From contig NZ_CP012109.1 in the NCBI RefSeq assembly GCF_000280925.3, forward strand, positions 3,864,501-3,928,500: a stretch of 64,000 bases of DNA, read 5' to 3'. Source of the stretch: Myxococcus hansupus. GTDB taxonomy: Bacteria; Myxococcota; Myxococcia; Myxococcales; Myxococcaceae. A program made the position numbers and the translations under genes. Below are positions 1 to 64,000 of this stretch, piece after piece; the first letter of the stretch is position 1; the number at the start of each line of letters is the position of its first letter. Under the pieces are notes generated by a model. It was not told the DNA's origin. It was given only the letters and a program-made list of their open reading frames with translations, and did not search any database.

Positions 1-1380
1 GACTCGCACCCGGCGCTCAAGGCGGTGTCCCCGCAGGCGCCCATCGCCGACTGGTTCTGGGACGACATGCACCGCAATGGTGCCTTCAACCTGTCGCTCG
101 CGTTCGGCTTCTTCTCGACGTTCGGCAAGCCCCGGCCCAAGCCCACGGACAGCGAGGACTGGCAGCGCTTCGACCATGGCACGCCGGACGGCTACCAGTT
201 CTTCCTGGACCTGGGCCCGCTGAGCAACGCGGACTCGAAGTACTTCAAGGGGGACGTCGCGTTCTGGAAGGAGGTCGCGGCGCATCCCAACTACGACGCG
301 TTCTGGCAGGCGCGGAACCTGCTGCCACACCTGAAGAACATCAAGGCGGCCGTGCTCACGGTGGGCGGCTGGTACGACACCGAGGACCTGTACGGCCCGC
401 TGCAGACGTACGCGGCCATCGAGAAGCAGAACCCGGGCATCTCCAACACCCTCATCATGGGCCCCTGGCCCCACGGCGGCTGGCAGCGCGGCGACGGTGA
501 GTCCCTGGGCGACGCGGACTTCGGCTTCGCCACCAGCATGGCCTACCAGACGCTGGCCCTGGACTTCTTCAAGCACCACCTCAAGGGCGGCCCGAAGCCG
601 GACGTGCCCGAGGCGATGGTGTTCGAGACGGGCGCCAACCGCTGGCGCCGCTTCGACACCTGGCCGCCCAAGGGCCTTCGCCAGACGAAGCTCTACTTCC
701 AGCCCAAGGGCGGGCTGTCCACCCAGGCCCCCAAGGCGGCCGGCGCGGCCTTCGCCGAGTACGTGAGCGACCCGGACAAGCCCGTGCCGTACACGCAGGA
801 GCTCACCACGGGCTGGAGCAAGAGCTACATGACGGAGGACCAGCGCTTCGCCGCGCGTCGGCCCGACGTGCTGGTGTTCGAGACCGAGCCCCTGGAGCAG
901 GACCTCACCGTGGCCGGCCCGCTGGAGGCGGAGCTGTGGGTGTCCACCACGGGCACGGACGCGGACTGGGTGGTGAAGCTGGTGGACGTCAACCCGGGCA
1001 AGGTGCGCGGCTTTCGCAAGGGGGACGAGGAGAAGGGCGTGAAGAACCGCGGACATCAGCAGACGCTGGTGCGCGGGGAGCCCTTCCGCGGCCGGTTCCG
1101 CGACAGCTTCAGCGAGCCCAAGCCCTTCAAGGCCGGCGAGGTGACGAAGGTGCGCTTCGTCATCAACGACGTGTTCCACACCTTCCAGCGCGGCCACCGC
1201 GTGATGATTCAGGTCCAGTCGAGCTGGTTCCCGTTCATCGACCGCAATCCCCAGACGTACGTGCCCAACATCTTCGAGGCGAAGGAGGAGCACTTCATCC
1301 GCGCCTTCCACCGCGTCTATCACTCGGCCGCGAATCCGAGCTTCGTCCAGGTGGGCGTGCTGCCCGCGCTGGACGAGTAG
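1..1380 (+). CDS. CocE/NonD family (X-Pro dipeptidyl-peptidase-like) serine hydrolase, 5' truncated
   Basis: The reading frame is open from base 1, so the gene starts before the window and only its last 459 residues are visible. The visible part begins just after the expected nucleophile region and contains the other two triad residues in their family contexts: Asp in GGWYDTED (codon 376-378) and His in MGPWPHGGW (codon 472-474), matching the GWYD and GPWSH motifs of cocaine esterase CocE. The C-terminal part from about base 850 (DVLVFETEPLEQDLTVAGP) is the jelly-roll X-Pro dipeptidyl-peptidase C-terminal domain of the family. Likely role: hydrolysis of an ester or of acyl or peptide bonds. 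The substrate cannot be told from sequence. The nucleophile Ser and any signal peptide lie outside the window. Confidence 0.9.
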   Translation, partial: DSHPALKAVSPQAPIADWFWDDMHRNGAFNLSLAFGFFSTFGKPRPKPTDSEDWQRFDHGTPDGYQFFLDLGPLSNADSKYFKGDVAFWKEVAAHPNYDAFWQARNLLPHLKNIKAAVLTVGGWYDTEDLYGPLQTYAAIEKQNPGISNTLIMGPWPHGGWQRGDGESLGDADFGFATSMAYQTLALDFFKHHLKGGPKPDVPEAMVFETGANRWRRFDTWPPKGLRQTKLYFQPKGGLSTQAPKAAGAAFAEYVSDPDKPVPYTQELTTGWSKSYMTEDQRFAARRPDVLVFETEPLEQDLTVAGPLEAELWVSTTGTDADWVVKLVDVNPGKVRGFRKGDEEKGVKNRGHQQTLVRGEPFRGRFRDSFSEPKPFKAGEVTKVRFVINDVFHTFQRGHRVMIQVQSSWFPFIDRNPQTYVPNIFEAKEEHFIRAFHRVYHSAANPSFVQVGVLPALDE

Positions 1381-1392
1381 GGCGGAGCACCG

Positions 1393-1421
1393 GGGGCGCG
1401 GCGGAATCCGCCGTGCGCCCC
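1393..1421 (+). terminator. GC-rich hairpin downstream of the CocE-like gene
   Basis: A 12-base arm (1393-1404) pairs with 1408-1421 through a 3-base loop, with a 2-base bulge in the right arm. It lies 12 bases after the stop codon. No T-tract follows, so intrinsic termination is only inferred. The rest of 1381-1536 shows no gene, only the leader of rtcA. Confidence 0.4.
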
Positions 1422-1536
1422 GCCATCAGGGCTGCTTCTGTACAGCGGTGGTGAGAAGGGCGTTCTCGTGGGGGTGGGGGCCTCGTGTTCCTGCTACCCT
1501 GGGCCTTCACGCGGTGGAACCCGAAGCGGGAGGGGC

Positions 1537-2619
1537 ATGACTGGCACCGAGGGGCCCGGCACCGGGCTGGTGCGGCTGGATGGAGGTGAAGGCGAGGGCG
1601 GCGGACAGATTCTCCGCACGGCATTGTCGCTGTCGCTCATCACCGGCCGCCCGTTCCACATCACGCGCCTGCGCGAGCGACGTGATCCGCCCGGTCTGCG
1701 GCCCCAGCACCTGGCCTGCGTGCGCGGCGCCGAGGCCCTCTGCGGCGGCGGCGCCACCAGCGAGGGCGCCACGGTGGGCGCCTCGGAGCTGTCCTTCACG
1801 CCGGCCCCCGTGCGCGCGGGGGACTATCTGCTGGAGGTGGGGACCGCGGGCAGCACGCCGCTGCTCTTCCAGTGCCTCGTCTATCCGCTGGCACTGGCCG
1901 GGGGCGGACGACTCACGCTGCGCGGGGGCACGCACCTGCCGCACAGCCCCAGCTTCCACTACGTCGCCACCGTCTGGCAGCCCGTGGCGCATGCGTATGG
2001 CCTGCCCGTGCTGCTCTCCCTGGTTCACGCCGGGTTCTATCCGGAAGGCGCGGGGGAGATTGTCGCGGAGGTCGGCGCGCCGCAGGAGCCGCCCCGGTTG
2101 GTGGAGCTGCCCGCGCGGGGCATGCTTCGCGAGGTCCGGGTGTCCTCCTTCACGGGTGGGCTGCCCTTCACCATCGCGGAGCGTCAGTCCCGCGCGGCGG
2201 TGGCAGCGCTCCGGGAGCGCGGCATCCTGGCGGAGGCGGACAACCGGCCGCTGGCCGTCACGCGCTCGGTGGGGACCGTGACATTCGTACTCGCCCAGTT
2301 CGAGCACACCATCGCGGGCTTCACCGCGCTGGGAGAGCGGGGCCGTCCCGCCGAGGACGTGGGCCGCGAGGCCGGTGAAACCCTGGCGCGGTTCATGGAG
2401 ACCGGGGGCGCGCTCGACGAGCACCTCGCCGATCAGATTCTGCTCCCCGCCGCGCTGCTGGCCGCGGGCCGCTTGGGCTCGGCCACGCAGGGGACGACGC
2501 GCTTCACGGCGGCGCGCATCACCGACCACCTCACCACCCACGCCCGCGTCGTGGAGCGCTTCCTGCCCGTGCGAGTCACGGTGGACGCAGGAGGTTCGGT
2601 GGAGGTCCGCCCCGCCTGA
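1537..2619 (+). CDS. rtcA: RNA 3'-terminal phosphate cyclase
   Basis: A 360-residue cytoplasmic enzyme that converts RNA 3'-phosphate ends to 2',3'-cyclic phosphates with ATP through a covalent enzyme-AMP intermediate. The N-terminus carries the family signature EGGGQILRTALSLS, followed by GLRPQHLACVRGAEAL. Near the C-terminus are EHLADQILLPAALL and DHLTTHARVVERFLPVR. His331 in the latter motif aligns with the adenylated His309 of E. coli RtcA. I chose ATG 1537 over the upstream in-frame start at 1468 because it has a GGGAGGGG ribosome site just upstream and the leader residues before it are not family-like. Length is close to the usual 340 residues. No rtcB or rtcR neighbour is visible, so it appears to stand alone. 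Confidence 0.92.
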   Translation: MTGTEGPGTGLVRLDGGEGEGGGQILRTALSLSLITGRPFHITRLRERRDPPGLRPQHLACVRGAEALCGGGATSEGATVGASELSFTPAPVRAGDYLLEVGTAGSTPLLFQCLVYPLALAGGGRLTLRGGTHLPHSPSFHYVATVWQPVAHAYGLPVLLSLVHAGFYPEGAGEIVAEVGAPQEPPRLVELPARGMLREVRVSSFTGGLPFTIAERQSRAAVAALRERGILAEADNRPLAVTRSVGTVTFVLAQFEHTIAGFTALGERGRPAEDVGREAGETLARFMETGGALDEHLADQILLPAALLAAGRLGSATQGTTRFTAARITDHLTTHARVVERFLPVRVTVDAGGSVEVRPA

Positions 2620-2646
2620 GCTCCGGCGGGGGACGGAGACTCAGGC
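2614..2646. terminator. Hairpin shared by convergent genes rtcA and the minus-strand membrane protein
   Basis: Arms 2614-2624 and 2635-2646 pair over 11 bases with a one-base bulge and a 10-base loop. The structure covers both convergent stop codons (TGA at 2617-2619 and TCA at 2641-2643). The placement suits a bidirectional terminator. No clear T-tract. Confidence 0.45.
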
Positions 2647-2991
2647 CTCCTCGTCCTCGCCGCCGCCACGGTTGGTGCCGAAGGCGTTCTGCCCGCCGAT
2701 GTCCTTGGACGTCCGGCGGTAGGCGCGGATGGCGAAGGGCGTCGTGACAAGGAAGACGATTCCCGCCAGGCCGGTGGCCATCCACGGGAAGGGCTTCTGC
2801 TTGAGCTGGACGTCCTTGCCGTACGAGTTGAGGTTGTTGCCCATGGCGCGCTGCTTGGCCGCCTCACGCTCCTCGGCCGTCATCTCGCGGGGGGCCTGGA
2901 AGTCCTGGACCTGCTTGCGAGGCTGGGCCAGGGCGGCACCACCCGAGCAGAGCGCGAGGACGAGGATCATCCGGGGAACGATGTTTCGCAT
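2641..2991 (-). CDS. Small exported or membrane protein of unknown function
   Basis: A 116-residue protein that I cannot assign to a family. Residues 1-22 form a signal peptide ending ...GGAALAQ. A charged stretch follows (about residues 30-66, with MTAEEREAAKQRAMGNN), then one hydrophobic segment at about 71-91 (MATGLAGIVFLVTTPFAIRA). The tail is Gly- and acid-rich (NRGGGEDEEA). The likely topology is a single-pass inner-membrane protein with most of the N-terminal part in the periplasm. The frame stays open far upstream on this strand, but that extension is antisense to sppA. ATG 2989-2991 is the start that yields the signal peptide. It is divergent from sppA with only 57 bases between. Confidence 0.75.
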   Translation of the reverse strand: MRNIVPRMILVLALCSGGAALAQPRKQVQDFQAPREMTAEEREAAKQRAMGNNLNSYGKDVQLKQKPFPWMATGLAGIVFLVTTPFAIRAYRRTSKDIGGQNAFGTNRGGGEDEEA

Positions 2992-3048
2992 ATGGCGGCC
3001 GAGGCTATCACGACCCAACGGATGGACTGAACAGGGCTTGCACGCCGA

Positions 3049-4863
3049 GTGAGCGTCCGTTACGGGCCGGAGACCCACATTTCCTTCTGGGACGCCATGC
3101 TGCGCCTGCCCTTCATCGCCCTCGCCAACCTGTCCCTCCTCGTGCGCACCGCCGTGGGCGCCCCCTTCCGGATGATGTCTTCGGGGGACAGGCCCACCTA
3201 CGTCCGGTTCCGGCTGACGGGCGATCCGCCGTACCGCGAGCGCCGCCGCCCGAGGCTCCCGTTCGGAGCCAGCCGGCCCGAGCCCGCGGATGTCACCTCG
3301 GTGGAGCGCTTCCGCGAATCGTTGGAGCTCCTGGCGAAGGACGCCCGGGTGAAGGGCGTCCTCCTGGAGGTCGAATCCCTGCACGTCCCCGCCGCCAAGC
3401 GCGACGCCCTGGTGGCGGTGTTGCGGCGCTTCCAGGGGCAGGGGAAGCGGGTGGTGGGCTGGGCAGTGAGCGTGGACAACGAGGCGTATTCGCTGCTGTG
3501 CGCGGCCGACGAGGTGCTCCTGGCCCCCATGGGCCGCGTGGAGCTGGTGGGCTACGCCGCCGAACCCCTCGCGCTGGGCGAAGGCCTGTCCCGCGTGGGC
3601 ATCCGGGCCCACTTCGTGAGGCGAGGGCCCTACAAGACGGCGCCGGAGCTGTTCACGGACACAGTCGTTTCGGACATCCAGGCGCGGACGGTGGAGACGT
3701 TCCTGGATGAGCGCTACGCGGACCTGGTGGAAGTGGTGGCCCAGGGACGGCGGAAGACGCCGGAGGAGGTCCGGGCGCTGATCGACCGGGGGCCCTTCAG
3801 TGCCCGGCGCGCGCTGGACGCGGGGCTGGTGGACGCGCTGGTGAGCGAGGCGGACCTGCCCGAGCGCCTGGGGCTGGTGAAGGACGGCGGGGACGCGGAG
3901 GAGACGGAGCTGGAGCCGATGGGCACGTACCTGTCCACGGTGCCGTTCCCGCCGGTGCGGTGGAAGCCGGTGAAGCGGGCGCCTCGGCTGGCGGTGGTGC
4001 CCGTGTCCGGGATGATTGTGCCGGGCAAGGGCGGCGGCGGGCGGATGGCGACGACGGACACGGTGGTGAAGGCGCTGCGCGCGGCGGGCCGGGACAAGCG
4101 GTCGAAGGCGGTGGTGCTCTACATCAACAGCCCGGGTGGCACGCCGCTGGCGTCGGAGCAGATGCTGGAGGCGGTGCAGCGGGTGGCTCGCAAGAAGCCG
4201 GTCATTGCGTACATGGACCGGGTCTGCGCCAGCGCCGGGTACATGGTGGCGGTGGGGGCGAAGGAGATCTGGTCCTCGCCCCACGCCATGGTGGGCTCCA
4301 TTGGTGTGTTCGCCGGCAAGTTCGAGCTGTCCGGCTTGATGGAGAAGCTGGGTGTCCACCGGACGACACTGGCGCGCGGGGAGAACGCGGCCATCTTCTC
4401 CAGCTCGAGGGGGTTCAGCCCTCACGAAAAGGAGACGCTCGAAGCCGAGGTGGAGGAGATGTACCAGGCGTTCCTCGACATCGTCGCGAAGGGCCGGGGG
4501 CGGACGAAGGAGGAGATCCACCAGTTGGCGGAGGGCCGCGTGTACTCGGGCGTACGTGGGAAGGCGGCGGGGTTGGTGGATCAGATCGCCGGCTTCGAGG
4601 ACGCGTGCCGCCATGCCCTGACGCTGGCGAAGTCGCCCACGGAGGGGTTCGAAATCATGACCTACGGCGGGCCCAAGCAGCGGGTGAACCTGGTGAAGCT
4701 GCTGATGGGCGCGTCGCAGTCCCGGGCGTTCGCGTTGTGCCCCACGGCGTTGGGTTTGAGCCTGCGCGATGGCACGGAGGCGTTCGAGGACACCAAGCAC
4801 CTCGGGCTCACCGACCTGGTGGGTCAAGTGTTCCCTGATGACCAGTGGCCATTCGGGGGCTGA
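3049..4863 (+). CDS. sppA: Signal peptide peptidase SppA, 67K (double-domain) type
   Basis: A 604-residue serine protease that degrades signal peptides left in the membrane after export. It has the tandem-domain layout of the E. coli 67K type. The N-terminal half carries the general base Lys196 in RRGPYKTAPELF. The C-terminal half carries the nucleophile Ser395 in DRVCASAGYMVAVG, preceded by INSPGGTPLASEQM and followed by VGSIGVFAGK. The E. coli pair is K209/S409. Start is GTG 3049. The N-terminus is only weakly hydrophobic (about residues 13-42), so membrane attachment is likely but not certain. The lpxR-like gene follows after 24 bases, and both probably share a transcript. Confidence 0.92.
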   Translation: MSVRYGPETHISFWDAMLRLPFIALANLSLLVRTAVGAPFRMMSSGDRPTYVRFRLTGDPPYRERRRPRLPFGASRPEPADVTSVERFRESLELLAKDARVKGVLLEVESLHVPAAKRDALVAVLRRFQGQGKRVVGWAVSVDNEAYSLLCAADEVLLAPMGRVELVGYAAEPLALGEGLSRVGIRAHFVRRGPYKTAPELFTDTVVSDIQARTVETFLDERYADLVEVVAQGRRKTPEEVRALIDRGPFSARRALDAGLVDALVSEADLPERLGLVKDGGDAEETELEPMGTYLSTVPFPPVRWKPVKRAPRLAVVPVSGMIVPGKGGGGRMATTDTVVKALRAAGRDKRSKAVVLYINSPGGTPLASEQMLEAVQRVARKKPVIAYMDRVCASAGYMVAVGAKEIWSSPHAMVGSIGVFAGKFELSGLMEKLGVHRTTLARGENAAIFSSSRGFSPHEKETLEAEVEEMYQAFLDIVAKGRGRTKEEIHQLAEGRVYSGVRGKAAGLVDQIAGFEDACRHALTLAKSPTEGFEIMTYGGPKQRVNLVKLLMGASQSRAFALCPTALGLSLRDGTEAFEDTKHLGLTDLVGQVFPDDQWPFGG

Positions 4864-4887
4864 CGGGCGCGGGCGGTAAACTGGGGG

Positions 4888-5961
4888 ATGCTGAAGGCAC
4901 TCGTGTTGCTGACCGCATCCTGTCTGGCTCAGGCGGAGACCTCATCCACGCCCGCGGTGGAGGAAAAACTCCCCTTCGTCACGAGCCTCCATTGGGAGAA
5001 CGACGTGCTCGCCAAGAGCGACCGCCTGTACACGAACGGCGTTCGCATCGAGCACTTCGGGGAGTACGACGGGTGCCGCGCGTTGGCACGGACGCTCGGG
5101 CTGCCGGGTGGTGTGCAGCACCGGTACCTGTGTGGCGGCTCGCTGGCGCAGAACATGTACACGCCCAGCCGCATCGTGCCGCTGCCGGACGAGGCGGTGT
5201 TCCCGGACCCGAATGACCGCCCCTACGGGGGCTGGCTGCACGGCGGGTTCCTCTTCCAGCATGTCTTCGCGGGAAGAGAGCCCAAGGACTCGTCGAGACT
5301 GACGCTGCAGGCCACGGTGGGCGTCACGGGCCCGGCGTCTGGCGCGGCGCAGACGCAGCGGTGGCTGCACCGGACGATCAACAGCCTCGTGGGGCACACT
5401 GCGGCGCGAATCCCGGTGGGCTGGGAGAAGCAGTTGCCGACGGAACCGGCGTTCCACTTCTCAGCGCTCCGGGAGCAGCCGTTCCTTTGGAGCCCCGTGG
5501 TGGACGTGACGTGGTCGGCCGGGGCGATGCTGGGGACGGTGTTCGTGAACGCGAGCGTGGGAGGAACGGTCCGTGTGGGCTGGCTCGCCCGACCGTATGG
5601 CCTGGCCCCCATCATGCCGTCCGTGGTTCGGGAGCTGGAGTCACAGCGGGCCCCGGGCGAGGCCTCCGCCGAGCGGGTGGCCCTGCGGGACGAACGCGCC
5701 TGGGAGGCCTACCTGTACGCCCGGGGGCAGGTGAGGGTGGTCGCGAGGAACCTGTTCCTGGACGGAACGCTGTTCCGCCCGAGCATCAGCGTCCGCAAGG
5801 CGCCCATCGTGGGGGACAGCGAGTTCGGCGCGGCGTTTCGGACCGGCGGGTTCCAGTTCGGCCTGGGCATGGTCTTCCGCTCCCAGGAAATGGCCGACCC
5901 GCCCAACCCGCTCCTATCCGGCCACCGGTTCACCCAGCTTCAGCTTTCGTATCTACACTGA
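4888..5961 (+). CDS. LpxR-like lipid A 3'-O-deacylase (DUF2219 family), outer-membrane beta-barrel
   Basis: A 357-residue protein with a short signal peptide (MLKALVLLTASCLAQAE). It has the LpxR landmarks: Asn38-Asp39 in HWENDVL, the YTNG turn (residues 48-51), QNMYTP, PNDRPYGGW (108-116) and His161 in GPASGAAQTQRWLH. Known LpxR enzymes use an Asn-Asp pair and a His, with calcium, to remove the 3'-acyloxyacyl group of lipid A in the outer membrane. The C-terminus RFTQLQLSYLH has the alternating aromatic pattern of a barrel end strand. It starts 24 bases after sppA at an ATG preceded by GGGGG. Its substrate in this organism is inferred. A GC-rich hairpin covers the stop. Confidence 0.85.
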   Translation: MLKALVLLTASCLAQAETSSTPAVEEKLPFVTSLHWENDVLAKSDRLYTNGVRIEHFGEYDGCRALARTLGLPGGVQHRYLCGGSLAQNMYTPSRIVPLPDEAVFPDPNDRPYGGWLHGGFLFQHVFAGREPKDSSRLTLQATVGVTGPASGAAQTQRWLHRTINSLVGHTAARIPVGWEKQLPTEPAFHFSALREQPFLWSPVVDVTWSAGAMLGTVFVNASVGGTVRVGWLARPYGLAPIMPSVVRELESQRAPGEASAERVALRDERAWEAYLYARGQVRVVARNLFLDGTLFRPSISVRKAPIVGDSEFGAAFRTGGFQFGLGMVFRSQEMADPPNPLLSGHRFTQLQLSYLH

Positions 5962-5969
5962 AGGCTGGG
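5933..5969. terminator. Hairpin at the convergent end of the lpxR-like gene
   Basis: CCCAGCTTCAG (5933-5943) pairs with 5958-5969 with a one-base bulge and a 14-base loop. The stem covers the TGA at 5959-5961 and is followed by GTTTC. The next gene (minus strand) ends at 6009, so it may serve both strands. Confidence 0.45.
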
Positions 5970-6008
5970 GTTTCAATGACTCACACCGGTGGTCCGGCCG
6001 GGCTGGCA

Positions 6009-6989
6009 TCAAGGAATCTGAGGCTCGGCCGTGGAGGGGGAGGGAGGTGCCTCTACCGTCTCGGGATTGATCTGCGCCAGAACGTCGTCCTTCACCTGAA
6101 CCTGCGTCTTGTCTCGCAGTGATTGGACCAAGGAATCCAGTGCCTTCGCTCGGCGCTCGGACTCCAGCCGCTGGACAATTCGCGCCTTGACCTGGTCGAA
6201 ACGCTGGTCCAATCCGACTTGGCGCCCTTGCAGAATGAGGATGTGGACGCCCGTATCCGTCTCGATGGGCGCCGAGAGCTGGCCGATTGCCTTCAGGGCA
6301 AACGCAGAGTCCGCGAGGGATTCACCGCCAGCGGCAATCAACTCCTCACGCGTCCGGAATCCCAGGTCGCCGCCCTGGGGCTGCGTCGCGGTGTCCTGGG
6401 AGTGTGCGCGGACGGCTGTGTCAAAAGCCCGAGGCACGCTCTCTCCACGCTGAATCTCCGTGGACAGGCGGACGGCCTGGGTCAGCGCCTTGGCCCGCTC
6501 CGGGCTTCCCCGGGCGGCCTTCAGCAACAATTGACTGACACGCACTCGTGGCGGCTTCACGTACTCAGAAACATTCGCATCGTAGTAGGCGCGGGCCTCG
6601 TCATCACTCACCGTCGCACCTGCTGCGGATTCCGTGTGTGACTTCACGAGCCGCTGGACCATGACCTTTTCAAGCATGGCACGGACTTCAGGGTCGGAAT
6701 CCAATCCCTGCCGCTTCGCTTCCTGAACCAGCAATTCGAAGCGAACAAGATTATCCAGAAACTCTTTCTTCTTTTCCGGCGTGGAATAGCGAGAGCGCAC
6801 GAAAGACGGCTGCTCGGCGAGCTTGGCCTCGAACTGCTGACGCGTGATTCGGCCCTCGCCCACGAGCGCGACGACTGGACCTTCGTCTTTGTTGGGATTT
6901 CCTGACTTAGCGCGATCGCATCCGCTCGCACCCAGCGTCAAACCAACAGCCAGTGAGGCCGTTCCCACCCACCGCAACTGCCTGACCAT
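6009..6989 (-). CDS. Parvulin-type peptidyl-prolyl isomerase lipoprotein (SurA/PrsA-like)
   Basis: A 326-residue putative lipoprotein foldase. The signal sequence ends TLGASGC, with the lipidated Cys at residue 24 and Asp at +2. A SurA-type N-terminal helical region follows (EGRITRQQFEAKL, then RFELLVQEAKRQGLDSDPEV). The parvulin core starts near VRVSQLLLKAARG and continues through QGGDLGFRTREEL and IETDTGVHILILQG. Parvulins isomerise X-Pro bonds, and SurA/PrsA members chaperone exported proteins in the envelope. I chose the inner start (MVRQLRW, 6989) over 7001 because it gives a tighter lipoprotein signal. It diverges from a second parvulin gene that leads into a giant exported protein, which suggests a shared folding task. 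Confidence 0.85.
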   Translation of the reverse strand: MVRQLRWVGTASLAVGLTLGASGCDRAKSGNPNKDEGPVVALVGEGRITRQQFEAKLAEQPSFVRSRYSTPEKKKEFLDNLVRFELLVQEAKRQGLDSDPEVRAMLEKVMVQRLVKSHTESAAGATVSDDEARAYYDANVSEYVKPPRVRVSQLLLKAARGSPERAKALTQAVRLSTEIQRGESVPRAFDTAVRAHSQDTATQPQGGDLGFRTREELIAAGGESLADSAFALKAIGQLSAPIETDTGVHILILQGRQVGLDQRFDQVKARIVQRLESERRAKALDSLVQSLRDKTQVQVKDDVLAQINPETVEAPPSPSTAEPQIP

Positions 6990-7142
6990 CGAGCACTCCA
7001 CCTTGAAGACTGCATCCCCGGACCTTCATCCGGGATGGATGCAATTGAATGTCATTCGTCCGCTGACGGACAACTGCCTTGCGATCTTTCTTACATATAG
7101 AGTAATTCTATCGTCGGACGGAATAGCGGGTACGAAAGCACG
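6990..7142. promoter_or_regulatory. Divergent promoter region with palindromes
   Basis: This 153-base spacer between two divergent parvulin genes is AT-rich compared with its surroundings. It contains TTGCGA at about 7079 and an ACATATAGAGTAATTC stretch (7093-7108) that could hold -10 elements. A perfect inverted repeat GTCCG-CTGA-CGGAC lies at 7058-7071. A related half (CGGACGGAAT, 7115-7124) lies on the other side of the AT-rich part, as an operator pair would. A further imperfect palindrome is at about 7013-7037. Exact promoter boxes cannot be fixed by eye. Confidence 0.4.
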
Positions 7143-8075
7143 ATGAAACACCAGAAGGTGCTGTGGAAGTGGCTCTGTCTCGGCAGCCTGCTCGGTGTCT
7201 CAGCATGTGAGCGATCCGCTCCAGCCCCAGCCGGCCTCTCGGCGAACGTCGTGGCGAGCTACAAGGGTGGAGCCATCACGGCGGAAGAGGTTCTCCGCGA
7301 GAGCCAACGGCTGCCTCCCACCTTGAGGGCGCGCTTCGAGCAAGGAACAGGGCGGGAGGAGTTCATCCGCGCCATGGTCGACAAGCGCCTCCTCGCGCTG
7401 GAGGCCGAGCGGCAGGGATTCACGCAAGATCCCGAAATCCGCCGCCAAGTCCGAGAGCTGGAGGAGCGGCTGACCATCCAGGCGCTGCTGGCCCGGGAAG
7501 AGAAGTCAGCGGGCGCGCCAACGGACGAAGAGGCGCGCGTCCACTACCAGGCCCATATCGAGCGCTTCGCCCAACCCGAGCGGCTTCGAATCGCTCGGAT
7601 CCTGGTCGAGGTTCCGCCGGGCAGCCCGCACACCGCGTGGACCCAGGCGCAGCAACGCGCGGAGGCCTTGCGCCGCCGGGTCGTCACCGGAGAACCCGTG
7701 GCGAAGGTGGCGGAGTCCGGAGACGGGCCGGAGCGCAGTCGGGGCGGCGAGCTGGGTCTGCTGGCGCGCGGAGAGTTCGGCAGCGCGGCCCTGGAAAAAG
7801 CGGCTCTGGCGCTGACCCGGCCCGGAGAAGCGACGCCCGTCATCGAACAGCCAGCGGGGGCTGTCGTCCTCGTGCTGCTGGAGCGGTTGGCGCCCAGGGT
7901 GCCTCCTTTCGAGGAGGTCCGGGAGGCCGTCCTGGGGCAGATGGCACCCATGCTTCAGCGACGCGCGTTCGAGCAGGTGTTGGCGCGGTTGCGCAAAGAG
8001 GCCTCGATCGAACTCTCGTCAGCGGGTGCCCCGGCAGGGGCGTCAGCGGACGTCGATACGGTGGCGCAGCACTGA
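7143..8075 (+). CDS. Parvulin-type peptidyl-prolyl isomerase lipoprotein (second copy)
   Basis: A 310-residue putative lipoprotein. The signal ends LLGVSAC with Cys22 and Glu at +2. The N-terminal region (GGAITAEEVLRESQRLP, MVDKRLLALEAERQGFTQDPEI) matches the layout of the minus-strand copy. The parvulin core is recognisable from LRIARILVEVPPGS through SRGGELGLLARGEFG to PVIEQPAGAVVLVLLE. The family GGDLG motif reads GGELG here, and several usual core positions are altered, so catalytic strength is uncertain and a chaperone-only role is possible. It lies 75 bases upstream of the giant Ig-like gene, probably in one transcript. I infer that it helps fold that protein in the periplasm. Confidence 0.85.
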   Translation: MKHQKVLWKWLCLGSLLGVSACERSAPAPAGLSANVVASYKGGAITAEEVLRESQRLPPTLRARFEQGTGREEFIRAMVDKRLLALEAERQGFTQDPEIRRQVRELEERLTIQALLAREEKSAGAPTDEEARVHYQAHIERFAQPERLRIARILVEVPPGSPHTAWTQAQQRAEALRRRVVTGEPVAKVAESGDGPERSRGGELGLLARGEFGSAALEKAALALTRPGEATPVIEQPAGAVVLVLLERLAPRVPPFEEVREAVLGQMAPMLQRRAFEQVLARLRKEASIELSSAGAPAGASADVDTVAQH

Positions 8076-8150
8076 CGTATTCGAGGTGGTGGGCGTGGAT
8101 TGCGGCAGCGGCACGCCGCGGGTGGTTTTCGTCGGACTCGAGGGGGAGCT

Positions 8151-11100
8151 GTGCTCCTGGTTGACCTGAAGCGGGGCCTGGCGCTGGTTGCGCTGGTGGC
8201 CGGACTCGTTGTCGCGGGCAGCGCTCAGGCGCAGTCGCGCGTGGCCACTGCGTTTCCGCTGACGCCTCTTCGGCCGGGGACGACGGCGCTCGACCTGGGC
8301 CTGTCCGTGGAAGGCGACGCCCGCCAGATTCGCGTCGCCGTGAAGGCGACTTCGGCATCGTCCGGCACGGTGGTGGACGTGCGAGACCTGGTGGTGAACC
8401 GGGACCTGGCTGGCGCGGTGCCGTTCCACGTCCGGGTGCCCCTGCGCCGGGAGCTGCCGTCGGACGCCGTGGTGGAGGTCGAGGCATCCCCCACGGAAGG
8501 CGGCACGGGGACGCCGCTGATCGCCCAGTTCGATTTGACCCAGGCGCCTCCCGTCGTTCCCGCGGGCTCGGTGCGCGTCAACGCGAGCCAGGACCTGTCG
8601 CACCTCGTCGTCAGCGTGCAGGCCCAGGGGCCCGTGGCGTCCGCGGAGCTGACGCTCGTCGGCGCGTCGGTGGAGGCCCTGCGGCGGGTGCAGGGAAGCC
8701 TGAGCGACGCGGAGTCCGTGGCCTTCGCCAGCGTTCGGCGGCTGATGTCGCGCCCGCGCGAGCAGAACTCGGGGCAGATCGACTTCGTCGTCCCCATGCT
8801 CAATGGAACGCAGGTTCCCGCGGATGGCGTGGTGGTGGTGGATGTCGCCGTCCAGGACCCCTACGGACGGGTCGTCAACACCTCCGCCGTCGAGTTCACC
8901 AGCGGGCGCGCGTTCGATCCGCTCGTGGGCATCTCGTTGAGCCCGTCTCCCTTGCTGCTCTCCGGAGGGTACGGTTCGTCCGTGCCGGTGCAGGTCACGG
9001 GGCATTTCTCGCTCGCGGGAGATGTGAACCTCAGTGGTGCGCTCCAGGGCGTCGTCTACGCGTCCTCCGATGCATCCATCTTCGTCGTGTCGCCGGAAGG
9101 CGTCGTCCAGGCTCGGAATGACGGGACGGCCACGCTGACTGCGACCTTCGCGGGGGTGACCGAGACCGCGGTTGTCGTGGTGGACTCGGATGCGGACCTC
9201 GTTGGGGTCCAGTTGCTGCCCTTGCAGCCCACGGTGGAGCGCGTGGGCGGGACGTTGGCACTGCGCCTGGAGGGCATCCTGTCGGATCCCGCGGCGCCAA
9301 CGGGTGAGCGTCGCGTGGACCTCACCGCGGGCAGCCTGGGAACCGTGTGGACCTCCGAGGCATCGGATGTCGCCACGGTGGGGCAGGACGGAAGGGTGAC
9401 GGGCTTGCGCCCGGGCGTGGCCCGGATTCGCGCCGTGCATGACGCCTTCAATGCGTCCATCGACGTGGCGGTACGCGACGGTGCTCCCACCATCCGAATC
9501 GCGGCCCCCTCGACGGTGACCGCCGGAACCTCCTTCGATTTCCATGCGACCGCGACGGACGACATCTCGGTGTCGTACGTCGAGTTCCTGGTCAACGGGG
9601 TCCCCGCGGGCAGGGACATGGAAGCGCCGTACTCCATGCGCATCCAGGCCCCTCCGTATGGTGGCGCCACCATGTCGCTGTCCGCGGCGGTCGTGGACAG
9701 CGGCGGCCAACGGGTTGAAGCACCGGTGGTGAAGGTGCGGGTCGCGGGCGTTGCCGCACCGAGCACCCAGCCCGTGGTCATCGAGGCGCCGACGCCTGGC
9801 TCTCTGCTCGTTCAGGGGCTTCCCCAGGTGCTGCGTGTCACGAGCGGGGCTTGGACGGGTGGCGGCCTTTCGACCGAGGACTTCCAGGTCGTGCGGTACT
9901 ACGTCGACGATGTCTTCGCGGGCTCCGTGGACCTTCCGCGGGTCGAGATTCGCAGGCATCCGAATACGGGGGACATCATCCCCGTCCCCCTCTGGGAACT
10001 CACCTTCACGCCTCGGTCCGGCACGGCTGGAACGAGCCTCGCCATTCGGGTGGAGGCCCTGGATCGAGGCGGTGCCCTGGTCCGGTCCGACACCTTGCTG
10101 GTGCGCGTCGTCCGGGACACGCCACCGCTCTTGAGCGTGGAGCAGCCTCAGACGGCCACCGCGGACGCCGTTGCGGGCACGCCTTTCCGCGTGACGGGCA
10201 CCGTGAGCGATGACGCCCTGGCCTTCGGCACCCAGGTGTCGCTGCGCGTGGATGGCACCACCGTGGACGCCGTGCGTGTCGCGCGCGGAGGCACGGGCGG
10301 AACGGCGTCGGGGAGCGAGCGGTTCAATCTGGCGTGGACGCCCGCTCGTACAGACGTGGGGCGCGCCCGCAGGTTGGAGTTGGTGGCGACGGACAGCGCT
10401 GGGAATGTTGCGTCCAGGCTCTTCACCGTCACGGCCAAGGCCAATGCCGCGCCCCACATCGCCATTCTTTCCCCAGCCTCATCCCTGGTGCTGGTGGGCG
10501 GAAGCCAGGTCCGGCTCACCGCGAGCGTGACGGACGACACGCCCGACCCCGTGGAGGTCCGGTGGCTGGTGGGGGAGTCAGTCGTAGGCAGATCCTCCGT
10601 ACCGCCTTACAACGTTGCCTACACACTGCCGTCCGTTACGGCGTCCACGGAGTTGACGGTCGTCGCGGAAGCCCGCGACTCCGCGGGGAACACCGCCCGA
10701 ACCCAGGTGAAGTTCTTCGCTGTTCCGGACACCAAGGCGCCCGCGGTGTCCTTCGTCGTTCCCAGGAACAACGTGTCGGTGCCCCGGACGAGTGACCTGC
10801 TGGTCACCGTTGCGGGGCTCGATGACGTCGCCGTGTCCAAGGTGGAGATCCTCCTGAACGGCACGGTGGTCTTCACGGACAACGCGCCCGGAACGCAAGG
10901 CGGCGTGCGGGGATCGTTCGTCACGCACACGGTGCTCACGGCGGCCCAACTGGGGACCGCCGCGACGCACACGTTGGAGGCCAATGCCTACGATTCGTCG
11001 AACAACGTCGGCGTGGCGCCCAAGGTCACCGTCAACACCACCGACGATGCCAAACCTTCGGTGGCGTTCGCGCCGTCCACGCCGACCGAGGCCACCGTGG

Positions 11101-14100
11101 GCACGGACATCCACGTCGAGGTGCTCGCCACCGACGACGTGGGTGTCACGTCGGTGGAGCTCCTGGTGAATGGCGTGTCGAAAGGCACGGCCGTGGTGGC
11201 GCCGTACCGCTTTTCGTTCACCGTCGATGGGCCGCCGGGCACCGTCCGACTGGAAGCCCGGGCGCGCGACCAGGCTTCTGAATCCACGGCGGAGGCCTTC
11301 CTCACCGTGGTTCCGGACACCCGCAAACCGCTGGTGACCTTCCGCGCGCCGCTCCTCGGCGCTCCCGTCTTCGCGGGGCGTCCGCTTTCCGTGGAGGTCG
11401 CCGCGGCCGACGACGTGAAGGTCGCGAGGGTCGAGTTGTTCGCGCCCCACAGCCTGGGTGCACTGACCCAGGGCACCGAGGAGAACCTGTACCACGTGTA
11501 CCGGTGGTCGCTGCCGGCCACCGCCATTCCCACGGAAGGGAAACTGAAGCTGAGGGCCGTGGCCACGGACTCGTCTGGACTCACGGCGGAGCGGGAGCTC
11601 GAGGTCGCGGTGGTCGAGGACCTGCCGCCCGTGGTGACGCTGACGTCACCGGCCTCTGGGACGATCTACAAGGAAGGTGAGGACGTCCGCATCGTCGCCA
11701 CGGTGGGCGATGACGACGGCATCATCGGCATGATTGGCCTGTCGGGAGGGCAACGGCAGGGCGTTCTTCCCGAAACGGGACCGGTGATTCCGATCAGCGC
11801 CCAGCAGTCCTTCACCGTCTGGGCGCCCATCATCAGCCAAGGCGCGCTGCCGACCGTGGGCGTGGAGGTGCGGGATACAGCGGGCCAGACGGGCAAGGCC
11901 GAAGTACACCTCTCGGTCCGAGCGGACACCGAAGCCCCGACGGCGGAGTTGCTGGCACCCGCGGCACCAAGCAATGGCGGCCCCTTCTCCGTGCGATTCA
12001 ACGGCGCGCTGGGCGTGCGGGTCGCGGTCCAGGACGACGTTCGTGTGGCGAAGGTCGAGGTGGAGCTGGCGGCTCAGGACGGGACGCGTGTGCCGCTGGT
12101 GGGCGCGGACACCCTCCTGTCCGCCAAGGACAGCCGTTACGAGGAGACCCGGGTTCCGAATCCGCTCGCGCCTGGCGAGATCCTCATCAGCCGTCGGTTC
12201 TTCGCGAGCTTCGAGGGCACGGTCAAACTCCAAGGCGTCGCGGCGGGACAGTACGTCCTCAGGGCACGGGCCTTCGATCCGGCGGGCAACGCCACGCCCA
12301 CCCAGGACCTGGCGTTGGAAATCGTCGAGGCCCAGGACTCAGAGGCCCCTCGCGTCACGATGCGGTTCCAGGGCACGCCCTCCGACAAGTCCTGTGTGGC
12401 CGGCTCCCAGATCACGCTCCATGTCGACGTCACGGACGACGGCACCATCCAGACGTTCAGCGCGGAAGCCGACAACGCGCCGCTCGAAGTCACCGGCTTC
12501 ACGCCCGGGCCGCGCGTCTCGCGCACCTGGGACCTGACGCTGCCCGCGCTGGGGACGTTTGGTTCCCGGACTTACACCGCCAAGGCCCAGGCGACGGATG
12601 CCGTGGGCCGCACGACCCACGCGAGCGTGAGCTGTGAGTTGGTGGCGGATGTCCCGGCCGTGGTGCGCTGGGTTCAACCGGCGAGCGGGGGAGGGTTGAT
12701 CGAGGAGGCGTCGCAGGCCGCCGTGGTGGAAGTCGAAGAAGACACGGGCATCGGCGCGGCCTGGCTGCTGGCGACGACCGTCGCGCCCGTGAACTTCACC
12801 GGCGAGGGCCGCTTCCTGCTTCCGACGTCAGGGGCGTCCGGGAACGCCTACGGCTCCGCCATCCGGTTGGAGTTCGGGCCTGCTCAGGCCTTCGCGGTGA
12901 CCGCGGGTCCCACCGCGTTGGAGGTCTCGACACCGGCCACGGGTGTGGTGACGGGCGAACCCCGACGCCTCATCTTGACCGCCGAGCCCGAAGCGGCAAC
13001 CGGCCTCAAGGCCGAGGTCCGCTACCAGTTCACCGTGACGCCAGGGATGGAGGGGAACGCCTCCGTGCAGTCCTTCATCGCCCGGCATCCGGGTGGCGTG
13101 CGCCAGGTGGACTTGAGCACGGCGCCCCACCAGGCGGACCTGACGTTCCCCTCTGGACTTGTCGTGGAGGACGTCCGGGTGGCGTTCCTCGCCCAGCCGG
13201 GAACGAACGCGACCTCCGCTGTTTCGGACGTAGGCATTCGCTACGAAAACCAGTTCGTCCAGGTCCGGGCCGGGGCGGGTGGTGAACGGATGACGGCGCA
13301 GCCCTGGGCGATGACGGTGACGCCCGGGAAGAGCACGCCCGTGAGAACGGACTATCGCCTGCCGGCGGGCTGGTCCCCGAGCCCTGTCACCCTGAGCGCG
13401 GTCGTTCGTGACCTCGCGGGCGCTGTGACCTTGCGAAGTCAGCAGGTGGCCGCCGTTCCCGACACCCAAGGGCCCGAGGTCCGAATCAGCCAGCCCATCG
13501 CGGGAAGCTCCGTGGTGGCCGGCATGCCATTCACCGTGCGCGTCCAGGTCCGTGATGCGGTGGAGGTCCGTCGCGTCGAACTGCTCGTGGATGGAGCACC
13601 TCGGGGGACGCGAGAAGGACGTGACCTCACGGACGTCGGCTTCCCCATCTCCATTCCGGCGCCAACGGCCGGCGTCCCGATCGCCATCACGGCCATTGCC
13701 GTGGACCAGGCTGGCAATGCGTCCGTGTCGCAGCCGCTCTACCTGGATGTCCACGAAGACAGGCCGCCGCAGGTCGCGCTGCGACGGCTCAGGTATGACC
13801 TGACGCCGCAAGGAGGAGGGCTCCACAACATCTCCGAGACCGAGCTGAACAGCGGCTATGTCCGGTTGATTCAGGCCGTGCCGCACTCGGTGGATGTGGC
13901 CGCCAGCGACGACGTCGGGCTGGCGCAGATTGAAATCAGCTACCTGGGCGCCACCCTACGGTCCGTCACGCCGCCCGCGGGAGCGCGGGAGGCCCTTGAG
14001 ACCGTGACGTTCACCCCGCCGCCCGGGGCGAACGGTGCCCCCACGGTCTTGCAGGTCCGGGTCACCGATACCTTGGGCGCGCAGCAGTCACTGCGACTCG

Positions 14101-17100
14101 TCATCGAGGGGCGCAAGCCGCAGGCTCCGTCACTGGTCATCGCCAGTCCGGTGGCGGGTGCCACGCTCACCGAGGGAAGCCTCGGACTGGTGCTCTCCTC
14201 CGTGGCCGCCGACGACACGGGCGTGGCCCGGGTCGAGTACTTCCTCAATGGTCAACGGGCGTTGTCCGTGTCCAGGGCCGAGGCGAATGACATCAGCGCC
14301 ATGCCAGGAGACGGTTCGGAGGGCAGCTACCCGCTGGCCAACGACCCGATGCTCCAGAGCGCCATCGCGCGGCTGCCGGATGACTTCCGGAGAGACCTGT
14401 CGCGGGTCAAGGAGTTCCGGGGCAACGTTCGCTTGCCACCGGGATTCGTCGCCTTGGATCCGAGCCGTCCGGACACACGAATCACCCTTCGCGCCGTGGC
14501 CACCGACCAGGAAGGGCACGTCTCCTGGTCGGAGCACACTGTTCAGGTCGTCCCCGACCAGACGCTGCCGACTGGCATCGTTCTCCGGCCTTCCTTCGGC
14601 CAGGACCTGGTGGAGGGGAGCGCGGTCATTGTCGAAGCCGTGGGCATCGACAACATCTTCATCGAGGAGCTCGAAATCCTCGTCGGCCCCACCTTGAACC
14701 AGCTTCGAGTCATCCGGACCGCGGGCGGATTCAGCCCGGACTCGGCGGGTGAGCGGGACGGCTACTCCTACTCCAGCCCGGTGGTCCGCGCGGAGTTCAC
14801 GGTCCCCCGATTGAACGAGCTGGGGGCAGGGGACTCCGCCCCCTACTTGATCGCGGTCCGCGTCCGGGACTCCGCTGGGAACTCCAACGAGAATGAGCTC
14901 GCGCTCCAACTGGTCGACATCGTTCGGGACCGCGAGCCCGCGGTGTCGCTGATCTCGCCAGTCGACGGCACGCGCGTCGTCGAACAGAGCTTCGTCACGG
15001 TGACGGTGTCCGCGGAGGACGACGTGGCGGTCACCAGTGTCTGGCTCTTCGTCAATGGTGTGGAGCAGAGCCTCGTGCTTCGGGCTCCGCCGTTCGTCTT
15101 CAGTGTTCCTGTCCCGGAAGGCGCGGAGGCCCTCACGATCCAGGCCGCCGCGCGAGACTCGTTCAACCACGAAGTTCGCAGCCAGGTGGTGCACCTCCCT
15201 GTCGTCAAGGACCAGCCTCCCACGGTGGCCATCGCCGAGCCTCGAGCAGGCGTCACGCTCACCGAGGGACGGGACTTCGCGTTCGTGGTGGCGGCGCAAG
15301 ACGACGTGGGCGTCACGTCCGTCGAAGCGGTCGTTGAAGGCGGCATCGGTGGGACGCTGCGACTTTCCGCTTCAACCGCGCCCTATCGGTTCCGCGTCCC
15401 GCTTCCGTTTGGCTCAAAGGACCGCACGCTGACACTGCGGGCCACGGCGAGAGACACGTCCGGGAAGGAGGCGCGCGCCCCCGTGGTCCAGGTGTCCGTG
15501 CAAAAGGATGAGACGCCCCCGGTGGTGTCGTTCCTCCGTCCGGCGGACCAATCGGAAATGGTCGAGGGGCAAGTCCTGCGCGTCGAAGCCACCGCGGACG
15601 ACAACGTGGGCGTCGTTCGAGTCGCCTTCAAGATCGACGGCCGGGACCACGTCACCATGCCCGCGCCGCCGTACGCGTTCTCGTACCGCGTGCCGCAGGC
15701 GAAGGTGGGCAGCCAGCTCTCCATCGAGGCGACCGCGACGGACACGTCTGGCCTCACGTCCTCCAGTACGGTGAGGGTCGGTGTCGTGAAGGACGATCCG
15801 CCCGTTGTCGCGCTGAAGCCGATTTCCCAGATGGTCGCCGGTCGTCCGACTGCCCTGGTGGCGGAGGCCTCGGACGACGTCGCGGTCGCGAACGTGCGCT
15901 TCTTCGTGACGCGCCCGGGTGAATCCGAGGTGGAGATTGGCCGGCGCAACCAGTTGCCCTTCGAGTTCATCTACACGCCGGATCGCAGCTTGGGCATCGA
16001 TCCGCCTGCGACCCTGACGTTCCGCGCCAGCGCGAGTGATGTCGCGGGCCAGGAGGTGTTCAGCAGCCCCGTTTCCGTGACCATTGAAAAGGACCAACCG
16101 CCCACGGTGGCCATCACCGGTCCGCCTTCGGGCAGCGCGATTTTCGAAAGCGCGGCGGTCAGGCTGGAGGCGGACGCGAGGGATCGTGAAGGGCCCGTGA
16201 AGGCCGTTCACTTCTTCGTGGACGGCCGGAACGTGGCGACCTCCTATGCTCCGGCGGGCTTCGCTGGAAAGCCCACGGTCTACGCCGCCACGTTCCATCC
16301 CGAGCTGGGCAGCGGCAACCGGACCCTCGTCCTGACCGCGGTGGCTGTCGACTCCGCGGACCAGGAGACGGAGTCGCAGCCGGTGCTCCTGGGGACCGTG
16401 CAGGACACGGTCCCGCCCGAAGTCGATCTGGTGGATCCGCCCGGCCACGAGGTGGTGACGGAAGGGACGTCCATTACGCTGTCCGCCGCTGCGTCGGACA
16501 ACGCGACGGTCTCGAACGTCGAATTCCTGCTGGATGGCGTTGTCATCGGCTCCACGACGGTGTCCGTCCCAGGGCCCGCGAACAGGCCCCTGTTCAGCGT
16601 GAACTGGCCTGTGCCCACGGACCGGGCCGGTGCCGAGCTGTCCTTCCGCGCCGCCGCGATGGACCCCAGTGAAAACCGGGGCATGTCGGCCACGGAGAAG
16701 GTGGAGATCGGCATGGCGCCGGCCTTCACCTTCGACCCGTTCCAGGGTGGCGTGCAGTCCTTCATGCGAGAGGGCCCGCTTGACCGGCTGCTGCTCGGAC
16801 TGGATAAGGAAAACGACCATCAGGTCGCCGTGGTCCAGCTTGGCGAGGGGACTGCGACGACGCTGGGCAAGGCGTTCGTGGATGGCCCGCCGCGAGCCGC
16901 TGTGCTGTTGCGGGATCTGGCCGTGGTGGCGACCGGACGCTCGGGTACCCCGAGCACCGTGCAGTATCCGCCGCAGCTCACGCTCATCGACCTGGCCGGC
17001 GTACCGAGCGTGATTCCGCGCAGGCAGGGCTCCGTTGACCTCCCGGGTGAATCCATCCATGGGTTGGCCGTATCGGGTCACCTTGCCTTCGTGGCCAACG

Positions 17101-20100
17101 GCGCGGCAGGCGTCGCCGTGGTCGACATCGAGGACCCAGAGGCCCCGGTCCGTTTGAACACGCGGCCCATCACGGGCACCGCCCAGGACGTCGCGGTGCA
17201 AGGCCACCTGTTGCTCGTGGCCGGAGGTCCCGCGGGCCTCCGCGTGCATGACCTGCGCGATCCGTCCTTCAGGGAATTGAGTTACCTCGCGCTGCCTGGA
17301 GAGGCCGTGCGTGTCGTGGTGCAGGGCGCGCGCGCGTACGTTGCGTGCAAGGACCCTGCGGCGACGTTGGCGGTCGTGGACCTGTCCCAGCCGAACAGCC
17401 CACTGCTGAAGTCGCTCCTGACGCATCGCCCGAAGAACGCGGCCTTGCGCGCCACGGGGCTCTCGGATGTCGCGGTGAGCGGCAACCTCGCGGTGGTGGC
17501 CGCTTCGTTGGTGGACGCCAGAGGCGTGCCCACCAAGGGGCTGCTTTCCGTGTCGGCGCTGCGTCCGGACGGAGCCCTGGAGCACGATCCCCTCAATGCT
17601 TCCGAGCCGCTCAAGGCCAATCTCCCACGTGCGAACGCAGTGTCCATCGCCTCGGGTGTCCCCCTCGCCACCTTCGGGGTGACGGGGAGCGCGGCATTCA
17701 CGCCAGGGCGACTCGTCGTCACGGGCGTAACGCCCGACGACGGCGCGGCCCAGGTGGCTGTCAACGCCCCGGTGGCCATCGAGTTCTCGACGCCTCCCGC
17801 GCCCGACACCGTCACGGCGCAGTCCGTCCGGCTCCGGAAGGGGGACGCGACGATCGGCCAGTGGGTCGACGCGACGCTCGCGGCGGACGGCAGGACGGTG
17901 ACCATCACGCCCGCGCAGCCGTTGGCCGTGTCGACGCAGTACTTCGTCTCGGTGACAACGGACGTGAAGAGCGTCGGTGGAACGGCCTTGTCGGAGCCGT
18001 TCATCGCGAGCTTCAAGACCCGGGCGACCGCCAACGCATTGCCAAACGTGTCGAAGGTGTCGCCCCCGGCGGGACCGCTCGCGGGTGGAACGCAGGTGAC
18101 GATTCACGGCGACCACTTCGCAACGGGGGTCCGCGTCTACATCGGCAACTCCGAGGCGCGGGTGCTGCAAGTCGCCGAGGTCCCCAATAGCATCGTTCTC
18201 CTCACGCCCCCCGGTGTCGAGGGGCACGCGGTCGTGACGGTCGTCAACCCGGATGGCGGTGAAGCGTCCGTCGTAGGCGGCTTCGTCTATCTACCGATGC
18301 TGCAGGTGTCGTTGGTGGCCCCTGCCTCGGGTCCCGTGGCCGGTGGCACGCAGGTGGAAGTGTCGGGCGCGGGCTTCCAGCGTGGCGCGACCGTGACCTT
18401 CAACGGCACCGCGGCGACACAGGTTCGGGTCCTGGCTCCCGGACGGCTGGTCGCCGTGACGCCCGCGGGGGTGTTCGGTCCCGCCGACGTGCTCGTGACG
18501 AATCCGGATGGCGAACGCGCCTACGCGCCCGGTGCGTTCCTCTACAGCCGGCTCGCGGTCTCCAGGGTCATTGGCCGCCACGATCCGCATGCGAACCCTG
18601 GTGGCCAGTCGGACCACGAGTTGTCCCAGGGGAATCCCCTGGCCGTGGTGCTCCGGGACAAGACGGCCTGGGTGTTGTCGGCGGCGCAGGTCTACACCGC
18701 GGCGAGAACGCCCGCCGAGTTGTTGTCGAACAGCATTCCGGGCGGACTGGGTGCGGTGGATGTCACGACGCCCGAGGACGCAGCGGTGCTCGGCGGCATT
18801 TCCATTCTGCCGCCCTACGAGCCCGTGGCGCTGGCGATCCGAGGAACGCGTGGCTTCGTCGTCGCCAACGGGAAGTCCCTGCCGCACGTGGACGTCGCAG
18901 GGGAAGGGCAGGCGGCACTGCTCGTCTTCGACCTGACGCAACGGACAGCACCCACCTATGTGGATGTCGTGAGCTTCCCTGGAACGGCGCATGCGGTCTC
19001 CCTGGTGGGGGACCTCGCGCTCGTCGCCGCCGGAGAGGCGGGCCTGCAGATGTTCTCGATCGCGAACCCGGACCGGCCCCTGCTGCTGGGCGCGAAGCAG
19101 AACTTCCTGATGGCGGGCGTTTTCGGCCCCGTGTCCGTGCAGAAGGTCACGGCCTCTGGACGGCATGCGTTGATTCAGGCCACCCGGAACGCGGCGACCA
19201 GTACGTTGCTCGTGGACCTCGCGACGCCTGGGCTCTCCGTCCTGGGGGAGCTGGCCGGAAACTACGGCGAGATGGACATTCGCGGTCCGCAAGCGCTTTC
19301 GGCTGCACGGTCGCTGCGCACCGTTTCGCTGACGCCGACGTCACGCCCCTACGTCCATGCGGTCATTCCTCCTCTCATGCGTTCGGGGCTCTTCGTCAGT
19401 GGGGCCGCCCATCCGCATGTCATGGCGGGCATCACCTCGCCCATTGGACCGCTCGGCAGTCCCGCATCGTTGCAGCTCGTCGAGGCGTCCAGCATGGCGT
19501 CGCCCCGGAGCATCGACGCGATCGACCTGTATCCTGCGGTCAGCCTGTCCGGTGTGGACATCGACGGCGACGTGGCTGTCGCGACAATTTCGGCGACCGA
19601 TATGCGCGCCGCGAAGAACGCCCTGGCCGTGGTTCGGCTGCCGTTCCCCGTGGTGGTCGCCAGCACACCGGAGAATGGCCAGGAGCATGTCCGCCCCACG
19701 GAGGCAGTGCGGCTCAGCTTCAATGTCCCGGTGACGCGGGGCAACCCGGGGGACAGCTCCATTCGGCTGTACGAACTCGATGGTTCGGCGGAAGGCAAGG
19801 ACGTCACCGGGACAGTGTCGGTGGTCGGCACGGAGCTGTCGGTCATGCCCGCCGACCAGGAGCTGGGGCTGTCGAAGCGGTATCGACTGGTCGTCCAGGG
19901 CCTCCGTGAGGTTGTCGAAGGGAGCTCCGCGACTGGGGCGCTCATGCCAGGGCCCTACACCCTGGAGTTCACCACGGCGGCCGCGCGCGACGCGGTTCCC
20001 ATGCACGTCACGAAGCTTTCGGTCCGGGAAGGTCCTGTGGAAGGTGGGACCGAACTGAAAATCGAGGGCAGTGGGTTCAGTCCAGGCCTCAAGGTGACCT

Positions 20101-23100
20101 TCAACGGGGTCCCCGCGGAAGCCCCTGCCGTGTCCGAGGACGGAACGGAGGTGACCCTGCTCACGCCGCCGGGCGTCGAAGGTGCCGCGACCCTGGAGCT
20201 GACGAGCCTGTCCGGGGCGTCGTTGGTGATGCCGGGCGCGTTCCTCTACAAGCGAGCGTTGGGCCTCACGAGCGTGTCGCCCTCGCGCGGCCCCACGTCC
20301 GGAGGCACACGCGTCATCATCGAGGGGCACGGGTTCGCGGTCGATGGGCAAGTCATCGTTCGCTTCAATGGCGTCGAGGCCCAGCGGGTTCGAGTTCTGG
20401 GGTTGAACAGGCTCGAGGCCTACACGCCGAACGGGGCCCCAGGCGTCGTGGATGTCTCCGTCCAGAATCCCGACGGCGTTGTCGAAACGCTCCAAGGGGC
20501 CTTCATCTACGACGCCCCCGTCGGCGCCTCCGTGGCATTGGCGGGGACCCTGCGTGACGCGGTGGTCATTGGTTCCTACGCCTATGTGGTCGGTAGTAAC
20601 GGCCTGCACGTGGTGGACATGTCGGGCGTCTACACGCGAGGGGATGCTGAGCTCCAGGGCCTCCCCATTCCGCCGGACCGCCAGGCGGGGGTTGTGGACG
20701 AAGACGGTCAACATGGCGACGACCGAATCATCGGCACCCAAAGCGCGGGAGACTTGTGGGCCGTGTCGTACCCCGCGACAGGCGGACACCGGCTCTTCGC
20801 CAGCGGTGTCTCCGCGCGAGATGAGGACGGTGCCGTTCTCGCGGGAGCCATCTACGAGTTCAACATTCAAGACCCCGCGAATCCCGTTCTCGTCAATGAG
20901 CGCGCCATCCTGGGGGCCGGCGTGTTCGATGTGGACGCCCGTGGAGACCGGCTGCTGGCGGCTGCCACCAGCGCGGGCTTCCACACGTTCGACATCTCGT
21001 ACGCGCCATTCCCCATTCGCGATTTCGCTTCAGCCCCGCACGCGCAGGCCGTGGCGCTCGAAGCCGGGCAGGCCGTGGCCGGTGTGGGAACCCGAACGCA
21101 GGGAGGGACCGTCACGGGCGGGCGCCTGCGCACGCTTTCGGTGGAGGGGCCTCTCGCGGTGCAGGGGGAACTGGATCTCAATGTCCAGCGAGTGCGGTTG
21201 CGGGGCCCCCTCGCGGTCGTTGCGGCGGGCAGTGCCGGGTTGGTGCTGGTGGACGTCAGCGACCCTGCGCATCCGGAGATCCTGAAAACGGTTGATGTCC
21301 ATGGGTTCGCCACCGACGTGCGTCTGGTGGGGTCGCTGGCCTATGTGTCGGCGGGCGCCGCAGGTGTGGCGGTCGTGGATGTGAGCAACCCGCGCGAAGC
21401 GCAACTCCTGCACCATGTCACAGGCGCGCATGCGGGAAGCACGTTCGCGGCGGCCGTGACGCCGGGCGGACGGGTGGTGAGTCTGCGTCAGCGCACGGGG
21501 GGCACTTGGTCGTTGGATTTCGGTCCGGGGACCGAGCTGTCCGTGACCAGCGCCTCCGTCTCCACGGGTGACGTGGTCCCGCTGAACCTCGGCTCGATCA
21601 CAGTCACGTTGTCCACCACCGTGGACCCCACGACCGTCGACTCCGCGGCCCAGCTCACCGCGGGAGGCGTCCTGGTGGCTGGCGAGTGGGAAGCGGGAAG
21701 CGCCCAAGAGAGCCGCAGCACCATGGTCTTCAATCTCGCCCAGCCGCTGCCTCCGGACGCGCCCATGCGGCTGTCGTTGAGTGTGGACCTGAAGAGCCGC
21801 GATGGCGCGCAGCTCGTGGCGCCCTTCGAGGTCGAGTTCTGGAGCGCGGGGGCCGAAGGAGGCGCGCCCAGGCTCACGCAGGTCGTTCCTCGCGTGGGGC
21901 CAATCACCGGCGGAGGGATCAGCGAGCTGCTCGGGTTTGATTTCGACGAATCCGTCGAGGTCTTCGTGGGTGGCGCACCCGCGAACGTCCTTGCTCGGTC
22001 GTCGGGGCGGCTCACCGTGGAGATTCCGCCCGGTGGTCCCGGGCTGGCGGACGTGGTGGTGCGGAGCATGGCCACGGGGCTGAGCTCGCGCCGTGAGGGT
22101 GGGTATCTGTACACGCTGCCGCTCTACGTCGAGAGCGCCACCCCTCAGTTCCTGAATCCTCGCGGTGGGAGCACGGTGGACATCCAGGGCACGGGCTTCC
22201 TGCCGGCTTGGGCCCATCCGCTCGGCTCCACGCAGGTGCGGGTCCGCGGCATTCCCGCGACGCAGGTGCAGGTGCTGTCACTGACCCGCATGCGCGCCGT
22301 GGCGGGACCGGGCTCCTTCGGCGACGCGCCGGTCGTGGTCGTGTCCCCTGACGGCATCGAGCGAAGCACCGCGCCCAATCGTGTGGGCTACGGTCTCCCG
22401 TTTTCGGGCGAGGAGAAGGCGCTGTCGGTGAGGCCGGGCGCGCTGTCTCGCAGCCCGCTGTCTCCGTATTACATCTATGCGTCGGGTGGCTCCTCGGTCA
22501 GCGGCAACCGGTTCGAACAGGAGTACCGAGGGGAGCTCACCGGAGATGGCCGGGTCCCCCAGTCCTATCGGATGGCGGCGTTCGACGTGCAGTTGGCGAC
22601 GCGGCCCAGGGCCGCTGGCGCGCAGGTCGTGAATCCGGACGGCTCGGCCAACGCGCAGATCGACAGGCTGGTCGCGGTGCTGCAGGGACGGTTGCCCAAC
22701 GGGACGCCGTTGCCGGATGTCGAGCTGATGCCGGACTCGCTGGACGTGGCGATCTCGGGCGACAAGCTCTATGTCGCCAATGGTCAGAGCGGTTTGTCGG
22801 TGATTGACGGTCGCGGCACCTCCGAGCAGCCCGATGGAACGCTCGAGAGCCTGAAGTTGCTGGGGCGTGCCAAGGTGTCTTCCGCCGAAGGCATGCTGGC
22901 CTCTCGCGTGATCCCGACGCCGGTGGGCGCGTGGGTCTTGTCGAATGGCCTCCGAGACGACCCGACTGTGCCTCCGCCCAACCTCTGTCTCCCCTTGAAG
23001 CCGATGATTGGCTTCGGCGGCATTCTGAGCCTGATTGACGCGCGCAACCCCGCGGACCCGGTCCTGGTATCGCAAGTGGGCGGCGGCGAAGCCTTCCAGC

Positions 23101-26100
23101 CCTATGGCGCGACGGTGAAGAACGGGCGGCTCTTCGTCGTTACAGGTGAGCACCAGGGTGCCCAGTACGTGAAGTGCGAGCCGGCCCAGCCCATGCCCCC
23201 GGTTCCGTACTTGTCGCTCGATTACGGTACGCGTGCGACCTACAAGGACGCGTCTGCGCTGCCCGCAAACAACCGGCTCTACATCTACGGCTCGGCGGGA
23301 GCTGACGCGCAGGTCGTCGGGTCGATTGCCATCGCTGGCAACCTCACGGACGTCGTCGTCCACGGCGATGTGGCCATTGTCGCCTCGGCCGAATTCGGCC
23401 TCACGTTCGTGAACGTCGCGAACCCGGAGGCGCCCTCGATCCTCACCCAGATCGCGTTCGACGAAAGGTTGTCGAATACGCCGGGGCGGCCTCAGCGCTT
23501 GCGCCTCGTGGGGGATGTCCTCTTCGTTTCCGCGGGTGAAGGCGGCATCGTCCTGGTGGATGTCTCCGAGCCCGCCGCTCCCGTTCTACTGAGCGGTGGC
23601 AACACGGAGTTCGCGCTCGACTCGTTGACGGTCGGCGACCGGCTGTTGCTGGCGGGAAAGACCCAACTGACGGAGCTGGAGACCCCGTTCATGCTGGTGA
23701 CGGACTACACGCCAGCGCGTGGCGCCCGTGTTCCTCCGAGCGGACTGCAGCTCGTCGTCCAGACAAGCCGCCCGCTTGCTGCGCCGAGCGTCACGACCGA
23801 TTCGGTTCGGCTGCTGGGGCCCGATGGCGTGGCGGTGCCCCTGGATTTGTCGGTCCGCAACAACCCGGGGCAGCTCGACTACGCCATCGTCGCGGCGCTC
23901 GATGCGCCGTTGCAGCCCGAAGCCGAGTACCGGCTGCAGGTCGACACAACGGTCACGGATCAGCGCGGCGGCGCCTTGTTGGTTCCTCTGCGGACGTCGT
24001 TCGTGACGGGCAGGGCGAACGCGCAGCAGCCCGTCATTGAAGTGATTGAGCCGTCCACCGTGTCCACGGCGGGCGGGCAAGACGTCTTCCTGCGAGGAAA
24101 GGGCTTGGGCGGCGCGATCGCCGTGAGGCTCACGTCGAACGTCGAGGCCACGATTGTCTCCAGGTCCGACACGGAACTCAGGGTCACCTTGCCGCCGCTG
24201 CCTGCGGGCCCCATCGACGTTTGGGTGATCGACCAGGGACTCCCCGAGGCTTATTTCCCTTCGGGCTTGCTGGCGCTGGAGCCCCTGAGCGGGCAAGTGA
24301 CCCTCAGCCCGAACCATGGGCCCGTCGAGGGTCACACGCGCGTTCGCCTGTCGATGTCCGCGCGTGCCGTGGCTCCGCTCTCGACGGTGTGCATCGGAGA
24401 CAGCCCGGGCGTCGACGTGGACATCGTGGACCTGTCCTCAATCGAGTTCACGACACCCCAGGCAAATGGCGCTGGCATCGCGACCGTGCGGCTCATGCCT
24501 CCGGATGAGTCTTCACCTGAGACCAGGTGTGCGGGAGGCGGCGGGGTCCCGGTAGGGGTCTTCTCGTATGACCTGCCCATTGGCGAGACCATGAAGCTCC
24601 CCGGGTTCCCGCCGCGCGTGGCCTCGGACATCAAGCTGGAAGGGGACAAGCTGTACGTCGGCGTTGCCTCACCGGGGACGTCGGGCCTCGAGATCTTCGA
24701 TGTCCGACTGCCGGAGCGGCCGCTGCGACTGGGAGGGCTCGCCACCGAGTCGCCCGTGCGGGGCCTGGACGTGGGAGGGGCGATTGCCCTGCTGGCGAAC
24801 GATGTGGCCGGCCTTGCCGTGGTGGATGTGACGCATCCGGAAACGCCGTTCCTGCTGCGACAGGTCACCACGGGCAGCACCGTTCCCGGCGCGGGCCTGG
24901 CCACGTCGGTGCGCATCGAGGGACCGTGGGCGTACGTCTCGACCGTGGATTCCACGGTGGCTGCAGGGAACGTGCAGGTGTTCGATGCCAGCTCCCCGGC
25001 GTTGCCGCTGCTGGAGACCGTGCCGTTGGATGCGGACGCCCTGGCGCTGGATCTCGGACCCGAGCGCCTGTTCGCACTGACCTCGAACGTCGTGGGAACC
25101 CAGGGGAGTGGGCTCTACCTGTCCATCTACGACAGGCAAGGGGATCGGAAGGGGCGAGTCACCGTGGACGCCGCCAACCGTCCGTATGAGACGCTGGTTC
25201 GCAGCCGCCTGGTGGTCCGTGCGAATCGAGCCTACGTGACCGTGGGGCGGCGGCTGTACGTGTACGACCTGTCGAACCTGGCGGACATCAAGCTGGTGCA
25301 GAACTCCGACCTGGGCTCGGAGTTGGCGGGCCTGGGCTGGGCGGCGGGCACGCTCTTCGTGTCGACGAGCGGCCAGAACACCGTTCAAGCCGTCCCGCCG
25401 AATGAACTGCTCCCTGTCGGCATGGTGCCTGCTTCAGGCAGTGACGCACGTCCTGACACGCACGTGAGGGTCGATTTCACGCTCCCGGTGCTGGAGTCGT
25501 CCCTCACATCGCAGACGGCCACGGTGTCCGTGGTCCGGGCAGGACAGGACTTCACGGCGGAGGGGACTTGGCGCGTCGAGTACGCGGTCCGAGGGTCCTC
25601 CGTGGTCTTCACTCCGAGCGCGCAATTCGAGCCCGGAGATGTGGTCACGGTGACGCTGAATGGGCTTGAGTCGTTCGATTTGAGGCCCCAGGCCTCGGCG
25701 TTCGTGGGCACCTTCCGGGTCGTGGCTGCGGACGCGCTGCAACCGGTCATCGCGAAGTTGGAGCCTTCAGCGGGCCCCTCGGACCAGACGACCGCGGCGA
25801 CGCTCACGGGAAGTGGCTTCCGGCCGGGCACAACCGTTCGCGTCGGAGGCCAGCTCGCGGGAGCGGATGTTGCTGTCGGGGGAACCTCGATTGCCGTGTC
25901 CATTCCGCCGTCCGTCCTGATTCCAGGAGGCCGCGCCGCGGGCCCTGCCGCCGTGGAGGTCATCGACCCGAGCGGTCTCTCCGCCCGGCGACTGGGCGGC
26001 TTCGTGTACCGGGATCCCTTGTTGCTGAGCGCCCTGGCGCCCAACCGTTCACCGCAACAGGGCGGGACCCGCGTTCGCCTGCAGGGCCGGGGATTTGCCC

Positions 26101-26507
26101 CTGGAATGAAGGCGACGTTTGGTGGAACGGACTCGTTCGACGTTCGCGTCTTGAGCAGCCAGTTCGCGGAAGCCACCGCGCCCGCGCGCGCCGGAGGCCT
26201 GGTTGATGTGTCCGTCTCTCTGGGCGCCTCATCCTCCACGTTGCCTGGCTCCTTCCTCTACGGCGCAGGCGCGATAGCGCGTCTCGCGACCGCGCCGGTC
26301 CGTGATGTCCTCGTCGATTCAGGCGTGGCGTACGCCGCATTGGGAGCGACGGTCGATGTTCACGGCGTGAATGGCGGGCCTCCGCTGTCCGCGAACCGCA
26401 GGACGGGCAAGGGGGGCTGGTGGTGGCCAACCTCAGCGAGCCGACGCACGTCACCGTCATCAGCTCACTCGAGTTCCCGGGCGAAGGTGGCAGCAACCGG
26501 GTGCTGA
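8151..26507 (+). CDS. Giant exported multi-domain protein, N-terminal part (Big_2, Ig-like, propeller, Big_5, IPT/TIG modules)
   Basis: The frame encodes 6118 residues from GTG 8151, chosen over the upstream ATG 8100 because GAGGGGGAGCT precedes it and it places a clean signal peptide (ALVALVAGLVVAGSAQAQ) at the start. Next come two Big_2-like domains (about 9040-9480), about 21 Ig-like modules of about 95 residues with DDxxVxxVEFLVNG signatures (9484-16710), and then propeller-like repeats (GVAVVDIEDPEAPV type), Big_5-like domains and paired IPT/TIG domains repeated as supermodules from 16.7 kb. The protein has few Cys. The last about 30 codons (after 26414) are out of register: propeller sequence breaks into a low-complexity tail (GWWWPTSASRR) and stops at 26507, while the true continuation is in the -1 frame. 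Likely role: surface or extracellular adhesion or scaffold. No catalytic domain was seen. Confidence 0.85.
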   Translation: MLLVDLKRGLALVALVAGLVVAGSAQAQSRVATAFPLTPLRPGTTALDLGLSVEGDARQIRVAVKATSASSGTVVDVRDLVVNRDLAGAVPFHVRVPLRRELPSDAVVEVEASPTEGGTGTPLIAQFDLTQAPPVVPAGSVRVNASQDLSHLVVSVQAQGPVASAELTLVGASVEALRRVQGSLSDAESVAFASVRRLMSRPREQNSGQIDFVVPMLNGTQVPADGVVVVDVAVQDPYGRVVNTSAVEFTSGRAFDPLVGISLSPSPLLLSGGYGSSVPVQVTGHFSLAGDVNLSGALQGVVYASSDASIFVVSPEGVVQARNDGTATLTATFAGVTETAVVVVDSDADLVGVQLLPLQPTVERVGGTLALRLEGILSDPAAPTGERRVDLTAGSLGTVWTSEASDVATVGQDGRVTGLRPGVARIRAVHDAFNASIDVAVRDGAPTIRIAAPSTVTAGTSFDFHATATDDISVSYVEFLVNGVPAGRDMEAPYSMRIQAPPYGGATMSLSAAVVDSGGQRVEAPVVKVRVAGVAAPSTQPVVIEAPTPGSLLVQGLPQVLRVTSGAWTGGGLSTEDFQVVRYYVDDVFAGSVDLPRVEIRRHPNTGDIIPVPLWELTFTPRSGTAGTSLAIRVEALDRGGALVRSDTLLVRVVRDTPPLLSVEQPQTATADAVAGTPFRVTGTVSDDALAFGTQVSLRVDGTTVDAVRVARGGTGGTASGSERFNLAWTPARTDVGRARRLELVATDSAGNVASRLFTVTAKANAAPHIAILSPASSLVLVGGSQVRLTASVTDDTPDPVEVRWLVGESVVGRSSVPPYNVAYTLPSVTASTELTVVAEARDSAGNTARTQVKFFAVPDTKAPAVSFVVPRNNVSVPRTSDLLVTVAGLDDVAVSKVEILLNGTVVFTDNAPGTQGGVRGSFVTHTVLTAAQLGTAATHTLEANAYDSSNNVGVAPKVTVNTTDDAKPSVAFAPSTPTEATVGTDIHVEVLATDDVGVTSVELLVNGVSKGTAVVAPYRFSFTVDGPPGTVRLEARARDQASESTAEAFLTVVPDTRKPLVTFRAPLLGAPVFAGRPLSVEVAAADDVKVARVELFAPHSLGALTQGTEENLYHVYRWSLPATAIPTEGKLKLRAVATDSSGLTAERELEVAVVEDLPPVVTLTSPASGTIYKEGEDVRIVATVGDDDGIIGMIGLSGGQRQGVLPETGPVIPISAQQSFTVWAPIISQGALPTVGVEVRDTAGQTGKAEVHLSVRADTEAPTAELLAPAAPSNGGPFSVRFNGALGVRVAVQDDVRVAKVEVELAAQDGTRVPLVGADTLLSAKDSRYEETRVPNPLAPGEILISRRFFASFEGTVKLQGVAAGQYVLRARAFDPAGNATPTQDLALEIVEAQDSEAPRVTMRFQGTPSDKSCVAGSQITLHVDVTDDGTIQTFSAEADNAPLEVTGFTPGPRVSRTWDLTLPALGTFGSRTYTAKAQATDAVGRTTHASVSCELVADVPAVVRWVQPASGGGLIEEASQAAVVEVEEDTGIGAAWLLATTVAPVNFTGEGRFLLPTSGASGNAYGSAIRLEFGPAQAFAVTAGPTALEVSTPATGVVTGEPRRLILTAEPEAATGLKAEVRYQFTVTPGMEGNASVQSFIARHPGGVRQVDLSTAPHQADLTFPSGLVVEDVRVAFLAQPGTNATSAVSDVGIRYENQFVQVRAGAGGERMTAQPWAMTVTPGKSTPVRTDYRLPAGWSPSPVTLSAVVRDLAGAVTLRSQQVAAVPDTQGPEVRISQPIAGSSVVAGMPFTVRVQVRDAVEVRRVELLVDGAPRGTREGRDLTDVGFPISIPAPTAGVPIAITAIAVDQAGNASVSQPLYLDVHEDRPPQVALRRLRYDLTPQGGGLHNISETELNSGYVRLIQAVPHSVDVAASDDVGLAQIEISYLGATLRSVTPPAGAREALETVTFTPPPGANGAPTVLQVRVTDTLGAQQSLRLVIEGRKPQAPSLVIASPVAGATLTEGSLGLVLSSVAADDTGVARVEYFLNGQRALSVSRAEANDISAMPGDGSEGSYPLANDPMLQSAIARLPDDFRRDLSRVKEFRGNVRLPPGFVALDPSRPDTRITLRAVATDQEGHVSWSEHTVQVVPDQTLPTGIVLRPSFGQDLVEGSAVIVEAVGIDNIFIEELEILVGPTLNQLRVIRTAGGFSPDSAGERDGYSYSSPVVRAEFTVPRLNELGAGDSAPYLIAVRVRDSAGNSNENELALQLVDIVRDREPAVSLISPVDGTRVVEQSFVTVTVSAEDDVAVTSVWLFVNGVEQSLVLRAPPFVFSVPVPEGAEALTIQAAARDSFNHEVRSQVVHLPVVKDQPPTVAIAEPRAGVTLTEGRDFAFVVAAQDDVGVTSVEAVVEGGIGGTLRLSASTAPYRFRVPLPFGSKDRTLTLRATARDTSGKEARAPVVQVSVQKDETPPVVSFLRPADQSEMVEGQVLRVEATADDNVGVVRVAFKIDGRDHVTMPAPPYAFSYRVPQAKVGSQLSIEATATDTSGLTSSSTVRVGVVKDDPPVVALKPISQMVAGRPTALVAEASDDVAVANVRFFVTRPGESEVEIGRRNQLPFEFIYTPDRSLGIDPPATLTFRASASDVAGQEVFSSPVSVTIEKDQPPTVAITGPPSGSAIFESAAVRLEADARDREGPVKAVHFFVDGRNVATSYAPAGFAGKPTVYAATFHPELGSGNRTLVLTAVAVDSADQETESQPVLLGTVQDTVPPEVDLVDPPGHEVVTEGTSITLSAAASDNATVSNVEFLLDGVVIGSTTVSVPGPANRPLFSVNWPVPTDRAGAELSFRAAAMDPSENRGMSATEKVEIGMAPAFTFDPFQGGVQSFMREGPLDRLLLGLDKENDHQVAVVQLGEGTATTLGKAFVDGPPRAAVLLRDLAVVATGRSGTPSTVQYPPQLTLIDLAGVPSVIPRRQGSVDLPGESIHGLAVSGHLAFVANGAAGVAVVDIEDPEAPVRLNTRPITGTAQDVAVQGHLLLVAGGPAGLRVHDLRDPSFRELSYLALPGEAVRVVVQGARAYVACKDPAATLAVVDLSQPNSPLLKSLLTHRPKNAALRATGLSDVAVSGNLAVVAASLVDARGVPTKGLLSVSALRPDGALEHDPLNASEPLKANLPRANAVSIASGVPLATFGVTGSAAFTPGRLVVTGVTPDDGAAQVAVNAPVAIEFSTPPAPDTVTAQSVRLRKGDATIGQWVDATLAADGRTVTITPAQPLAVSTQYFVSVTTDVKSVGGTALSEPFIASFKTRATANALPNVSKVSPPAGPLAGGTQVTIHGDHFATGVRVYIGNSEARVLQVAEVPNSIVLLTPPGVEGHAVVTVVNPDGGEASVVGGFVYLPMLQVSLVAPASGPVAGGTQVEVSGAGFQRGATVTFNGTAATQVRVLAPGRLVAVTPAGVFGPADVLVTNPDGERAYAPGAFLYSRLAVSRVIGRHDPHANPGGQSDHELSQGNPLAVVLRDKTAWVLSAAQVYTAARTPAELLSNSIPGGLGAVDVTTPEDAAVLGGISILPPYEPVALAIRGTRGFVVANGKSLPHVDVAGEGQAALLVFDLTQRTAPTYVDVVSFPGTAHAVSLVGDLALVAAGEAGLQMFSIANPDRPLLLGAKQNFLMAGVFGPVSVQKVTASGRHALIQATRNAATSTLLVDLATPGLSVLGELAGNYGEMDIRGPQALSAARSLRTVSLTPTSRPYVHAVIPPLMRSGLFVSGAAHPHVMAGITSPIGPLGSPASLQLVEASSMASPRSIDAIDLYPAVSLSGVDIDGDVAVATISATDMRAAKNALAVVRLPFPVVVASTPENGQEHVRPTEAVRLSFNVPVTRGNPGDSSIRLYELDGSAEGKDVTGTVSVVGTELSVMPADQELGLSKRYRLVVQGLREVVEGSSATGALMPGPYTLEFTTAAARDAVPMHVTKLSVREGPVEGGTELKIEGSGFSPGLKVTFNGVPAEAPAVSEDGTEVTLLTPPGVEGAATLELTSLSGASLVMPGAFLYKRALGLTSVSPSRGPTSGGTRVIIEGHGFAVDGQVIVRFNGVEAQRVRVLGLNRLEAYTPNGAPGVVDVSVQNPDGVVETLQGAFIYDAPVGASVALAGTLRDAVVIGSYAYVVGSNGLHVVDMSGVYTRGDAELQGLPIPPDRQAGVVDEDGQHGDDRIIGTQSAGDLWAVSYPATGGHRLFASGVSARDEDGAVLAGAIYEFNIQDPANPVLVNERAILGAGVFDVDARGDRLLAAATSAGFHTFDISYAPFPIRDFASAPHAQAVALEAGQAVAGVGTRTQGGTVTGGRLRTLSVEGPLAVQGELDLNVQRVRLRGPLAVVAAGSAGLVLVDVSDPAHPEILKTVDVHGFATDVRLVGSLAYVSAGAAGVAVVDVSNPREAQLLHHVTGAHAGSTFAAAVTPGGRVVSLRQRTGGTWSLDFGPGTELSVTSASVSTGDVVPLNLGSITVTLSTTVDPTTVDSAAQLTAGGVLVAGEWEAGSAQESRSTMVFNLAQPLPPDAPMRLSLSVDLKSRDGAQLVAPFEVEFWSAGAEGGAPRLTQVVPRVGPITGGGISELLGFDFDESVEVFVGGAPANVLARSSGRLTVEIPPGGPGLADVVVRSMATGLSSRREGGYLYTLPLYVESATPQFLNPRGGSTVDIQGTGFLPAWAHPLGSTQVRVRGIPATQVQVLSLTRMRAVAGPGSFGDAPVVVVSPDGIERSTAPNRVGYGLPFSGEEKALSVRPGALSRSPLSPYYIYASGGSSVSGNRFEQEYRGELTGDGRVPQSYRMAAFDVQLATRPRAAGAQVVNPDGSANAQIDRLVAVLQGRLPNGTPLPDVELMPDSLDVAISGDKLYVANGQSGLSVIDGRGTSEQPDGTLESLKLLGRAKVSSAEGMLASRVIPTPVGAWVLSNGLRDDPTVPPPNLCLPLKPMIGFGGILSLIDARNPADPVLVSQVGGGEAFQPYGATVKNGRLFVVTGEHQGAQYVKCEPAQPMPPVPYLSLDYGTRATYKDASALPANNRLYIYGSAGADAQVVGSIAIAGNLTDVVVHGDVAIVASAEFGLTFVNVANPEAPSILTQIAFDERLSNTPGRPQRLRLVGDVLFVSAGEGGIVLVDVSEPAAPVLLSGGNTEFALDSLTVGDRLLLAGKTQLTELETPFMLVTDYTPARGARVPPSGLQLVVQTSRPLAAPSVTTDSVRLLGPDGVAVPLDLSVRNNPGQLDYAIVAALDAPLQPEAEYRLQVDTTVTDQRGGALLVPLRTSFVTGRANAQQPVIEVIEPSTVSTAGGQDVFLRGKGLGGAIAVRLTSNVEATIVSRSDTELRVTLPPLPAGPIDVWVIDQGLPEAYFPSGLLALEPLSGQVTLSPNHGPVEGHTRVRLSMSARAVAPLSTVCIGDSPGVDVDIVDLSSIEFTTPQANGAGIATVRLMPPDESSPETRCAGGGGVPVGVFSYDLPIGETMKLPGFPPRVASDIKLEGDKLYVGVASPGTSGLEIFDVRLPERPLRLGGLATESPVRGLDVGGAIALLANDVAGLAVVDVTHPETPFLLRQVTTGSTVPGAGLATSVRIEGPWAYVSTVDSTVAAGNVQVFDASSPALPLLETVPLDADALALDLGPERLFALTSNVVGTQGSGLYLSIYDRQGDRKGRVTVDAANRPYETLVRSRLVVRANRAYVTVGRRLYVYDLSNLADIKLVQNSDLGSELAGLGWAAGTLFVSTSGQNTVQAVPPNELLPVGMVPASGSDARPDTHVRVDFTLPVLESSLTSQTATVSVVRAGQDFTAEGTWRVEYAVRGSSVVFTPSAQFEPGDVVTVTLNGLESFDLRPQASAFVGTFRVVAADALQPVIAKLEPSAGPSDQTTAATLTGSGFRPGTTVRVGGQLAGADVAVGGTSIAVSIPPSVLIPGGRAAGPAAVEVIDPSGLSARRLGGFVYRDPLLLSALAPNRSPQQGGTRVRLQGRGFAPGMKATFGGTDSFDVRVLSSQFAEATAPARAGGLVDVSVSLGASSSTLPGSFLYGAGAIARLATAPVRDVLVDSGVAYAALGATVDVHGVNGGPPLSANRRTGKGGWWWPTSASRRTSPSSAHSSSRAKVAATGC
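9484..16710 (+). repeat. Array of about 21 Ig-like modules within the giant gene
   Basis: Divergent repeats of about 90-110 codons, each opening with a PxVxxxxPxxG strand and carrying an acidic turn (A/T-x-D-D-x-x-V-x-x-V-E-x-x-V-N-G) and a closing VxVVxDxxPP linker. Clear examples start near 9484, 11053, 14923, 15214, 15511 and 16087. Conservation is visible at protein level but not as DNA identity, which indicates old duplication. Such arrays normally form extended rods in surface proteins. Confidence 0.75.
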
Positions 26508-29500
26508 AGCGGGGCAACACGGTCTACGTCGCAGCCGGTGCGGGAGGCGTCCGCGTCGTGGATGTCTCGAAGCCCGCCGACATCGAAGAGGCTTTCCTGC
26601 CGCTCGAGGTCAGTGGCGCGGCCACGGACATCGCGATGGGGGGCTCGCTGCTCTTCGTGGGTGACGCGGAGGGCGTGAAGGTGTTCGACCTGGCGGATGG
26701 CAGCCGTCGTCCGCTTCGCGTCGGCAGCCGGGTCATTCCGGGTGGCGTGAGTGCGATGGCGCTGCACCGCGGCAACCTGCTGGTCTCGAGCGCCTCCGTG
26801 GGGGCGCCCCTGCTGCATGTCCTCGACGCCCGGACGGGCGGTTTGAGCACGCACGGCACGGTCTCGCTCTCGGCGCCCGCGGTGCACATCACGGTGGAGG
26901 GAACGCGTGCCTTCGTTTCGCTTGGAAAGGCGAAGCAGGTCGCCATCTACCAACTGTTCGACATCCAGAACCCGGCGCCGGCAGGCACCCTGACGGTGGA
27001 CGGGCTCGTGGGAGGGTGGGCCTCCGCCGAGCAGACCCGGGTGGCGGGAGGCGTGGCGTACGTGGCGGCCGGAGGCGGCAAGGTGCTGCGGTTCTCCGTT
27101 CGCGAAGGCGAGACTCCCGTGCAGTTGGGCCGCGCCACGGTCGTCGGCGATGCACGAACCCTGGCCTTCATGGGGCGCTATCTCCTCGTGGGGACGTTGG
27201 TCCTCGACAAGTCGGGGACGCCCGTCGAACTGCCCGTGAGCGATCCGGCGGATGCGTCGCTGCCGCTCGCGGGGGCGCTCGCCTCCGTGGAGCTCGACAC
27301 GCTGGACATCCGGGGTACGCATCCACGAGACGGGGAGGTCGTGTCGCCGGGTGAGTCGGCGCAGGTCCTTTTGACCGCGCTTCCAGAGGCCACGAGTGCC
27401 ACCGAAGTGACGCTGTACCGGCGGACGCCCGAAGAGATGGTTTCGGTGGCCCGGCAGGTACTCCCGGATGTGCAGGGGGGCCAGGTGGTCCTCACGCCGT
27501 ACTCGCCGCTGGCGTTGGATACGGCCTACGAACTTCGAATCGGCGCGGGCCTGAAGGACCTTCGTGGCGCGACGTTGGGGACAGAGGGGAGGGTGCGGTT
27601 CCGGACCAGCCTGGATGCCTCACCGGAGCGTCCTGAGATTGCCTCCGTGACGCCCGCTTACGGGCTGACGGCCGGTGGCAACGAAGTCGAGCTCCTGGGG
27701 AGCGGGTTCCGAAGCGGTTGCACCGTGACGATTGGCGGCATCCCCGCGCCCATTCAGGAACTGGCATCCGACGGAAGTCGCATGCGGGTGCTGGCGCCCG
27801 CGGGGCTTGCCGGAGCCGCGGCGGTCGAAGTCACGAACCCGGGTGGACTGTCTCACCTCTTGCTGGGGGCGTACCGGTATCTGGTAGCGCCCGTGCTGAC
27901 GGATGTTCAGCCGCGGCATGCGACGTTCAACAGCCGCGCGGTGGTGCGGGTGACGGGCGAGGGGCTCTTCCCCGGGTCGCAAGTCCACTTCGACACGGTG
28001 CCGGCACATTCCGTGGTCATGGACGATTCCGGAGCGTTGCTCGTCACGGTCCCGGATCAGGTGATCGGCCGTGTGGCGCTGACCGTGCTCACGCCAGGAG
28101 CGAATCCTCAGCAGGGGACGCTGCAAGGCGGGTTCACCTTCAGCCTGGCGGAACGCACCCGGCTCAACGACATGGGCTCCGTGCTGGCTCGCCGGGGCAA
28201 CCTCGTCTTCGCGGCGCATACGGACAGGAGCCTCTCCGTCGTGGATTTCGCCGTGGCGGGAAGTCCTGGAGTCCTGGGCTCGGCGGTCAATGGCGTCAGT
28301 GGGCCCGTGGACATGGTCATCCACGGGGATGACCTGTTCTTGGCGGGGCGCAGCGAAGTCGTCCGGTACAGCATCGCGGAGAATGTGTGCGGGACTTCCC
28401 CAAGTGCGCCTTGCAGCCCGCTGGAACTGGAGCGGGTGCAGTTCGCGCTTGCCCCCAACGTCGGGTTGAGGGCAGTCGCGGCGGGAGGCGCTGGCGCCTA
28501 CGTCGCCGTGGCAGGGGGGAACGAGCTGGCGCTCATGTCCCCGATCAATGGCGCATATGAAGTCATCGCGCGAACGTCGCTGGGGTCTGGGACGGTCATC
28601 GATCTGGACGTGGTTGATGACGCGCTGCTCGTGCTCGTTCAGGACGGAACCCAGTCGCGGCTGGAAGTGCGCAGCACCGAAGGCAGTGCCTTGCCGTTGC
28701 TTGGCGAGATTCCCCGGTTGGGAAGCCCCATGGGAGGAATGGCGCGTGAGGGCAGCCGAGTGGCGGTGTCCGCGGGGACGCAACTGCACCTCATTGACGT
28801 CACGCATGGGAGCGAGCCCCAGATCCTGGCCTCCGCGGTGGATCCGAATGGCGGTTCCTCCGAAACGCTGACCCTGAGCGGTCCCTGGCTGTTGGCCAGC
28901 AAGGGAAGCCGGGTCTCCTGGCTGGATACGTCTCAAGGCTCCACGTTGGTGGAGCGCACCTTCGCGAGCATGGGGAGTTCGGTTTCGAGCGCGGCGATCG
29001 TCAATGGTGTCGCGGTGGTGAGCGTCGCCAACTCGCTGCGGGTCCTCGATGTGCCGTACCCCACGGTCGATGCCCTGCGGCCGTTGCCCGGCGCGGCCAT
29101 CGCTCGAAACGGAAGCGTTGCCGTGGGGCTCCCCACGGCGTTGCCAGGCGCGGTGCTGTCCGGCTCGACGCTGCAGCTCTGGGCTGGTGCGCTGCAGGTG
29201 GTGGGCAACACGGTGCCTTCAGGGACGGCACTGACGTTCGTTCCGTCGAATCCTCTGGATTCGGAGCGAACCTACGTTGCCCGGTTGGTGCTCGCGCCGC
29301 TGCCCTCCGTGACGGGGGGGCGTCTCCTGGCGCCTTGGGAGTATCCCCTGCGTGCGGGCGGGGTGCCGATGTCCCTCCGGGTGGATGCGGTATCGCCTGC
29401 CAGTGGCCCGGTTGCCGGAGGGATTCCGGTCACGGTGTCGGGCTTCGGTTTTGGAACCGCTCCGAAGGTGCTCTTCGGCGGCGTGGAGGCCGTGATCGTC

Positions 29501-29880
29501 GGGGAGGTGCAGGACAACCTTCTGACCGTAACGCTCCCTCCGTCCGTGGCCGCGGGGCCGGCGGTGGTCCGGGTCGTCCGCGGTGACGGTGCGAGCGCCG
29601 TTGCGGTGACGCCCTTCGTGTATGCCGCACCGATGAGCTTCGTCGACGTGACGCCAAGAACCGTGGACGTGGCGGGCGGCTGGGTCACGATCTCGGGCGT
29701 TGGCTTCCATCACGGCTTGGAAGTCCGTTTCGATGGCGCTGTCGCGTCGACCCAGGCCAACCGGGCGACCAGCGTTCAAGCACACGTGCCCTCAGGAGGG
29801 CTTGGCCACCTGACGCTCACGCTGTCCCAGCTTGGCTCCGATTCAGTCGTCGTTCCGAATGCGGTCTACCGCGGTGACGT
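16720..29880 (+). repeat. Seven tandem supermodules: propeller-like block + Big_5-like domain + two IPT/TIG domains
   Basis: The same order recurs with a period of about 1.7-2.2 kb. Propeller-like blocks (LVIVD-type, xGLxVVDVSxPxxPxLL) begin near 16720, 18545, 20523, 22385, 24570, 26265 and 28150. Big_5/SbsA-like domains begin near 17720, 19655, 21543, 23697, 25418, 27305 and 29074. TIG pairs begin near 18036, 19997, 21867, 24027, 25739, 27629 and 29373. TIG units open with xVxPxxGPxxGGTxVxIxG and close with GAFLY or GGFVY. An eighth Big_5-like domain follows at about 29882. Boundaries are by eye and may be off by tens of bases. Confidence 0.7.
26411..26417 (+). other. Frame-change site in the giant gene: G_GGG_GGC heptamer
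   Basis: The upstream frame reads AAG GGG GGC here, and the last base of AAG with the next two codons forms G_GGG_GGC, a pattern of the X_XXY_YYZ slippery class. Slipping back one base gives ...TGKGGLVVANLSEP..., which restores the propeller motif exactly (compare GLAVVDVTHPE near 24810). The same result would follow if the natural run were G7 and one G were missing. An AGGA sequence at 26400-26403 lies upstream at a distance where SD-like stimulators occur in dnaX-type sites. No strong downstream hairpin was seen. Confidence 0.6.
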
Positions 29881-32800
29881 GCGCGCCCCGGAATGGGAGC
29901 GCATCGAACCTCTGGACACCATCAGCAACACGAACGTGCCACTGACGTCTGTGTTCGACCTCCGGTTCGATGAGCCGTTGTCGACCGCGAGCGCTGGCCT
30001 GTTGCAATTGCGCCTCCACCCCTCGGGCGTCCCCGTTCCGGGCGTTTCTCAGCTCCTGGCGGATGGGAGAACCCTGCGGTTTACCCCCGCGGAGAGCCTC
30101 CGCTCGACGACGTACTACGCCGTGACCGCCACGGGAGTCACCGACGTCGCTGGCAACGTGGCCCGCGTCTACACCCGGAGCTTCCGCACCCTGGACATCG
30201 TGAAGCCGACGGTCGAGATCCGCCGTTTGGGCGGAGCAATCGTGGTGAACCAGGACTCATTCGCAGCGGGCGTGAACTGGACGTTCCAGGTTGTGGGGAC
30301 CGACGACAGCGGGCCTGTCGTGACGACCGCGCTCAGTGTGAATGACATGCCCGTGCCCCGGTCGCCCTCCGGTCATTTCGTGTACCAGTGGCACCAGGAT
30401 GAGGTGAACACCTGCCAGGTCCTGAAAGCGACGGCGACGGATTCCAGCGGAAACATCAGCGACACCTTCTCCGTGGTGGTTCAGGTCGTCGAAGACTCAC
30501 CGCCCGAGGTCGATATCGAGCAGCCCGCTGCTGATATGTCGATCGAAGAGGGCGGCTCCGTAAGTGTCGTTGTCGTGGCCAGGGACAGTTCAAGCGTCAC
30601 ATCCGTGGAGTTCCACGTGGATGGCGTTCCGATGGCAAGGCTTGCGGGGCAAACGGGAACGCTCGTGACCCTGTCGCGCAGCATCCCGTTGGGCCTGCTG
30701 AAAGGCTCCGCGACCAGTGAGCAACGCGTCATGACGGCCTATGCGACGGACAATAAAGGCCAGGTCACTGCCGCTGCCCCTCGGACACTCACGGTGACTC
30801 GGGATTCCGTGCCTCCTTCGGTGGTGATGCGGACTCCCGTGACGGGGGCTCAAGTCGTCGGTGGCTCGAACTTGATGATTGAGGCGCTCGCCTCGGATGA
30901 GAACGCCGTCACGGAGGTCGAGGTTTTCGTCAACGGGGCCTCGGTTGGGCTGGCCCACACGCCGCCGTGGAGAGTTTCGTGGCAAGCGCCCTTCGTGTCG
31001 AACCCTGAGCCACACGTGGTTCGAGTCGTCGCACGCGATTTCAGAGCCAACGAGGGCGATGCTACGGCCGCATTCACCGTGGTGCCGTCGCCGACTCGCC
31101 CCTTCGCCGCGATCACGTCGCCGGATGCTGGAACGACGCTTCCGGAAGGGAAGCCCTTTGGCGTAACCGTCAATGCAACTGCTGCTGTTGCGATCGCATC
31201 CGTTCGTGTCACGGCAGGCACCGATGAACGCGTTTTGACGCAACCGCCGTGGCAGGCGGAATTCGTAGCCCCTGTGCTTGATGGCGGCACGGTACCGTTG
31301 GAACTCACGGCCCAGGTGACGGACGAAGCTGGCATGTCGAGCCACATTTCGCGCGTCCAAATCAATGTCGCTGACGACGGACAAAGCCATATTGGCGTCG
31401 CTCTTGTTCGCGAGCCCTCGGGTCCGTTGTTGCTGGGCGGAACGGCGCTTACGCTGAAGGGTGAAACCGACGGAGGAGTGACGCCCGAACTGTCGGCAAG
31501 CCTTGGGGACAGCCCAATGGCATTGAGGCACCTGCCAGGGGCCTCTTTGGCCGAGGCTCGGTTGCCCGAAGGTCCTGAAGGCGCGTCGGTGGTGATGCGG
31601 GCAACGGTCCAGGCCCCAGGCGGGGCGTCGGCCGTTGCCGAGCAGAATGGGACCTTGGCGGTGATGACCACAGGTCAGGCCCGGATTGTCGAGGACGCCA
31701 GCGACGTCTTGGAGCCAGTCGTCCTCGCCAGCCGAGGGGATCAGATTCTGGTCGTTCGCTCGGATGGTGGAGGTACTGGCGAGCTTGAGCTCCGGACTCG
31801 GCAGGCCGGTGCAAGAGTGGCCTCGCAGCGCTTTACTGGCACCCCAGTGGGTGCCGTATTCGTTGGTGATGAGATCGTCGTGGCCATTCGCAAGCAGGGA
31901 GCAGGGGCGCTTGAGCGCTTCACGTTGCCTGCCCTCATTCATAAGCCTTTGGAGTCGGTGCCTCTCGTTCGTGAGCCCCACGCAGTGGATGGGGCGAGGA
32001 ACTGGATCGCGGTGGCCACCGATCAAGGTATTGAATTGCGGCACGCCAACGGTGCGGTGGCGAGCCAGTTGTCGCTGGGGAACGTGACGGCTTTGGCTGC
32101 GGAAGGGCAAAGGATCTTCGCCACGACGACAACCGAGGTGGTGGCGATCGATGTCCCCATGGCCTCCGCGCCACGAGAACTCGCACGCACCGCCATCGAG
32201 GAGGCCCCCATCACGACGATTGCTGCGCTCGCTGACGGTGGCGCCTGCGTGGCTGGCAACGTAGTCCGTTGTTTCTCCTTGGTCGAAGCCGAGCACTCGG
32301 CAACGCACCTTCTGAGCAGAGGGACTGCTCCTCTGAACTCCGAAGCGCTCAGCGCCTCCGCCTTCGGAGAGTTGTTGGTGGTGGGGTCGCGTGATGGCGT
32401 TCGAGTCATTGACGTTCGAGGCACGCCCATGAGCGCAGGCATGTATCCTGCACTCATGGGACGGGCGGCGCTGGTACCCGGGGCGCTGGTGACTGGAACG
32501 TCGAAGGGCGTGTCTTACCTCCCTGTCGTCCGGGGCTCGGCAACGCCCCACGTCGATTTGAATCTGCCTGCAACGGTTCCCCAGGGCACACGCGTTCCAA
32601 TGTCCGCCCTGGTTTCGGATGACGCGCTGCCGCTCAACGGCTTCACCGCGGCTGTGGCCATCAATGGGGTGGTCGCCGAGACGCGTGACACGCGGCTTCC
32701 TCCTTGGATTGACATGCCCATGACGGGTGCATCCGCATCCGTGGAATTGGCGGTCCGGGATCTCGCGGGCCGCCACGTTGTGATTCAACGTGAAGTCTTG

Positions 32801-35800
32801 TTGAGTGAATCTGGGCAGGAATCGGGGCCCGCTATCGCGAATGTGATCGTGCCCACGGAAGTAGGGGAGGGCGCTTACTTCTCGTTCGTGGTGTTCCCAG
32901 AACACCCGGCGCAGGTGGACCGAGTGGAGGTATCCGTCGCGGGGGGCGATCCTGTCCTATTCGTAGCGCCAGGGTTGGCCGGCGAACTCCTTGCCCCCGA
33001 AGTTCCAGCGGGAGCTCCTAGCGAGGTCCAGGTCACGTTTGTTGCGCTGACTGCGCAAGGGACGCGAGGTCCGCCACTGACACGAACGGTGTTGGTCCAT
33101 GATGGCGCGGCGGCGCAACGTCCCGTTATTGCTACACTACGGCGCGCCAACGCCTCGCCCATTTACGAAGGAGCGCGTGTCCCGATCGAAGTGGCTGTCG
33201 CGAGCACGACCGGCGGCGAAAGCATCCTGTTGCGAGTCGATGGACAAGAAGCCGGGCGCGTGAGCGGCGGCCATGCAATCGTCCCCGTGCGGATCCCCTT
33301 CGGAGGTGGAACGCGCACGGTGACGGTGACCGCCGTCGCCAGAAACGGGGCTGGGCTCGAGTCCGAACCTGCCACGTTGGCGCTCAACGTCGTCAACGAT
33401 GTGACGCCGCCAACCATTGTTGCCATCCACACCGACCCATCTGGAGAGTACGTCTCGGCCGGGAGTGAGATGACCGCGAGTGTCTCCGCGACAGATGATG
33501 ATGCCGTGGAAAGCGTCTCCCTCGAACTGTCTATCGACGAGGTTCGCCACGCTCGCGGTGGATGGGAGCTTGTGTATCGAATCCCGCCAGACCTGCCGCA
33601 GGGGACAGTCCTGACCCTCCGCGCTCGTGTTGAAGACCGGGCCGGCAATGTTTCGACCCAAGAGTTGACGCGCACGGTAACCGGAGCCGTCGTGCTTCAC
33701 TCCTTGGCCAACGTCGCGCTCGAAAGCGCCTCTCGACTCGCCCGATTGGGGGACCGGGTCTATGTCGCTACTTCAACAGGGCTCTGGATTGGGCAGTTGG
33801 GAGGCTCCACGGAGGCCCCCCTTCTTTCGACTCTGGGTACGCTGACAACCCCCAAGGCGCCTGTCGGGGTCGCGGTGCTCGATCAGCTTGTCGCGCTTGC
33901 GATCGAGGACGAAGGCTTGTGGCTCATTGATGCCAGTGTACCGGCGTCCCCAAAGGTGGTGTCTCGCGTTTCAGGAACTTTCACTGGCGTAAGCGCGTCC
34001 GACAAATTCTACGTCCTGCGAAAACCGATTAGCACCCAGTATCAAGTCCACTCCATCGATGTTAGCGATCCGAGTTCTCCGGTTCTAGCGGTGTACGTAA
34101 ACGCAAGCAGTGAGCGGCGCGTTCTCGTGGAGGCCAACTCGGACGGGCCCGTTTTCATACAGGGCACATCAAAGATTCAGGTGCCAATTGTGTATGGCAC
34201 GGGAAACGCATCCAACCACGTCTTCGACGTCGGTCCGGCATTGGCTCGAGCGGCGGAAAGGGATGGGGACCTTGTCGTTATTGGCACGGACCGTTCGCTG
34301 CATGCATTTGTGGGCGACGCCCTTTCTCGAACACAGGTTCCGACTCCAGTGGTTTCAGTACCCTCCGGCGTCCGAGCGCTAGAGGTCGTGCGTGGCATCG
34401 CCTACGTGGTCAGCGACGATGGTTGGTTGCAACTCGTGGATTATCGTGAGCCCCTCGCGCCCAAAGTGATGTCTCGAATCCGATTCGAGGCGCATGCTGT
34501 TCAGATTGGCGGCGGCCTTCTGCTCTCGACAAGCACATCGGGTGTTCACGTCACGCGGTTGTCGAGATCCGGTGAGGGGATCGCAGCCGGCAGCGTCCAC
34601 GTGGGAGACAGTGCGCTGGGCCTCGCCCCGTTCCGAGGAGGAGCCCTGGTTGCGGCACGTTCGTCTGGAACTCGGCCTGTTGATGTCTCGGGAGGAAGGG
34701 CTCCGCAGCTACGAAATCCATCTGAGCCAGGCTCTAATGTTCGCCAGGTGGAAAGCTGGCAGCGGAGTGTTTTCTCACTCGACGGACAAGCCATCCGCGT
34801 TTCGGGCGTGAATGAAGTGCTGGGTGGGCGGCTCCAACTGCATGGCGCCAATTCAAGTGCGCTTCAACAGGCGTTGGGAGCGGTTGAACAGTTCTCGGTC
34901 GCGCCCGGCCGCGTCTGGGCTATCTCTTCAGCGGGAGGCGTGAGTACGGTAAGGTGGCCTTTGACCCCCGTACCTGACAGGCAATCCCTGGCCCTTGGGC
35001 GCGCGGCTTTCGGAATTGCAGGAAACGAACGTCGAGCGCTCGTGGCATTGGGGGAGCAGGGGGTTGCCGTGCTCGAGGTGGCTCCATCGGGCCAACTTCG
35101 TCATCAAGGCATTCTTCCAGTTTCAGCATCAGTCGTTGCATTGGACGGAAACTTGGCGGTCACGGGTGGAGCCAATTCAATTTCACTTTTCAATCTAGGG
35201 TCAGACGGGGCACCTCAGTTGATCGGGACCCTACCCACGGCTGGCGAGGTCCAACGGATTCGCCTTGAAGGCCGACTGGCGATCGTTAGCGAAGGCGCTG
35301 CTGGCGTTGAAGTCTGGCACATCCACGAGGGGGAGCCAGCTGAACGACTGGCTTTGCTGAGTGCATCAAGCGCACAGGATGCCGTATTTACATCAGGTCG
35401 CATTCTAATCGCAGACGGAGATTCGGGACTCGTTCATTCATATACCGCTCCTCATTCGGCCACCCCGACAGTGCGAATCCTTTCAGACGGCGGACGCTTG
35501 GAGGCAGAAGCCGGTGGTCAAATCAATCTCACGGGCATTGCTCATGGTGTGGGGATCGATGACGCAGTTCTGGTCATCAACGGCCACGCGGCCACCCATC
35601 TTGACGAAGCGGATTTGAGAGCAAGCTGGACCTTGCCCAATAATGCGGTGCCAGGAAGCGTTTACTCAATTCAGATTCGTGTCTATGACGCTGGAGGACT
35701 GACGGCCACGTCGCAACCAGTTGAAGTCTTCGTGGTGCCGTCTTCTGCAACCCACCCCAGTGTCAGTGTTTCGGCAGGAGGGCACAGCACCCTCTATTCC

Positions 35801-38800
35801 GGAGCAGTCGTGGACGTGATAGCGAACAAGAACAATGGGCTGCCTCCATTTACCGTTTCAGCGCGCCTGGGCACTGCGTATCTTGGAACGCTCCAGCAGA
35901 CAGCAACCAACGTAAATCGTTTCGAGGGGTCTTTCCGTATACCCATCTTCGAATCTTCAGGCTCCATGCCATTGGCGGTGATCCTGACGGATGGGGCGGG
36001 GCGAACGGCGGAAGCGTTCGTCAACCTCAACGTTGTTGGAGACACGCAGCCGCCAGGCACGCCCAGCGGGCTGCCCCCTGAATTGCGAGCGGGTCCTTAC
36101 GTCCATCAATTGACCTTGAGAGGCTCCGACGATGGAATGCACTGGCTCGAGCTTGAACAGGATGGACGCCTGATCGCTGTTTCGCCAGAGCGGACAGGAA
36201 GCATTGCCTTCCAGTATTCACTCCGCCTGCCGGACGACGCTGTCGGACAGACAATAACGCTGGCATTGACCGGCGTTGATCAAGCCGGGCGCCGGACGCG
36301 AATCACGCAAAGCTATATCGTCCTTCCGGACGGCTCTGCTCCAACGGTTACGTTCCCCTATGGTCTTCCCCACCTATCCGCCAAGGAGGGCGAAACAATT
36401 TCCGTCAATCCCTCTGCCAATGACGTGGATAGAGATCTGGCAAGTATCCATGTTTACGCCGATGGAGTGGAGATTGGCTCGACGACATCGTCGTCCGTAC
36501 TCATCAGACATACGCTCCCTAGACTGAGCGAGCGTCCCCATGTGGTGTTCAAGGCTGTCGCTACTGACTCACGTGGACGCACGGCGACAGTCGAACGCAC
36601 GACGGTTCTACTCCCCAATCCACCTCCGACCTTCAATTCCTCGGTGTTGCCAAGTCAGCCAATCCAGCGGGATACGGTGAAAGTGTGCGCACGGGCGTTC
36701 GATGACGTCAGCATTGTTGACCTCGTCGCCTCGGTCGACGGGGTCGCCATGACGGAGCCTGGATCATGCTTCACTCAGGCATGCAGGGAGCTTTGCGGAA
36801 CAATCACATTGAGTGCGACCGCGACGCAGCTAGAGATTGCGGCGAGTGCGACGGACAACCTGGGCGCCACCACGAACCTGGCCCGGATCATCCCCGTGGG
36901 CGTGAACCGACCGCCTAATGTCACGTTGAACGCACAGACCTATATGCTTGTTGGACAACCGCGAGAGTTCCTCGGCAATGCCACGGATGAGCGGAACACT
37001 CTCGCCTGGGCGGAGTTCCGGGTGAACGGCGTCGCCGTGGGCGATCGCTTGATTTCTCCGACAAGCGGCAGTTCGCTTCGGCGGACTTACACTCCCGTGT
37101 CCAGTGGTATGGCTCGAGTCTCGCTGGTCGCTCAGGACCAACACGGGCAAGTGAGTGAGTCATTTCAAGATGTCGTGGTGCTGGATGCGAGATATCCGGC
37201 AGACTCCACCCCTGTCATTTCGGCTGAGGATCTCAGTTTCGAAGGGCAAGACATCATCGTTCGGAGCGGTCAAACCCTCCAAATCGACGGCACGCATACG
37301 TTCAGAAATCTGTATGTCTTGCAGAACGCAGTGGTGACCCATGCGCCCCAAGCGAACGCTGGGACTCACTTCCTGGATCTCACGGTCTCGAACGAGGTTC
37401 GGATCTATGCCACCGGCAAGGTAGACGTGAGCGGACGTGGTTATCTGGGTGGGTGGCAGCCTGGGAATTCTGATCGAAACGGGAAAAAGCAAGGCAATGC
37501 TCCGACAGGAGCAGACTCCGCCGCAGGCAGTCATGGTGGATACGGACAGGGGCTTGCTCAAGCAGGGGTTGAATCTCCTGTGCCCATTTACGGCGACTAC
37601 AGGGATCCCTCGGAGCCGGGCTCTGGCGGTTCCGGAGGAGCGGCCACAAGCGCTCTCGGCGGGAACGGCGGCGGTTTGATTCGATTGCAAGCGGCGTCAA
37701 TTCGCTTGGACGGCGAATTGCTCGCAAACGCAGAGTCAGGTAGCACCAACAACGCCAGTTACGGCGGTGCCGGTGGTGGAATCCGAATCGACGTGGGAGC
37801 CCTGACAGGCACCGGTGCGATCCGAGCCAATGGCGCGGGACGTTCCGCCCCCTACGGCGGCGGTGGTGGCCGTGTCGCGATCTACTACAATTCTGAGACG
37901 ACTGCGTTTGATTGGTCCAAGGTCGAAGCCAAGGGGCAGTATGCAAACGCAGGCACGGTCTTCCTGAAGGGGAATGCTCAGGAGTACGGTGAGTTGGTTC
38001 TGGCGACATACACGGGCAATAGTCTTCAGTTCACCAATCGCGCGAAGCCTACGCCTGTCGATGGAGGGACCTTCGACCGTTTCAATCTGTACGGCCATGG
38101 CGACGTCGAGGTGATGGGCCCGCTCACGACGCCTGTGCTTGAAATTGAACGAGGTGTTCGTGTCACTTTCCATGGCGAGGTGACGGGATCCATGGAATCG
38201 ATTCGCGTGCTCGGAGGGAGCCAGGTCACCCTGCGCCAGCCCTGGGCATTCTTGCCCGGTGTCTCAGTGGAACTCGCGGGAGTGCTTTCGGTTGCGGGGG
38301 GTGCACCTCTCCACCTGTCGAGCTTGAGCTTGACTCAGAACGCAAGTGCCCTGAAGCAGGTCCGAAGCACGGATGGCCTGCCACAGCCGCTGGAGGTGTT
38401 CGTCAACGGCCATGTGGATCTGGTTACGGGCTCAAGTATTGACGTGACCGGATTGGGTTATTTGGGCGGCTGGCAAGAAGGGAATGAATCGCGTACGGGA
38501 CTTACGTACGGGAACCAGTCGACCGGCGTGGAGTCGGCTGGTGGTAGTCACGGCGGATACGGCAGGACGGAGCAGCACCTGACTGAAGTCGCTCCTGTAG
38601 CGACTTATGGGGATTACAAACTGCCGTCGACCTTTGGCACTGGAGGTTCGGGCGGCCCAGCGAACCCCAGTGGCACTCCGCCTCTCGGTGGCAACGGTGG
38701 AGGTGCTTTGCATTTGAAGGCCAACTCCATTCGCGTAAATGGCCTGCTCCTCGCCAATGCGAGTCCGGGGACCGGTGCACTCGCCTCGGGGGGCGCGGGA

Positions 38801-39220
38801 GGAAGCATTCTCCTGGAGACCGGGGCACTCACCGGGACAGGCCGGATTGAGGCGCGCGCGGCGAGCAATTATGGAGGAGGAGGCCGCGTGGCCATCTATT
38901 ACGACATGTCGACATCGACATTCTCCTTGAACAACGTTCACGCGCCAGGCTCGAATAACGGGGGGGCAGGGACAATCTATCTCAAGGCCCTTCAGGCGGC
39001 ACATGGCGATATCGTCTTCGACAATGGAGGCACGTCATTCGACCCGCTGCGTTCGAAGCCGACAGAACTGTTCGCAACGCCTGCAGGAGAACAGACGTTC
39101 CGAAACTTCACCGTCAAGGGCAGGGCTGTGGTCTTTACGCCTGATGCGTTGGAAGTCACCGGAACGCTGACGGTTGAATCAACCTCTCGACTTCAGTCCC
39201 AGAACATCATCAGGCCATGA
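26420..39220 (+). CDS. Giant exported protein, C-terminal part (propeller, Big_5, IPT/TIG, Ig-like, duplicated Gly-rich domain)
   Basis: An open frame of 4266 codons in the -1 frame relative to the upstream part. The first possible start is GTG 26420, but it lies inside a propeller block, has no proper ribosome spacing and no signal peptide, so I read it as the continuation of the same protein. It holds the rest of supermodule six, supermodule seven (to 29880), a Big_5-like domain, Ig-like modules (about 30200-31390 and 32540-33690), propeller blocks (31680-32520 and 33695-35460), more Ig-like modules (35461-37200) and a duplicated Gly-rich domain (37210-39217). One Ig-like module near 36625-36900 has four Cys, unusual for this protein. 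The stop overlaps the next gene by ATGA. Joined to the N-terminal part, the product would be about 10,356 residues. Confidence 0.85.
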   Translation: MVANLSEPTHVTVISSLEFPGEGGSNRVLKRGNTVYVAAGAGGVRVVDVSKPADIEEAFLPLEVSGAATDIAMGGSLLFVGDAEGVKVFDLADGSRRPLRVGSRVIPGGVSAMALHRGNLLVSSASVGAPLLHVLDARTGGLSTHGTVSLSAPAVHITVEGTRAFVSLGKAKQVAIYQLFDIQNPAPAGTLTVDGLVGGWASAEQTRVAGGVAYVAAGGGKVLRFSVREGETPVQLGRATVVGDARTLAFMGRYLLVGTLVLDKSGTPVELPVSDPADASLPLAGALASVELDTLDIRGTHPRDGEVVSPGESAQVLLTALPEATSATEVTLYRRTPEEMVSVARQVLPDVQGGQVVLTPYSPLALDTAYELRIGAGLKDLRGATLGTEGRVRFRTSLDASPERPEIASVTPAYGLTAGGNEVELLGSGFRSGCTVTIGGIPAPIQELASDGSRMRVLAPAGLAGAAAVEVTNPGGLSHLLLGAYRYLVAPVLTDVQPRHATFNSRAVVRVTGEGLFPGSQVHFDTVPAHSVVMDDSGALLVTVPDQVIGRVALTVLTPGANPQQGTLQGGFTFSLAERTRLNDMGSVLARRGNLVFAAHTDRSLSVVDFAVAGSPGVLGSAVNGVSGPVDMVIHGDDLFLAGRSEVVRYSIAENVCGTSPSAPCSPLELERVQFALAPNVGLRAVAAGGAGAYVAVAGGNELALMSPINGAYEVIARTSLGSGTVIDLDVVDDALLVLVQDGTQSRLEVRSTEGSALPLLGEIPRLGSPMGGMAREGSRVAVSAGTQLHLIDVTHGSEPQILASAVDPNGGSSETLTLSGPWLLASKGSRVSWLDTSQGSTLVERTFASMGSSVSSAAIVNGVAVVSVANSLRVLDVPYPTVDALRPLPGAAIARNGSVAVGLPTALPGAVLSGSTLQLWAGALQVVGNTVPSGTALTFVPSNPLDSERTYVARLVLAPLPSVTGGRLLAPWEYPLRAGGVPMSLRVDAVSPASGPVAGGIPVTVSGFGFGTAPKVLFGGVEAVIVGEVQDNLLTVTLPPSVAAGPAVVRVVRGDGASAVAVTPFVYAAPMSFVDVTPRTVDVAGGWVTISGVGFHHGLEVRFDGAVASTQANRATSVQAHVPSGGLGHLTLTLSQLGSDSVVVPNAVYRGDVRAPEWERIEPLDTISNTNVPLTSVFDLRFDEPLSTASAGLLQLRLHPSGVPVPGVSQLLADGRTLRFTPAESLRSTTYYAVTATGVTDVAGNVARVYTRSFRTLDIVKPTVEIRRLGGAIVVNQDSFAAGVNWTFQVVGTDDSGPVVTTALSVNDMPVPRSPSGHFVYQWHQDEVNTCQVLKATATDSSGNISDTFSVVVQVVEDSPPEVDIEQPAADMSIEEGGSVSVVVVARDSSSVTSVEFHVDGVPMARLAGQTGTLVTLSRSIPLGLLKGSATSEQRVMTAYATDNKGQVTAAAPRTLTVTRDSVPPSVVMRTPVTGAQVVGGSNLMIEALASDENAVTEVEVFVNGASVGLAHTPPWRVSWQAPFVSNPEPHVVRVVARDFRANEGDATAAFTVVPSPTRPFAAITSPDAGTTLPEGKPFGVTVNATAAVAIASVRVTAGTDERVLTQPPWQAEFVAPVLDGGTVPLELTAQVTDEAGMSSHISRVQINVADDGQSHIGVALVREPSGPLLLGGTALTLKGETDGGVTPELSASLGDSPMALRHLPGASLAEARLPEGPEGASVVMRATVQAPGGASAVAEQNGTLAVMTTGQARIVEDASDVLEPVVLASRGDQILVVRSDGGGTGELELRTRQAGARVASQRFTGTPVGAVFVGDEIVVAIRKQGAGALERFTLPALIHKPLESVPLVREPHAVDGARNWIAVATDQGIELRHANGAVASQLSLGNVTALAAEGQRIFATTTTEVVAIDVPMASAPRELARTAIEEAPITTIAALADGGACVAGNVVRCFSLVEAEHSATHLLSRGTAPLNSEALSASAFGELLVVGSRDGVRVIDVRGTPMSAGMYPALMGRAALVPGALVTGTSKGVSYLPVVRGSATPHVDLNLPATVPQGTRVPMSALVSDDALPLNGFTAAVAINGVVAETRDTRLPPWIDMPMTGASASVELAVRDLAGRHVVIQREVLLSESGQESGPAIANVIVPTEVGEGAYFSFVVFPEHPAQVDRVEVSVAGGDPVLFVAPGLAGELLAPEVPAGAPSEVQVTFVALTAQGTRGPPLTRTVLVHDGAAAQRPVIATLRRANASPIYEGARVPIEVAVASTTGGESILLRVDGQEAGRVSGGHAIVPVRIPFGGGTRTVTVTAVARNGAGLESEPATLALNVVNDVTPPTIVAIHTDPSGEYVSAGSEMTASVSATDDDAVESVSLELSIDEVRHARGGWELVYRIPPDLPQGTVLTLRARVEDRAGNVSTQELTRTVTGAVVLHSLANVALESASRLARLGDRVYVATSTGLWIGQLGGSTEAPLLSTLGTLTTPKAPVGVAVLDQLVALAIEDEGLWLIDASVPASPKVVSRVSGTFTGVSASDKFYVLRKPISTQYQVHSIDVSDPSSPVLAVYVNASSERRVLVEANSDGPVFIQGTSKIQVPIVYGTGNASNHVFDVGPALARAAERDGDLVVIGTDRSLHAFVGDALSRTQVPTPVVSVPSGVRALEVVRGIAYVVSDDGWLQLVDYREPLAPKVMSRIRFEAHAVQIGGGLLLSTSTSGVHVTRLSRSGEGIAAGSVHVGDSALGLAPFRGGALVAARSSGTRPVDVSGGRAPQLRNPSEPGSNVRQVESWQRSVFSLDGQAIRVSGVNEVLGGRLQLHGANSSALQQALGAVEQFSVAPGRVWAISSAGGVSTVRWPLTPVPDRQSLALGRAAFGIAGNERRALVALGEQGVAVLEVAPSGQLRHQGILPVSASVVALDGNLAVTGGANSISLFNLGSDGAPQLIGTLPTAGEVQRIRLEGRLAIVSEGAAGVEVWHIHEGEPAERLALLSASSAQDAVFTSGRILIADGDSGLVHSYTAPHSATPTVRILSDGGRLEAEAGGQINLTGIAHGVGIDDAVLVINGHAATHLDEADLRASWTLPNNAVPGSVYSIQIRVYDAGGLTATSQPVEVFVVPSSATHPSVSVSAGGHSTLYSGAVVDVIANKNNGLPPFTVSARLGTAYLGTLQQTATNVNRFEGSFRIPIFESSGSMPLAVILTDGAGRTAEAFVNLNVVGDTQPPGTPSGLPPELRAGPYVHQLTLRGSDDGMHWLELEQDGRLIAVSPERTGSIAFQYSLRLPDDAVGQTITLALTGVDQAGRRTRITQSYIVLPDGSAPTVTFPYGLPHLSAKEGETISVNPSANDVDRDLASIHVYADGVEIGSTTSSSVLIRHTLPRLSERPHVVFKAVATDSRGRTATVERTTVLLPNPPPTFNSSVLPSQPIQRDTVKVCARAFDDVSIVDLVASVDGVAMTEPGSCFTQACRELCGTITLSATATQLEIAASATDNLGATTNLARIIPVGVNRPPNVTLNAQTYMLVGQPREFLGNATDERNTLAWAEFRVNGVAVGDRLISPTSGSSLRRTYTPVSSGMARVSLVAQDQHGQVSESFQDVVVLDARYPADSTPVISAEDLSFEGQDIIVRSGQTLQIDGTHTFRNLYVLQNAVVTHAPQANAGTHFLDLTVSNEVRIYATGKVDVSGRGYLGGWQPGNSDRNGKKQGNAPTGADSAAGSHGGYGQGLAQAGVESPVPIYGDYRDPSEPGSGGSGGAATSALGGNGGGLIRLQAASIRLDGELLANAESGSTNNASYGGAGGGIRIDVGALTGTGAIRANGAGRSAPYGGGGGRVAIYYNSETTAFDWSKVEAKGQYANAGTVFLKGNAQEYGELVLATYTGNSLQFTNRAKPTPVDGGTFDRFNLYGHGDVEVMGPLTTPVLEIERGVRVTFHGEVTGSMESIRVLGGSQVTLRQPWAFLPGVSVELAGVLSVAGGAPLHLSSLSLTQNASALKQVRSTDGLPQPLEVFVNGHVDLVTGSSIDVTGLGYLGGWQEGNESRTGLTYGNQSTGVESAGGSHGGYGRTEQHLTEVAPVATYGDYKLPSTFGTGGSGGPANPSGTPPLGGNGGGALHLKANSIRVNGLLLANASPGTGALASGGAGGSILLETGALTGTGRIEARAASNYGGGGRVAIYYDMSTSTFSLNNVHAPGSNNGGAGTIYLKALQAAHGDIVFDNGGTSFDPLRSKPTELFATPAGEQTFRNFTVKGRAVVFTPDALEVTGTLTVESTSRLQSQNIIRP
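37408..39010 (+). repeat. Duplicated Gly-rich C-terminal domain of the giant protein
   Basis: Two copies, about 37408-37990 and 38413-39010, share the order: GxGYLGGWQxGN, GSHGGYG, YGDY, GSGGSGG, LGGNGGG, SIRxxGxLLANA, GGAGGxI, GALTGTGxI, YGGGGRVAIYY, and NAGTVFLKG or GAGTIYLKA. Between and around them are beta-rich segments with FxNLYV or FRNFTVKG motifs. The pattern suggests a beta-helix or Gly-rich surface domain. I do not recognise a named family. Confidence 0.65.
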
Positions 39221-40119
39221 TTCAATCTTTCACCAAGCGGGGCGCTTCGGCGCCCAATCGGTCCCGGTGTTCCCGGTGGATATCTGTGCTTTTTCTGACA
39301 CTCGTGCCCGTTCACGGGTGCCGAGACGCAGATGTGGTCGCCCAGGTTGGAAGGACTGAACTTCGGCGCGCGGATGTTCAAGAGTTCGCGTCGAGGAGGG
39401 CCGGTGAAATTACCGCCGATGCGCAGCTCGACGAGCTGATTGACCAGGCTCGCCTCTCGGAGCGAGCTGTCGCCCTGGGACTGGATGCGCGCGAAGAGAC
39501 GCGCGCTCGGCTCGCCGCGGCTCGTCGTGAAGTCCTGATGCAAGCGCTCCTTCAAGAGGAACTCAAGAGCGTTACAAGCGAAGCGGACTTGCTCGAGCGT
39601 TATGAGTCCTCAAAGTCATCGCTTGCGCGCAGGCAGATTCATGTGCGGCAGGTCGTCATCCGGTTGCCACCTGGGGACGGGCAGCCCGAACGTCGCCAGG
39701 CGGGTGACCGTGCGAACATGATCTATGCCCGCCTCATGGGAGGAGAACCTTTCGAAGTGGTTGCTCGTGAGGCAAGCCAGGATGACGTCTCCGCGGCGCA
39801 AGGCGGAGACCTGGGCATCGTGAGGGAAGGCCAGGTTCACCCCGCCTTCTTCGAGGCGGCAGCGGCCTTGAAAAAGGGCGAGCTGAGCAAGCCATTCGAA
39901 ACGCCTTACGGCATTCATGTGGTCCAGGCGCTGGAGCACATGCAAAGCGTGTTGCCGACCTTCAACGAAGTCAGGGGCCGTCTGGCGGCAGAGGCTCGGC
40001 GTGAGGCGGAAAGCCGTTTGATGAAGGAGCTGGAAGCCAGCATTCCCGTCAAGCGCTTCCCCGACGCATTGTCGGCACCTGCGACGAACGCTCCGAAGAC
40101 GGGAGATGTGACGCGATGA
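39217..40119 (+). CDS. Parvulin-type peptidyl-prolyl isomerase (third copy), probable lipoprotein
   Basis: A 300-residue foldase. ATG 39217 overlaps the stop of the giant gene as ATGA, implying translational coupling. The N-terminus is long and basic before a hydrophobic run (WISVLFLTLVPVHGC). The possible lipobox V-H-G-C (Cys35) has an unusual His at -2. A SurA-like helical part precedes the parvulin core: RRQIHVRQVVIRLPPGDG, MGGEPFEVVAREASQ, AAQGGDLGIVREGQVHP and FETPYGIHVVQALE. This is the most canonical parvulin core of the three in the locus, with the GGDLG and YGIHVV motifs intact. Immediate coupling to the giant gene suggests it folds that product or the RHS proteins after export. Confidence 0.88.
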   Translation: MIQSFTKRGASAPNRSRCSRWISVLFLTLVPVHGCRDADVVAQVGRTELRRADVQEFASRRAGEITADAQLDELIDQARLSERAVALGLDAREETRARLAAARREVLMQALLQEELKSVTSEADLLERYESSKSSLARRQIHVRQVVIRLPPGDGQPERRQAGDRANMIYARLMGGEPFEVVAREASQDDVSAAQGGDLGIVREGQVHPAFFEAAAALKKGELSKPFETPYGIHVVQALEHMQSVLPTFNEVRGRLAAEARREAESRLMKELEASIPVKRFPDALSAPATNAPKTGDVTR

Positions 40120-40556
40120 TTTCCTCGCGATACCTCGTTGGGACTCCGGCTTCGCCCTATGGGCATCGAGCAACAGTGTTGCGAAGCCTGTTCCTGGGTC
40201 TGTGTCTGTCTTGGGGCTCCGGATGTAGTGAGAAACCAGCCCCCGTCGAGGAAACGCTGACAGAAGCGCCGACTCAGGCTCCTGCCGTTCAGCCGGACCA
40301 CCAGTTCGTTCCGGCCAAGCAGCGAACCAAGGAGCTCGGGGAGCGGTGTGCCTCGGGTGGAGAATCCGAATGTCTCTCCCGGCTGTGTCTGCGGGCGGGG
40401 CCTCGGCTCGATGCGGACTATTTCTGCAGCCAGCAATGCAGCAGTGAGAACGACTGCCCGAAGACCTGGGGTTGTATCCAGATTCATCCTTCCGCCGGAG
40501 GGCAGGTGTGCGTCCCGCCCAAGGGCTGGACGGGCGCCGTCGCGGAGCCTCGATGA
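40116..40556 (+). CDS. Cys-rich putative lipoprotein
   Basis: A 146-residue protein overlapping the upstream parvulin gene by ATGA. A hydrophobic segment ends CLSWGSGC (Cys37), a weak lipobox. A GTG at 40176 would give a shorter, more typical signal (VLRSLFLGLCLSWGSGC), so the start is uncertain. After a Pro/Thr-rich linker the C-terminal about 70 residues contain eight Cys with the spacing seen in many secreted Myxococcota Cys-rich proteins (GERCASGGESECLSRLC ... FCSQQC ... NDCPKTWGC ... VCVPP). It is likely a small disulfide-bonded envelope protein. Its function is unknown. The stop overlaps the next RHS gene, again by ATGA. Confidence 0.75.
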   Translation: MISSRYLVGTPASPYGHRATVLRSLFLGLCLSWGSGCSEKPAPVEETLTEAPTQAPAVQPDHQFVPAKQRTKELGERCASGGESECLSRLCLRAGPRLDADYFCSQQCSSENDCPKTWGCIQIHPSAGGQVCVPPKGWTGAVAEPR

Positions 40557-43500
40557 AGCCGTACATGCGTCCTTCTGTTTCGTTCCTGGGCATGGTGTTC
40601 CTCCTGTTGCCCGCGGGCGCCGTCGCCCAGAGCCTGTGCCTGCCCGGCAGTGACTGCTGCGGCTCCGAACCCCGGTCACAGACGGTGACGGAGCCCTCGG
40701 CGGGCCGCGGAAACGGGCAGGAGTCGCCTGCGGCGTTTTCGCGGGTCTACACCTCGCTTCCCGGACCTGAGGCCGGGGGCGTGCCCCGCGTCTATCAGGC
40801 GGTGGACTCGTGCGCGGTGGCCGGCGCATGCAGCCCGGGGAGCGTGCGCCATGAATGGGCGTGCGCGACCGAGACGTCGCCGGCCTACGAGCGCGCCGCC
40901 AAGAACAAGCGGGATGCCTGGGAGGTCTACGTCCATACCCCGCCTGCGACAGGCACTGGCGCCTCCGCCATGACGCTGGAGAAGACGTCGGTCCTTCGCG
41001 GCGCCCAGGACATGACGGGCACCGGCGCCCTGAGTGAGGACTTCTTCACCTACAGCTACGGGCCTGGTGGACAGCAGCAACTGGCGTCCATCGAGAAGGC
41101 GAGCCTCTTGGGGGGCGCCGGTGAGCGAGCCCGGACGTTTCACCGCTACAACGCCTCGGGCCGCCGGGTGGCCACCATTCAGTCGGGGTGGACCTGGGAC
41201 ATGGATCGCAGCACCATGGCCTGGACTTCGCCCAAGCGATTCATCGGGACGTTCTACTTCGTCCAGCGCACGGGAGATGCCACTCCGGACCCGCTGGGCC
41301 GCGTCCTCGAGGTCCATGGTCCTTGCTGGGTGGAGAGCGAGGCCGCCACGGATTGCCCCGCGGCCAGCGCCGCTCCGCTCACGCAGTACTTCTACTGGGC
41401 CGACTCCGAGACGACCAGCTTCCGCAAGAACCGGCTGATGCGTGAATCGCGGTTCCCCGCGGGTGCCGCCAGCACGCCGCTCGTCACGCAGTTCAATGCC
41501 TACGACGTTGCCGGGAACGTCACGGAGCGTGTTGACGCGAGCGGCGTGACGACCGTGATGGCATGGGAGGGCCCCCGCCTGACGTCTCAGGCCGTGCGGA
41601 CTCCAGGGCAGGTCGACGTAGTGACCCGCTTCGGGCACGACGCCGGGCGTCTTTCATGGGTTCAGCATCCCGAAGGCAACTACGAGGTGTTCTGCTACCG
41701 GACGGGGACGCCCTCCGGTGCGTGCAGTGGCGGTACCTCCACGGAATTGCTCCAATGGAAGGCCCGTGCGGCGGACATGGCCGGTGCCTCGTGGTCGGAG
41801 AAGGTCACGTTCACCTACTGGCCCGACGGCTCCCTCAAGGAAGAGCGGTTCCTGGAGGCCCCCGGTGTCGCCCGGCGTGTCCGTTCGTTCGCCGCGGACG
41901 CCCATCTCCGGCCGACCCATGAAAGGTGGGGCGTCGGCCCTGGCAGCTATACCCGTGCACGCTCCTTTGATGGCGCGGACAACCTGACCGGTGTTGGCCA
42001 CGCCTTCAATGCCCCCCCAGCCTGGTGTGCCGTGGCGCCCAACGGGCACCCTGCATCGCCGGCGTGTGCCGCGCTGACCTACGACCGGGCCAATCGACTC
42101 GAGCGCATGGACGAGTTTCCCTCGGAGGGGCAAGGGCAACGGACGCTGCTGCGCTACGACACCCATGGCAACATCCAGTCACTCAAGGCCGGGTGCCTTG
42201 GCGGAGACACTTTCGAGACGTGCACGCAGCCCGCGAGCGCATTTACGTACGACGACTTCGGGAACCTGGTGGGGGCGACGGCATCACACCTGAAGGGCCC
42301 CGTGCGCTATGCCTTCGATGCGTTCGGCAACAAGGCCGTGGAGTTGGGTCCGCTCGCGGAGCGGCCACTCCTCTATACATACGATCATCTCTCTCGGCTC
42401 GTGATGACCCAAGCCCAGTATGTCGGCTTGGATTCGCCATTCACGCACTACCAATTGGGTTACGACAACGAAGGAACACCTCCACCCGGCTGTGAGACAC
42501 AACTCAATAGCCTGGGACGACTGCGCTACAGCGAAGACTCGTTCGGCCGCACGTGGTATCAATACGACACACTGGGTCGGGTGATTCGTGAAATGCGAGT
42601 CCGGGCCAACGCGACCGGTTGCGGGCAGGGGATCGACCTCAACCCAGACACGCACTACCGCTACACGCCGAACGGCAACCTCGCGTCCATCACGTACCCG
42701 CACGGTCGAGTGGTAACGTACGTGTATGGGGGCGGCGCAAGAACCGACCGCATCTCGGCCGTGGATGTCACAAGCCACGACGGCACGGAGTGGCACACCC
42801 AGCGAATCATCAGTAGCGTCCTGTGGGAGCCCTACGGTGGGCTGCGCGGATACCAACAGCACCATCTCCGGTCCGACGTGCTCCGCTCCGTGGAGTACAT
42901 GCTGGGGGATGATGCGTCCGTGGCCCCGGCATCATCGGTGGCTGCCTGCGCGGAGACGCCCCCGTCGATGGCCACCGCGGATCTGACCGGGCGCATCCGC
43001 GCGCTGCGCGTCTCAACTGGGTCGATGAGCCCTGGCCTGGGGGCCGGTGACGTGTACAGCAGGACGTACACCTGGAATGCGGACCTCGTTCGCCGGATGG
43101 ATACGTGCTTGCTGCGCTCCGAGACGGCGCAAACGGAGGAGTTCACCTACGACAGGGCGTTGCGCCTCAAGAGCGCGATGCGTCCCACGGGGAACACGGC
43201 GGCGTCGGGCGGAGCGTATTCCTCACTGGCCTACACCTACGACCGCCGCGGCAACCGCTCTGGCACCACGGAGGCGGGCCACCTTGGTACGACCATCTAC
43301 TACGAGGGCGTGGCCCCGGATCATCTGCTCGTCACGTACTCAGGACCTGGGCCTGCGTTCGCGGAGAACTTTGGCTACCACGCCAACGGGTCCGTGGACC
43401 GCAAGAGCACCAATCGGCTCACACAAGGCGATGGGTTCAGCCATCTCAACCTTTATCCTTCGAACGAGATTCGGCATGCGCACATGCGCTCCATGAGCTT

Positions 43501-44707
43501 GGGCTGGGAGGCGCTGAATTACGCATACTACGTCTACTTCCACGATGCGTTCGACCGGAGGCGGCTCAAGGACTATCCCACCGGCGTCCGTGATGAATAC
43601 TTTCACGACGTTCGTGGCCAGTTGCTGTCGGATCGCGGTAACGATCGCATCCTCGCACCGGTCAACTACTACATTGAAGATGACTATGTGTGGCTCGGGG
43701 GGCGCCCCGTCGCCGTGGCGCGCGGCAAGTTCACGCCGCAATGGACGCGCCTTTCGGATGCGTCTTCGGAGTGCTCTCGCAATGCCGACCCGGCCGCTTG
43801 CGGCCTCTATTTCATCGTCACGGACCCTACGGGAAGGCCCGTGGTCATGTTGGATGCGGATGGCCGTGTGACGGGAACGGGGGAGTACAGCCCACTGGGA
43901 CATGTGAATCGGGTGAATCACTACGCGATGTCGGCGAATCCCTACGCGGACGGGCTCGACGAAGAGCTGACCCGTTTTCAGCAACCCGCGCGGAGCTCCA
44001 CGCTGAAGCTTCAGCAGCGCGTTCTGTTCAGCCTCATCGACACCGAACCGACGCACGACTACGTTTACGTCAAGGACGGAAGCACGGGGGCCCAACTCGC
44101 GGGGCCCTACAGTGGCGTCAACCGGGGCATGCTCTGGAGTGACTGGGTCGAGGCCACGAACGGCGAAGTGGCCATCCAGTTCGTCTCCAACACGACCTGT
44201 GATGAAGCCACCTGTGGAGCGGACGCGGGTGTGCCACCGACCTGCACCTGTCCCGGCAGCGCGCGAAAGCGCGGAGTCGCCATTCCCGCCTACGAGTACC
44301 GTCGTTTCGAGAGTGGAGCCTCCCCGTTCTGGACGCTGCTTCGAAGGGTGGGGCAGTACTACGATACCGAGACCGACCTGTTCGACGACGGGCTCCGCTC
44401 CTACGATCCGAATGTCGGGCGCTACTTCGAGCCCGATCCGAGGGTCCTCGACCCGGAGTTCATTGTCTGGAACGCGCTCCAGGGCCGAAGCGTAGGACCC
44501 TACCTCTTCGCCCAGAACAACCCGCTGCGGAGCCTGCCGACTGAGGACGCACCGCAACCGCGGGTGGGCTTCCCCAGGGGAACGCCGAGGAGCAGCCAGC
44601 CGGTGCCTGGGGCATCGCTGGGGGCGCAGCCAGGACATGATGTGGAGTTGATCCCAGCCCTGGCGCGTGACGGCGCGAGTTGGCAGACGCCTGGGACGAC
44701 ACGGTAG
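40553..44707 (+). CDS. RHS-repeat protein with CUB-like insert and no toxin tip
   Basis: A 1384-residue exported protein. ATG 40553 overlaps the upstream stop (ATGA) and is followed by a signal peptide ending PAGAVAQS. I prefer it to the upstream in-frame start at 40472. A Cys-containing N-terminal region is followed by YD repeats (YDVAGNVTERVD, YDTHGNIQSLKAG, YDDFGNLVGATA, YDTLGRVIREMR, YDRRGNRSGTT) that should form the hollow RHS shell. Residues encoded at about 43990-44290 look like a CUB domain (DYVYVKDGSTGAQLAGPYSG, then VAIQFVSN). The RHS core GLRSYDPNVGRYFEPDP and YLFAQNNPLRS follow, but the usual DPxG end motif is absent. The protein ends 57 Pro-rich residues later with no effector domain, so it looks like a carrier that has lost, or never had, a tip. 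Confidence 0.85.
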   Translation: MKPYMRPSVSFLGMVFLLLPAGAVAQSLCLPGSDCCGSEPRSQTVTEPSAGRGNGQESPAAFSRVYTSLPGPEAGGVPRVYQAVDSCAVAGACSPGSVRHEWACATETSPAYERAAKNKRDAWEVYVHTPPATGTGASAMTLEKTSVLRGAQDMTGTGALSEDFFTYSYGPGGQQQLASIEKASLLGGAGERARTFHRYNASGRRVATIQSGWTWDMDRSTMAWTSPKRFIGTFYFVQRTGDATPDPLGRVLEVHGPCWVESEAATDCPAASAAPLTQYFYWADSETTSFRKNRLMRESRFPAGAASTPLVTQFNAYDVAGNVTERVDASGVTTVMAWEGPRLTSQAVRTPGQVDVVTRFGHDAGRLSWVQHPEGNYEVFCYRTGTPSGACSGGTSTELLQWKARAADMAGASWSEKVTFTYWPDGSLKEERFLEAPGVARRVRSFAADAHLRPTHERWGVGPGSYTRARSFDGADNLTGVGHAFNAPPAWCAVAPNGHPASPACAALTYDRANRLERMDEFPSEGQGQRTLLRYDTHGNIQSLKAGCLGGDTFETCTQPASAFTYDDFGNLVGATASHLKGPVRYAFDAFGNKAVELGPLAERPLLYTYDHLSRLVMTQAQYVGLDSPFTHYQLGYDNEGTPPPGCETQLNSLGRLRYSEDSFGRTWYQYDTLGRVIREMRVRANATGCGQGIDLNPDTHYRYTPNGNLASITYPHGRVVTYVYGGGARTDRISAVDVTSHDGTEWHTQRIISSVLWEPYGGLRGYQQHHLRSDVLRSVEYMLGDDASVAPASSVAACAETPPSMATADLTGRIRALRVSTGSMSPGLGAGDVYSRTYTWNADLVRRMDTCLLRSETAQTEEFTYDRALRLKSAMRPTGNTAASGGAYSSLAYTYDRRGNRSGTTEAGHLGTTIYYEGVAPDHLLVTYSGPGPAFAENFGYHANGSVDRKSTNRLTQGDGFSHLNLYPSNEIRHAHMRSMSLGWEALNYAYYVYFHDAFDRRRLKDYPTGVRDEYFHDVRGQLLSDRGNDRILAPVNYYIEDDYVWLGGRPVAVARGKFTPQWTRLSDASSECSRNADPAACGLYFIVTDPTGRPVVMLDADGRVTGTGEYSPLGHVNRVNHYAMSANPYADGLDEELTRFQQPARSSTLKLQQRVLFSLIDTEPTHDYVYVKDGSTGAQLAGPYSGVNRGMLWSDWVEATNGEVAIQFVSNTTCDEATCGADAGVPPTCTCPGSARKRGVAIPAYEYRRFESGASPFWTLLRRVGQYYDTETDLFDDGLRSYDPNVGRYFEPDPRVLDPEFIVWNALQGRSVGPYLFAQNNPLRSLPTEDAPQPRVGFPRGTPRSSQPVPGASLGAQPGHDVELIPALARDGASWQTPGTTR

Positions 44708-44921
44708 GGGAATGGGCGAGGGTGCCACGATGAGTCACGGTTCACACATGCATCGAAGTACCTCCATCGGGGCGCGGGATGCGCTTCCCCAGGCCATGTG
44801 CCGCCACACGGTGGGCGGCACGCCCCCTTCGGACAGGGGCGGCGGGTGCGGAACGGCGTTGGGGCACGTGTCACCTCGCGGTGAGCGATTTCGGAATGGC
44901 AGTACGAAGAGGGGTCGTCGG
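44708..44921 (+). promoter_or_regulatory. Spacer between the two RHS genes with an 8-bp perfect hairpin
   Basis: This 214-base stretch holds no convincing gene, although the downstream frame stays open through it. GTGCCGCC (44798-44805) and GGCGGCAC (44814-44821) form a perfect stem with an 8-base loop. No T-tract follows. It could be a terminator or attenuator between RHS1 and RHS2, or part of the RHS2 leader. GAGGGG before ATG 44922 is the likely ribosome site. Confidence 0.35.
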
Positions 44922-47900
44922 ATGAGTCGGTTGCTGCAGGTTTTGGTGCTGGGGCTCTGGGTTGCAGCGTGCACGCAGGAGGCGCGTCCCACCGAGGCGG
45001 CCGCCACGAAGGCCGTGAGCGCGGCGATTCAAAGCGCCGACACCGCGCCGACGGACGTCTGCGCGGACGTGGTTCCCGTAGACCACGCGCCCGCGTGGCT
45101 GGCGGCGCCCGTTGAGTCCACCGGCGCTCCGGCGACTGCGTCGTTCACCGCGAACGCCGGTGAGTGGGGCCTGTTGGCCCTCCAGCACGGTGATGGGCTG
45201 GGGCAGGGCGCCGCGGGGACCGCCGAGGTGTTCCTCGACGGACAACGTGTCGCCACCGCCAGCAGCGGCACCGCGCTCAAGGCCGTCCCTGTATGGCTGA
45301 GCGCGAGCAATGCACTGGAGGTGCGAACCACCGGGGGCAGCATGGCCCGTGCCTCCGTGGCGCATATCAACCAGCTTGCCTGCACGTTGCTCGATGTGAC
45401 GGTCGGGCACGGACGAGGCGCACCTGCTCGCGTGACGCGCAGCTTCCATTCCGCCGGGGCGGGGGCGCAAGGCGTCCTGGTGGTGGAGGCTCCATCGAGC
45501 GGCGGACTCCTGGGCCAGGTGGTGTTGAACGAGCGCGTCGTCATGCGCCTCACGCCCCAGACGGGCCCCGTGCAGCCACGGATCCTGGAAGTCCCCCTGC
45601 AGGCGGCGAACACGCTGAAGGTCGAGCTCTCCGGCGCTCCGGGTCCGTCGGTTCGCGTCCGGGTCGTGGACGTTGACACGCTCGCGCCCCAGTTCGAGGT
45701 GACGTCGCCAGAAGCCGGGACCCTGGCAACCGCCAGTCCGTGGGACGTGAGTGGCTCCGCCGCGCACGATGTCACGCGCGTGGAGGTGAATGGCGTTTCC
45801 GCGACGTTGACCGAGGGAACTTGGACCGCTTCCGTCCCCCTGACGCCTGGGCAGAATGCCCTGGTCACGACGGCCCGGGATGCGTGCGGCAACGTTCGGC
45901 GCTCGTGCCGCGCCGTGGTGCTCGACAATCAGAAGCCCGTCATCACGGTTTCGGGGGGCACGGAAGGCCAGTACGTCCGAGGCCCCGTGGTGCTGACCTT
46001 CACGGTGGAGGATGCACACCTCGACACGGTGACCGCCACGCTGGACGGCGTGCCCTTTGAGAGCGGTGGGACGGTTACCAGCGAGGGGCCGCACGTCTTG
46101 ACGGTGTCCGCGGTGGATCGCGCGGGCAACTCCGAAGAGGTGCAGCGGAACTTCACCATCGACTCCGTTCCGCCCGAGCTGGTCGTGCAGTCGCCCGTCT
46201 CGGGACACGTCACGCAGGAGGCCCAGGTGGAGCTGGTCGCCGCCGTGACGGAGCTCAACGTCGTCGCCAGCGTGAGTGTGGGTGGGCAGGGGCTGGTGCA
46301 CGGCGGCGATGGCCTGTGGCGGCGGACGGTCGCGCTGGCGGAAGGGGCCAACCGCCTCGTCGTCACGGCGATGGACGCGGCAGGCAACGCGAGTTCCTCC
46401 ACGGTGACGGTGCTGCGGGACTCGACGCCGCCGCGGCTGGTGGTGACCAGTCCCTCCGAGGGGGCTCGCATCGGAGGCACCTCCGTGAAGGTGCGCGGCA
46501 CCGCGACGGATACGACGCCCGTGGTGCTCACGCTGAATGGGGCGCCAGTCCAGGTGGCTCCGGACGGCTCGTTCGAGGTCGACCACGCCCTCGCGCAGGG
46601 TAACAACACGCTGAACCTGGTGGTCACGGACGCGATCAACCTCTCGGACTCGCGGACGCTTCACGTGCGCGCGAACAGTGTGGCTCCGACCCTCTCCGTC
46701 ACTGAACCGTCGTCGGGAACCCAGACGGAAGAGCGGACGGTGACCGTGCGCGGTACCGCATCCGTGGCGGACTCCGAGGACTCGGTCACGGTGCTGGTGT
46801 CGGGCTCGCTGGCGGCCCTCTCGGGTGACGGCTCTTTCGTCCGGACCGTGCAGCTTTCCCCCGGCCACCAGACGCTTCGTATCGTGGCCATGGACGGCTA
46901 CGGGCTCCAGGCGGAGCAGACCCTCTCTGTGACGCGAGTGGTCACGCAGCCCGATGGTGGGCTCGCGGACGCGGGGACGGATCCGGATGCCGGGAGCAGT
47001 CCGGATGCGGGCGGGGAGCCCCAGGTCGATTCCGGGACCCCCGGGGGTGATGCCGGTACGGGCTCGGCGGCGCCGGTGCTGCGGGTGGATGCGCCCGCGC
47101 CGGATGCCGTGTTGGGCGGATCGAGTCTGGCGGTCATCGGGCAGGTAGAGGGGGGGACGCTTCCCCTCGACGTCAAGATCAACGGCGTCAGCGCGACGAT
47201 GATGGTGCGCAACTTCAGCCAGTCACTCTCGCTGCCGGAGGGTGAGCACACACTGAACCTCGTGGTGACGGACGCGGAGGGCCGGAGCGCGAGTACGTCG
47301 CGGACGGTGACGGTGGATCGGACGGCGCCCTCCCTGGTGGTGACGCGCCCGGCGGCGAGCCCCATCACGGTGAGCGAGTCGCCGTACTTGATTCAGGGCA
47401 CCGTGGGAGACACGCACCTGGCGGGAGTCACGGTCCAGGATGTGCCCGTCTCGGTGGTGGGCGGCAGCTTCAGCGCGTCCGTGTCGCTGGCCAGGGGACA
47501 GACGGTGGTGTCCGTGGTGGCGAGCGACCGCGCCGGCAACCAGACGCGTCGAGAACTCGTGCTGAACGTGGAGAACGCGCCTCCGCTCATCACCGTGCTC
47601 GAACCCGCCAGCGGAAGCGAAGCTGCGTCCGCGACCGTGCGCGTTCGTGCTCGGGTGGTCGCGTTCGCGGCGCTGAGCGAGGTCCGGATTGGAACGGGGC
47701 TGGCCTCCGAGGCGTCCCCCGGCATCTACACAGCGGAGCTCCCCCTCGCGCTGGGTGAAAACACGCTCACGGTGACCGCCACGGATGTGCGTGGTTTCAC
47801 CGGGACGAACAGTGTCACGGTGTTCTACCGGGACCCGGCGACAGAGCCCTTGGTCGTGACGGGCGTCCAGCCGGAACGCGGCGCGACGAGCGTGAAGACG

Positions 47901-50900
47901 GACTCGCTCATCAGCGTGTCGTTCAACAAGGCGGCGACGCTCGAGTCGGTTCTCGAAGGTTTCCGCGTGCTGCATCGGGGTGTGCCACTTCCGGGTGGCC
48001 ACTCGCTCGCTCCGGGTGGGCAGACGGCGACGTTCATCGCGCGTGCTCCGTTGCCCGAAAGCGAGCTTCTCGAAGTGCGAGTGGCGGGCGTGGTGGCCGC
48101 GGTCGGGCCTGGTCAGTCAGGCGAGTTCCGCAGTGAGCTGACGGTGCGCCGGCCGCTGACGCGGCTCCGTGGCTTCGTCATGGACGACAGCTTCCAGCCG
48201 CTCCCGGGGGCCCGCGTGGTCCTGGAGGCGTCGGGAGAGACTGTTCGGACGGGGACCGACGGCAACTGGGCCCTCAGCACTCACCTGTCGGGTCCGCAGG
48301 TGGTTCGTTACGAAGGCGGAACAACGCCCGAAGGAAGGCCGCTCCCGACGGTGCGGAGGTTGCTGACGATCCCCTCCGAAGAGGAGACGATTGACTCGCC
48401 TATCGCGCTGACCGCCGTGGATACCGACAGCGCTGTTCGGGTGGACACGACCGCGGCGCTGCATGCGGACTTCTCGTCGCGCCACGAGGGCCTGGTCCTG
48501 GATGGCTTCCCCAGCGGCGCGGTGGAGACCCTGCTGTTCGAGGATGGGCAGACGCAGGGGGCTGTGACGGCGACCCGGCTCGAGACGGTGACCCTGCCCA
48601 TCAAGCTGGAGAGCTACTCGACGCCCACGGCCGTCTGGCAGATCGGTCCGGCGGGACTCCGGGTCCAGAAGCCGCTGCTGCTCCAGTTCCCGAACGTCAC
48701 GGCGAAGAGCGCCGGGCACTACGCCGTCGTGCTGGCGCATGAGCCGCGCAACCACACGCTGGCGCGCATGGGCCTGGCGCGAGTTTCCGAGGATGGCAGG
48801 TTCGTGCGGACGGAGACTCCGCTGGATGTCCGCTCGGTGGAAGTCATCGGCTACATGATGCTCACCGACGAGCAGGACACGATCGTCGAACGAGCCCTGG
48901 CGAGCATGGGCGGGCAGGGGACGTCCCCGGATGACGGTGGCGTTCAGGGCAGCCTGTTTCCGGGGAGGCTGCCTTCACGTCCCATGGGGCCGCTCTGGAA
49001 GCAGACGCTCGATGCGCTCATCGGAGAGGCCCACGCGCAGTTCTTCCTGGGGCCCCAGGTCTACGCCCCCCTGGACTCGTCGATTCAAAACCAGGTCCCC
49101 GCGACGATTGTTGGAGCGCTCCGTGCTCCCGAGGACCGGCAAATCCACGTGAACCTGTCGGAAGCCACACGCGCGTTCATCGCGGTTCCCCGACACGTGA
49201 CGTTGCCTTACCGCCTCCCCGTGTCGATGCAGGTGACCCGCGTCTCAGCAGGTATTTCAGCCGGCCGGATCGACGCATTCCTGTTCGCGAAGAAGGAGGG
49301 TGGTGCCGATATTGCCCCGCCCGCAGGCGAGGTGTGGGCGACGAGCAGCAATCATGACACGCAGACGGAAGTCTCGCTCACAGGCAACATCGAGTTGTCC
49401 CAAGGCACCACCTACGTCTCGCTCGTCGGCCGCATGGGAAGCGAGCGCCGCACCTATGTTCTTCGGGTTCAGACCGTCCCGGTGGAAACGGATGGTGGAA
49501 CCTCCGTCGACGCAGGGCCTGAGACGGATGCGGGTTCAGGTGCTGGCTCACACCGGCTGGTGTTCACGCTGGATGAGGAAATCACCGCAGGCGCTGCGGA
49601 GATGCATTCTGTTGTTCGCTTCCCGGGGATGAAAGTCACCGTCACCGGGCCCGGTCCGATGATGAGCAGCGTGACGGGGCCGACAGGCGAATATGGCATC
49701 CCCGTGTCCGTTGCTCCTGGCGACGGTATGGGCATCGCCTGTGCGGACGTCCCACTGGGCTCACGACCGTTGCTCGGGAGGGACACGGCAACAGGTGCTC
49801 CCGTTGTCCAATCCATCGTCACGGCGAGTTACCCGACGTGCTCTCCCATGTTCGAGGCCTCCGCGGGCCGCCAGACCCGTGCGGACATCTTGGTGGATGC
49901 ACGCCTGCTTCATGGCGCATTGCACTTCGTGGACCGCGAAGGCCGTCCGTTACGGCACGACTGCGAAGCCAATGCGTCCAGCGAGTACAGCCCGGATGCC
50001 GGAGCCTTCATTTCCGTTGCCAACGCGGAGATTGCTCAGACAGAGGTCCACTTCTTCCGTGAAGAAGATCTGACACGCCCTGTTGCTCAATTCACAGTGG
50101 GCGTTCCAGACACGGAGTGTTCGCCCGCCCCCCAGGGCCAGATGAATCCCCAGGGCAGTTATGCCCGGGTTCGAATGGGGCCCACGACACCTTTCAGGCG
50201 CGTCATTCGCGAACGCTGCAGGGAGCTCAACCCCGTGCTCATCCAGGACCCGAGCGCCCCCGCGCCAGGTTCCTTGAGTGAGTCGGACCGTGCTTTCTAC
50301 GAGACGGAGTGCCGGGACAATCACACCAACTTCCTCCGTCTGACCGCAGGCGAGCGACTCGTTGTCGTCGCGGTCAACCATGCGACGGGGCACACCGGCA
50401 TGACGCGATTGGCCGTTCCGCCGCTCTCCAAGAAGCAGTTGGATGCGGAGGGCCGCTGCGCGGCTGATGAAGAATTGGGGCCGCTGACGGTCACGGAGTT
50501 TGGCCAGACGGTCAAGCTCTCCCGTTGCTCCGTGGCGCAGCTTGGCATCGAGGCCCCCGTCTTCCTCTTCCCGCCAGAAATCGACGTGCGCATCTGGCGC
50601 AGCGCGATGGCAGCGGGCCTGAATCAGGCGTCACCGCCGTCGCTCGTTCGTCATGGCGGTGCGGCAACCACGCGAGACACCTACGTCCACCTGGATACGC
50701 ACTGGCGTGTTCGGACGATGGCGCCAGTCGAGTGGCGAGACGACGACGGCGGTGTGCGCTCGTCGCCCCTCGACGCGGGGCTCCCTCCGGACCGAGTGGA
50801 TGGTGGCGTGTCACCATGCAGCACCGATGGCGGCACGGATGGTGGGTCGAATCCGGACTGCATCCCGAACGTCTTGAGGGACGTGGGTGTTTCGGGCGTG

Positions 50901-53900
50901 CTGCTCGAAACTTGCTCGGAGTACGGAGCCGGAGCGGCAGCCTCCGCGACGAAACAGGCTGCGTGCCTGCGGAGCCAGGACCTTCAGGACGTTCCCGCAG
51001 GTGTTCCTCCCCTGGCGGGCCGGGTGGTGCGCGTCACGAACTCCGCCATGGAGCAGCCCGAGGTGACTCAGTTCGGCGTGGTCCCGGGCCGCGGCTCCGC
51101 CGCGCTTCAGGCCGCGATGCAGGTCGAAGGGCCTGGTGGCGAGCGGATCACCGTTGGCAGCTTGCCGCGTGCCAACTACTACCTCCACGTCGTGGGACAT
51201 CAGGTCTTCCCACGTGACCTGGACGGGGATGGCCATCTGACGCCATCCGAGCGCAACTCACGACCGCCCGACTTCACAGAGCAGGTGGGCGCGAACCTGG
51301 CAGGCATGCCGGCCCGCGCGGTCGGCCTGAAGAACGTCTACACCAACCTGGATCCGGATGGTTTCCGAGTCCTGCGCTATGACCGGGATCGCGAGCACGA
51401 ATTCCGAGTCCTGCAACTCGTCAATCCGCAAGTTTACGCGCAGGGCAGCGTCGGCCAGCGAGAGGTCCTTGCCGGGTCGCCGATAGCGGACATTGACGAC
51501 CTTTCGTACCATTTCCTTTCGACGCTTCTGGAGCCCCTCGATGAGGGGCGCGCCGGGACTCTTTCGGGCGACTATGTGGTTCGCTTCGGCAGCGATCACT
51601 ATGGCGTGGAGTGTGACATCTCCTTTGCCCAAGGAGCGTTGGTCGGGACGTGTGACAACGAGTTCATCGAAGACGTTCTCGCGGCAAACGACATCCTTTA
51701 CATGGAGTTGTACGCCAGCGGTAACGCGGAGAACGTCCTCTATCGGTTCAACTTGATGGGAATTGCCCCTCGAGTTGACCTACTGAAAGCAGGGAGCTCG
51801 TTCACCGCGCAGCGCTCAGTTGAAGTGGATTCGGAAGGCCGCGCCGTTACGGACCGGCCCATATCGGCTCCAGCCGTGGCTCGGTTCGCGCTGGAGCCAA
51901 GCGTTATCCAACGAGGACGGGTCAAGGTCTGCACGTCGGAGGCCTGTGCTGGTGACACGCTGGTCAAGCAGGCGGATGTCGAGCTGCTGGTGGGCATCGG
52001 CGTGTACCAGATTCAGGGCGAATCAGGGCCGGCCGCGCAGTCGTTCGAGCAACTCGACGAAACGGGTCTCAACGCCGCACGTTTCTTCCAGTTGCCGCTT
52101 CCCTCGAACCTGGTCGCGATGCCGAAGTCCGGTGCCGAAGAGAAGAGCTTTTTCCTGGTTCAGGAGATCGTCACTCCCGAGCCCCGGCGACTGGTCCAAC
52201 GGCTGGGTCGCCCGCGAGGGAGTTTCGACGGCGGCCATGCCCGAGCGCCTGGGCAGGCGACCATCCAGGGCATCAATGTGGCGGATGGGCACCTGTCCTT
52301 CGAACACGAGGACTTCGCCGTTCCCCAGATGGCCGAGGTGGTCCGCTTCGCGCGCACCTACAACAACCAGAGCAGCCGCGTTGGGACGACGGGCGCCGGC
52401 TGGACGCATAATTACGAGGGCTACGTCCAAGAGGAGAAACTGGGACGTTACACCGTGGTGATCGCCGGGCAGGCGTATGACGTGCCCTTGTGCGGAGCTA
52501 TCGATGAGGTCGAGTCCACGGCGGTGGATTGCATCACCGACCGCTCCCACGGCCTCGACGTGAAGCTGGTGAAGCGCAACGGGCTGAATGTCGTCGAAGT
52601 GAAGACGCCCGATGGATTCGTCTACGAGTTTGGAACGGTTGCTCGCGGCTCTCCGCGGAAGCTACGGCGGCGGTGGCTGCTCGACCGCTTCCACGACGGA
52701 CGAGGCCGCGCGAATGACGAAGGCTGGACGAACCTGACCTACCGGCCCGAGGACACGCTCCTCGCGACGGTGGAGCGCAATCCAGGCAAGCTGCGCCTTG
52801 ATTTTGGCTATGCACCGATTGATGTCGCGGATACCGCCACGGCTTATCGGTTGCGCACGCTTTCTCGCAATCAAGGCTTCCAACTGCTGAAGTCCGTCGA
52901 ATTGCTGCGCAAGTCGGACAACGTGGTCCTGCACAGCCTGGACATTGGTCACGACGCACGAGGTAACTTGACCCGCGTCACGCGCGTTTCCGCACCACTG
53001 CCCATCGCTGGCGGAGAAGCGACATCGAACGCAACGCAATCGTGGGAGTACACGTATGTGCCTCTCCCCGAAGGGCTGTCCTCAGGCAACGAGTTGTGGC
53101 TCGCGTCCAATGAGGTAGCGACCGCGAAGTTCCTCTTGAGCCCCCCTTCGGGTGGGGACCGCAAGATCCAATGGCAGGCGACATATGGTCGCAGCATGCA
53201 GACCGCCGCCTACGCGCACCTGCATGCTCGAGAAGTGGTGACATCTGTCCATGGGACTGGAATGCCCGCTCCCGGTTGGCAGATCACGGCGCTCACCACC
53301 GATACGCGGAGTATCCGGCGCCCGGATGGCGTCGAAGTGACGCTTCAGCTCAATCCCTACGGGAACACGAGCATGGTGCAGGTCCCCGACCTGGGCCCCA
53401 GCACCATGGCCTGGGGAAGTGACACCCGCGGTGGTCCAGTGCAACTGGACCTTTCCGTCACGCCGATGGGCCAGAGTATCAAGCACAACTACAATGAGAG
53501 GTTGCAAGCCAACGGTACGGTATTCACGGCAGCACCTCAAAACAGTATCCCGGTTCCTGGCCTGGCTGATCCTACCGACCTCTCCTCGGTCAAGGAACGA
53601 CAGGTTGAGTCAGGGCGCGCCACGAATACATCCTTGCTCATCGGTGATAACCGGTACGCGACGGTACTCACGCCGCGCTCGGCCTCGGGCGATTCCATGG
53701 GCGTCACCGTGGGCGTATTCTCGGTCGATAAGCCTGAGGGGGATATTGCATTCACGACTTCTCAGACGCCGGATCCGGATGGGGTTGTCGTCGAAGGGAC
53801 TGATCCTGCAGGTAACGCCATCACGGTCTCGGGCCATGAGACGCATCCGTTGGGCTTGCCGACACGAATGACGGTGAGCCACCCGCAGCACGGTTCGTCG

Positions 53901-56900
53901 TCAACAACTGGTGGGCTGCTTCAGTATACCGTGGTCTACGGGTACGACGCACTGGGCAACCGGATCTCGGAATTCAATGAAGCCACGGGTGCGCGCGTCG
54001 ACGTTGCCTACGATGCGACTGGTCGGGTTCTTAAAAACACTGTCGCGGGACAGCCTGCGCAAGCCTGGAGTTACGAGTACGAACTGGATGATGACGAGTT
54101 GACCGTTACCGAGTCACTTCCTTTGGGACACTGGGGGGAGCGCACCCAGACTCGCAAAACAGTGATCGAAGGAGGGCTCAAGCGCGAAGAAACGGTTCAT
54201 TTTGGCCGAGACAATGCGCCGGCGACGACACGTTACACCGGTTACGTGGGCACCCAGTTGCGGTCGTTTCAGGACGCGCGCGGAAAAGTCCACGAACTTG
54301 ACTATGACTCTGCGGGGCGTTTGAAGAGTGAGTTGATCGACCGAGTGGCCCTCTACACCTACGAGCTAGATGCAGATGGGAAGGCCACGGCAGTAACTGA
54401 CAGCAACGGACTGACGACTCGCATCGAGCATGACGCCTTGGGTCGCGCTGTCCGTTGGGCGTACGAGTCCAAGTTCCCTGAAACTGGATGCACGGGCGAC
54501 TGCAACTTCTCAGACGTCGAAACGGTTGTCCTGAGTGCCTCAGGTGCCGTCGTTCGAAGAACTTTTGGCTCGCTCAAGGATGGGGCGACCCCGAAGCCGC
54601 ATATGTTTGAGTCAACGGTGGATGCGCTCGGCCGCGAGCGAACGCGTGCCAGCAGTGTCGACAGTCATGGCGGCATCCGTTCTCAAACGGAATACGATTA
54701 CGCTGGGCGAGTGACGCTCCAGGAAGATCACGTAACTGGGCTCCGGGACACCTACGAGTATGCGGATGCCCTCGGCCGCCTGACTCGGCATCAACGCACG
54801 GTTCAGATCACAGATGGAACTCGAACGCTGACAGAGACGTTCGAATACAGCGACACTCCAGCAGGTATTACGACCGTTATAGCAACTCGAACTCTGAATG
54901 GCAGAGACGAGGCCTCAACCCGTCAGGAGGTTCGGACGTACACGACCGATACTCTCGGGCGCGTTCGAACCCTACTGGAGCACGTCGACGATCAGGTTGC
55001 CCTCCACTCATGGGTCTATGACTCTCTGGGCCGGCAGGTTGAATACACGGACCCTTCGACGTTCAGCCGCAAATCAACGTGGGAGTACGACGCAGCAGGC
55101 AATCTTTTGATGGCAAGCGTCCCTTCCACGGGCACGACTGAATTCTACCACGACGAAGAGGGGCGCATTCGCACGCAGGTCGGCCCCCAGAGCAGTGCTG
55201 AAACGAAAGTAGAATATGATGATTGGGGGCGACTGAGGCGCCGCACCCAATCGCTTGATCCAACCAACGCGGATGGCACGCAAGCCGAGTGGAGCTACGA
55301 ATACCGTGGCGGCGGAGTTGAGAAGGAGTTCGCCCCACATGGAACAACCATTACTCGAACTCGAAATGCACGCGGACTGGTTGAGGAGGAGGTTTGGGAA
55401 CAGTCTCCTGATAACGCACATTCTTATGAGGCACGTACTGTTCGCACTCGCTACGACGGGACTTGGGTAAAGCGGCAGGAGTTGACCGAGGGTGAATCCC
55501 TGTCCGTCGTGTCTCGAGAGGCTGCGAACGGAATTGACGATCGCGGGCGCACGCGAAAGGAAACTGAAACGTGGTCATCCCAAGGACGTGCGTACCAGTA
55601 TGAGACAAGCACGGCATGGGTCGCCCGGCAGTCTGAGGTCATTGATACTTGGACCTGGGACGGAAGGGGGATAGGTGGCCGGACTGTAACGACACAGTTC
55701 GACAGCCTGGGCAACGCGATCCAGCGGGAGCAAGGCACTGCCATCGACAAGTGGGATTTCTATGCCGACGGGAAACCGATTTGGCAACTTCCCTTTGGTT
55801 TTGATGCCGCTGTCGCCGCTCGTACATGGACGTATGAAGCAAGCGGCCGCGTCAAGGGCATGCGTTTTGGCCAGGAACTGACGTCGTACACCTATTATCA
55901 GGATGGCCTACCAAAGGCGGTCACGACACCTGACCAGCGCGTTCGCACGCTGACGTACAATGCCCGAGGCCTGCTAGAAACCGAGAAGTATGGACGTGGC
56001 ACCGACGTTCGAAGTACTCGCTACGCTGGGTACGACAATGCGGGTAACCTCACTGAGCTAAGGCATGCTGCGGACACCCCGAGTGAAACCAGCGCGTGGA
56101 CATATGGTTACGGCCCCAACAGTGAATTGCTCCAAGTTTCAAATGTAGCCACAGGCACATTCACCTATGTCTATGATGTCTTCGGGCGAGTCACGGAAAT
56201 CACGCCTCCCGCTGGGTCAGTGATGCCAGCATCGCGGTTCAAGTATGACTCACTTGGGCGGGAGAGCTCGCGCAGCCGCGGAGCCACAGCGACCTGGAGC
56301 ACCGAGTGGCGAAATGGAAACGCAGAAGTCGTCAATCCGCTGGGAGAACGAGTGGAGCGGGTCTTCGACGGGCGCGGGCGCATTGTCCGAGAAGTTTTTA
56401 AGGCCGGTCCTCCCGAGAATACAGCATCAGGCCCCCCGCGAACGTTCAAAGATCTTGAATCTGCAGACTACGTCTTTAATGGCCTTGATCAACTACGCAA
56501 AGCGACAGAGCGTCGCGGAAATGAATCAATCGTCCACGACATTGATTACGACTTGCGTGATCGCATCTGGCGAAACACTGACGGTTCGAGCTCGATCACT
56601 TACGAATATCACAACAGTGGCGCCTTGCAGACGCTGCAGTCTCCCTCTGGACTTATTCAGTACGGCGTCGATGAACTCCAACGCCTTGAGACTTTAGTCC
56701 TGGCTGACGGCCGAACGCTTGATGTCGATTGGGAGGTTGGCGGCGAGCGACTTTTGTCACTGGGAGATTCAACACTCAAGCAATCCTACTGCCATGATGC
56801 GCGCGGAAGAATTGCTTCAGTGACGCACGCCGCAACGCAGGAGAACTGCACAAATCCAATTACATCGCCGCTACTTAGATTTCAGTACAACTACAGCAGT

Positions 56901-58820
56901 CGGGACAACAGGCTATCTGAAGCAATTGACAGGCAAGGTGCAGAATCCGTTGCGACGACTCAGTATGGCTATGACAATGCAGACAGACTAACTGGCGTTC
57001 GTTACCCTGGAGGCAACTCCGTACTCTACCAACTCAGTCGTGACGGATCTCGGTTTGCCGAGAAGACTGCAACAGAGTACACGGGGGGATTGGGTCCTGA
57101 CGGCTTCGCAGCTTTGACTGCCCCACAACAACACCTTGTCTATGAATACGATCCTCAGATTGGCGGGCTAGTCACAGTTAAAAAGAAGGTCGTAGCACCA
57201 GAGACGGGAGAGCCGCTCCCAGACATTGCGGTAGCCCACTACCAAACGAACAAGGCAGGGCGCCTCGTCAGCGAAAGGCGTGGCGACTTCACACGACTAA
57301 CGCACTTCGACGCGGTCGGCCGAATAGTGGAGGTGGAGCAGACGCAGGGCAACGAACTGCATCAAGTGAGGTACAAATACGACTATGCGGGCCTGCGGCG
57401 CTCCCGGACAGCAAGGGGCGTCACCACGAAGTATCTGTGGAGTGGGAATACGCTAATCGAAGAGCACCTGCCAGAAATTGGGGCTGTGCTGCACCAGCGC
57501 GCGGCTGGGCTGATGGTGGCGACCGGAGACGAGCGCATCCTCCATGACGGACTGGGCAGCGCAGTGGGCCGTCTTGCGTCCAATGGCACGCTGACGACTC
57601 ATCAGTATGACGCGTGGGGCAACTACCGCGATGGAGGTGGGCCAACTTCCACCCAACCGAGCATCGGATACACGGGACATGCCTGGGACGCGGATGTGGG
57701 GCTGACGTATGCCCAGCAGCGGTGGCTTGACTCGCGCACGGGACGGTTCCTGTCCGAAGACCCGGTAGGGGCGGGCGCGTACCTGAGGACGCCACAGGGC
57801 CTCAATCCGTGGCTGTATGCCAATGGAAATCCGTTGAGGTACACGGATCCGGATGGACGCTGTAGCATCGCTTCCAACGGGACTGTGGCCTGCGACCCGG
57901 TAGACGAACTTGCGAAGTTCTGGGCAGGGCTATTCGAATATGCGAATGGCGGAAGTGCATCCTGCGCCGGGTTCCAATGCAGCAACTTCCAATATGTTGG
58001 CCCGAAGGGGGGCGTCGGTGGGGTGGCGGGCGGCGTTGCGCGAGTAGCCACTTTCCGCCTGCTTCCCATTGAACAGAACGCTTCCGCCGCAAGCCTTTAC
58101 GGGATGGAGACGGGAGCGGGGTTGGTTCCGTACCTTGACCCGGCTCAGCGGATGGCTACAGGAACGACGGTCTCTGGACTCGAAACGAGTCGAGGTCTGG
58201 CTGCCATTGAGCTTCTGCTTGATGTCGGCCCCCCGGCGGTGGACGTCGGGATGACACTCCGGGCCCGTCTAGCTGCGGCGCCAATGGTGCGCGCAATTCG
58301 TGTGGAGGAAGTTGCTGGGCACATGCGCGCGATGGGGCGTGCGCCGACAACTGAGCAGGTGGAATTCCTCAAGCACCTCGCTGCCCGCAACCAGGCTGAT
58401 CGGCGCGCGGGAGTCGTTTTGAACATGGCGGAGGAGATCGGGACAGGCGATCCAGCGTTTCTTGCACTCCGTGATAAGTTGCAGGCCGGGAAGCAGCGGA
58501 CAGTTGCTGCAGCCGACGTGCAGGTGGATGGCTTTTCTGGAAGGGTCGTCGGAGTCAGCGGACAAAGAGGTTCGGGATCGACTCTCGCGGACGCTACAAT
58601 TGCACAAGCAACTGCTCGGACTGGACCCGGGCGCCAAGACGCCGAAGTGAAGATTCTAGACTTTCTCCGGTCGCGCATCAGTCGGGATTCAACTGGAACC
58701 ATCAACCTTGCGATCGACAATGCGATGGGCGCATGCTTTAATTGTAGTTCTGCGATCCTGGAGTTCCGTGAGAGCTTCCCAGGGATAAAACTGAATGTGA
58801 CCGTTCCTGGGGGAGGGTGA
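44922..58820 (+). CDS. Giant RHS lipoprotein toxin with C-terminal deaminase-type effector domain
   Basis: A 4632-residue protein. ATG 44922 was chosen because it gives a lipoprotein signal ending LWVAAC (Cys17). The frame extends upstream to 44667 without a signal. Order: beta-rich N-terminal part; about eight Ig-like modules (45689-47840) interrupted by an Asp-Ala-Gly linker (46947-47075); a Big_5-like domain (47860-48140); a carboxypeptidase regulatory-like domain (LRGFVMDDSFQPLPGARVVL, 48163-48400); a long Cys-containing region with two more DAG/DGG linkers; a DUF6531-like entry (FARTYNNQSSRVGTTGAGW, about 52290-52430); YD repeats to about 57.5 kb; and an RHS core (RWLDSRTGRFLSEDPVG, NPLRYTDPDG, 57660-57855). 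Its C-terminal about 320 residues are the effector. RHS cores are cleaved at the DPxG end to free the toxin inside the shell. The product should be an envelope-anchored, contact-delivered toxin. Delivery route is inferred. Confidence 0.88.
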   Translation: MSRLLQVLVLGLWVAACTQEARPTEAAATKAVSAAIQSADTAPTDVCADVVPVDHAPAWLAAPVESTGAPATASFTANAGEWGLLALQHGDGLGQGAAGTAEVFLDGQRVATASSGTALKAVPVWLSASNALEVRTTGGSMARASVAHINQLACTLLDVTVGHGRGAPARVTRSFHSAGAGAQGVLVVEAPSSGGLLGQVVLNERVVMRLTPQTGPVQPRILEVPLQAANTLKVELSGAPGPSVRVRVVDVDTLAPQFEVTSPEAGTLATASPWDVSGSAAHDVTRVEVNGVSATLTEGTWTASVPLTPGQNALVTTARDACGNVRRSCRAVVLDNQKPVITVSGGTEGQYVRGPVVLTFTVEDAHLDTVTATLDGVPFESGGTVTSEGPHVLTVSAVDRAGNSEEVQRNFTIDSVPPELVVQSPVSGHVTQEAQVELVAAVTELNVVASVSVGGQGLVHGGDGLWRRTVALAEGANRLVVTAMDAAGNASSSTVTVLRDSTPPRLVVTSPSEGARIGGTSVKVRGTATDTTPVVLTLNGAPVQVAPDGSFEVDHALAQGNNTLNLVVTDAINLSDSRTLHVRANSVAPTLSVTEPSSGTQTEERTVTVRGTASVADSEDSVTVLVSGSLAALSGDGSFVRTVQLSPGHQTLRIVAMDGYGLQAEQTLSVTRVVTQPDGGLADAGTDPDAGSSPDAGGEPQVDSGTPGGDAGTGSAAPVLRVDAPAPDAVLGGSSLAVIGQVEGGTLPLDVKINGVSATMMVRNFSQSLSLPEGEHTLNLVVTDAEGRSASTSRTVTVDRTAPSLVVTRPAASPITVSESPYLIQGTVGDTHLAGVTVQDVPVSVVGGSFSASVSLARGQTVVSVVASDRAGNQTRRELVLNVENAPPLITVLEPASGSEAASATVRVRARVVAFAALSEVRIGTGLASEASPGIYTAELPLALGENTLTVTATDVRGFTGTNSVTVFYRDPATEPLVVTGVQPERGATSVKTDSLISVSFNKAATLESVLEGFRVLHRGVPLPGGHSLAPGGQTATFIARAPLPESELLEVRVAGVVAAVGPGQSGEFRSELTVRRPLTRLRGFVMDDSFQPLPGARVVLEASGETVRTGTDGNWALSTHLSGPQVVRYEGGTTPEGRPLPTVRRLLTIPSEEETIDSPIALTAVDTDSAVRVDTTAALHADFSSRHEGLVLDGFPSGAVETLLFEDGQTQGAVTATRLETVTLPIKLESYSTPTAVWQIGPAGLRVQKPLLLQFPNVTAKSAGHYAVVLAHEPRNHTLARMGLARVSEDGRFVRTETPLDVRSVEVIGYMMLTDEQDTIVERALASMGGQGTSPDDGGVQGSLFPGRLPSRPMGPLWKQTLDALIGEAHAQFFLGPQVYAPLDSSIQNQVPATIVGALRAPEDRQIHVNLSEATRAFIAVPRHVTLPYRLPVSMQVTRVSAGISAGRIDAFLFAKKEGGADIAPPAGEVWATSSNHDTQTEVSLTGNIELSQGTTYVSLVGRMGSERRTYVLRVQTVPVETDGGTSVDAGPETDAGSGAGSHRLVFTLDEEITAGAAEMHSVVRFPGMKVTVTGPGPMMSSVTGPTGEYGIPVSVAPGDGMGIACADVPLGSRPLLGRDTATGAPVVQSIVTASYPTCSPMFEASAGRQTRADILVDARLLHGALHFVDREGRPLRHDCEANASSEYSPDAGAFISVANAEIAQTEVHFFREEDLTRPVAQFTVGVPDTECSPAPQGQMNPQGSYARVRMGPTTPFRRVIRERCRELNPVLIQDPSAPAPGSLSESDRAFYETECRDNHTNFLRLTAGERLVVVAVNHATGHTGMTRLAVPPLSKKQLDAEGRCAADEELGPLTVTEFGQTVKLSRCSVAQLGIEAPVFLFPPEIDVRIWRSAMAAGLNQASPPSLVRHGGAATTRDTYVHLDTHWRVRTMAPVEWRDDDGGVRSSPLDAGLPPDRVDGGVSPCSTDGGTDGGSNPDCIPNVLRDVGVSGVLLETCSEYGAGAAASATKQAACLRSQDLQDVPAGVPPLAGRVVRVTNSAMEQPEVTQFGVVPGRGSAALQAAMQVEGPGGERITVGSLPRANYYLHVVGHQVFPRDLDGDGHLTPSERNSRPPDFTEQVGANLAGMPARAVGLKNVYTNLDPDGFRVLRYDRDREHEFRVLQLVNPQVYAQGSVGQREVLAGSPIADIDDLSYHFLSTLLEPLDEGRAGTLSGDYVVRFGSDHYGVECDISFAQGALVGTCDNEFIEDVLAANDILYMELYASGNAENVLYRFNLMGIAPRVDLLKAGSSFTAQRSVEVDSEGRAVTDRPISAPAVARFALEPSVIQRGRVKVCTSEACAGDTLVKQADVELLVGIGVYQIQGESGPAAQSFEQLDETGLNAARFFQLPLPSNLVAMPKSGAEEKSFFLVQEIVTPEPRRLVQRLGRPRGSFDGGHARAPGQATIQGINVADGHLSFEHEDFAVPQMAEVVRFARTYNNQSSRVGTTGAGWTHNYEGYVQEEKLGRYTVVIAGQAYDVPLCGAIDEVESTAVDCITDRSHGLDVKLVKRNGLNVVEVKTPDGFVYEFGTVARGSPRKLRRRWLLDRFHDGRGRANDEGWTNLTYRPEDTLLATVERNPGKLRLDFGYAPIDVADTATAYRLRTLSRNQGFQLLKSVELLRKSDNVVLHSLDIGHDARGNLTRVTRVSAPLPIAGGEATSNATQSWEYTYVPLPEGLSSGNELWLASNEVATAKFLLSPPSGGDRKIQWQATYGRSMQTAAYAHLHAREVVTSVHGTGMPAPGWQITALTTDTRSIRRPDGVEVTLQLNPYGNTSMVQVPDLGPSTMAWGSDTRGGPVQLDLSVTPMGQSIKHNYNERLQANGTVFTAAPQNSIPVPGLADPTDLSSVKERQVESGRATNTSLLIGDNRYATVLTPRSASGDSMGVTVGVFSVDKPEGDIAFTTSQTPDPDGVVVEGTDPAGNAITVSGHETHPLGLPTRMTVSHPQHGSSSTTGGLLQYTVVYGYDALGNRISEFNEATGARVDVAYDATGRVLKNTVAGQPAQAWSYEYELDDDELTVTESLPLGHWGERTQTRKTVIEGGLKREETVHFGRDNAPATTRYTGYVGTQLRSFQDARGKVHELDYDSAGRLKSELIDRVALYTYELDADGKATAVTDSNGLTTRIEHDALGRAVRWAYESKFPETGCTGDCNFSDVETVVLSASGAVVRRTFGSLKDGATPKPHMFESTVDALGRERTRASSVDSHGGIRSQTEYDYAGRVTLQEDHVTGLRDTYEYADALGRLTRHQRTVQITDGTRTLTETFEYSDTPAGITTVIATRTLNGRDEASTRQEVRTYTTDTLGRVRTLLEHVDDQVALHSWVYDSLGRQVEYTDPSTFSRKSTWEYDAAGNLLMASVPSTGTTEFYHDEEGRIRTQVGPQSSAETKVEYDDWGRLRRRTQSLDPTNADGTQAEWSYEYRGGGVEKEFAPHGTTITRTRNARGLVEEEVWEQSPDNAHSYEARTVRTRYDGTWVKRQELTEGESLSVVSREAANGIDDRGRTRKETETWSSQGRAYQYETSTAWVARQSEVIDTWTWDGRGIGGRTVTTQFDSLGNAIQREQGTAIDKWDFYADGKPIWQLPFGFDAAVAARTWTYEASGRVKGMRFGQELTSYTYYQDGLPKAVTTPDQRVRTLTYNARGLLETEKYGRGTDVRSTRYAGYDNAGNLTELRHAADTPSETSAWTYGYGPNSELLQVSNVATGTFTYVYDVFGRVTEITPPAGSVMPASRFKYDSLGRESSRSRGATATWSTEWRNGNAEVVNPLGERVERVFDGRGRIVREVFKAGPPENTASGPPRTFKDLESADYVFNGLDQLRKATERRGNESIVHDIDYDLRDRIWRNTDGSSSITYEYHNSGALQTLQSPSGLIQYGVDELQRLETLVLADGRTLDVDWEVGGERLLSLGDSTLKQSYCHDARGRIASVTHAATQENCTNPITSPLLRFQYNYSSRDNRLSEAIDRQGAESVATTQYGYDNADRLTGVRYPGGNSVLYQLSRDGSRFAEKTATEYTGGLGPDGFAALTAPQQHLVYEYDPQIGGLVTVKKKVVAPETGEPLPDIAVAHYQTNKAGRLVSERRGDFTRLTHFDAVGRIVEVEQTQGNELHQVRYKYDYAGLRRSRTARGVTTKYLWSGNTLIEEHLPEIGAVLHQRAAGLMVATGDERILHDGLGSAVGRLASNGTLTTHQYDAWGNYRDGGGPTSTQPSIGYTGHAWDADVGLTYAQQRWLDSRTGRFLSEDPVGAGAYLRTPQGLNPWLYANGNPLRYTDPDGRCSIASNGTVACDPVDELAKFWAGLFEYANGGSASCAGFQCSNFQYVGPKGGVGGVAGGVARVATFRLLPIEQNASAASLYGMETGAGLVPYLDPAQRMATGTTVSGLETSRGLAAIELLLDVGPPAVDVGMTLRARLAAAPMVRAIRVEEVAGHMRAMGRAPTTEQVEFLKHLAARNQADRRAGVVLNMAEEIGTGDPAFLALRDKLQAGKQRTVAAADVQVDGFSGRVVGVSGQRGSGSTLADATIAQATARTGPGRQDAEVKILDFLRSRISRDSTGTINLAIDNAMGACFNCSSAILEFRESFPGIKLNVTVPGGG
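58180..58817 (+). other. Toxin tip: putative nucleic-acid/nucleotide deaminase domain of the RHS lipoprotein
   Basis: The end of the RHS lipoprotein carries Asp4573-Ala-Glu4575 in the helix DAEVKILDFLRSR and Cys4605-x-x-Cys4608 in ACFNCSSAILEFRE, followed by FPGIKLNVTVPGG. A first motif of [H/C/D]-x-E, a C-x-x-C about 30 residues later and the closing FPxIxxxV strand match toxin members of the deaminase superfamily (BURPS668_1122/YwqJ-like families). In this fold Glu shuttles protons and the first-motif residue and two Cys bind zinc. The Asp in the first position is less common than His. The segment before it (TTVSGLETSRGLAAIELLLDVGP) resembles a pretoxin linker. Family placement is from memory of motifs. 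Confidence 0.65.
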
Positions 58821-59314
58821 TGCTCCTTGAGCTTGTTAGGTCCGCAAACAAGGCTGGTGTGGAAGCTGCACTAAGGGTTCGTGCCGCCAGTGCTGAGGAA
58901 TTGGCGTCCGCACTGTGTGCGGCTGTTCTTGTCGGCAATGCAGAAATACTCGATTTGCTGCTTCAGGCAGGTGCAAACCCGAACGTGTCGCCGGCTGGAG
59001 CGTATTGGGGAGCGCTGCATGTCGCAGTGGAGCAAGAGCAGCTAGAACTGATTCCGATGCTGATTGCTAGTGGGGCAGACGTGAATCTTCCCGATGCCAA
59101 CGGGATGACGCCGCTACATCACGCGATAGACATTGAAGCTGATGGAGCATATCAGCGTGGAGAGCGCCCGTCCGCTTATGTGACGCGGCTTCTTCTTGCG
59201 CATGGCGCTCAGCCTAATACATGCGATCGCAATGGGCGAACTCCGCTCGATCTTGCCCGGGACTACCAGCATGAGGACGCGATTGCGGCCCTTGAGGAAG
59301 CTCAGAAGTACTGA
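58820..59314 (+). CDS. Ankyrin-repeat protein, probable immunity protein for the deaminase toxin
   Basis: A 164-residue cytoplasmic protein starting at ATG 58820, whose A is the last base of the toxin stop (TGATG); GTG 58817 is an alternative one codon earlier. A GGGAGGG ribosome site precedes it. After an alpha-helical cap it has about three and a half ankyrin repeats: NAEILDLLLQAGANPNV, LELIPMLIASGADVNLPDANGMTPLHHAI, TRLLLAHGAQPNTCDRNGRTPLDLA and HEDAIAALEEAQKY. Ankyrin proteins are known among immunity proteins of polymorphic toxins, and the position directly behind the toxin tip is the standard immunity slot. Role is inferred from context. Neutralisation would be by binding the effector domain. 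Confidence 0.8.
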   Translation: MLLELVRSANKAGVEAALRVRAASAEELASALCAAVLVGNAEILDLLLQAGANPNVSPAGAYWGALHVAVEQEQLELIPMLIASGADVNLPDANGMTPLHHAIDIEADGAYQRGERPSAYVTRLLLAHGAQPNTCDRNGRTPLDLARDYQHEDAIAALEEAQKY

Positions 59315-59370
59315 GACCAAGAGTGTACCAATTGAGGGCTCGGTGTCGCGCCGGATGTGGCCCGTGGCCT

Positions 59371-59580
59371 TCACCCGGCCAAGCCGGAGCGCCCCCGGTC
59401 GCGGATGAGTTCCCGATCAAGCTGCGCCGTGCTCGCGATGAGGTGGGCCACGAGCCGGCCCGTGGGCATGGTCAACTCAATGCCCTCTGTAAATGGGCCG
59501 TGGTCGCGGAGAACGTAAGCGTCCGGCAATTGGTAAAGGTCCGGCCAACGACGTGTGAAGGGGCTTTGAGAGTAGTTCAC
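59371..59580 (-). CDS. Possible small protein or gene remnant of unknown function
   Basis: A 69-codon frame from GTG 59580, with AAGGAGG eight bases upstream. Codon use and amino-acid make-up look protein-like (PFTRRWPDLYQLPDAYVLRD, then ELTMPTGRLVAHL). The same frame stays open and equally protein-like upstream to an in-frame stop at 59668-59670 (RAYQERWYGPGQKEDGSV) but has no usable start there. It may therefore be the 3' end of a decayed gene rather than a complete one. It lies opposite to both neighbours, between the toxin-immunity pair and mrp. I recognise no family. The remainder of 59315-59790 holds only the mrp leader. Confidence 0.35.
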   Translation of the reverse strand: MNYSQSPFTRRWPDLYQLPDAYVLRDHGPFTEGIELTMPTGRLVAHLIASTAQLDRELIRDRGRSGLAG

Positions 59581-59790
59581 CGAGCCATCCTCCTTCTGTC
59601 CTGGCCCGTACCAGCGCTCCTGATAGGCCCGAACAGCGGGACCACAGTCGGCGACCGGGCTGGGGACCTACAGGGTGCGATGGGCGTACAGCCCCGTTAA
59701 ACGACGTTGACAGCCCCCCCTGGGCTGGCAGATTCCGCGCCCGCTGGCGGCTTACAACCGCCCGTTTTCCAAAAGGTTTCAGGTGTCCCG

Positions 59791-60876
59791 ATGAGCGTTA
59801 CCCAGGCCGACATCATCGCTGCGATGTCGAAGGTGATGGATCCCGAGCTTCACGTCGACCTCGTGAAGGCGGGAATGGTGAAGGACGTCCGCGTCTCCGG
59901 GGACACCGCGAAACTCAAGATCGAGCTCACCACGCCTGCTTGCCCCATGAAGGGGAAGATCCAGGCGGACTCCGAGGCCGCCCTCAAGGCCGTCCCCGGT
60001 CTCAAGTCCTTCGACATCGAGTGGGGCGCCCAGGTCCGCCCGGCCGGCGGTGGCATGCCCGCCGGCGCGCTCCTCCCCAAGGTGAAGAACATCATCCTCG
60101 TCGGCGCGGGGAAGGGCGGGGTGGGCAAGTCCACCGTCGCCGTCAACCTCGCCACCGCCCTGGCCCAGCACGGCGCCAAGGTGGGCCTGCTCGACGCCGA
60201 CTTCTACGGCCCCTCCGTCCCCCTGATGACCGGCCTGGGCGACAAGCGCCCCGTCAGCCCGGACGGGAAGTCGCTCAACCCGCTGGAGGCCCATGGCCTC
60301 AAGGTCATGTCCATCGGCTTCCTCGTCGAGGCCGACCAGGCCCTCATCTGGCGCGGCCCCATGCTCCACGGCGCCCTGATGCAGCTCGTCCGGGACGTGA
60401 GCTGGGGCGAGCTCGACTACCTGGTCCTCGACCTGCCGCCGGGCACCGGTGACGTGGCGCTCACGCTGTCCCAGTCCGTCCGGGCCGCTGGCGCGGTGCT
60501 CGTCACCACGCCGCAGGACGTCGCGCTGGCGGACGTGGTCCGCGCCAAGCAGATGTTCGACAAGGTCCACATCCCCGTGCTGGGCATCGTGGAGAACATG
60601 AGCCAGTTCGTCTGCCCGAACTGCTCGCACGTCACGGCCATCTTCAACCACGGCGGGGGCCGCAAGGCCGCGCAGATGTTCGGGATTCCATTCCTCGGCG
60701 AAATCCCGCTGGACCTGAAGGTGCGTGAGTCTGGAGACTCCGGCGTTCCGGTGGTCGTGGGTGCGAAGGACAGCCCGGAGGCGAAGGCCTTCCAGGAGGT
60801 CGCGCGGAACATCGCGGGGCGCGTGTCCGCCCAGAGCATCAAGAGCGTTCCGCTGCCGGTGATGCAGGCCCGCTAA
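59791..60876 (+). CDS. apbC: Mrp/ApbC family iron-sulfur cluster carrier ATPase
   Basis: A 361-residue cytoplasmic P-loop ATPase that carries or assembles Fe-S clusters for apoproteins. Residues 1 to about 85 form the MIP18/DUF59-like domain (VMDPELHVDLVKAGMVKDV). The Walker A motif GKGGVGKS lies at about 107-114, followed by LLDADFYGPSVPLMTG and LDLPPGTGDVALTLSQ. The cluster-binding Cys275-Pro-Asn-Cys278 lies in FVCPNCSHVTAIF. I chose ATG 59791 over the upstream in-frame start at 59707, because the 28 leader residues do not resemble the family. It heads a co-directional group with the next gene 16 bases downstream. Confidence 0.92.
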   Translation: MSVTQADIIAAMSKVMDPELHVDLVKAGMVKDVRVSGDTAKLKIELTTPACPMKGKIQADSEAALKAVPGLKSFDIEWGAQVRPAGGGMPAGALLPKVKNIILVGAGKGGVGKSTVAVNLATALAQHGAKVGLLDADFYGPSVPLMTGLGDKRPVSPDGKSLNPLEAHGLKVMSIGFLVEADQALIWRGPMLHGALMQLVRDVSWGELDYLVLDLPPGTGDVALTLSQSVRAAGAVLVTTPQDVALADVVRAKQMFDKVHIPVLGIVENMSQFVCPNCSHVTAIFNHGGGRKAAQMFGIPFLGEIPLDLKVRESGDSGVPVVVGAKDSPEAKAFQEVARNIAGRVSAQSIKSVPLPVMQAR

Positions 60877-60892
60877 CTATCGAGGAGACATC

Positions 60893-61405
60893 ATGGCCCC
60901 GGCCGGCAACGACGACTTCCCGCCCGACCCGCTGCTCGACGATGACGAGCGGCAGGGCCGCGGCAGTGGCTCCAACGGGCCCGCGGGCTTCGTTCCCGAG
61001 TTCGTCCGCCGCATGGCCGTGGCCGGCCTGGGCGCCCTCTTCATGACCGAAGAGGGCATCCGCAACCTCGCGGGCCAGCTCAAGCTCCCCAAGGAAGCCC
61101 TCGGCTTCATCCTCGGCCAGGCCGAGAAGACCAAGGACGAGGTGACGCGCGCCGTCACCGAGGAGCTCCGCCGCTTCCTCCAGTCCGAGAAGCTCCGCGA
61201 CGAGTTCCTCAAGCTCATGTCCGGCATGACCGTGGAGATCAAGGCGCAGATCCGCCTCGTTCCCCCCGAGAAGGAGGAGACCCCCTCCGAGCCGGAAGCC
61301 CCCGCCGCCGAGCCCACCAAGCCCCGCCGGTCCGCCACGCCCAGCGTGGTCATCTCCGAACTCAACGCGAAGCGCCCCGGCGCCAAGCGCACCAAGAAGG
61401 AGTAA
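60893..61405 (+). CDS. Conserved-looking helical protein of unknown function
   Basis: A 170-residue protein that I cannot assign. ATG follows a GAGGAG ribosome site 16 bases after the Mrp gene. The N-terminus is acidic and disordered (DDFPPDPLLDDDERQGRG). Residues about 33-120 are strongly helical and charged (FVRRMAVAGLGALFMTEEG, KTKDEVTRAVTEELRRFLQS), somewhat like phasin-type coiled proteins. The tail is Pro/Ala/Lys-rich and disordered (ISELNAKRPGAKRTKKE). No signal peptide and no clear membrane span. It overlaps in regulation with its neighbours, since only two bases separate it from the next start. Confidence 0.75.
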   Translation: MAPAGNDDFPPDPLLDDDERQGRGSGSNGPAGFVPEFVRRMAVAGLGALFMTEEGIRNLAGQLKLPKEALGFILGQAEKTKDEVTRAVTEELRRFLQSEKLRDEFLKLMSGMTVEIKAQIRLVPPEKEETPSEPEAPAAEPTKPRRSATPSVVISELNAKRPGAKRTKKE

Positions 61406-61407
61406 CG

Positions 61408-61842
61408 GTGGCGGATACGCCTCCTCCCTCCGAAGCCACGCCGCCCTCGCCGCGCCCCCAGGAACGCAAGAGCGCGCTGGCGAAGCGGCTTCCGCTGCTG
61501 CTGCTCGTGGGCGTCGGCCTCTACCTGTGGCAGGTGACCGGCACGCCCGAGCGCGATGTCGCATTCCAGCTCGCGGGCCCCGGCTGGGCCTCCGTGCGCG
61601 CCGTGGACCTGCAGATCTCCGACACCGAGGGGAAGCTGCTCAAGCGCGAGGAGCGGTTCTTCCCGTCCGGGCCGCCGCCGGAGCTCTCGTTCAAGGTGGA
61701 CCTGCCCGAGGGCACCTGGGACGCGGAGCTCTTCGTGAAACGTGAGGGCAGCGACGCCCGTGTGCGACTGGAGACGCCGCTCGTCGTGGGCGAGGACCGT
61801 TACATCGTCCGTGAGCTCCAGTTGCCCGCCGCAGTTCGTTGA
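61408..61842 (+). CDS. Single-span membrane protein of unknown function
   Basis: A 144-residue protein starting at GTG 61408, two bases after the previous stop, with AAGGAG overlapping the end of the upstream gene. The N-terminal about 27 residues are Pro-rich and end in basic residues (RKSALAKR). One hydrophobic segment follows at about 28-41 (LPLLLLVGVGLYLW), then a beta-rich domain of about 95 residues (LKREERFFPSG, LPEGTWDAELFVKR, VGEDRYIVRELQLP). The topology suggests a periplasmic domain anchored in the inner membrane. No family recognised. It is probably co-transcribed with the helical protein upstream. Confidence 0.75.
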   Translation: MADTPPPSEATPPSPRPQERKSALAKRLPLLLLVGVGLYLWQVTGTPERDVAFQLAGPGWASVRAVDLQISDTEGKLLKREERFFPSGPPPELSFKVDLPEGTWDAELFVKREGSDARVRLETPLVVGEDRYIVRELQLPAAVR

Positions 61843-61923
61843 CCGACCTGGAGGCGTGGGCTAAGGCCGCTCGCACGCCGTTCTTCACATCATTTTTTCC
61901 GACCCAAGAGGTGCGTACACGCC

Positions 61924-62772
<849 letters not shown>

Positions 62773-62814
62773 CCCGCAGCGCGGTTACTCACTTCCACCC
62801 CAGGAGCCTCGAAC

Positions 62815-63591
62815 ATGGCCTACGAGAACATCCGGCTGGAGCAGGAGGGCGCCATCGCGACCCTCTTCGTCGACCGCCCCAAGGCGCTCAACGCCCTCAA
62901 CACCAAGACGCTGCAGGAGCTCGAGTCCGCACTGAAGTCCCTGCCCGCGGACGTGCGCGTCCTCATCCTCACCGGCGGCGGCGAGAAGGCCTTCGTCGCC
63001 GGCGCCGACATCGCGGAGATGGCCGCGCTCACCGACGCCCAGGCCCAGGAGTTCGGCGCCCTGGGTCACCGGGTCATGGCCTCGCTGGAGGCGCTGCCCA
63101 TCCCCACCATCGCGGCGGTGAATGGCTTCGCGCTCGGCGGCGGCTCCGAGCTGGCCCTGGCCTGCGACTTCATCTACGCATCCGAGAAGGCCAAGCTCGG
63201 CCTGCCGGAAGTTGGTCTGGGTGTCATTCCGGGCTTCGGGGGAACGCAGCGCCTCACCCGCCTGGTGGGCCGCGCCCGCGCCAAGGAGCTCATCTTCACG
63301 GGTGAGCGCATCGACGCGGCCAAGGCCAAGGAGTACGGCATCGTGCTGGAGGTCCTCCCCGCGGACGGCCTGCTCGCGCACTGCCGCGCCGTGGCGGAGA
63401 AGATGCTCAAGAACAGCCCGCTGGCCATCTCCAAGGCCAAGCAGGTCATCGAGGCCGGCGCGGATCAGGACCTGCGCAAGGCGAACGAAATCGAGCGCCA
63501 GGCCTTCGGCGACCTCTTCGGCTCCGCGGATCAGCGCGAGGGCATGAAGGCCTTCCTCGAGAAGCGCCCCGCGACCTTCACCGGGAAGTAA
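62815..63591 (+). CDS. Enoyl-CoA hydratase (crotonase family)
   Basis: A 258-residue cytoplasmic enzyme that adds water to trans-2-enoyl-CoA. The first oxyanion-hole segment is AFVAGADIAEM (about residues 59-69). The second is ALGGGSELALACDF with catalytic Glu112, and the second catalytic Glu132 is in LPEVGLGVIPGFGGTQRL. Both Glu residues of the hydratase pair (Glu144/Glu164 in rat crotonase) are present, which favours hydratase over other crotonase-fold activities. ATG 62815 has CCAGGAG upstream. With the dehydrogenase 42 bases before it, it forms a short acyl-CoA metabolic unit, probably in one transcript. Confidence 0.92.
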   Translation: MAYENIRLEQEGAIATLFVDRPKALNALNTKTLQELESALKSLPADVRVLILTGGGEKAFVAGADIAEMAALTDAQAQEFGALGHRVMASLEALPIPTIAAVNGFALGGGSELALACDFIYASEKAKLGLPEVGLGVIPGFGGTQRLTRLVGRARAKELIFTGERIDAAKAKEYGIVLEVLPADGLLAHCRAVAEKMLKNSPLAISKAKQVIEAGADQDLRKANEIERQAFGDLFGSADQREGMKAFLEKRPATFTGK

Positions 63592-63595
63592 CGCG

Positions 63596-64000
63596 GTGAA
63601 GGGGCTGGCGGCTGGGGGACTGTTGACGTGTCTCCTGGCCGCGGCGCCCACGGAGGCCTCGGATGACACCGGGGCTTCGGAGGGACGGGCGCCCCTGCTG
63701 GTGTCCTGGAAGCGCTCGCTGTGCCTCTACACGGCCTGCTTCCTGGAGCCGCTCATCCCGGACGTCCGCTACGAGTGGGGACCGGGCGCCAGTGAACACT
63801 GGGTGCTGTCTTGGCCCATCCACCCATGGGCGCTGCCTCCCTTGGACATCCCGGGGCCGACGCTGGTGGTCTCGCCGTTCCTGGAGCCGCAGCTCCGGCT
63901 TCGGGGCTCGGCCTTCCGGATGCTCGCCGGGGCACGGGTGTATGCGTTTCCCGACGCAGCGCGTTTCGGAGTGTTGGCCGAAGGCGCCGGGTTGTGGGGA
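63596..64000 (+). CDS. Exported protein of unknown function, 3' truncated by the window end
   Basis: A frame of 135 codons open to the window end, starting at GTG 63596, four bases after the hydratase stop. The first about 22 residues form a signal peptide (MKGLAAGGLLTCLLAAAPTEA). A beta-rich stretch with two nearby Cys follows (SWKRSLCLYTACFLEPLIP), then WVLSWPIHPWALPP and FLEPQLRLRGSAFRMLAGARVYAF. The alternating pattern could belong to an outer-membrane or periplasmic beta protein. No family recognised. Confidence 0.6.
   Translation, partial: MKGLAAGGLLTCLLAAAPTEASDDTGASEGRAPLLVSWKRSLCLYTACFLEPLIPDVRYEWGPGASEHWVLSWPIHPWALPPLDIPGPTLVVSPFLEPQLRLRGSAFRMLAGARVYAFPDAARFGVLAEGAGLWG

Follow-up and report, generated by a model that had tools for sequence, protein, structure and literature searches.

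The B/C cocoons of Tc (ABC) toxins bring an Rhs shell and beta-propellers together in one system, as does the gene cassette of Myxococcus hansupus described here, in which, however, the propeller repeats lie in a separate protein of some 10,000 residues. In M. xanthus, large Rhs proteins contribute to kin discrimination; they need no type VI secretion, and a CDI-like route is presumed (PMC10433427, a review). Two of them, Rhs4 and Rhs5, are about 4,000 aa long, carry signal sequences and have their toxins at the C-terminus; by description they are like the Rhs protein RHS2 of the present locus, but the cited passages of the review mention no 10,000-residue partner (PMC10433427). Bacterial teneurin-like proteins, frequent in Myxococcota, are likewise lipoprotein toxins of the YD/Rhs type with N-terminal adhesion modules and immunity genes, and the cited part of their description reports no obvious delivery machinery (PMC13018210, 2026). 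With respect to the FN-plug/NHL superfold set out there, RHS2 was compared by Pfam only, which gave no NHL match in RHS2 at E 0.001.

Two systems from other lineages are also comparable in outline. Giant1-5 of Apilactobacillus kunkeei are extracellular, thousands of residues long and encoded side by side, but they come from another phylum and no Rhs toxin is mentioned in the cited parts of the paper (PMC12863079). A module of Thermococcales, in the passages that describe it, similarly has a large hypervariable Ig-domain protein upstream of variable conflict genes, but it is archaeal and is likened to the present locus by description and not by homology (PMC8416519). No paper on a giant-protein/Rhs pair of the kind reported below came up in searches of the open-licence PMC literature.

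The window, that is the whole stretch of DNA that was analysed, comprises 64,000 nucleotides (bases 3,864,501-3,928,500) of the M. hansupus chromosome, a single contig of 9,490,432 bases. Its principal feature is a coding region of about 31 kb, the giant gene, which runs from a GTG at 8151 to a stop ending at 39220 and is divided between two frames according to the ORF list and translations (Table 1); the open frame around its 5' part begins at 8100. To either side of the junction Pfam identified Big_7, TIG and Big_5 modules, with Big_7 Ig repeats followed by TIG/IPT, LVIVD propeller and Big_5 blocks in the 5' part, and TIG, Big_5, Big_7 and Big_13-like modules in the 3' part. No LVIVD match was obtained by Pfam in the 3' part, where propeller-like repeats were recognised by our own reading only. 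The translation begins with what we read as a putative Sec signal peptide. For the C-terminal end, a phmmer search of the last 600 residues against the PDB returned nothing at E 0.1, and an AlphaFold model of the last 559 residues, made with no alignment, had a mean pLDDT of 48, too weak to use.

Table 1. Features of the giant-gene locus of M. hansupus, in window coordinates
Feature	Position	Strand	Description	Basis
PPIC1	7143..8075	+	PPIC-type peptidyl-prolyl isomerase just upstream of the giant gene	Pfam Rotamase/Rotamase_2
Giant gene, 5' frame	8151..26507	+	6118 codons from GTG 8151	ORF, translation, Pfam
G6 run + C	26411..26417	+	Site at which the frame steps back by one (-1), probably a consensus error	Sequence; relatives' alignment
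Giant gene, 3' frame	26420..39220	+	4266 codons from GTG 26420	ORF, translation, Pfam
PPIC2	39217..40119	+	Second PPIC-type isomerase, overlaps the giant-gene stop, in variable zone	Pfam Rotamase_3
RHS1	40553..44707	+	1,384 aa Rhs-core protein, no recognised toxin tip	RHS_repeat, Rhs_assc_core, YD_repeat
RHS2	44922..58820	+	4,632 aa Rhs protein: Ig-like N-terminal part, Rhs core, variable tip	Pfam/NCBIfam
Ankyrin-repeat protein	58817..59314	+	Overlaps the RHS2 stop, candidate immunity protein	Pfam Ank

Downstream of the giant gene, the translation of RHS2 begins with a putative lipoprotein-like start (own reading), and Pfam assigned DUF6531 and Rhs repeats to it. The tip of RHS2 weakly resembles BURPS668_1122-type deaminases, with a score of 19.7 bits that lies below the Pfam cut-off of 29.6. 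The ankyrin-repeat protein that follows is a candidate for the immunity protein by its position only. Strong matches to RHS1 were seen only beside the giant-gene copies of G023, G018 and G002, with one weak match beside that of G116.

The 3' ORF of the giant gene sits one frame back (-1) from the 5' ORF and both are open throughout. In the zero frame the run, six G at 26411-26416 followed by C, reads G_GGG_GGC, and beyond it the 5' frame continues for about 30 out-of-frame codons to its stop at 26507; an AGGA core ends seven bases before the run. The sequence-only reading had described two adjoining frames of 6118 and 4266 codons linked by a single -1 step at the G6 run, a junction in the middle of a propeller block, and a gene free of other stops or frame breaks over 31 kb. 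The ORFs and translations confirmed the first and the last of these, and our own reading of the translations likewise placed the junction within a propeller block.

The same gene was examined in related genomes. The six nearest copies, with identities over the queried stretch of 90% (G023), 74% (G018), 72% (G016), 70% (G002) and 68% (two copies in G011), all have 12 bases between two conserved codons at the junction, where M. hansupus has 11. None of the six contains a G run longer than three at this place, and in all six the protein reads straight through; the two-frame layout with its G6 run is thus conserved in none of them, their frames being continuous. The comparison of orthologues had been proposed in the sequence-only reading as a choice between G6 and G7: one extra base and a whole frame were indeed found in all six, but no G7, the runs being at most three long.

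Surveys of wider scope gave a similar picture. Within the genus (27 genomes including M. hansupus, queried with the piece of the giant gene after the junction), 17 copies were found in 13 other genomes, and 15 of the 17 have frames of 10,378-11,397 codons; the two shorter ones are in G016 (8,616 codons) and G041 (4,589 codons). Across 195 Myxococcota genomes, queried with the N-terminal 600 residues of the giant protein, there were 41 copies in 37 genomes, M. hansupus included, and 33 of the 40 outside M. hansupus consist of one frame of 9,682-12,712 codons. The remaining seven are all in drafts of at least 800 contigs. Six of these run off their contigs, as deduced from position and frame length for the copies in G110, G115, G114, G066 and G161 and from the open frame in G016, the short G041 copy being the only one of the seven without a contig-end check. 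In the 195-genome survey the giant gene turned up in 13 genera, 11 of which have it whole. The product of about 10,356 residues envisaged in the sequence-only reading agrees well with the open frames of 10,378 codons in G023 and G018. The best explanation for the 31 kb is a single modular protein, exported and about 10,350 residues long, which by residue count exceeds a megadalton.

Because the relatives carry the giant gene whole, the likeliest cause of the split is a single base dropped in error from the consensus, which was built from PacBio reads only; to this reading we assign a probability of about 0.8. The M. hansupus genome (CP012109) was sequenced on the PacBio RSII with P6C4 chemistry at 138x and assembled by HGAP with Quiver, and the cited sections of its report mention no second technology (PMC4765838). 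To this may be added a survey of indels in four M. hansupus regions (three of 100 kb, at 1.0, 5.5 and 7.5 Mb, and one of 188.5 kb surrounding the window) against the syntenic stretches of G018, G006 and G023, in which ORFs were required to show a third-position excess of substitutions and to be unbroken in both other members of each comparison. In these four sampled regions, 4 of 139 conserved genes are broken in the M. hansupus assembly, compared with 0 of 343 in the relatives (0/172 in G018, 0/136 in G006 and 0/35 in G023; p = 0.007). Besides the giant gene, the breaks affect genes for a PilZ protein, a metallophosphatase-like protein and a CheA-like kinase, the last of these being broken in a poorly conserved linker; with the giant gene left out the count is 3/138 against 0/343, a modest excess. 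At the rate of 4/139, which includes the giant gene, about 0.5 breaks would be expected in 31 kb. An error needs no special assumption since the same assembly breaks other conserved genes, although coverage of 138x with Quiver polishing usually leaves few indels, which counts against it. A real and recent one-base deletion, which would have cut the gene in the sequenced strain and left an exported fragment of 6,118 residues with the C-terminal part lost, accounts equally well for one clean break unaccompanied by further lesions, and cultured strains can lose costly surface genes; that other conserved genes are broken in this assembly and none in those of the three relatives speaks against it, and we hold it to be unlikely. 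An older lesion is unlikely too. Changes on the lineage beyond the break number 323 synonymous and 161 nonsynonymous in M. hansupus against 359 and 220 in G023, so that selection there is not relaxed. Pairwise dN/dS relative to G023 rises from 0.18 before the break to 0.255 after it, which counts against the error reading, but relative to G018 it does not rise (0.20 and 0.19). The lack of relaxation in the 3' part renders an old lesion unlikely and is neutral on a very recent one. A decayed pseudogene thus appears unlikely from these comparisons, in line with the sequence-only reading, which had argued against an old pseudogene.

That reading had left two alternatives, a missing G in the gene for one long protein, through sequencing error or recent mutation, or a genuine -1 recoding site with two products, and had suggested in passing that the run might be phase-variable. 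The whole copies in relatives support the first. Programmed -1 ribosomal frameshifting at G_GGG_GGC would yield both a 6,118-residue and an approximately 10,350-residue protein, and the heptamer does fit X_XXY_YYZ in the zero frame at the junction, with the AGGA core seven bases before the run. However, none of the six nearest copies has the site or any need of a shift, the AGGA core is not conserved in G023, and an identical heptamer stands in frame at five other places of the giant gene (21497, 26638, 27475, 32941 and 38788) where no shift is wanted. No stimulatory RNA structure was detected 3' of the run (z = +0.45 for 83 nt and +0.28 for 53 nt relative to shuffles, in a model that does not cover pseudoknots), and frameshifting here is scarcely credible. 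Phase variation, in which reversible slippage at the G run would switch the long protein on and off, draws on the presence of a mononucleotide run at the break. Six bases are short for a contingency run, though, and G or C runs of at least six occur 12 times in the giant gene, the present one counted, while a G run longer than three occurs at this place in none of the six nearest copies, all from other species, which read through without it. It is very improbable, and neither recoding nor phase variation offers a probable account of the split. With the break most likely a consensus error, the strain probably has the gene intact and produces a single protein from it: the giant gene is whole in relatives and, by inference from them, probably whole in the M. 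hansupus strain. The frame break is probably no real feature, which matters to users of the M. hansupus genome.

The other breaks in the M. hansupus assembly lie near chromosome positions 1028114 (PilZ gene), 5535347 (metallophosphatase-like gene) and 1008335 (CheA-like kinase gene) and are absent from the assemblies of the relatives. Given these breaks in further conserved genes, the annotation of this genome is to be used with care. Two broader counts were set aside. A looser count of 12/157 broken genes against 0/312 was dropped, as it includes probable non-genes and complex differences in linkers; ORFs of 120 aa and 638 aa in it had no Pfam match and are absent from the strict count. Isolated gaps numbered 12 over 271 kb in M. 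hansupus and 8 over 547 kb in the comparison (p = 0.012); this count was not relied on, at least three of the eight mirroring gaps already scored in M. hansupus. The looser indel counts point in the same direction as the strict one, though with doubtful ORFs. At window position 4884, between the divergent genes 2641-4827 (-) and 4888-5961 (+, LpxR family), there is a one-base difference from G023 and G018; this gap is specific to M. hansupus and lies outside the strict list of broken genes. A literature search on PacBio indels and Myxococcus found nothing.

The giant gene is paired with RHS2. An RHS2 homologue adjoins it in all 28 testable copies (of 41, M. hansupus included), a testable copy being one with neighbouring sequence present on the side where RHS2 would lie; in 22 of these RHS2 is downstream, as in M. 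hansupus, and in six it is upstream. The other 13 copies are cut by contig ends (G016, G019, G025, G026, G066, G101, G110, G114, G115, G132, G144, G156 and G161). In G019, no RHS2 was found in the downstream stretch (L141) and the upstream side is missing, so that on a strict view it might be an exception. PPIC1 was matched on the upstream side of the giant gene in 22/22 copies for which one search covered that side and in 9 copies of another search, where the match in L137 is cut by the edge of the stretch. A second layout, in which RHS2 precedes the giant gene and PPIC1 has no match, was observed in L152, L154 and L156-L159 (the second copy of G002, G005, two copies in G013, G004 and G003).

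Furthermore, the two genes occur in the same genomes. When the N-terminal region of RHS2 was searched in the same 195 Myxococcota genomes, matches were obtained in 35, of which 34 have the giant gene too; three genomes have the giant gene only, one RHS2 only and 157 neither. In each of the three with the giant gene only (G101, G144 and G026) the copy is cut by a contig end; RHS2 alone was found in G065. Among 15 hand-picked genomes of no more than three contigs, 10 giant genes and 10 RHS2 genes are present in the same nine genomes and neither in the other six. The numbers of the two genes are equal in each of the nine, with two of each in G002.

Parts of the cassette vary strongly between species. 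Relative to G023, the first 22 kb of the giant gene are 88-94% identical, and the rest of it, together with PPIC2, declines towards 64% with no DNA match in places. Identity returns to 85-93% over RHS1 and the initial 5 kb of RHS2, then falls through the remainder of RHS2 until no match is left at its tip; the flanks are at 85-90% (left) and 90-96% (right). At the protein level, the identity profiles show that the C-terminal part of the giant protein is highly variable between species, the tip of RHS2 is 14-27% identical to those of G018 and G023, and PPIC2 is 59% (G023) and 64% (G018) identical, against 92% and 82%, respectively, for PPIC1. The window segments 30000-40119 and 50000-58820 combine strong divergence with a lower GC content (down to 0.57-0.59) in a region otherwise conserved at 85-96%.

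In the conserved parts of the cassette G023 is much closer to M. hansupus than G018 is. In contrast, M. hansupus is closer to G018 in the last ~670 residues of the giant protein, in PPIC2 and in RHS2 residues 3,301-4,500. RHS2 residues 1,801-3,300 follow another pattern, with G023 and G018 alike and M. hansupus apart. On the basis of three genomes, such a switch of nearest relative would fit the exchange of matched pairs together.

The pairing of the giant gene with RHS2 is observed directly; what their products do together is a proposal. The giant protein probably forms a fibre of great length, assembled from Ig/TIG and propeller modules and predicted to lie at the cell surface, and the two PPIC isomerases may help to fold it. 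The variable tip of RHS2 would be the toxin, with the downstream ankyrin protein as its putative immunity. The fibre may then act as a dedicated partner of RHS2, in the form of a tether, a scaffold or a target-recognition arm, and would hold, present or aim the Rhs toxin at the cell surface. We give close to an even chance to the giant protein being such a dedicated partner of a surface Rhs toxin. Against this role, genes that adjoin and co-occur are no demonstration of a complex, and there are the three genomes with only the giant gene and the one with only RHS2.

A tentative and broader proposal, which we place slightly on the doubtful side of even, is that Myxococcota possess a contact weapon built of two giants. 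A fibre of about 10,000 residues, inherited with a giant Rhs lipoprotein toxin, would be the missing component for delivery or target recognition, and the C-terminal part of the fibre and its PPIC2 chaperone would form matched pairs with the Rhs core and tip and diversify along with them. A dedicated giant partner would make the question of how Rhs/teneurin-like toxins are delivered testable by gene deletion.
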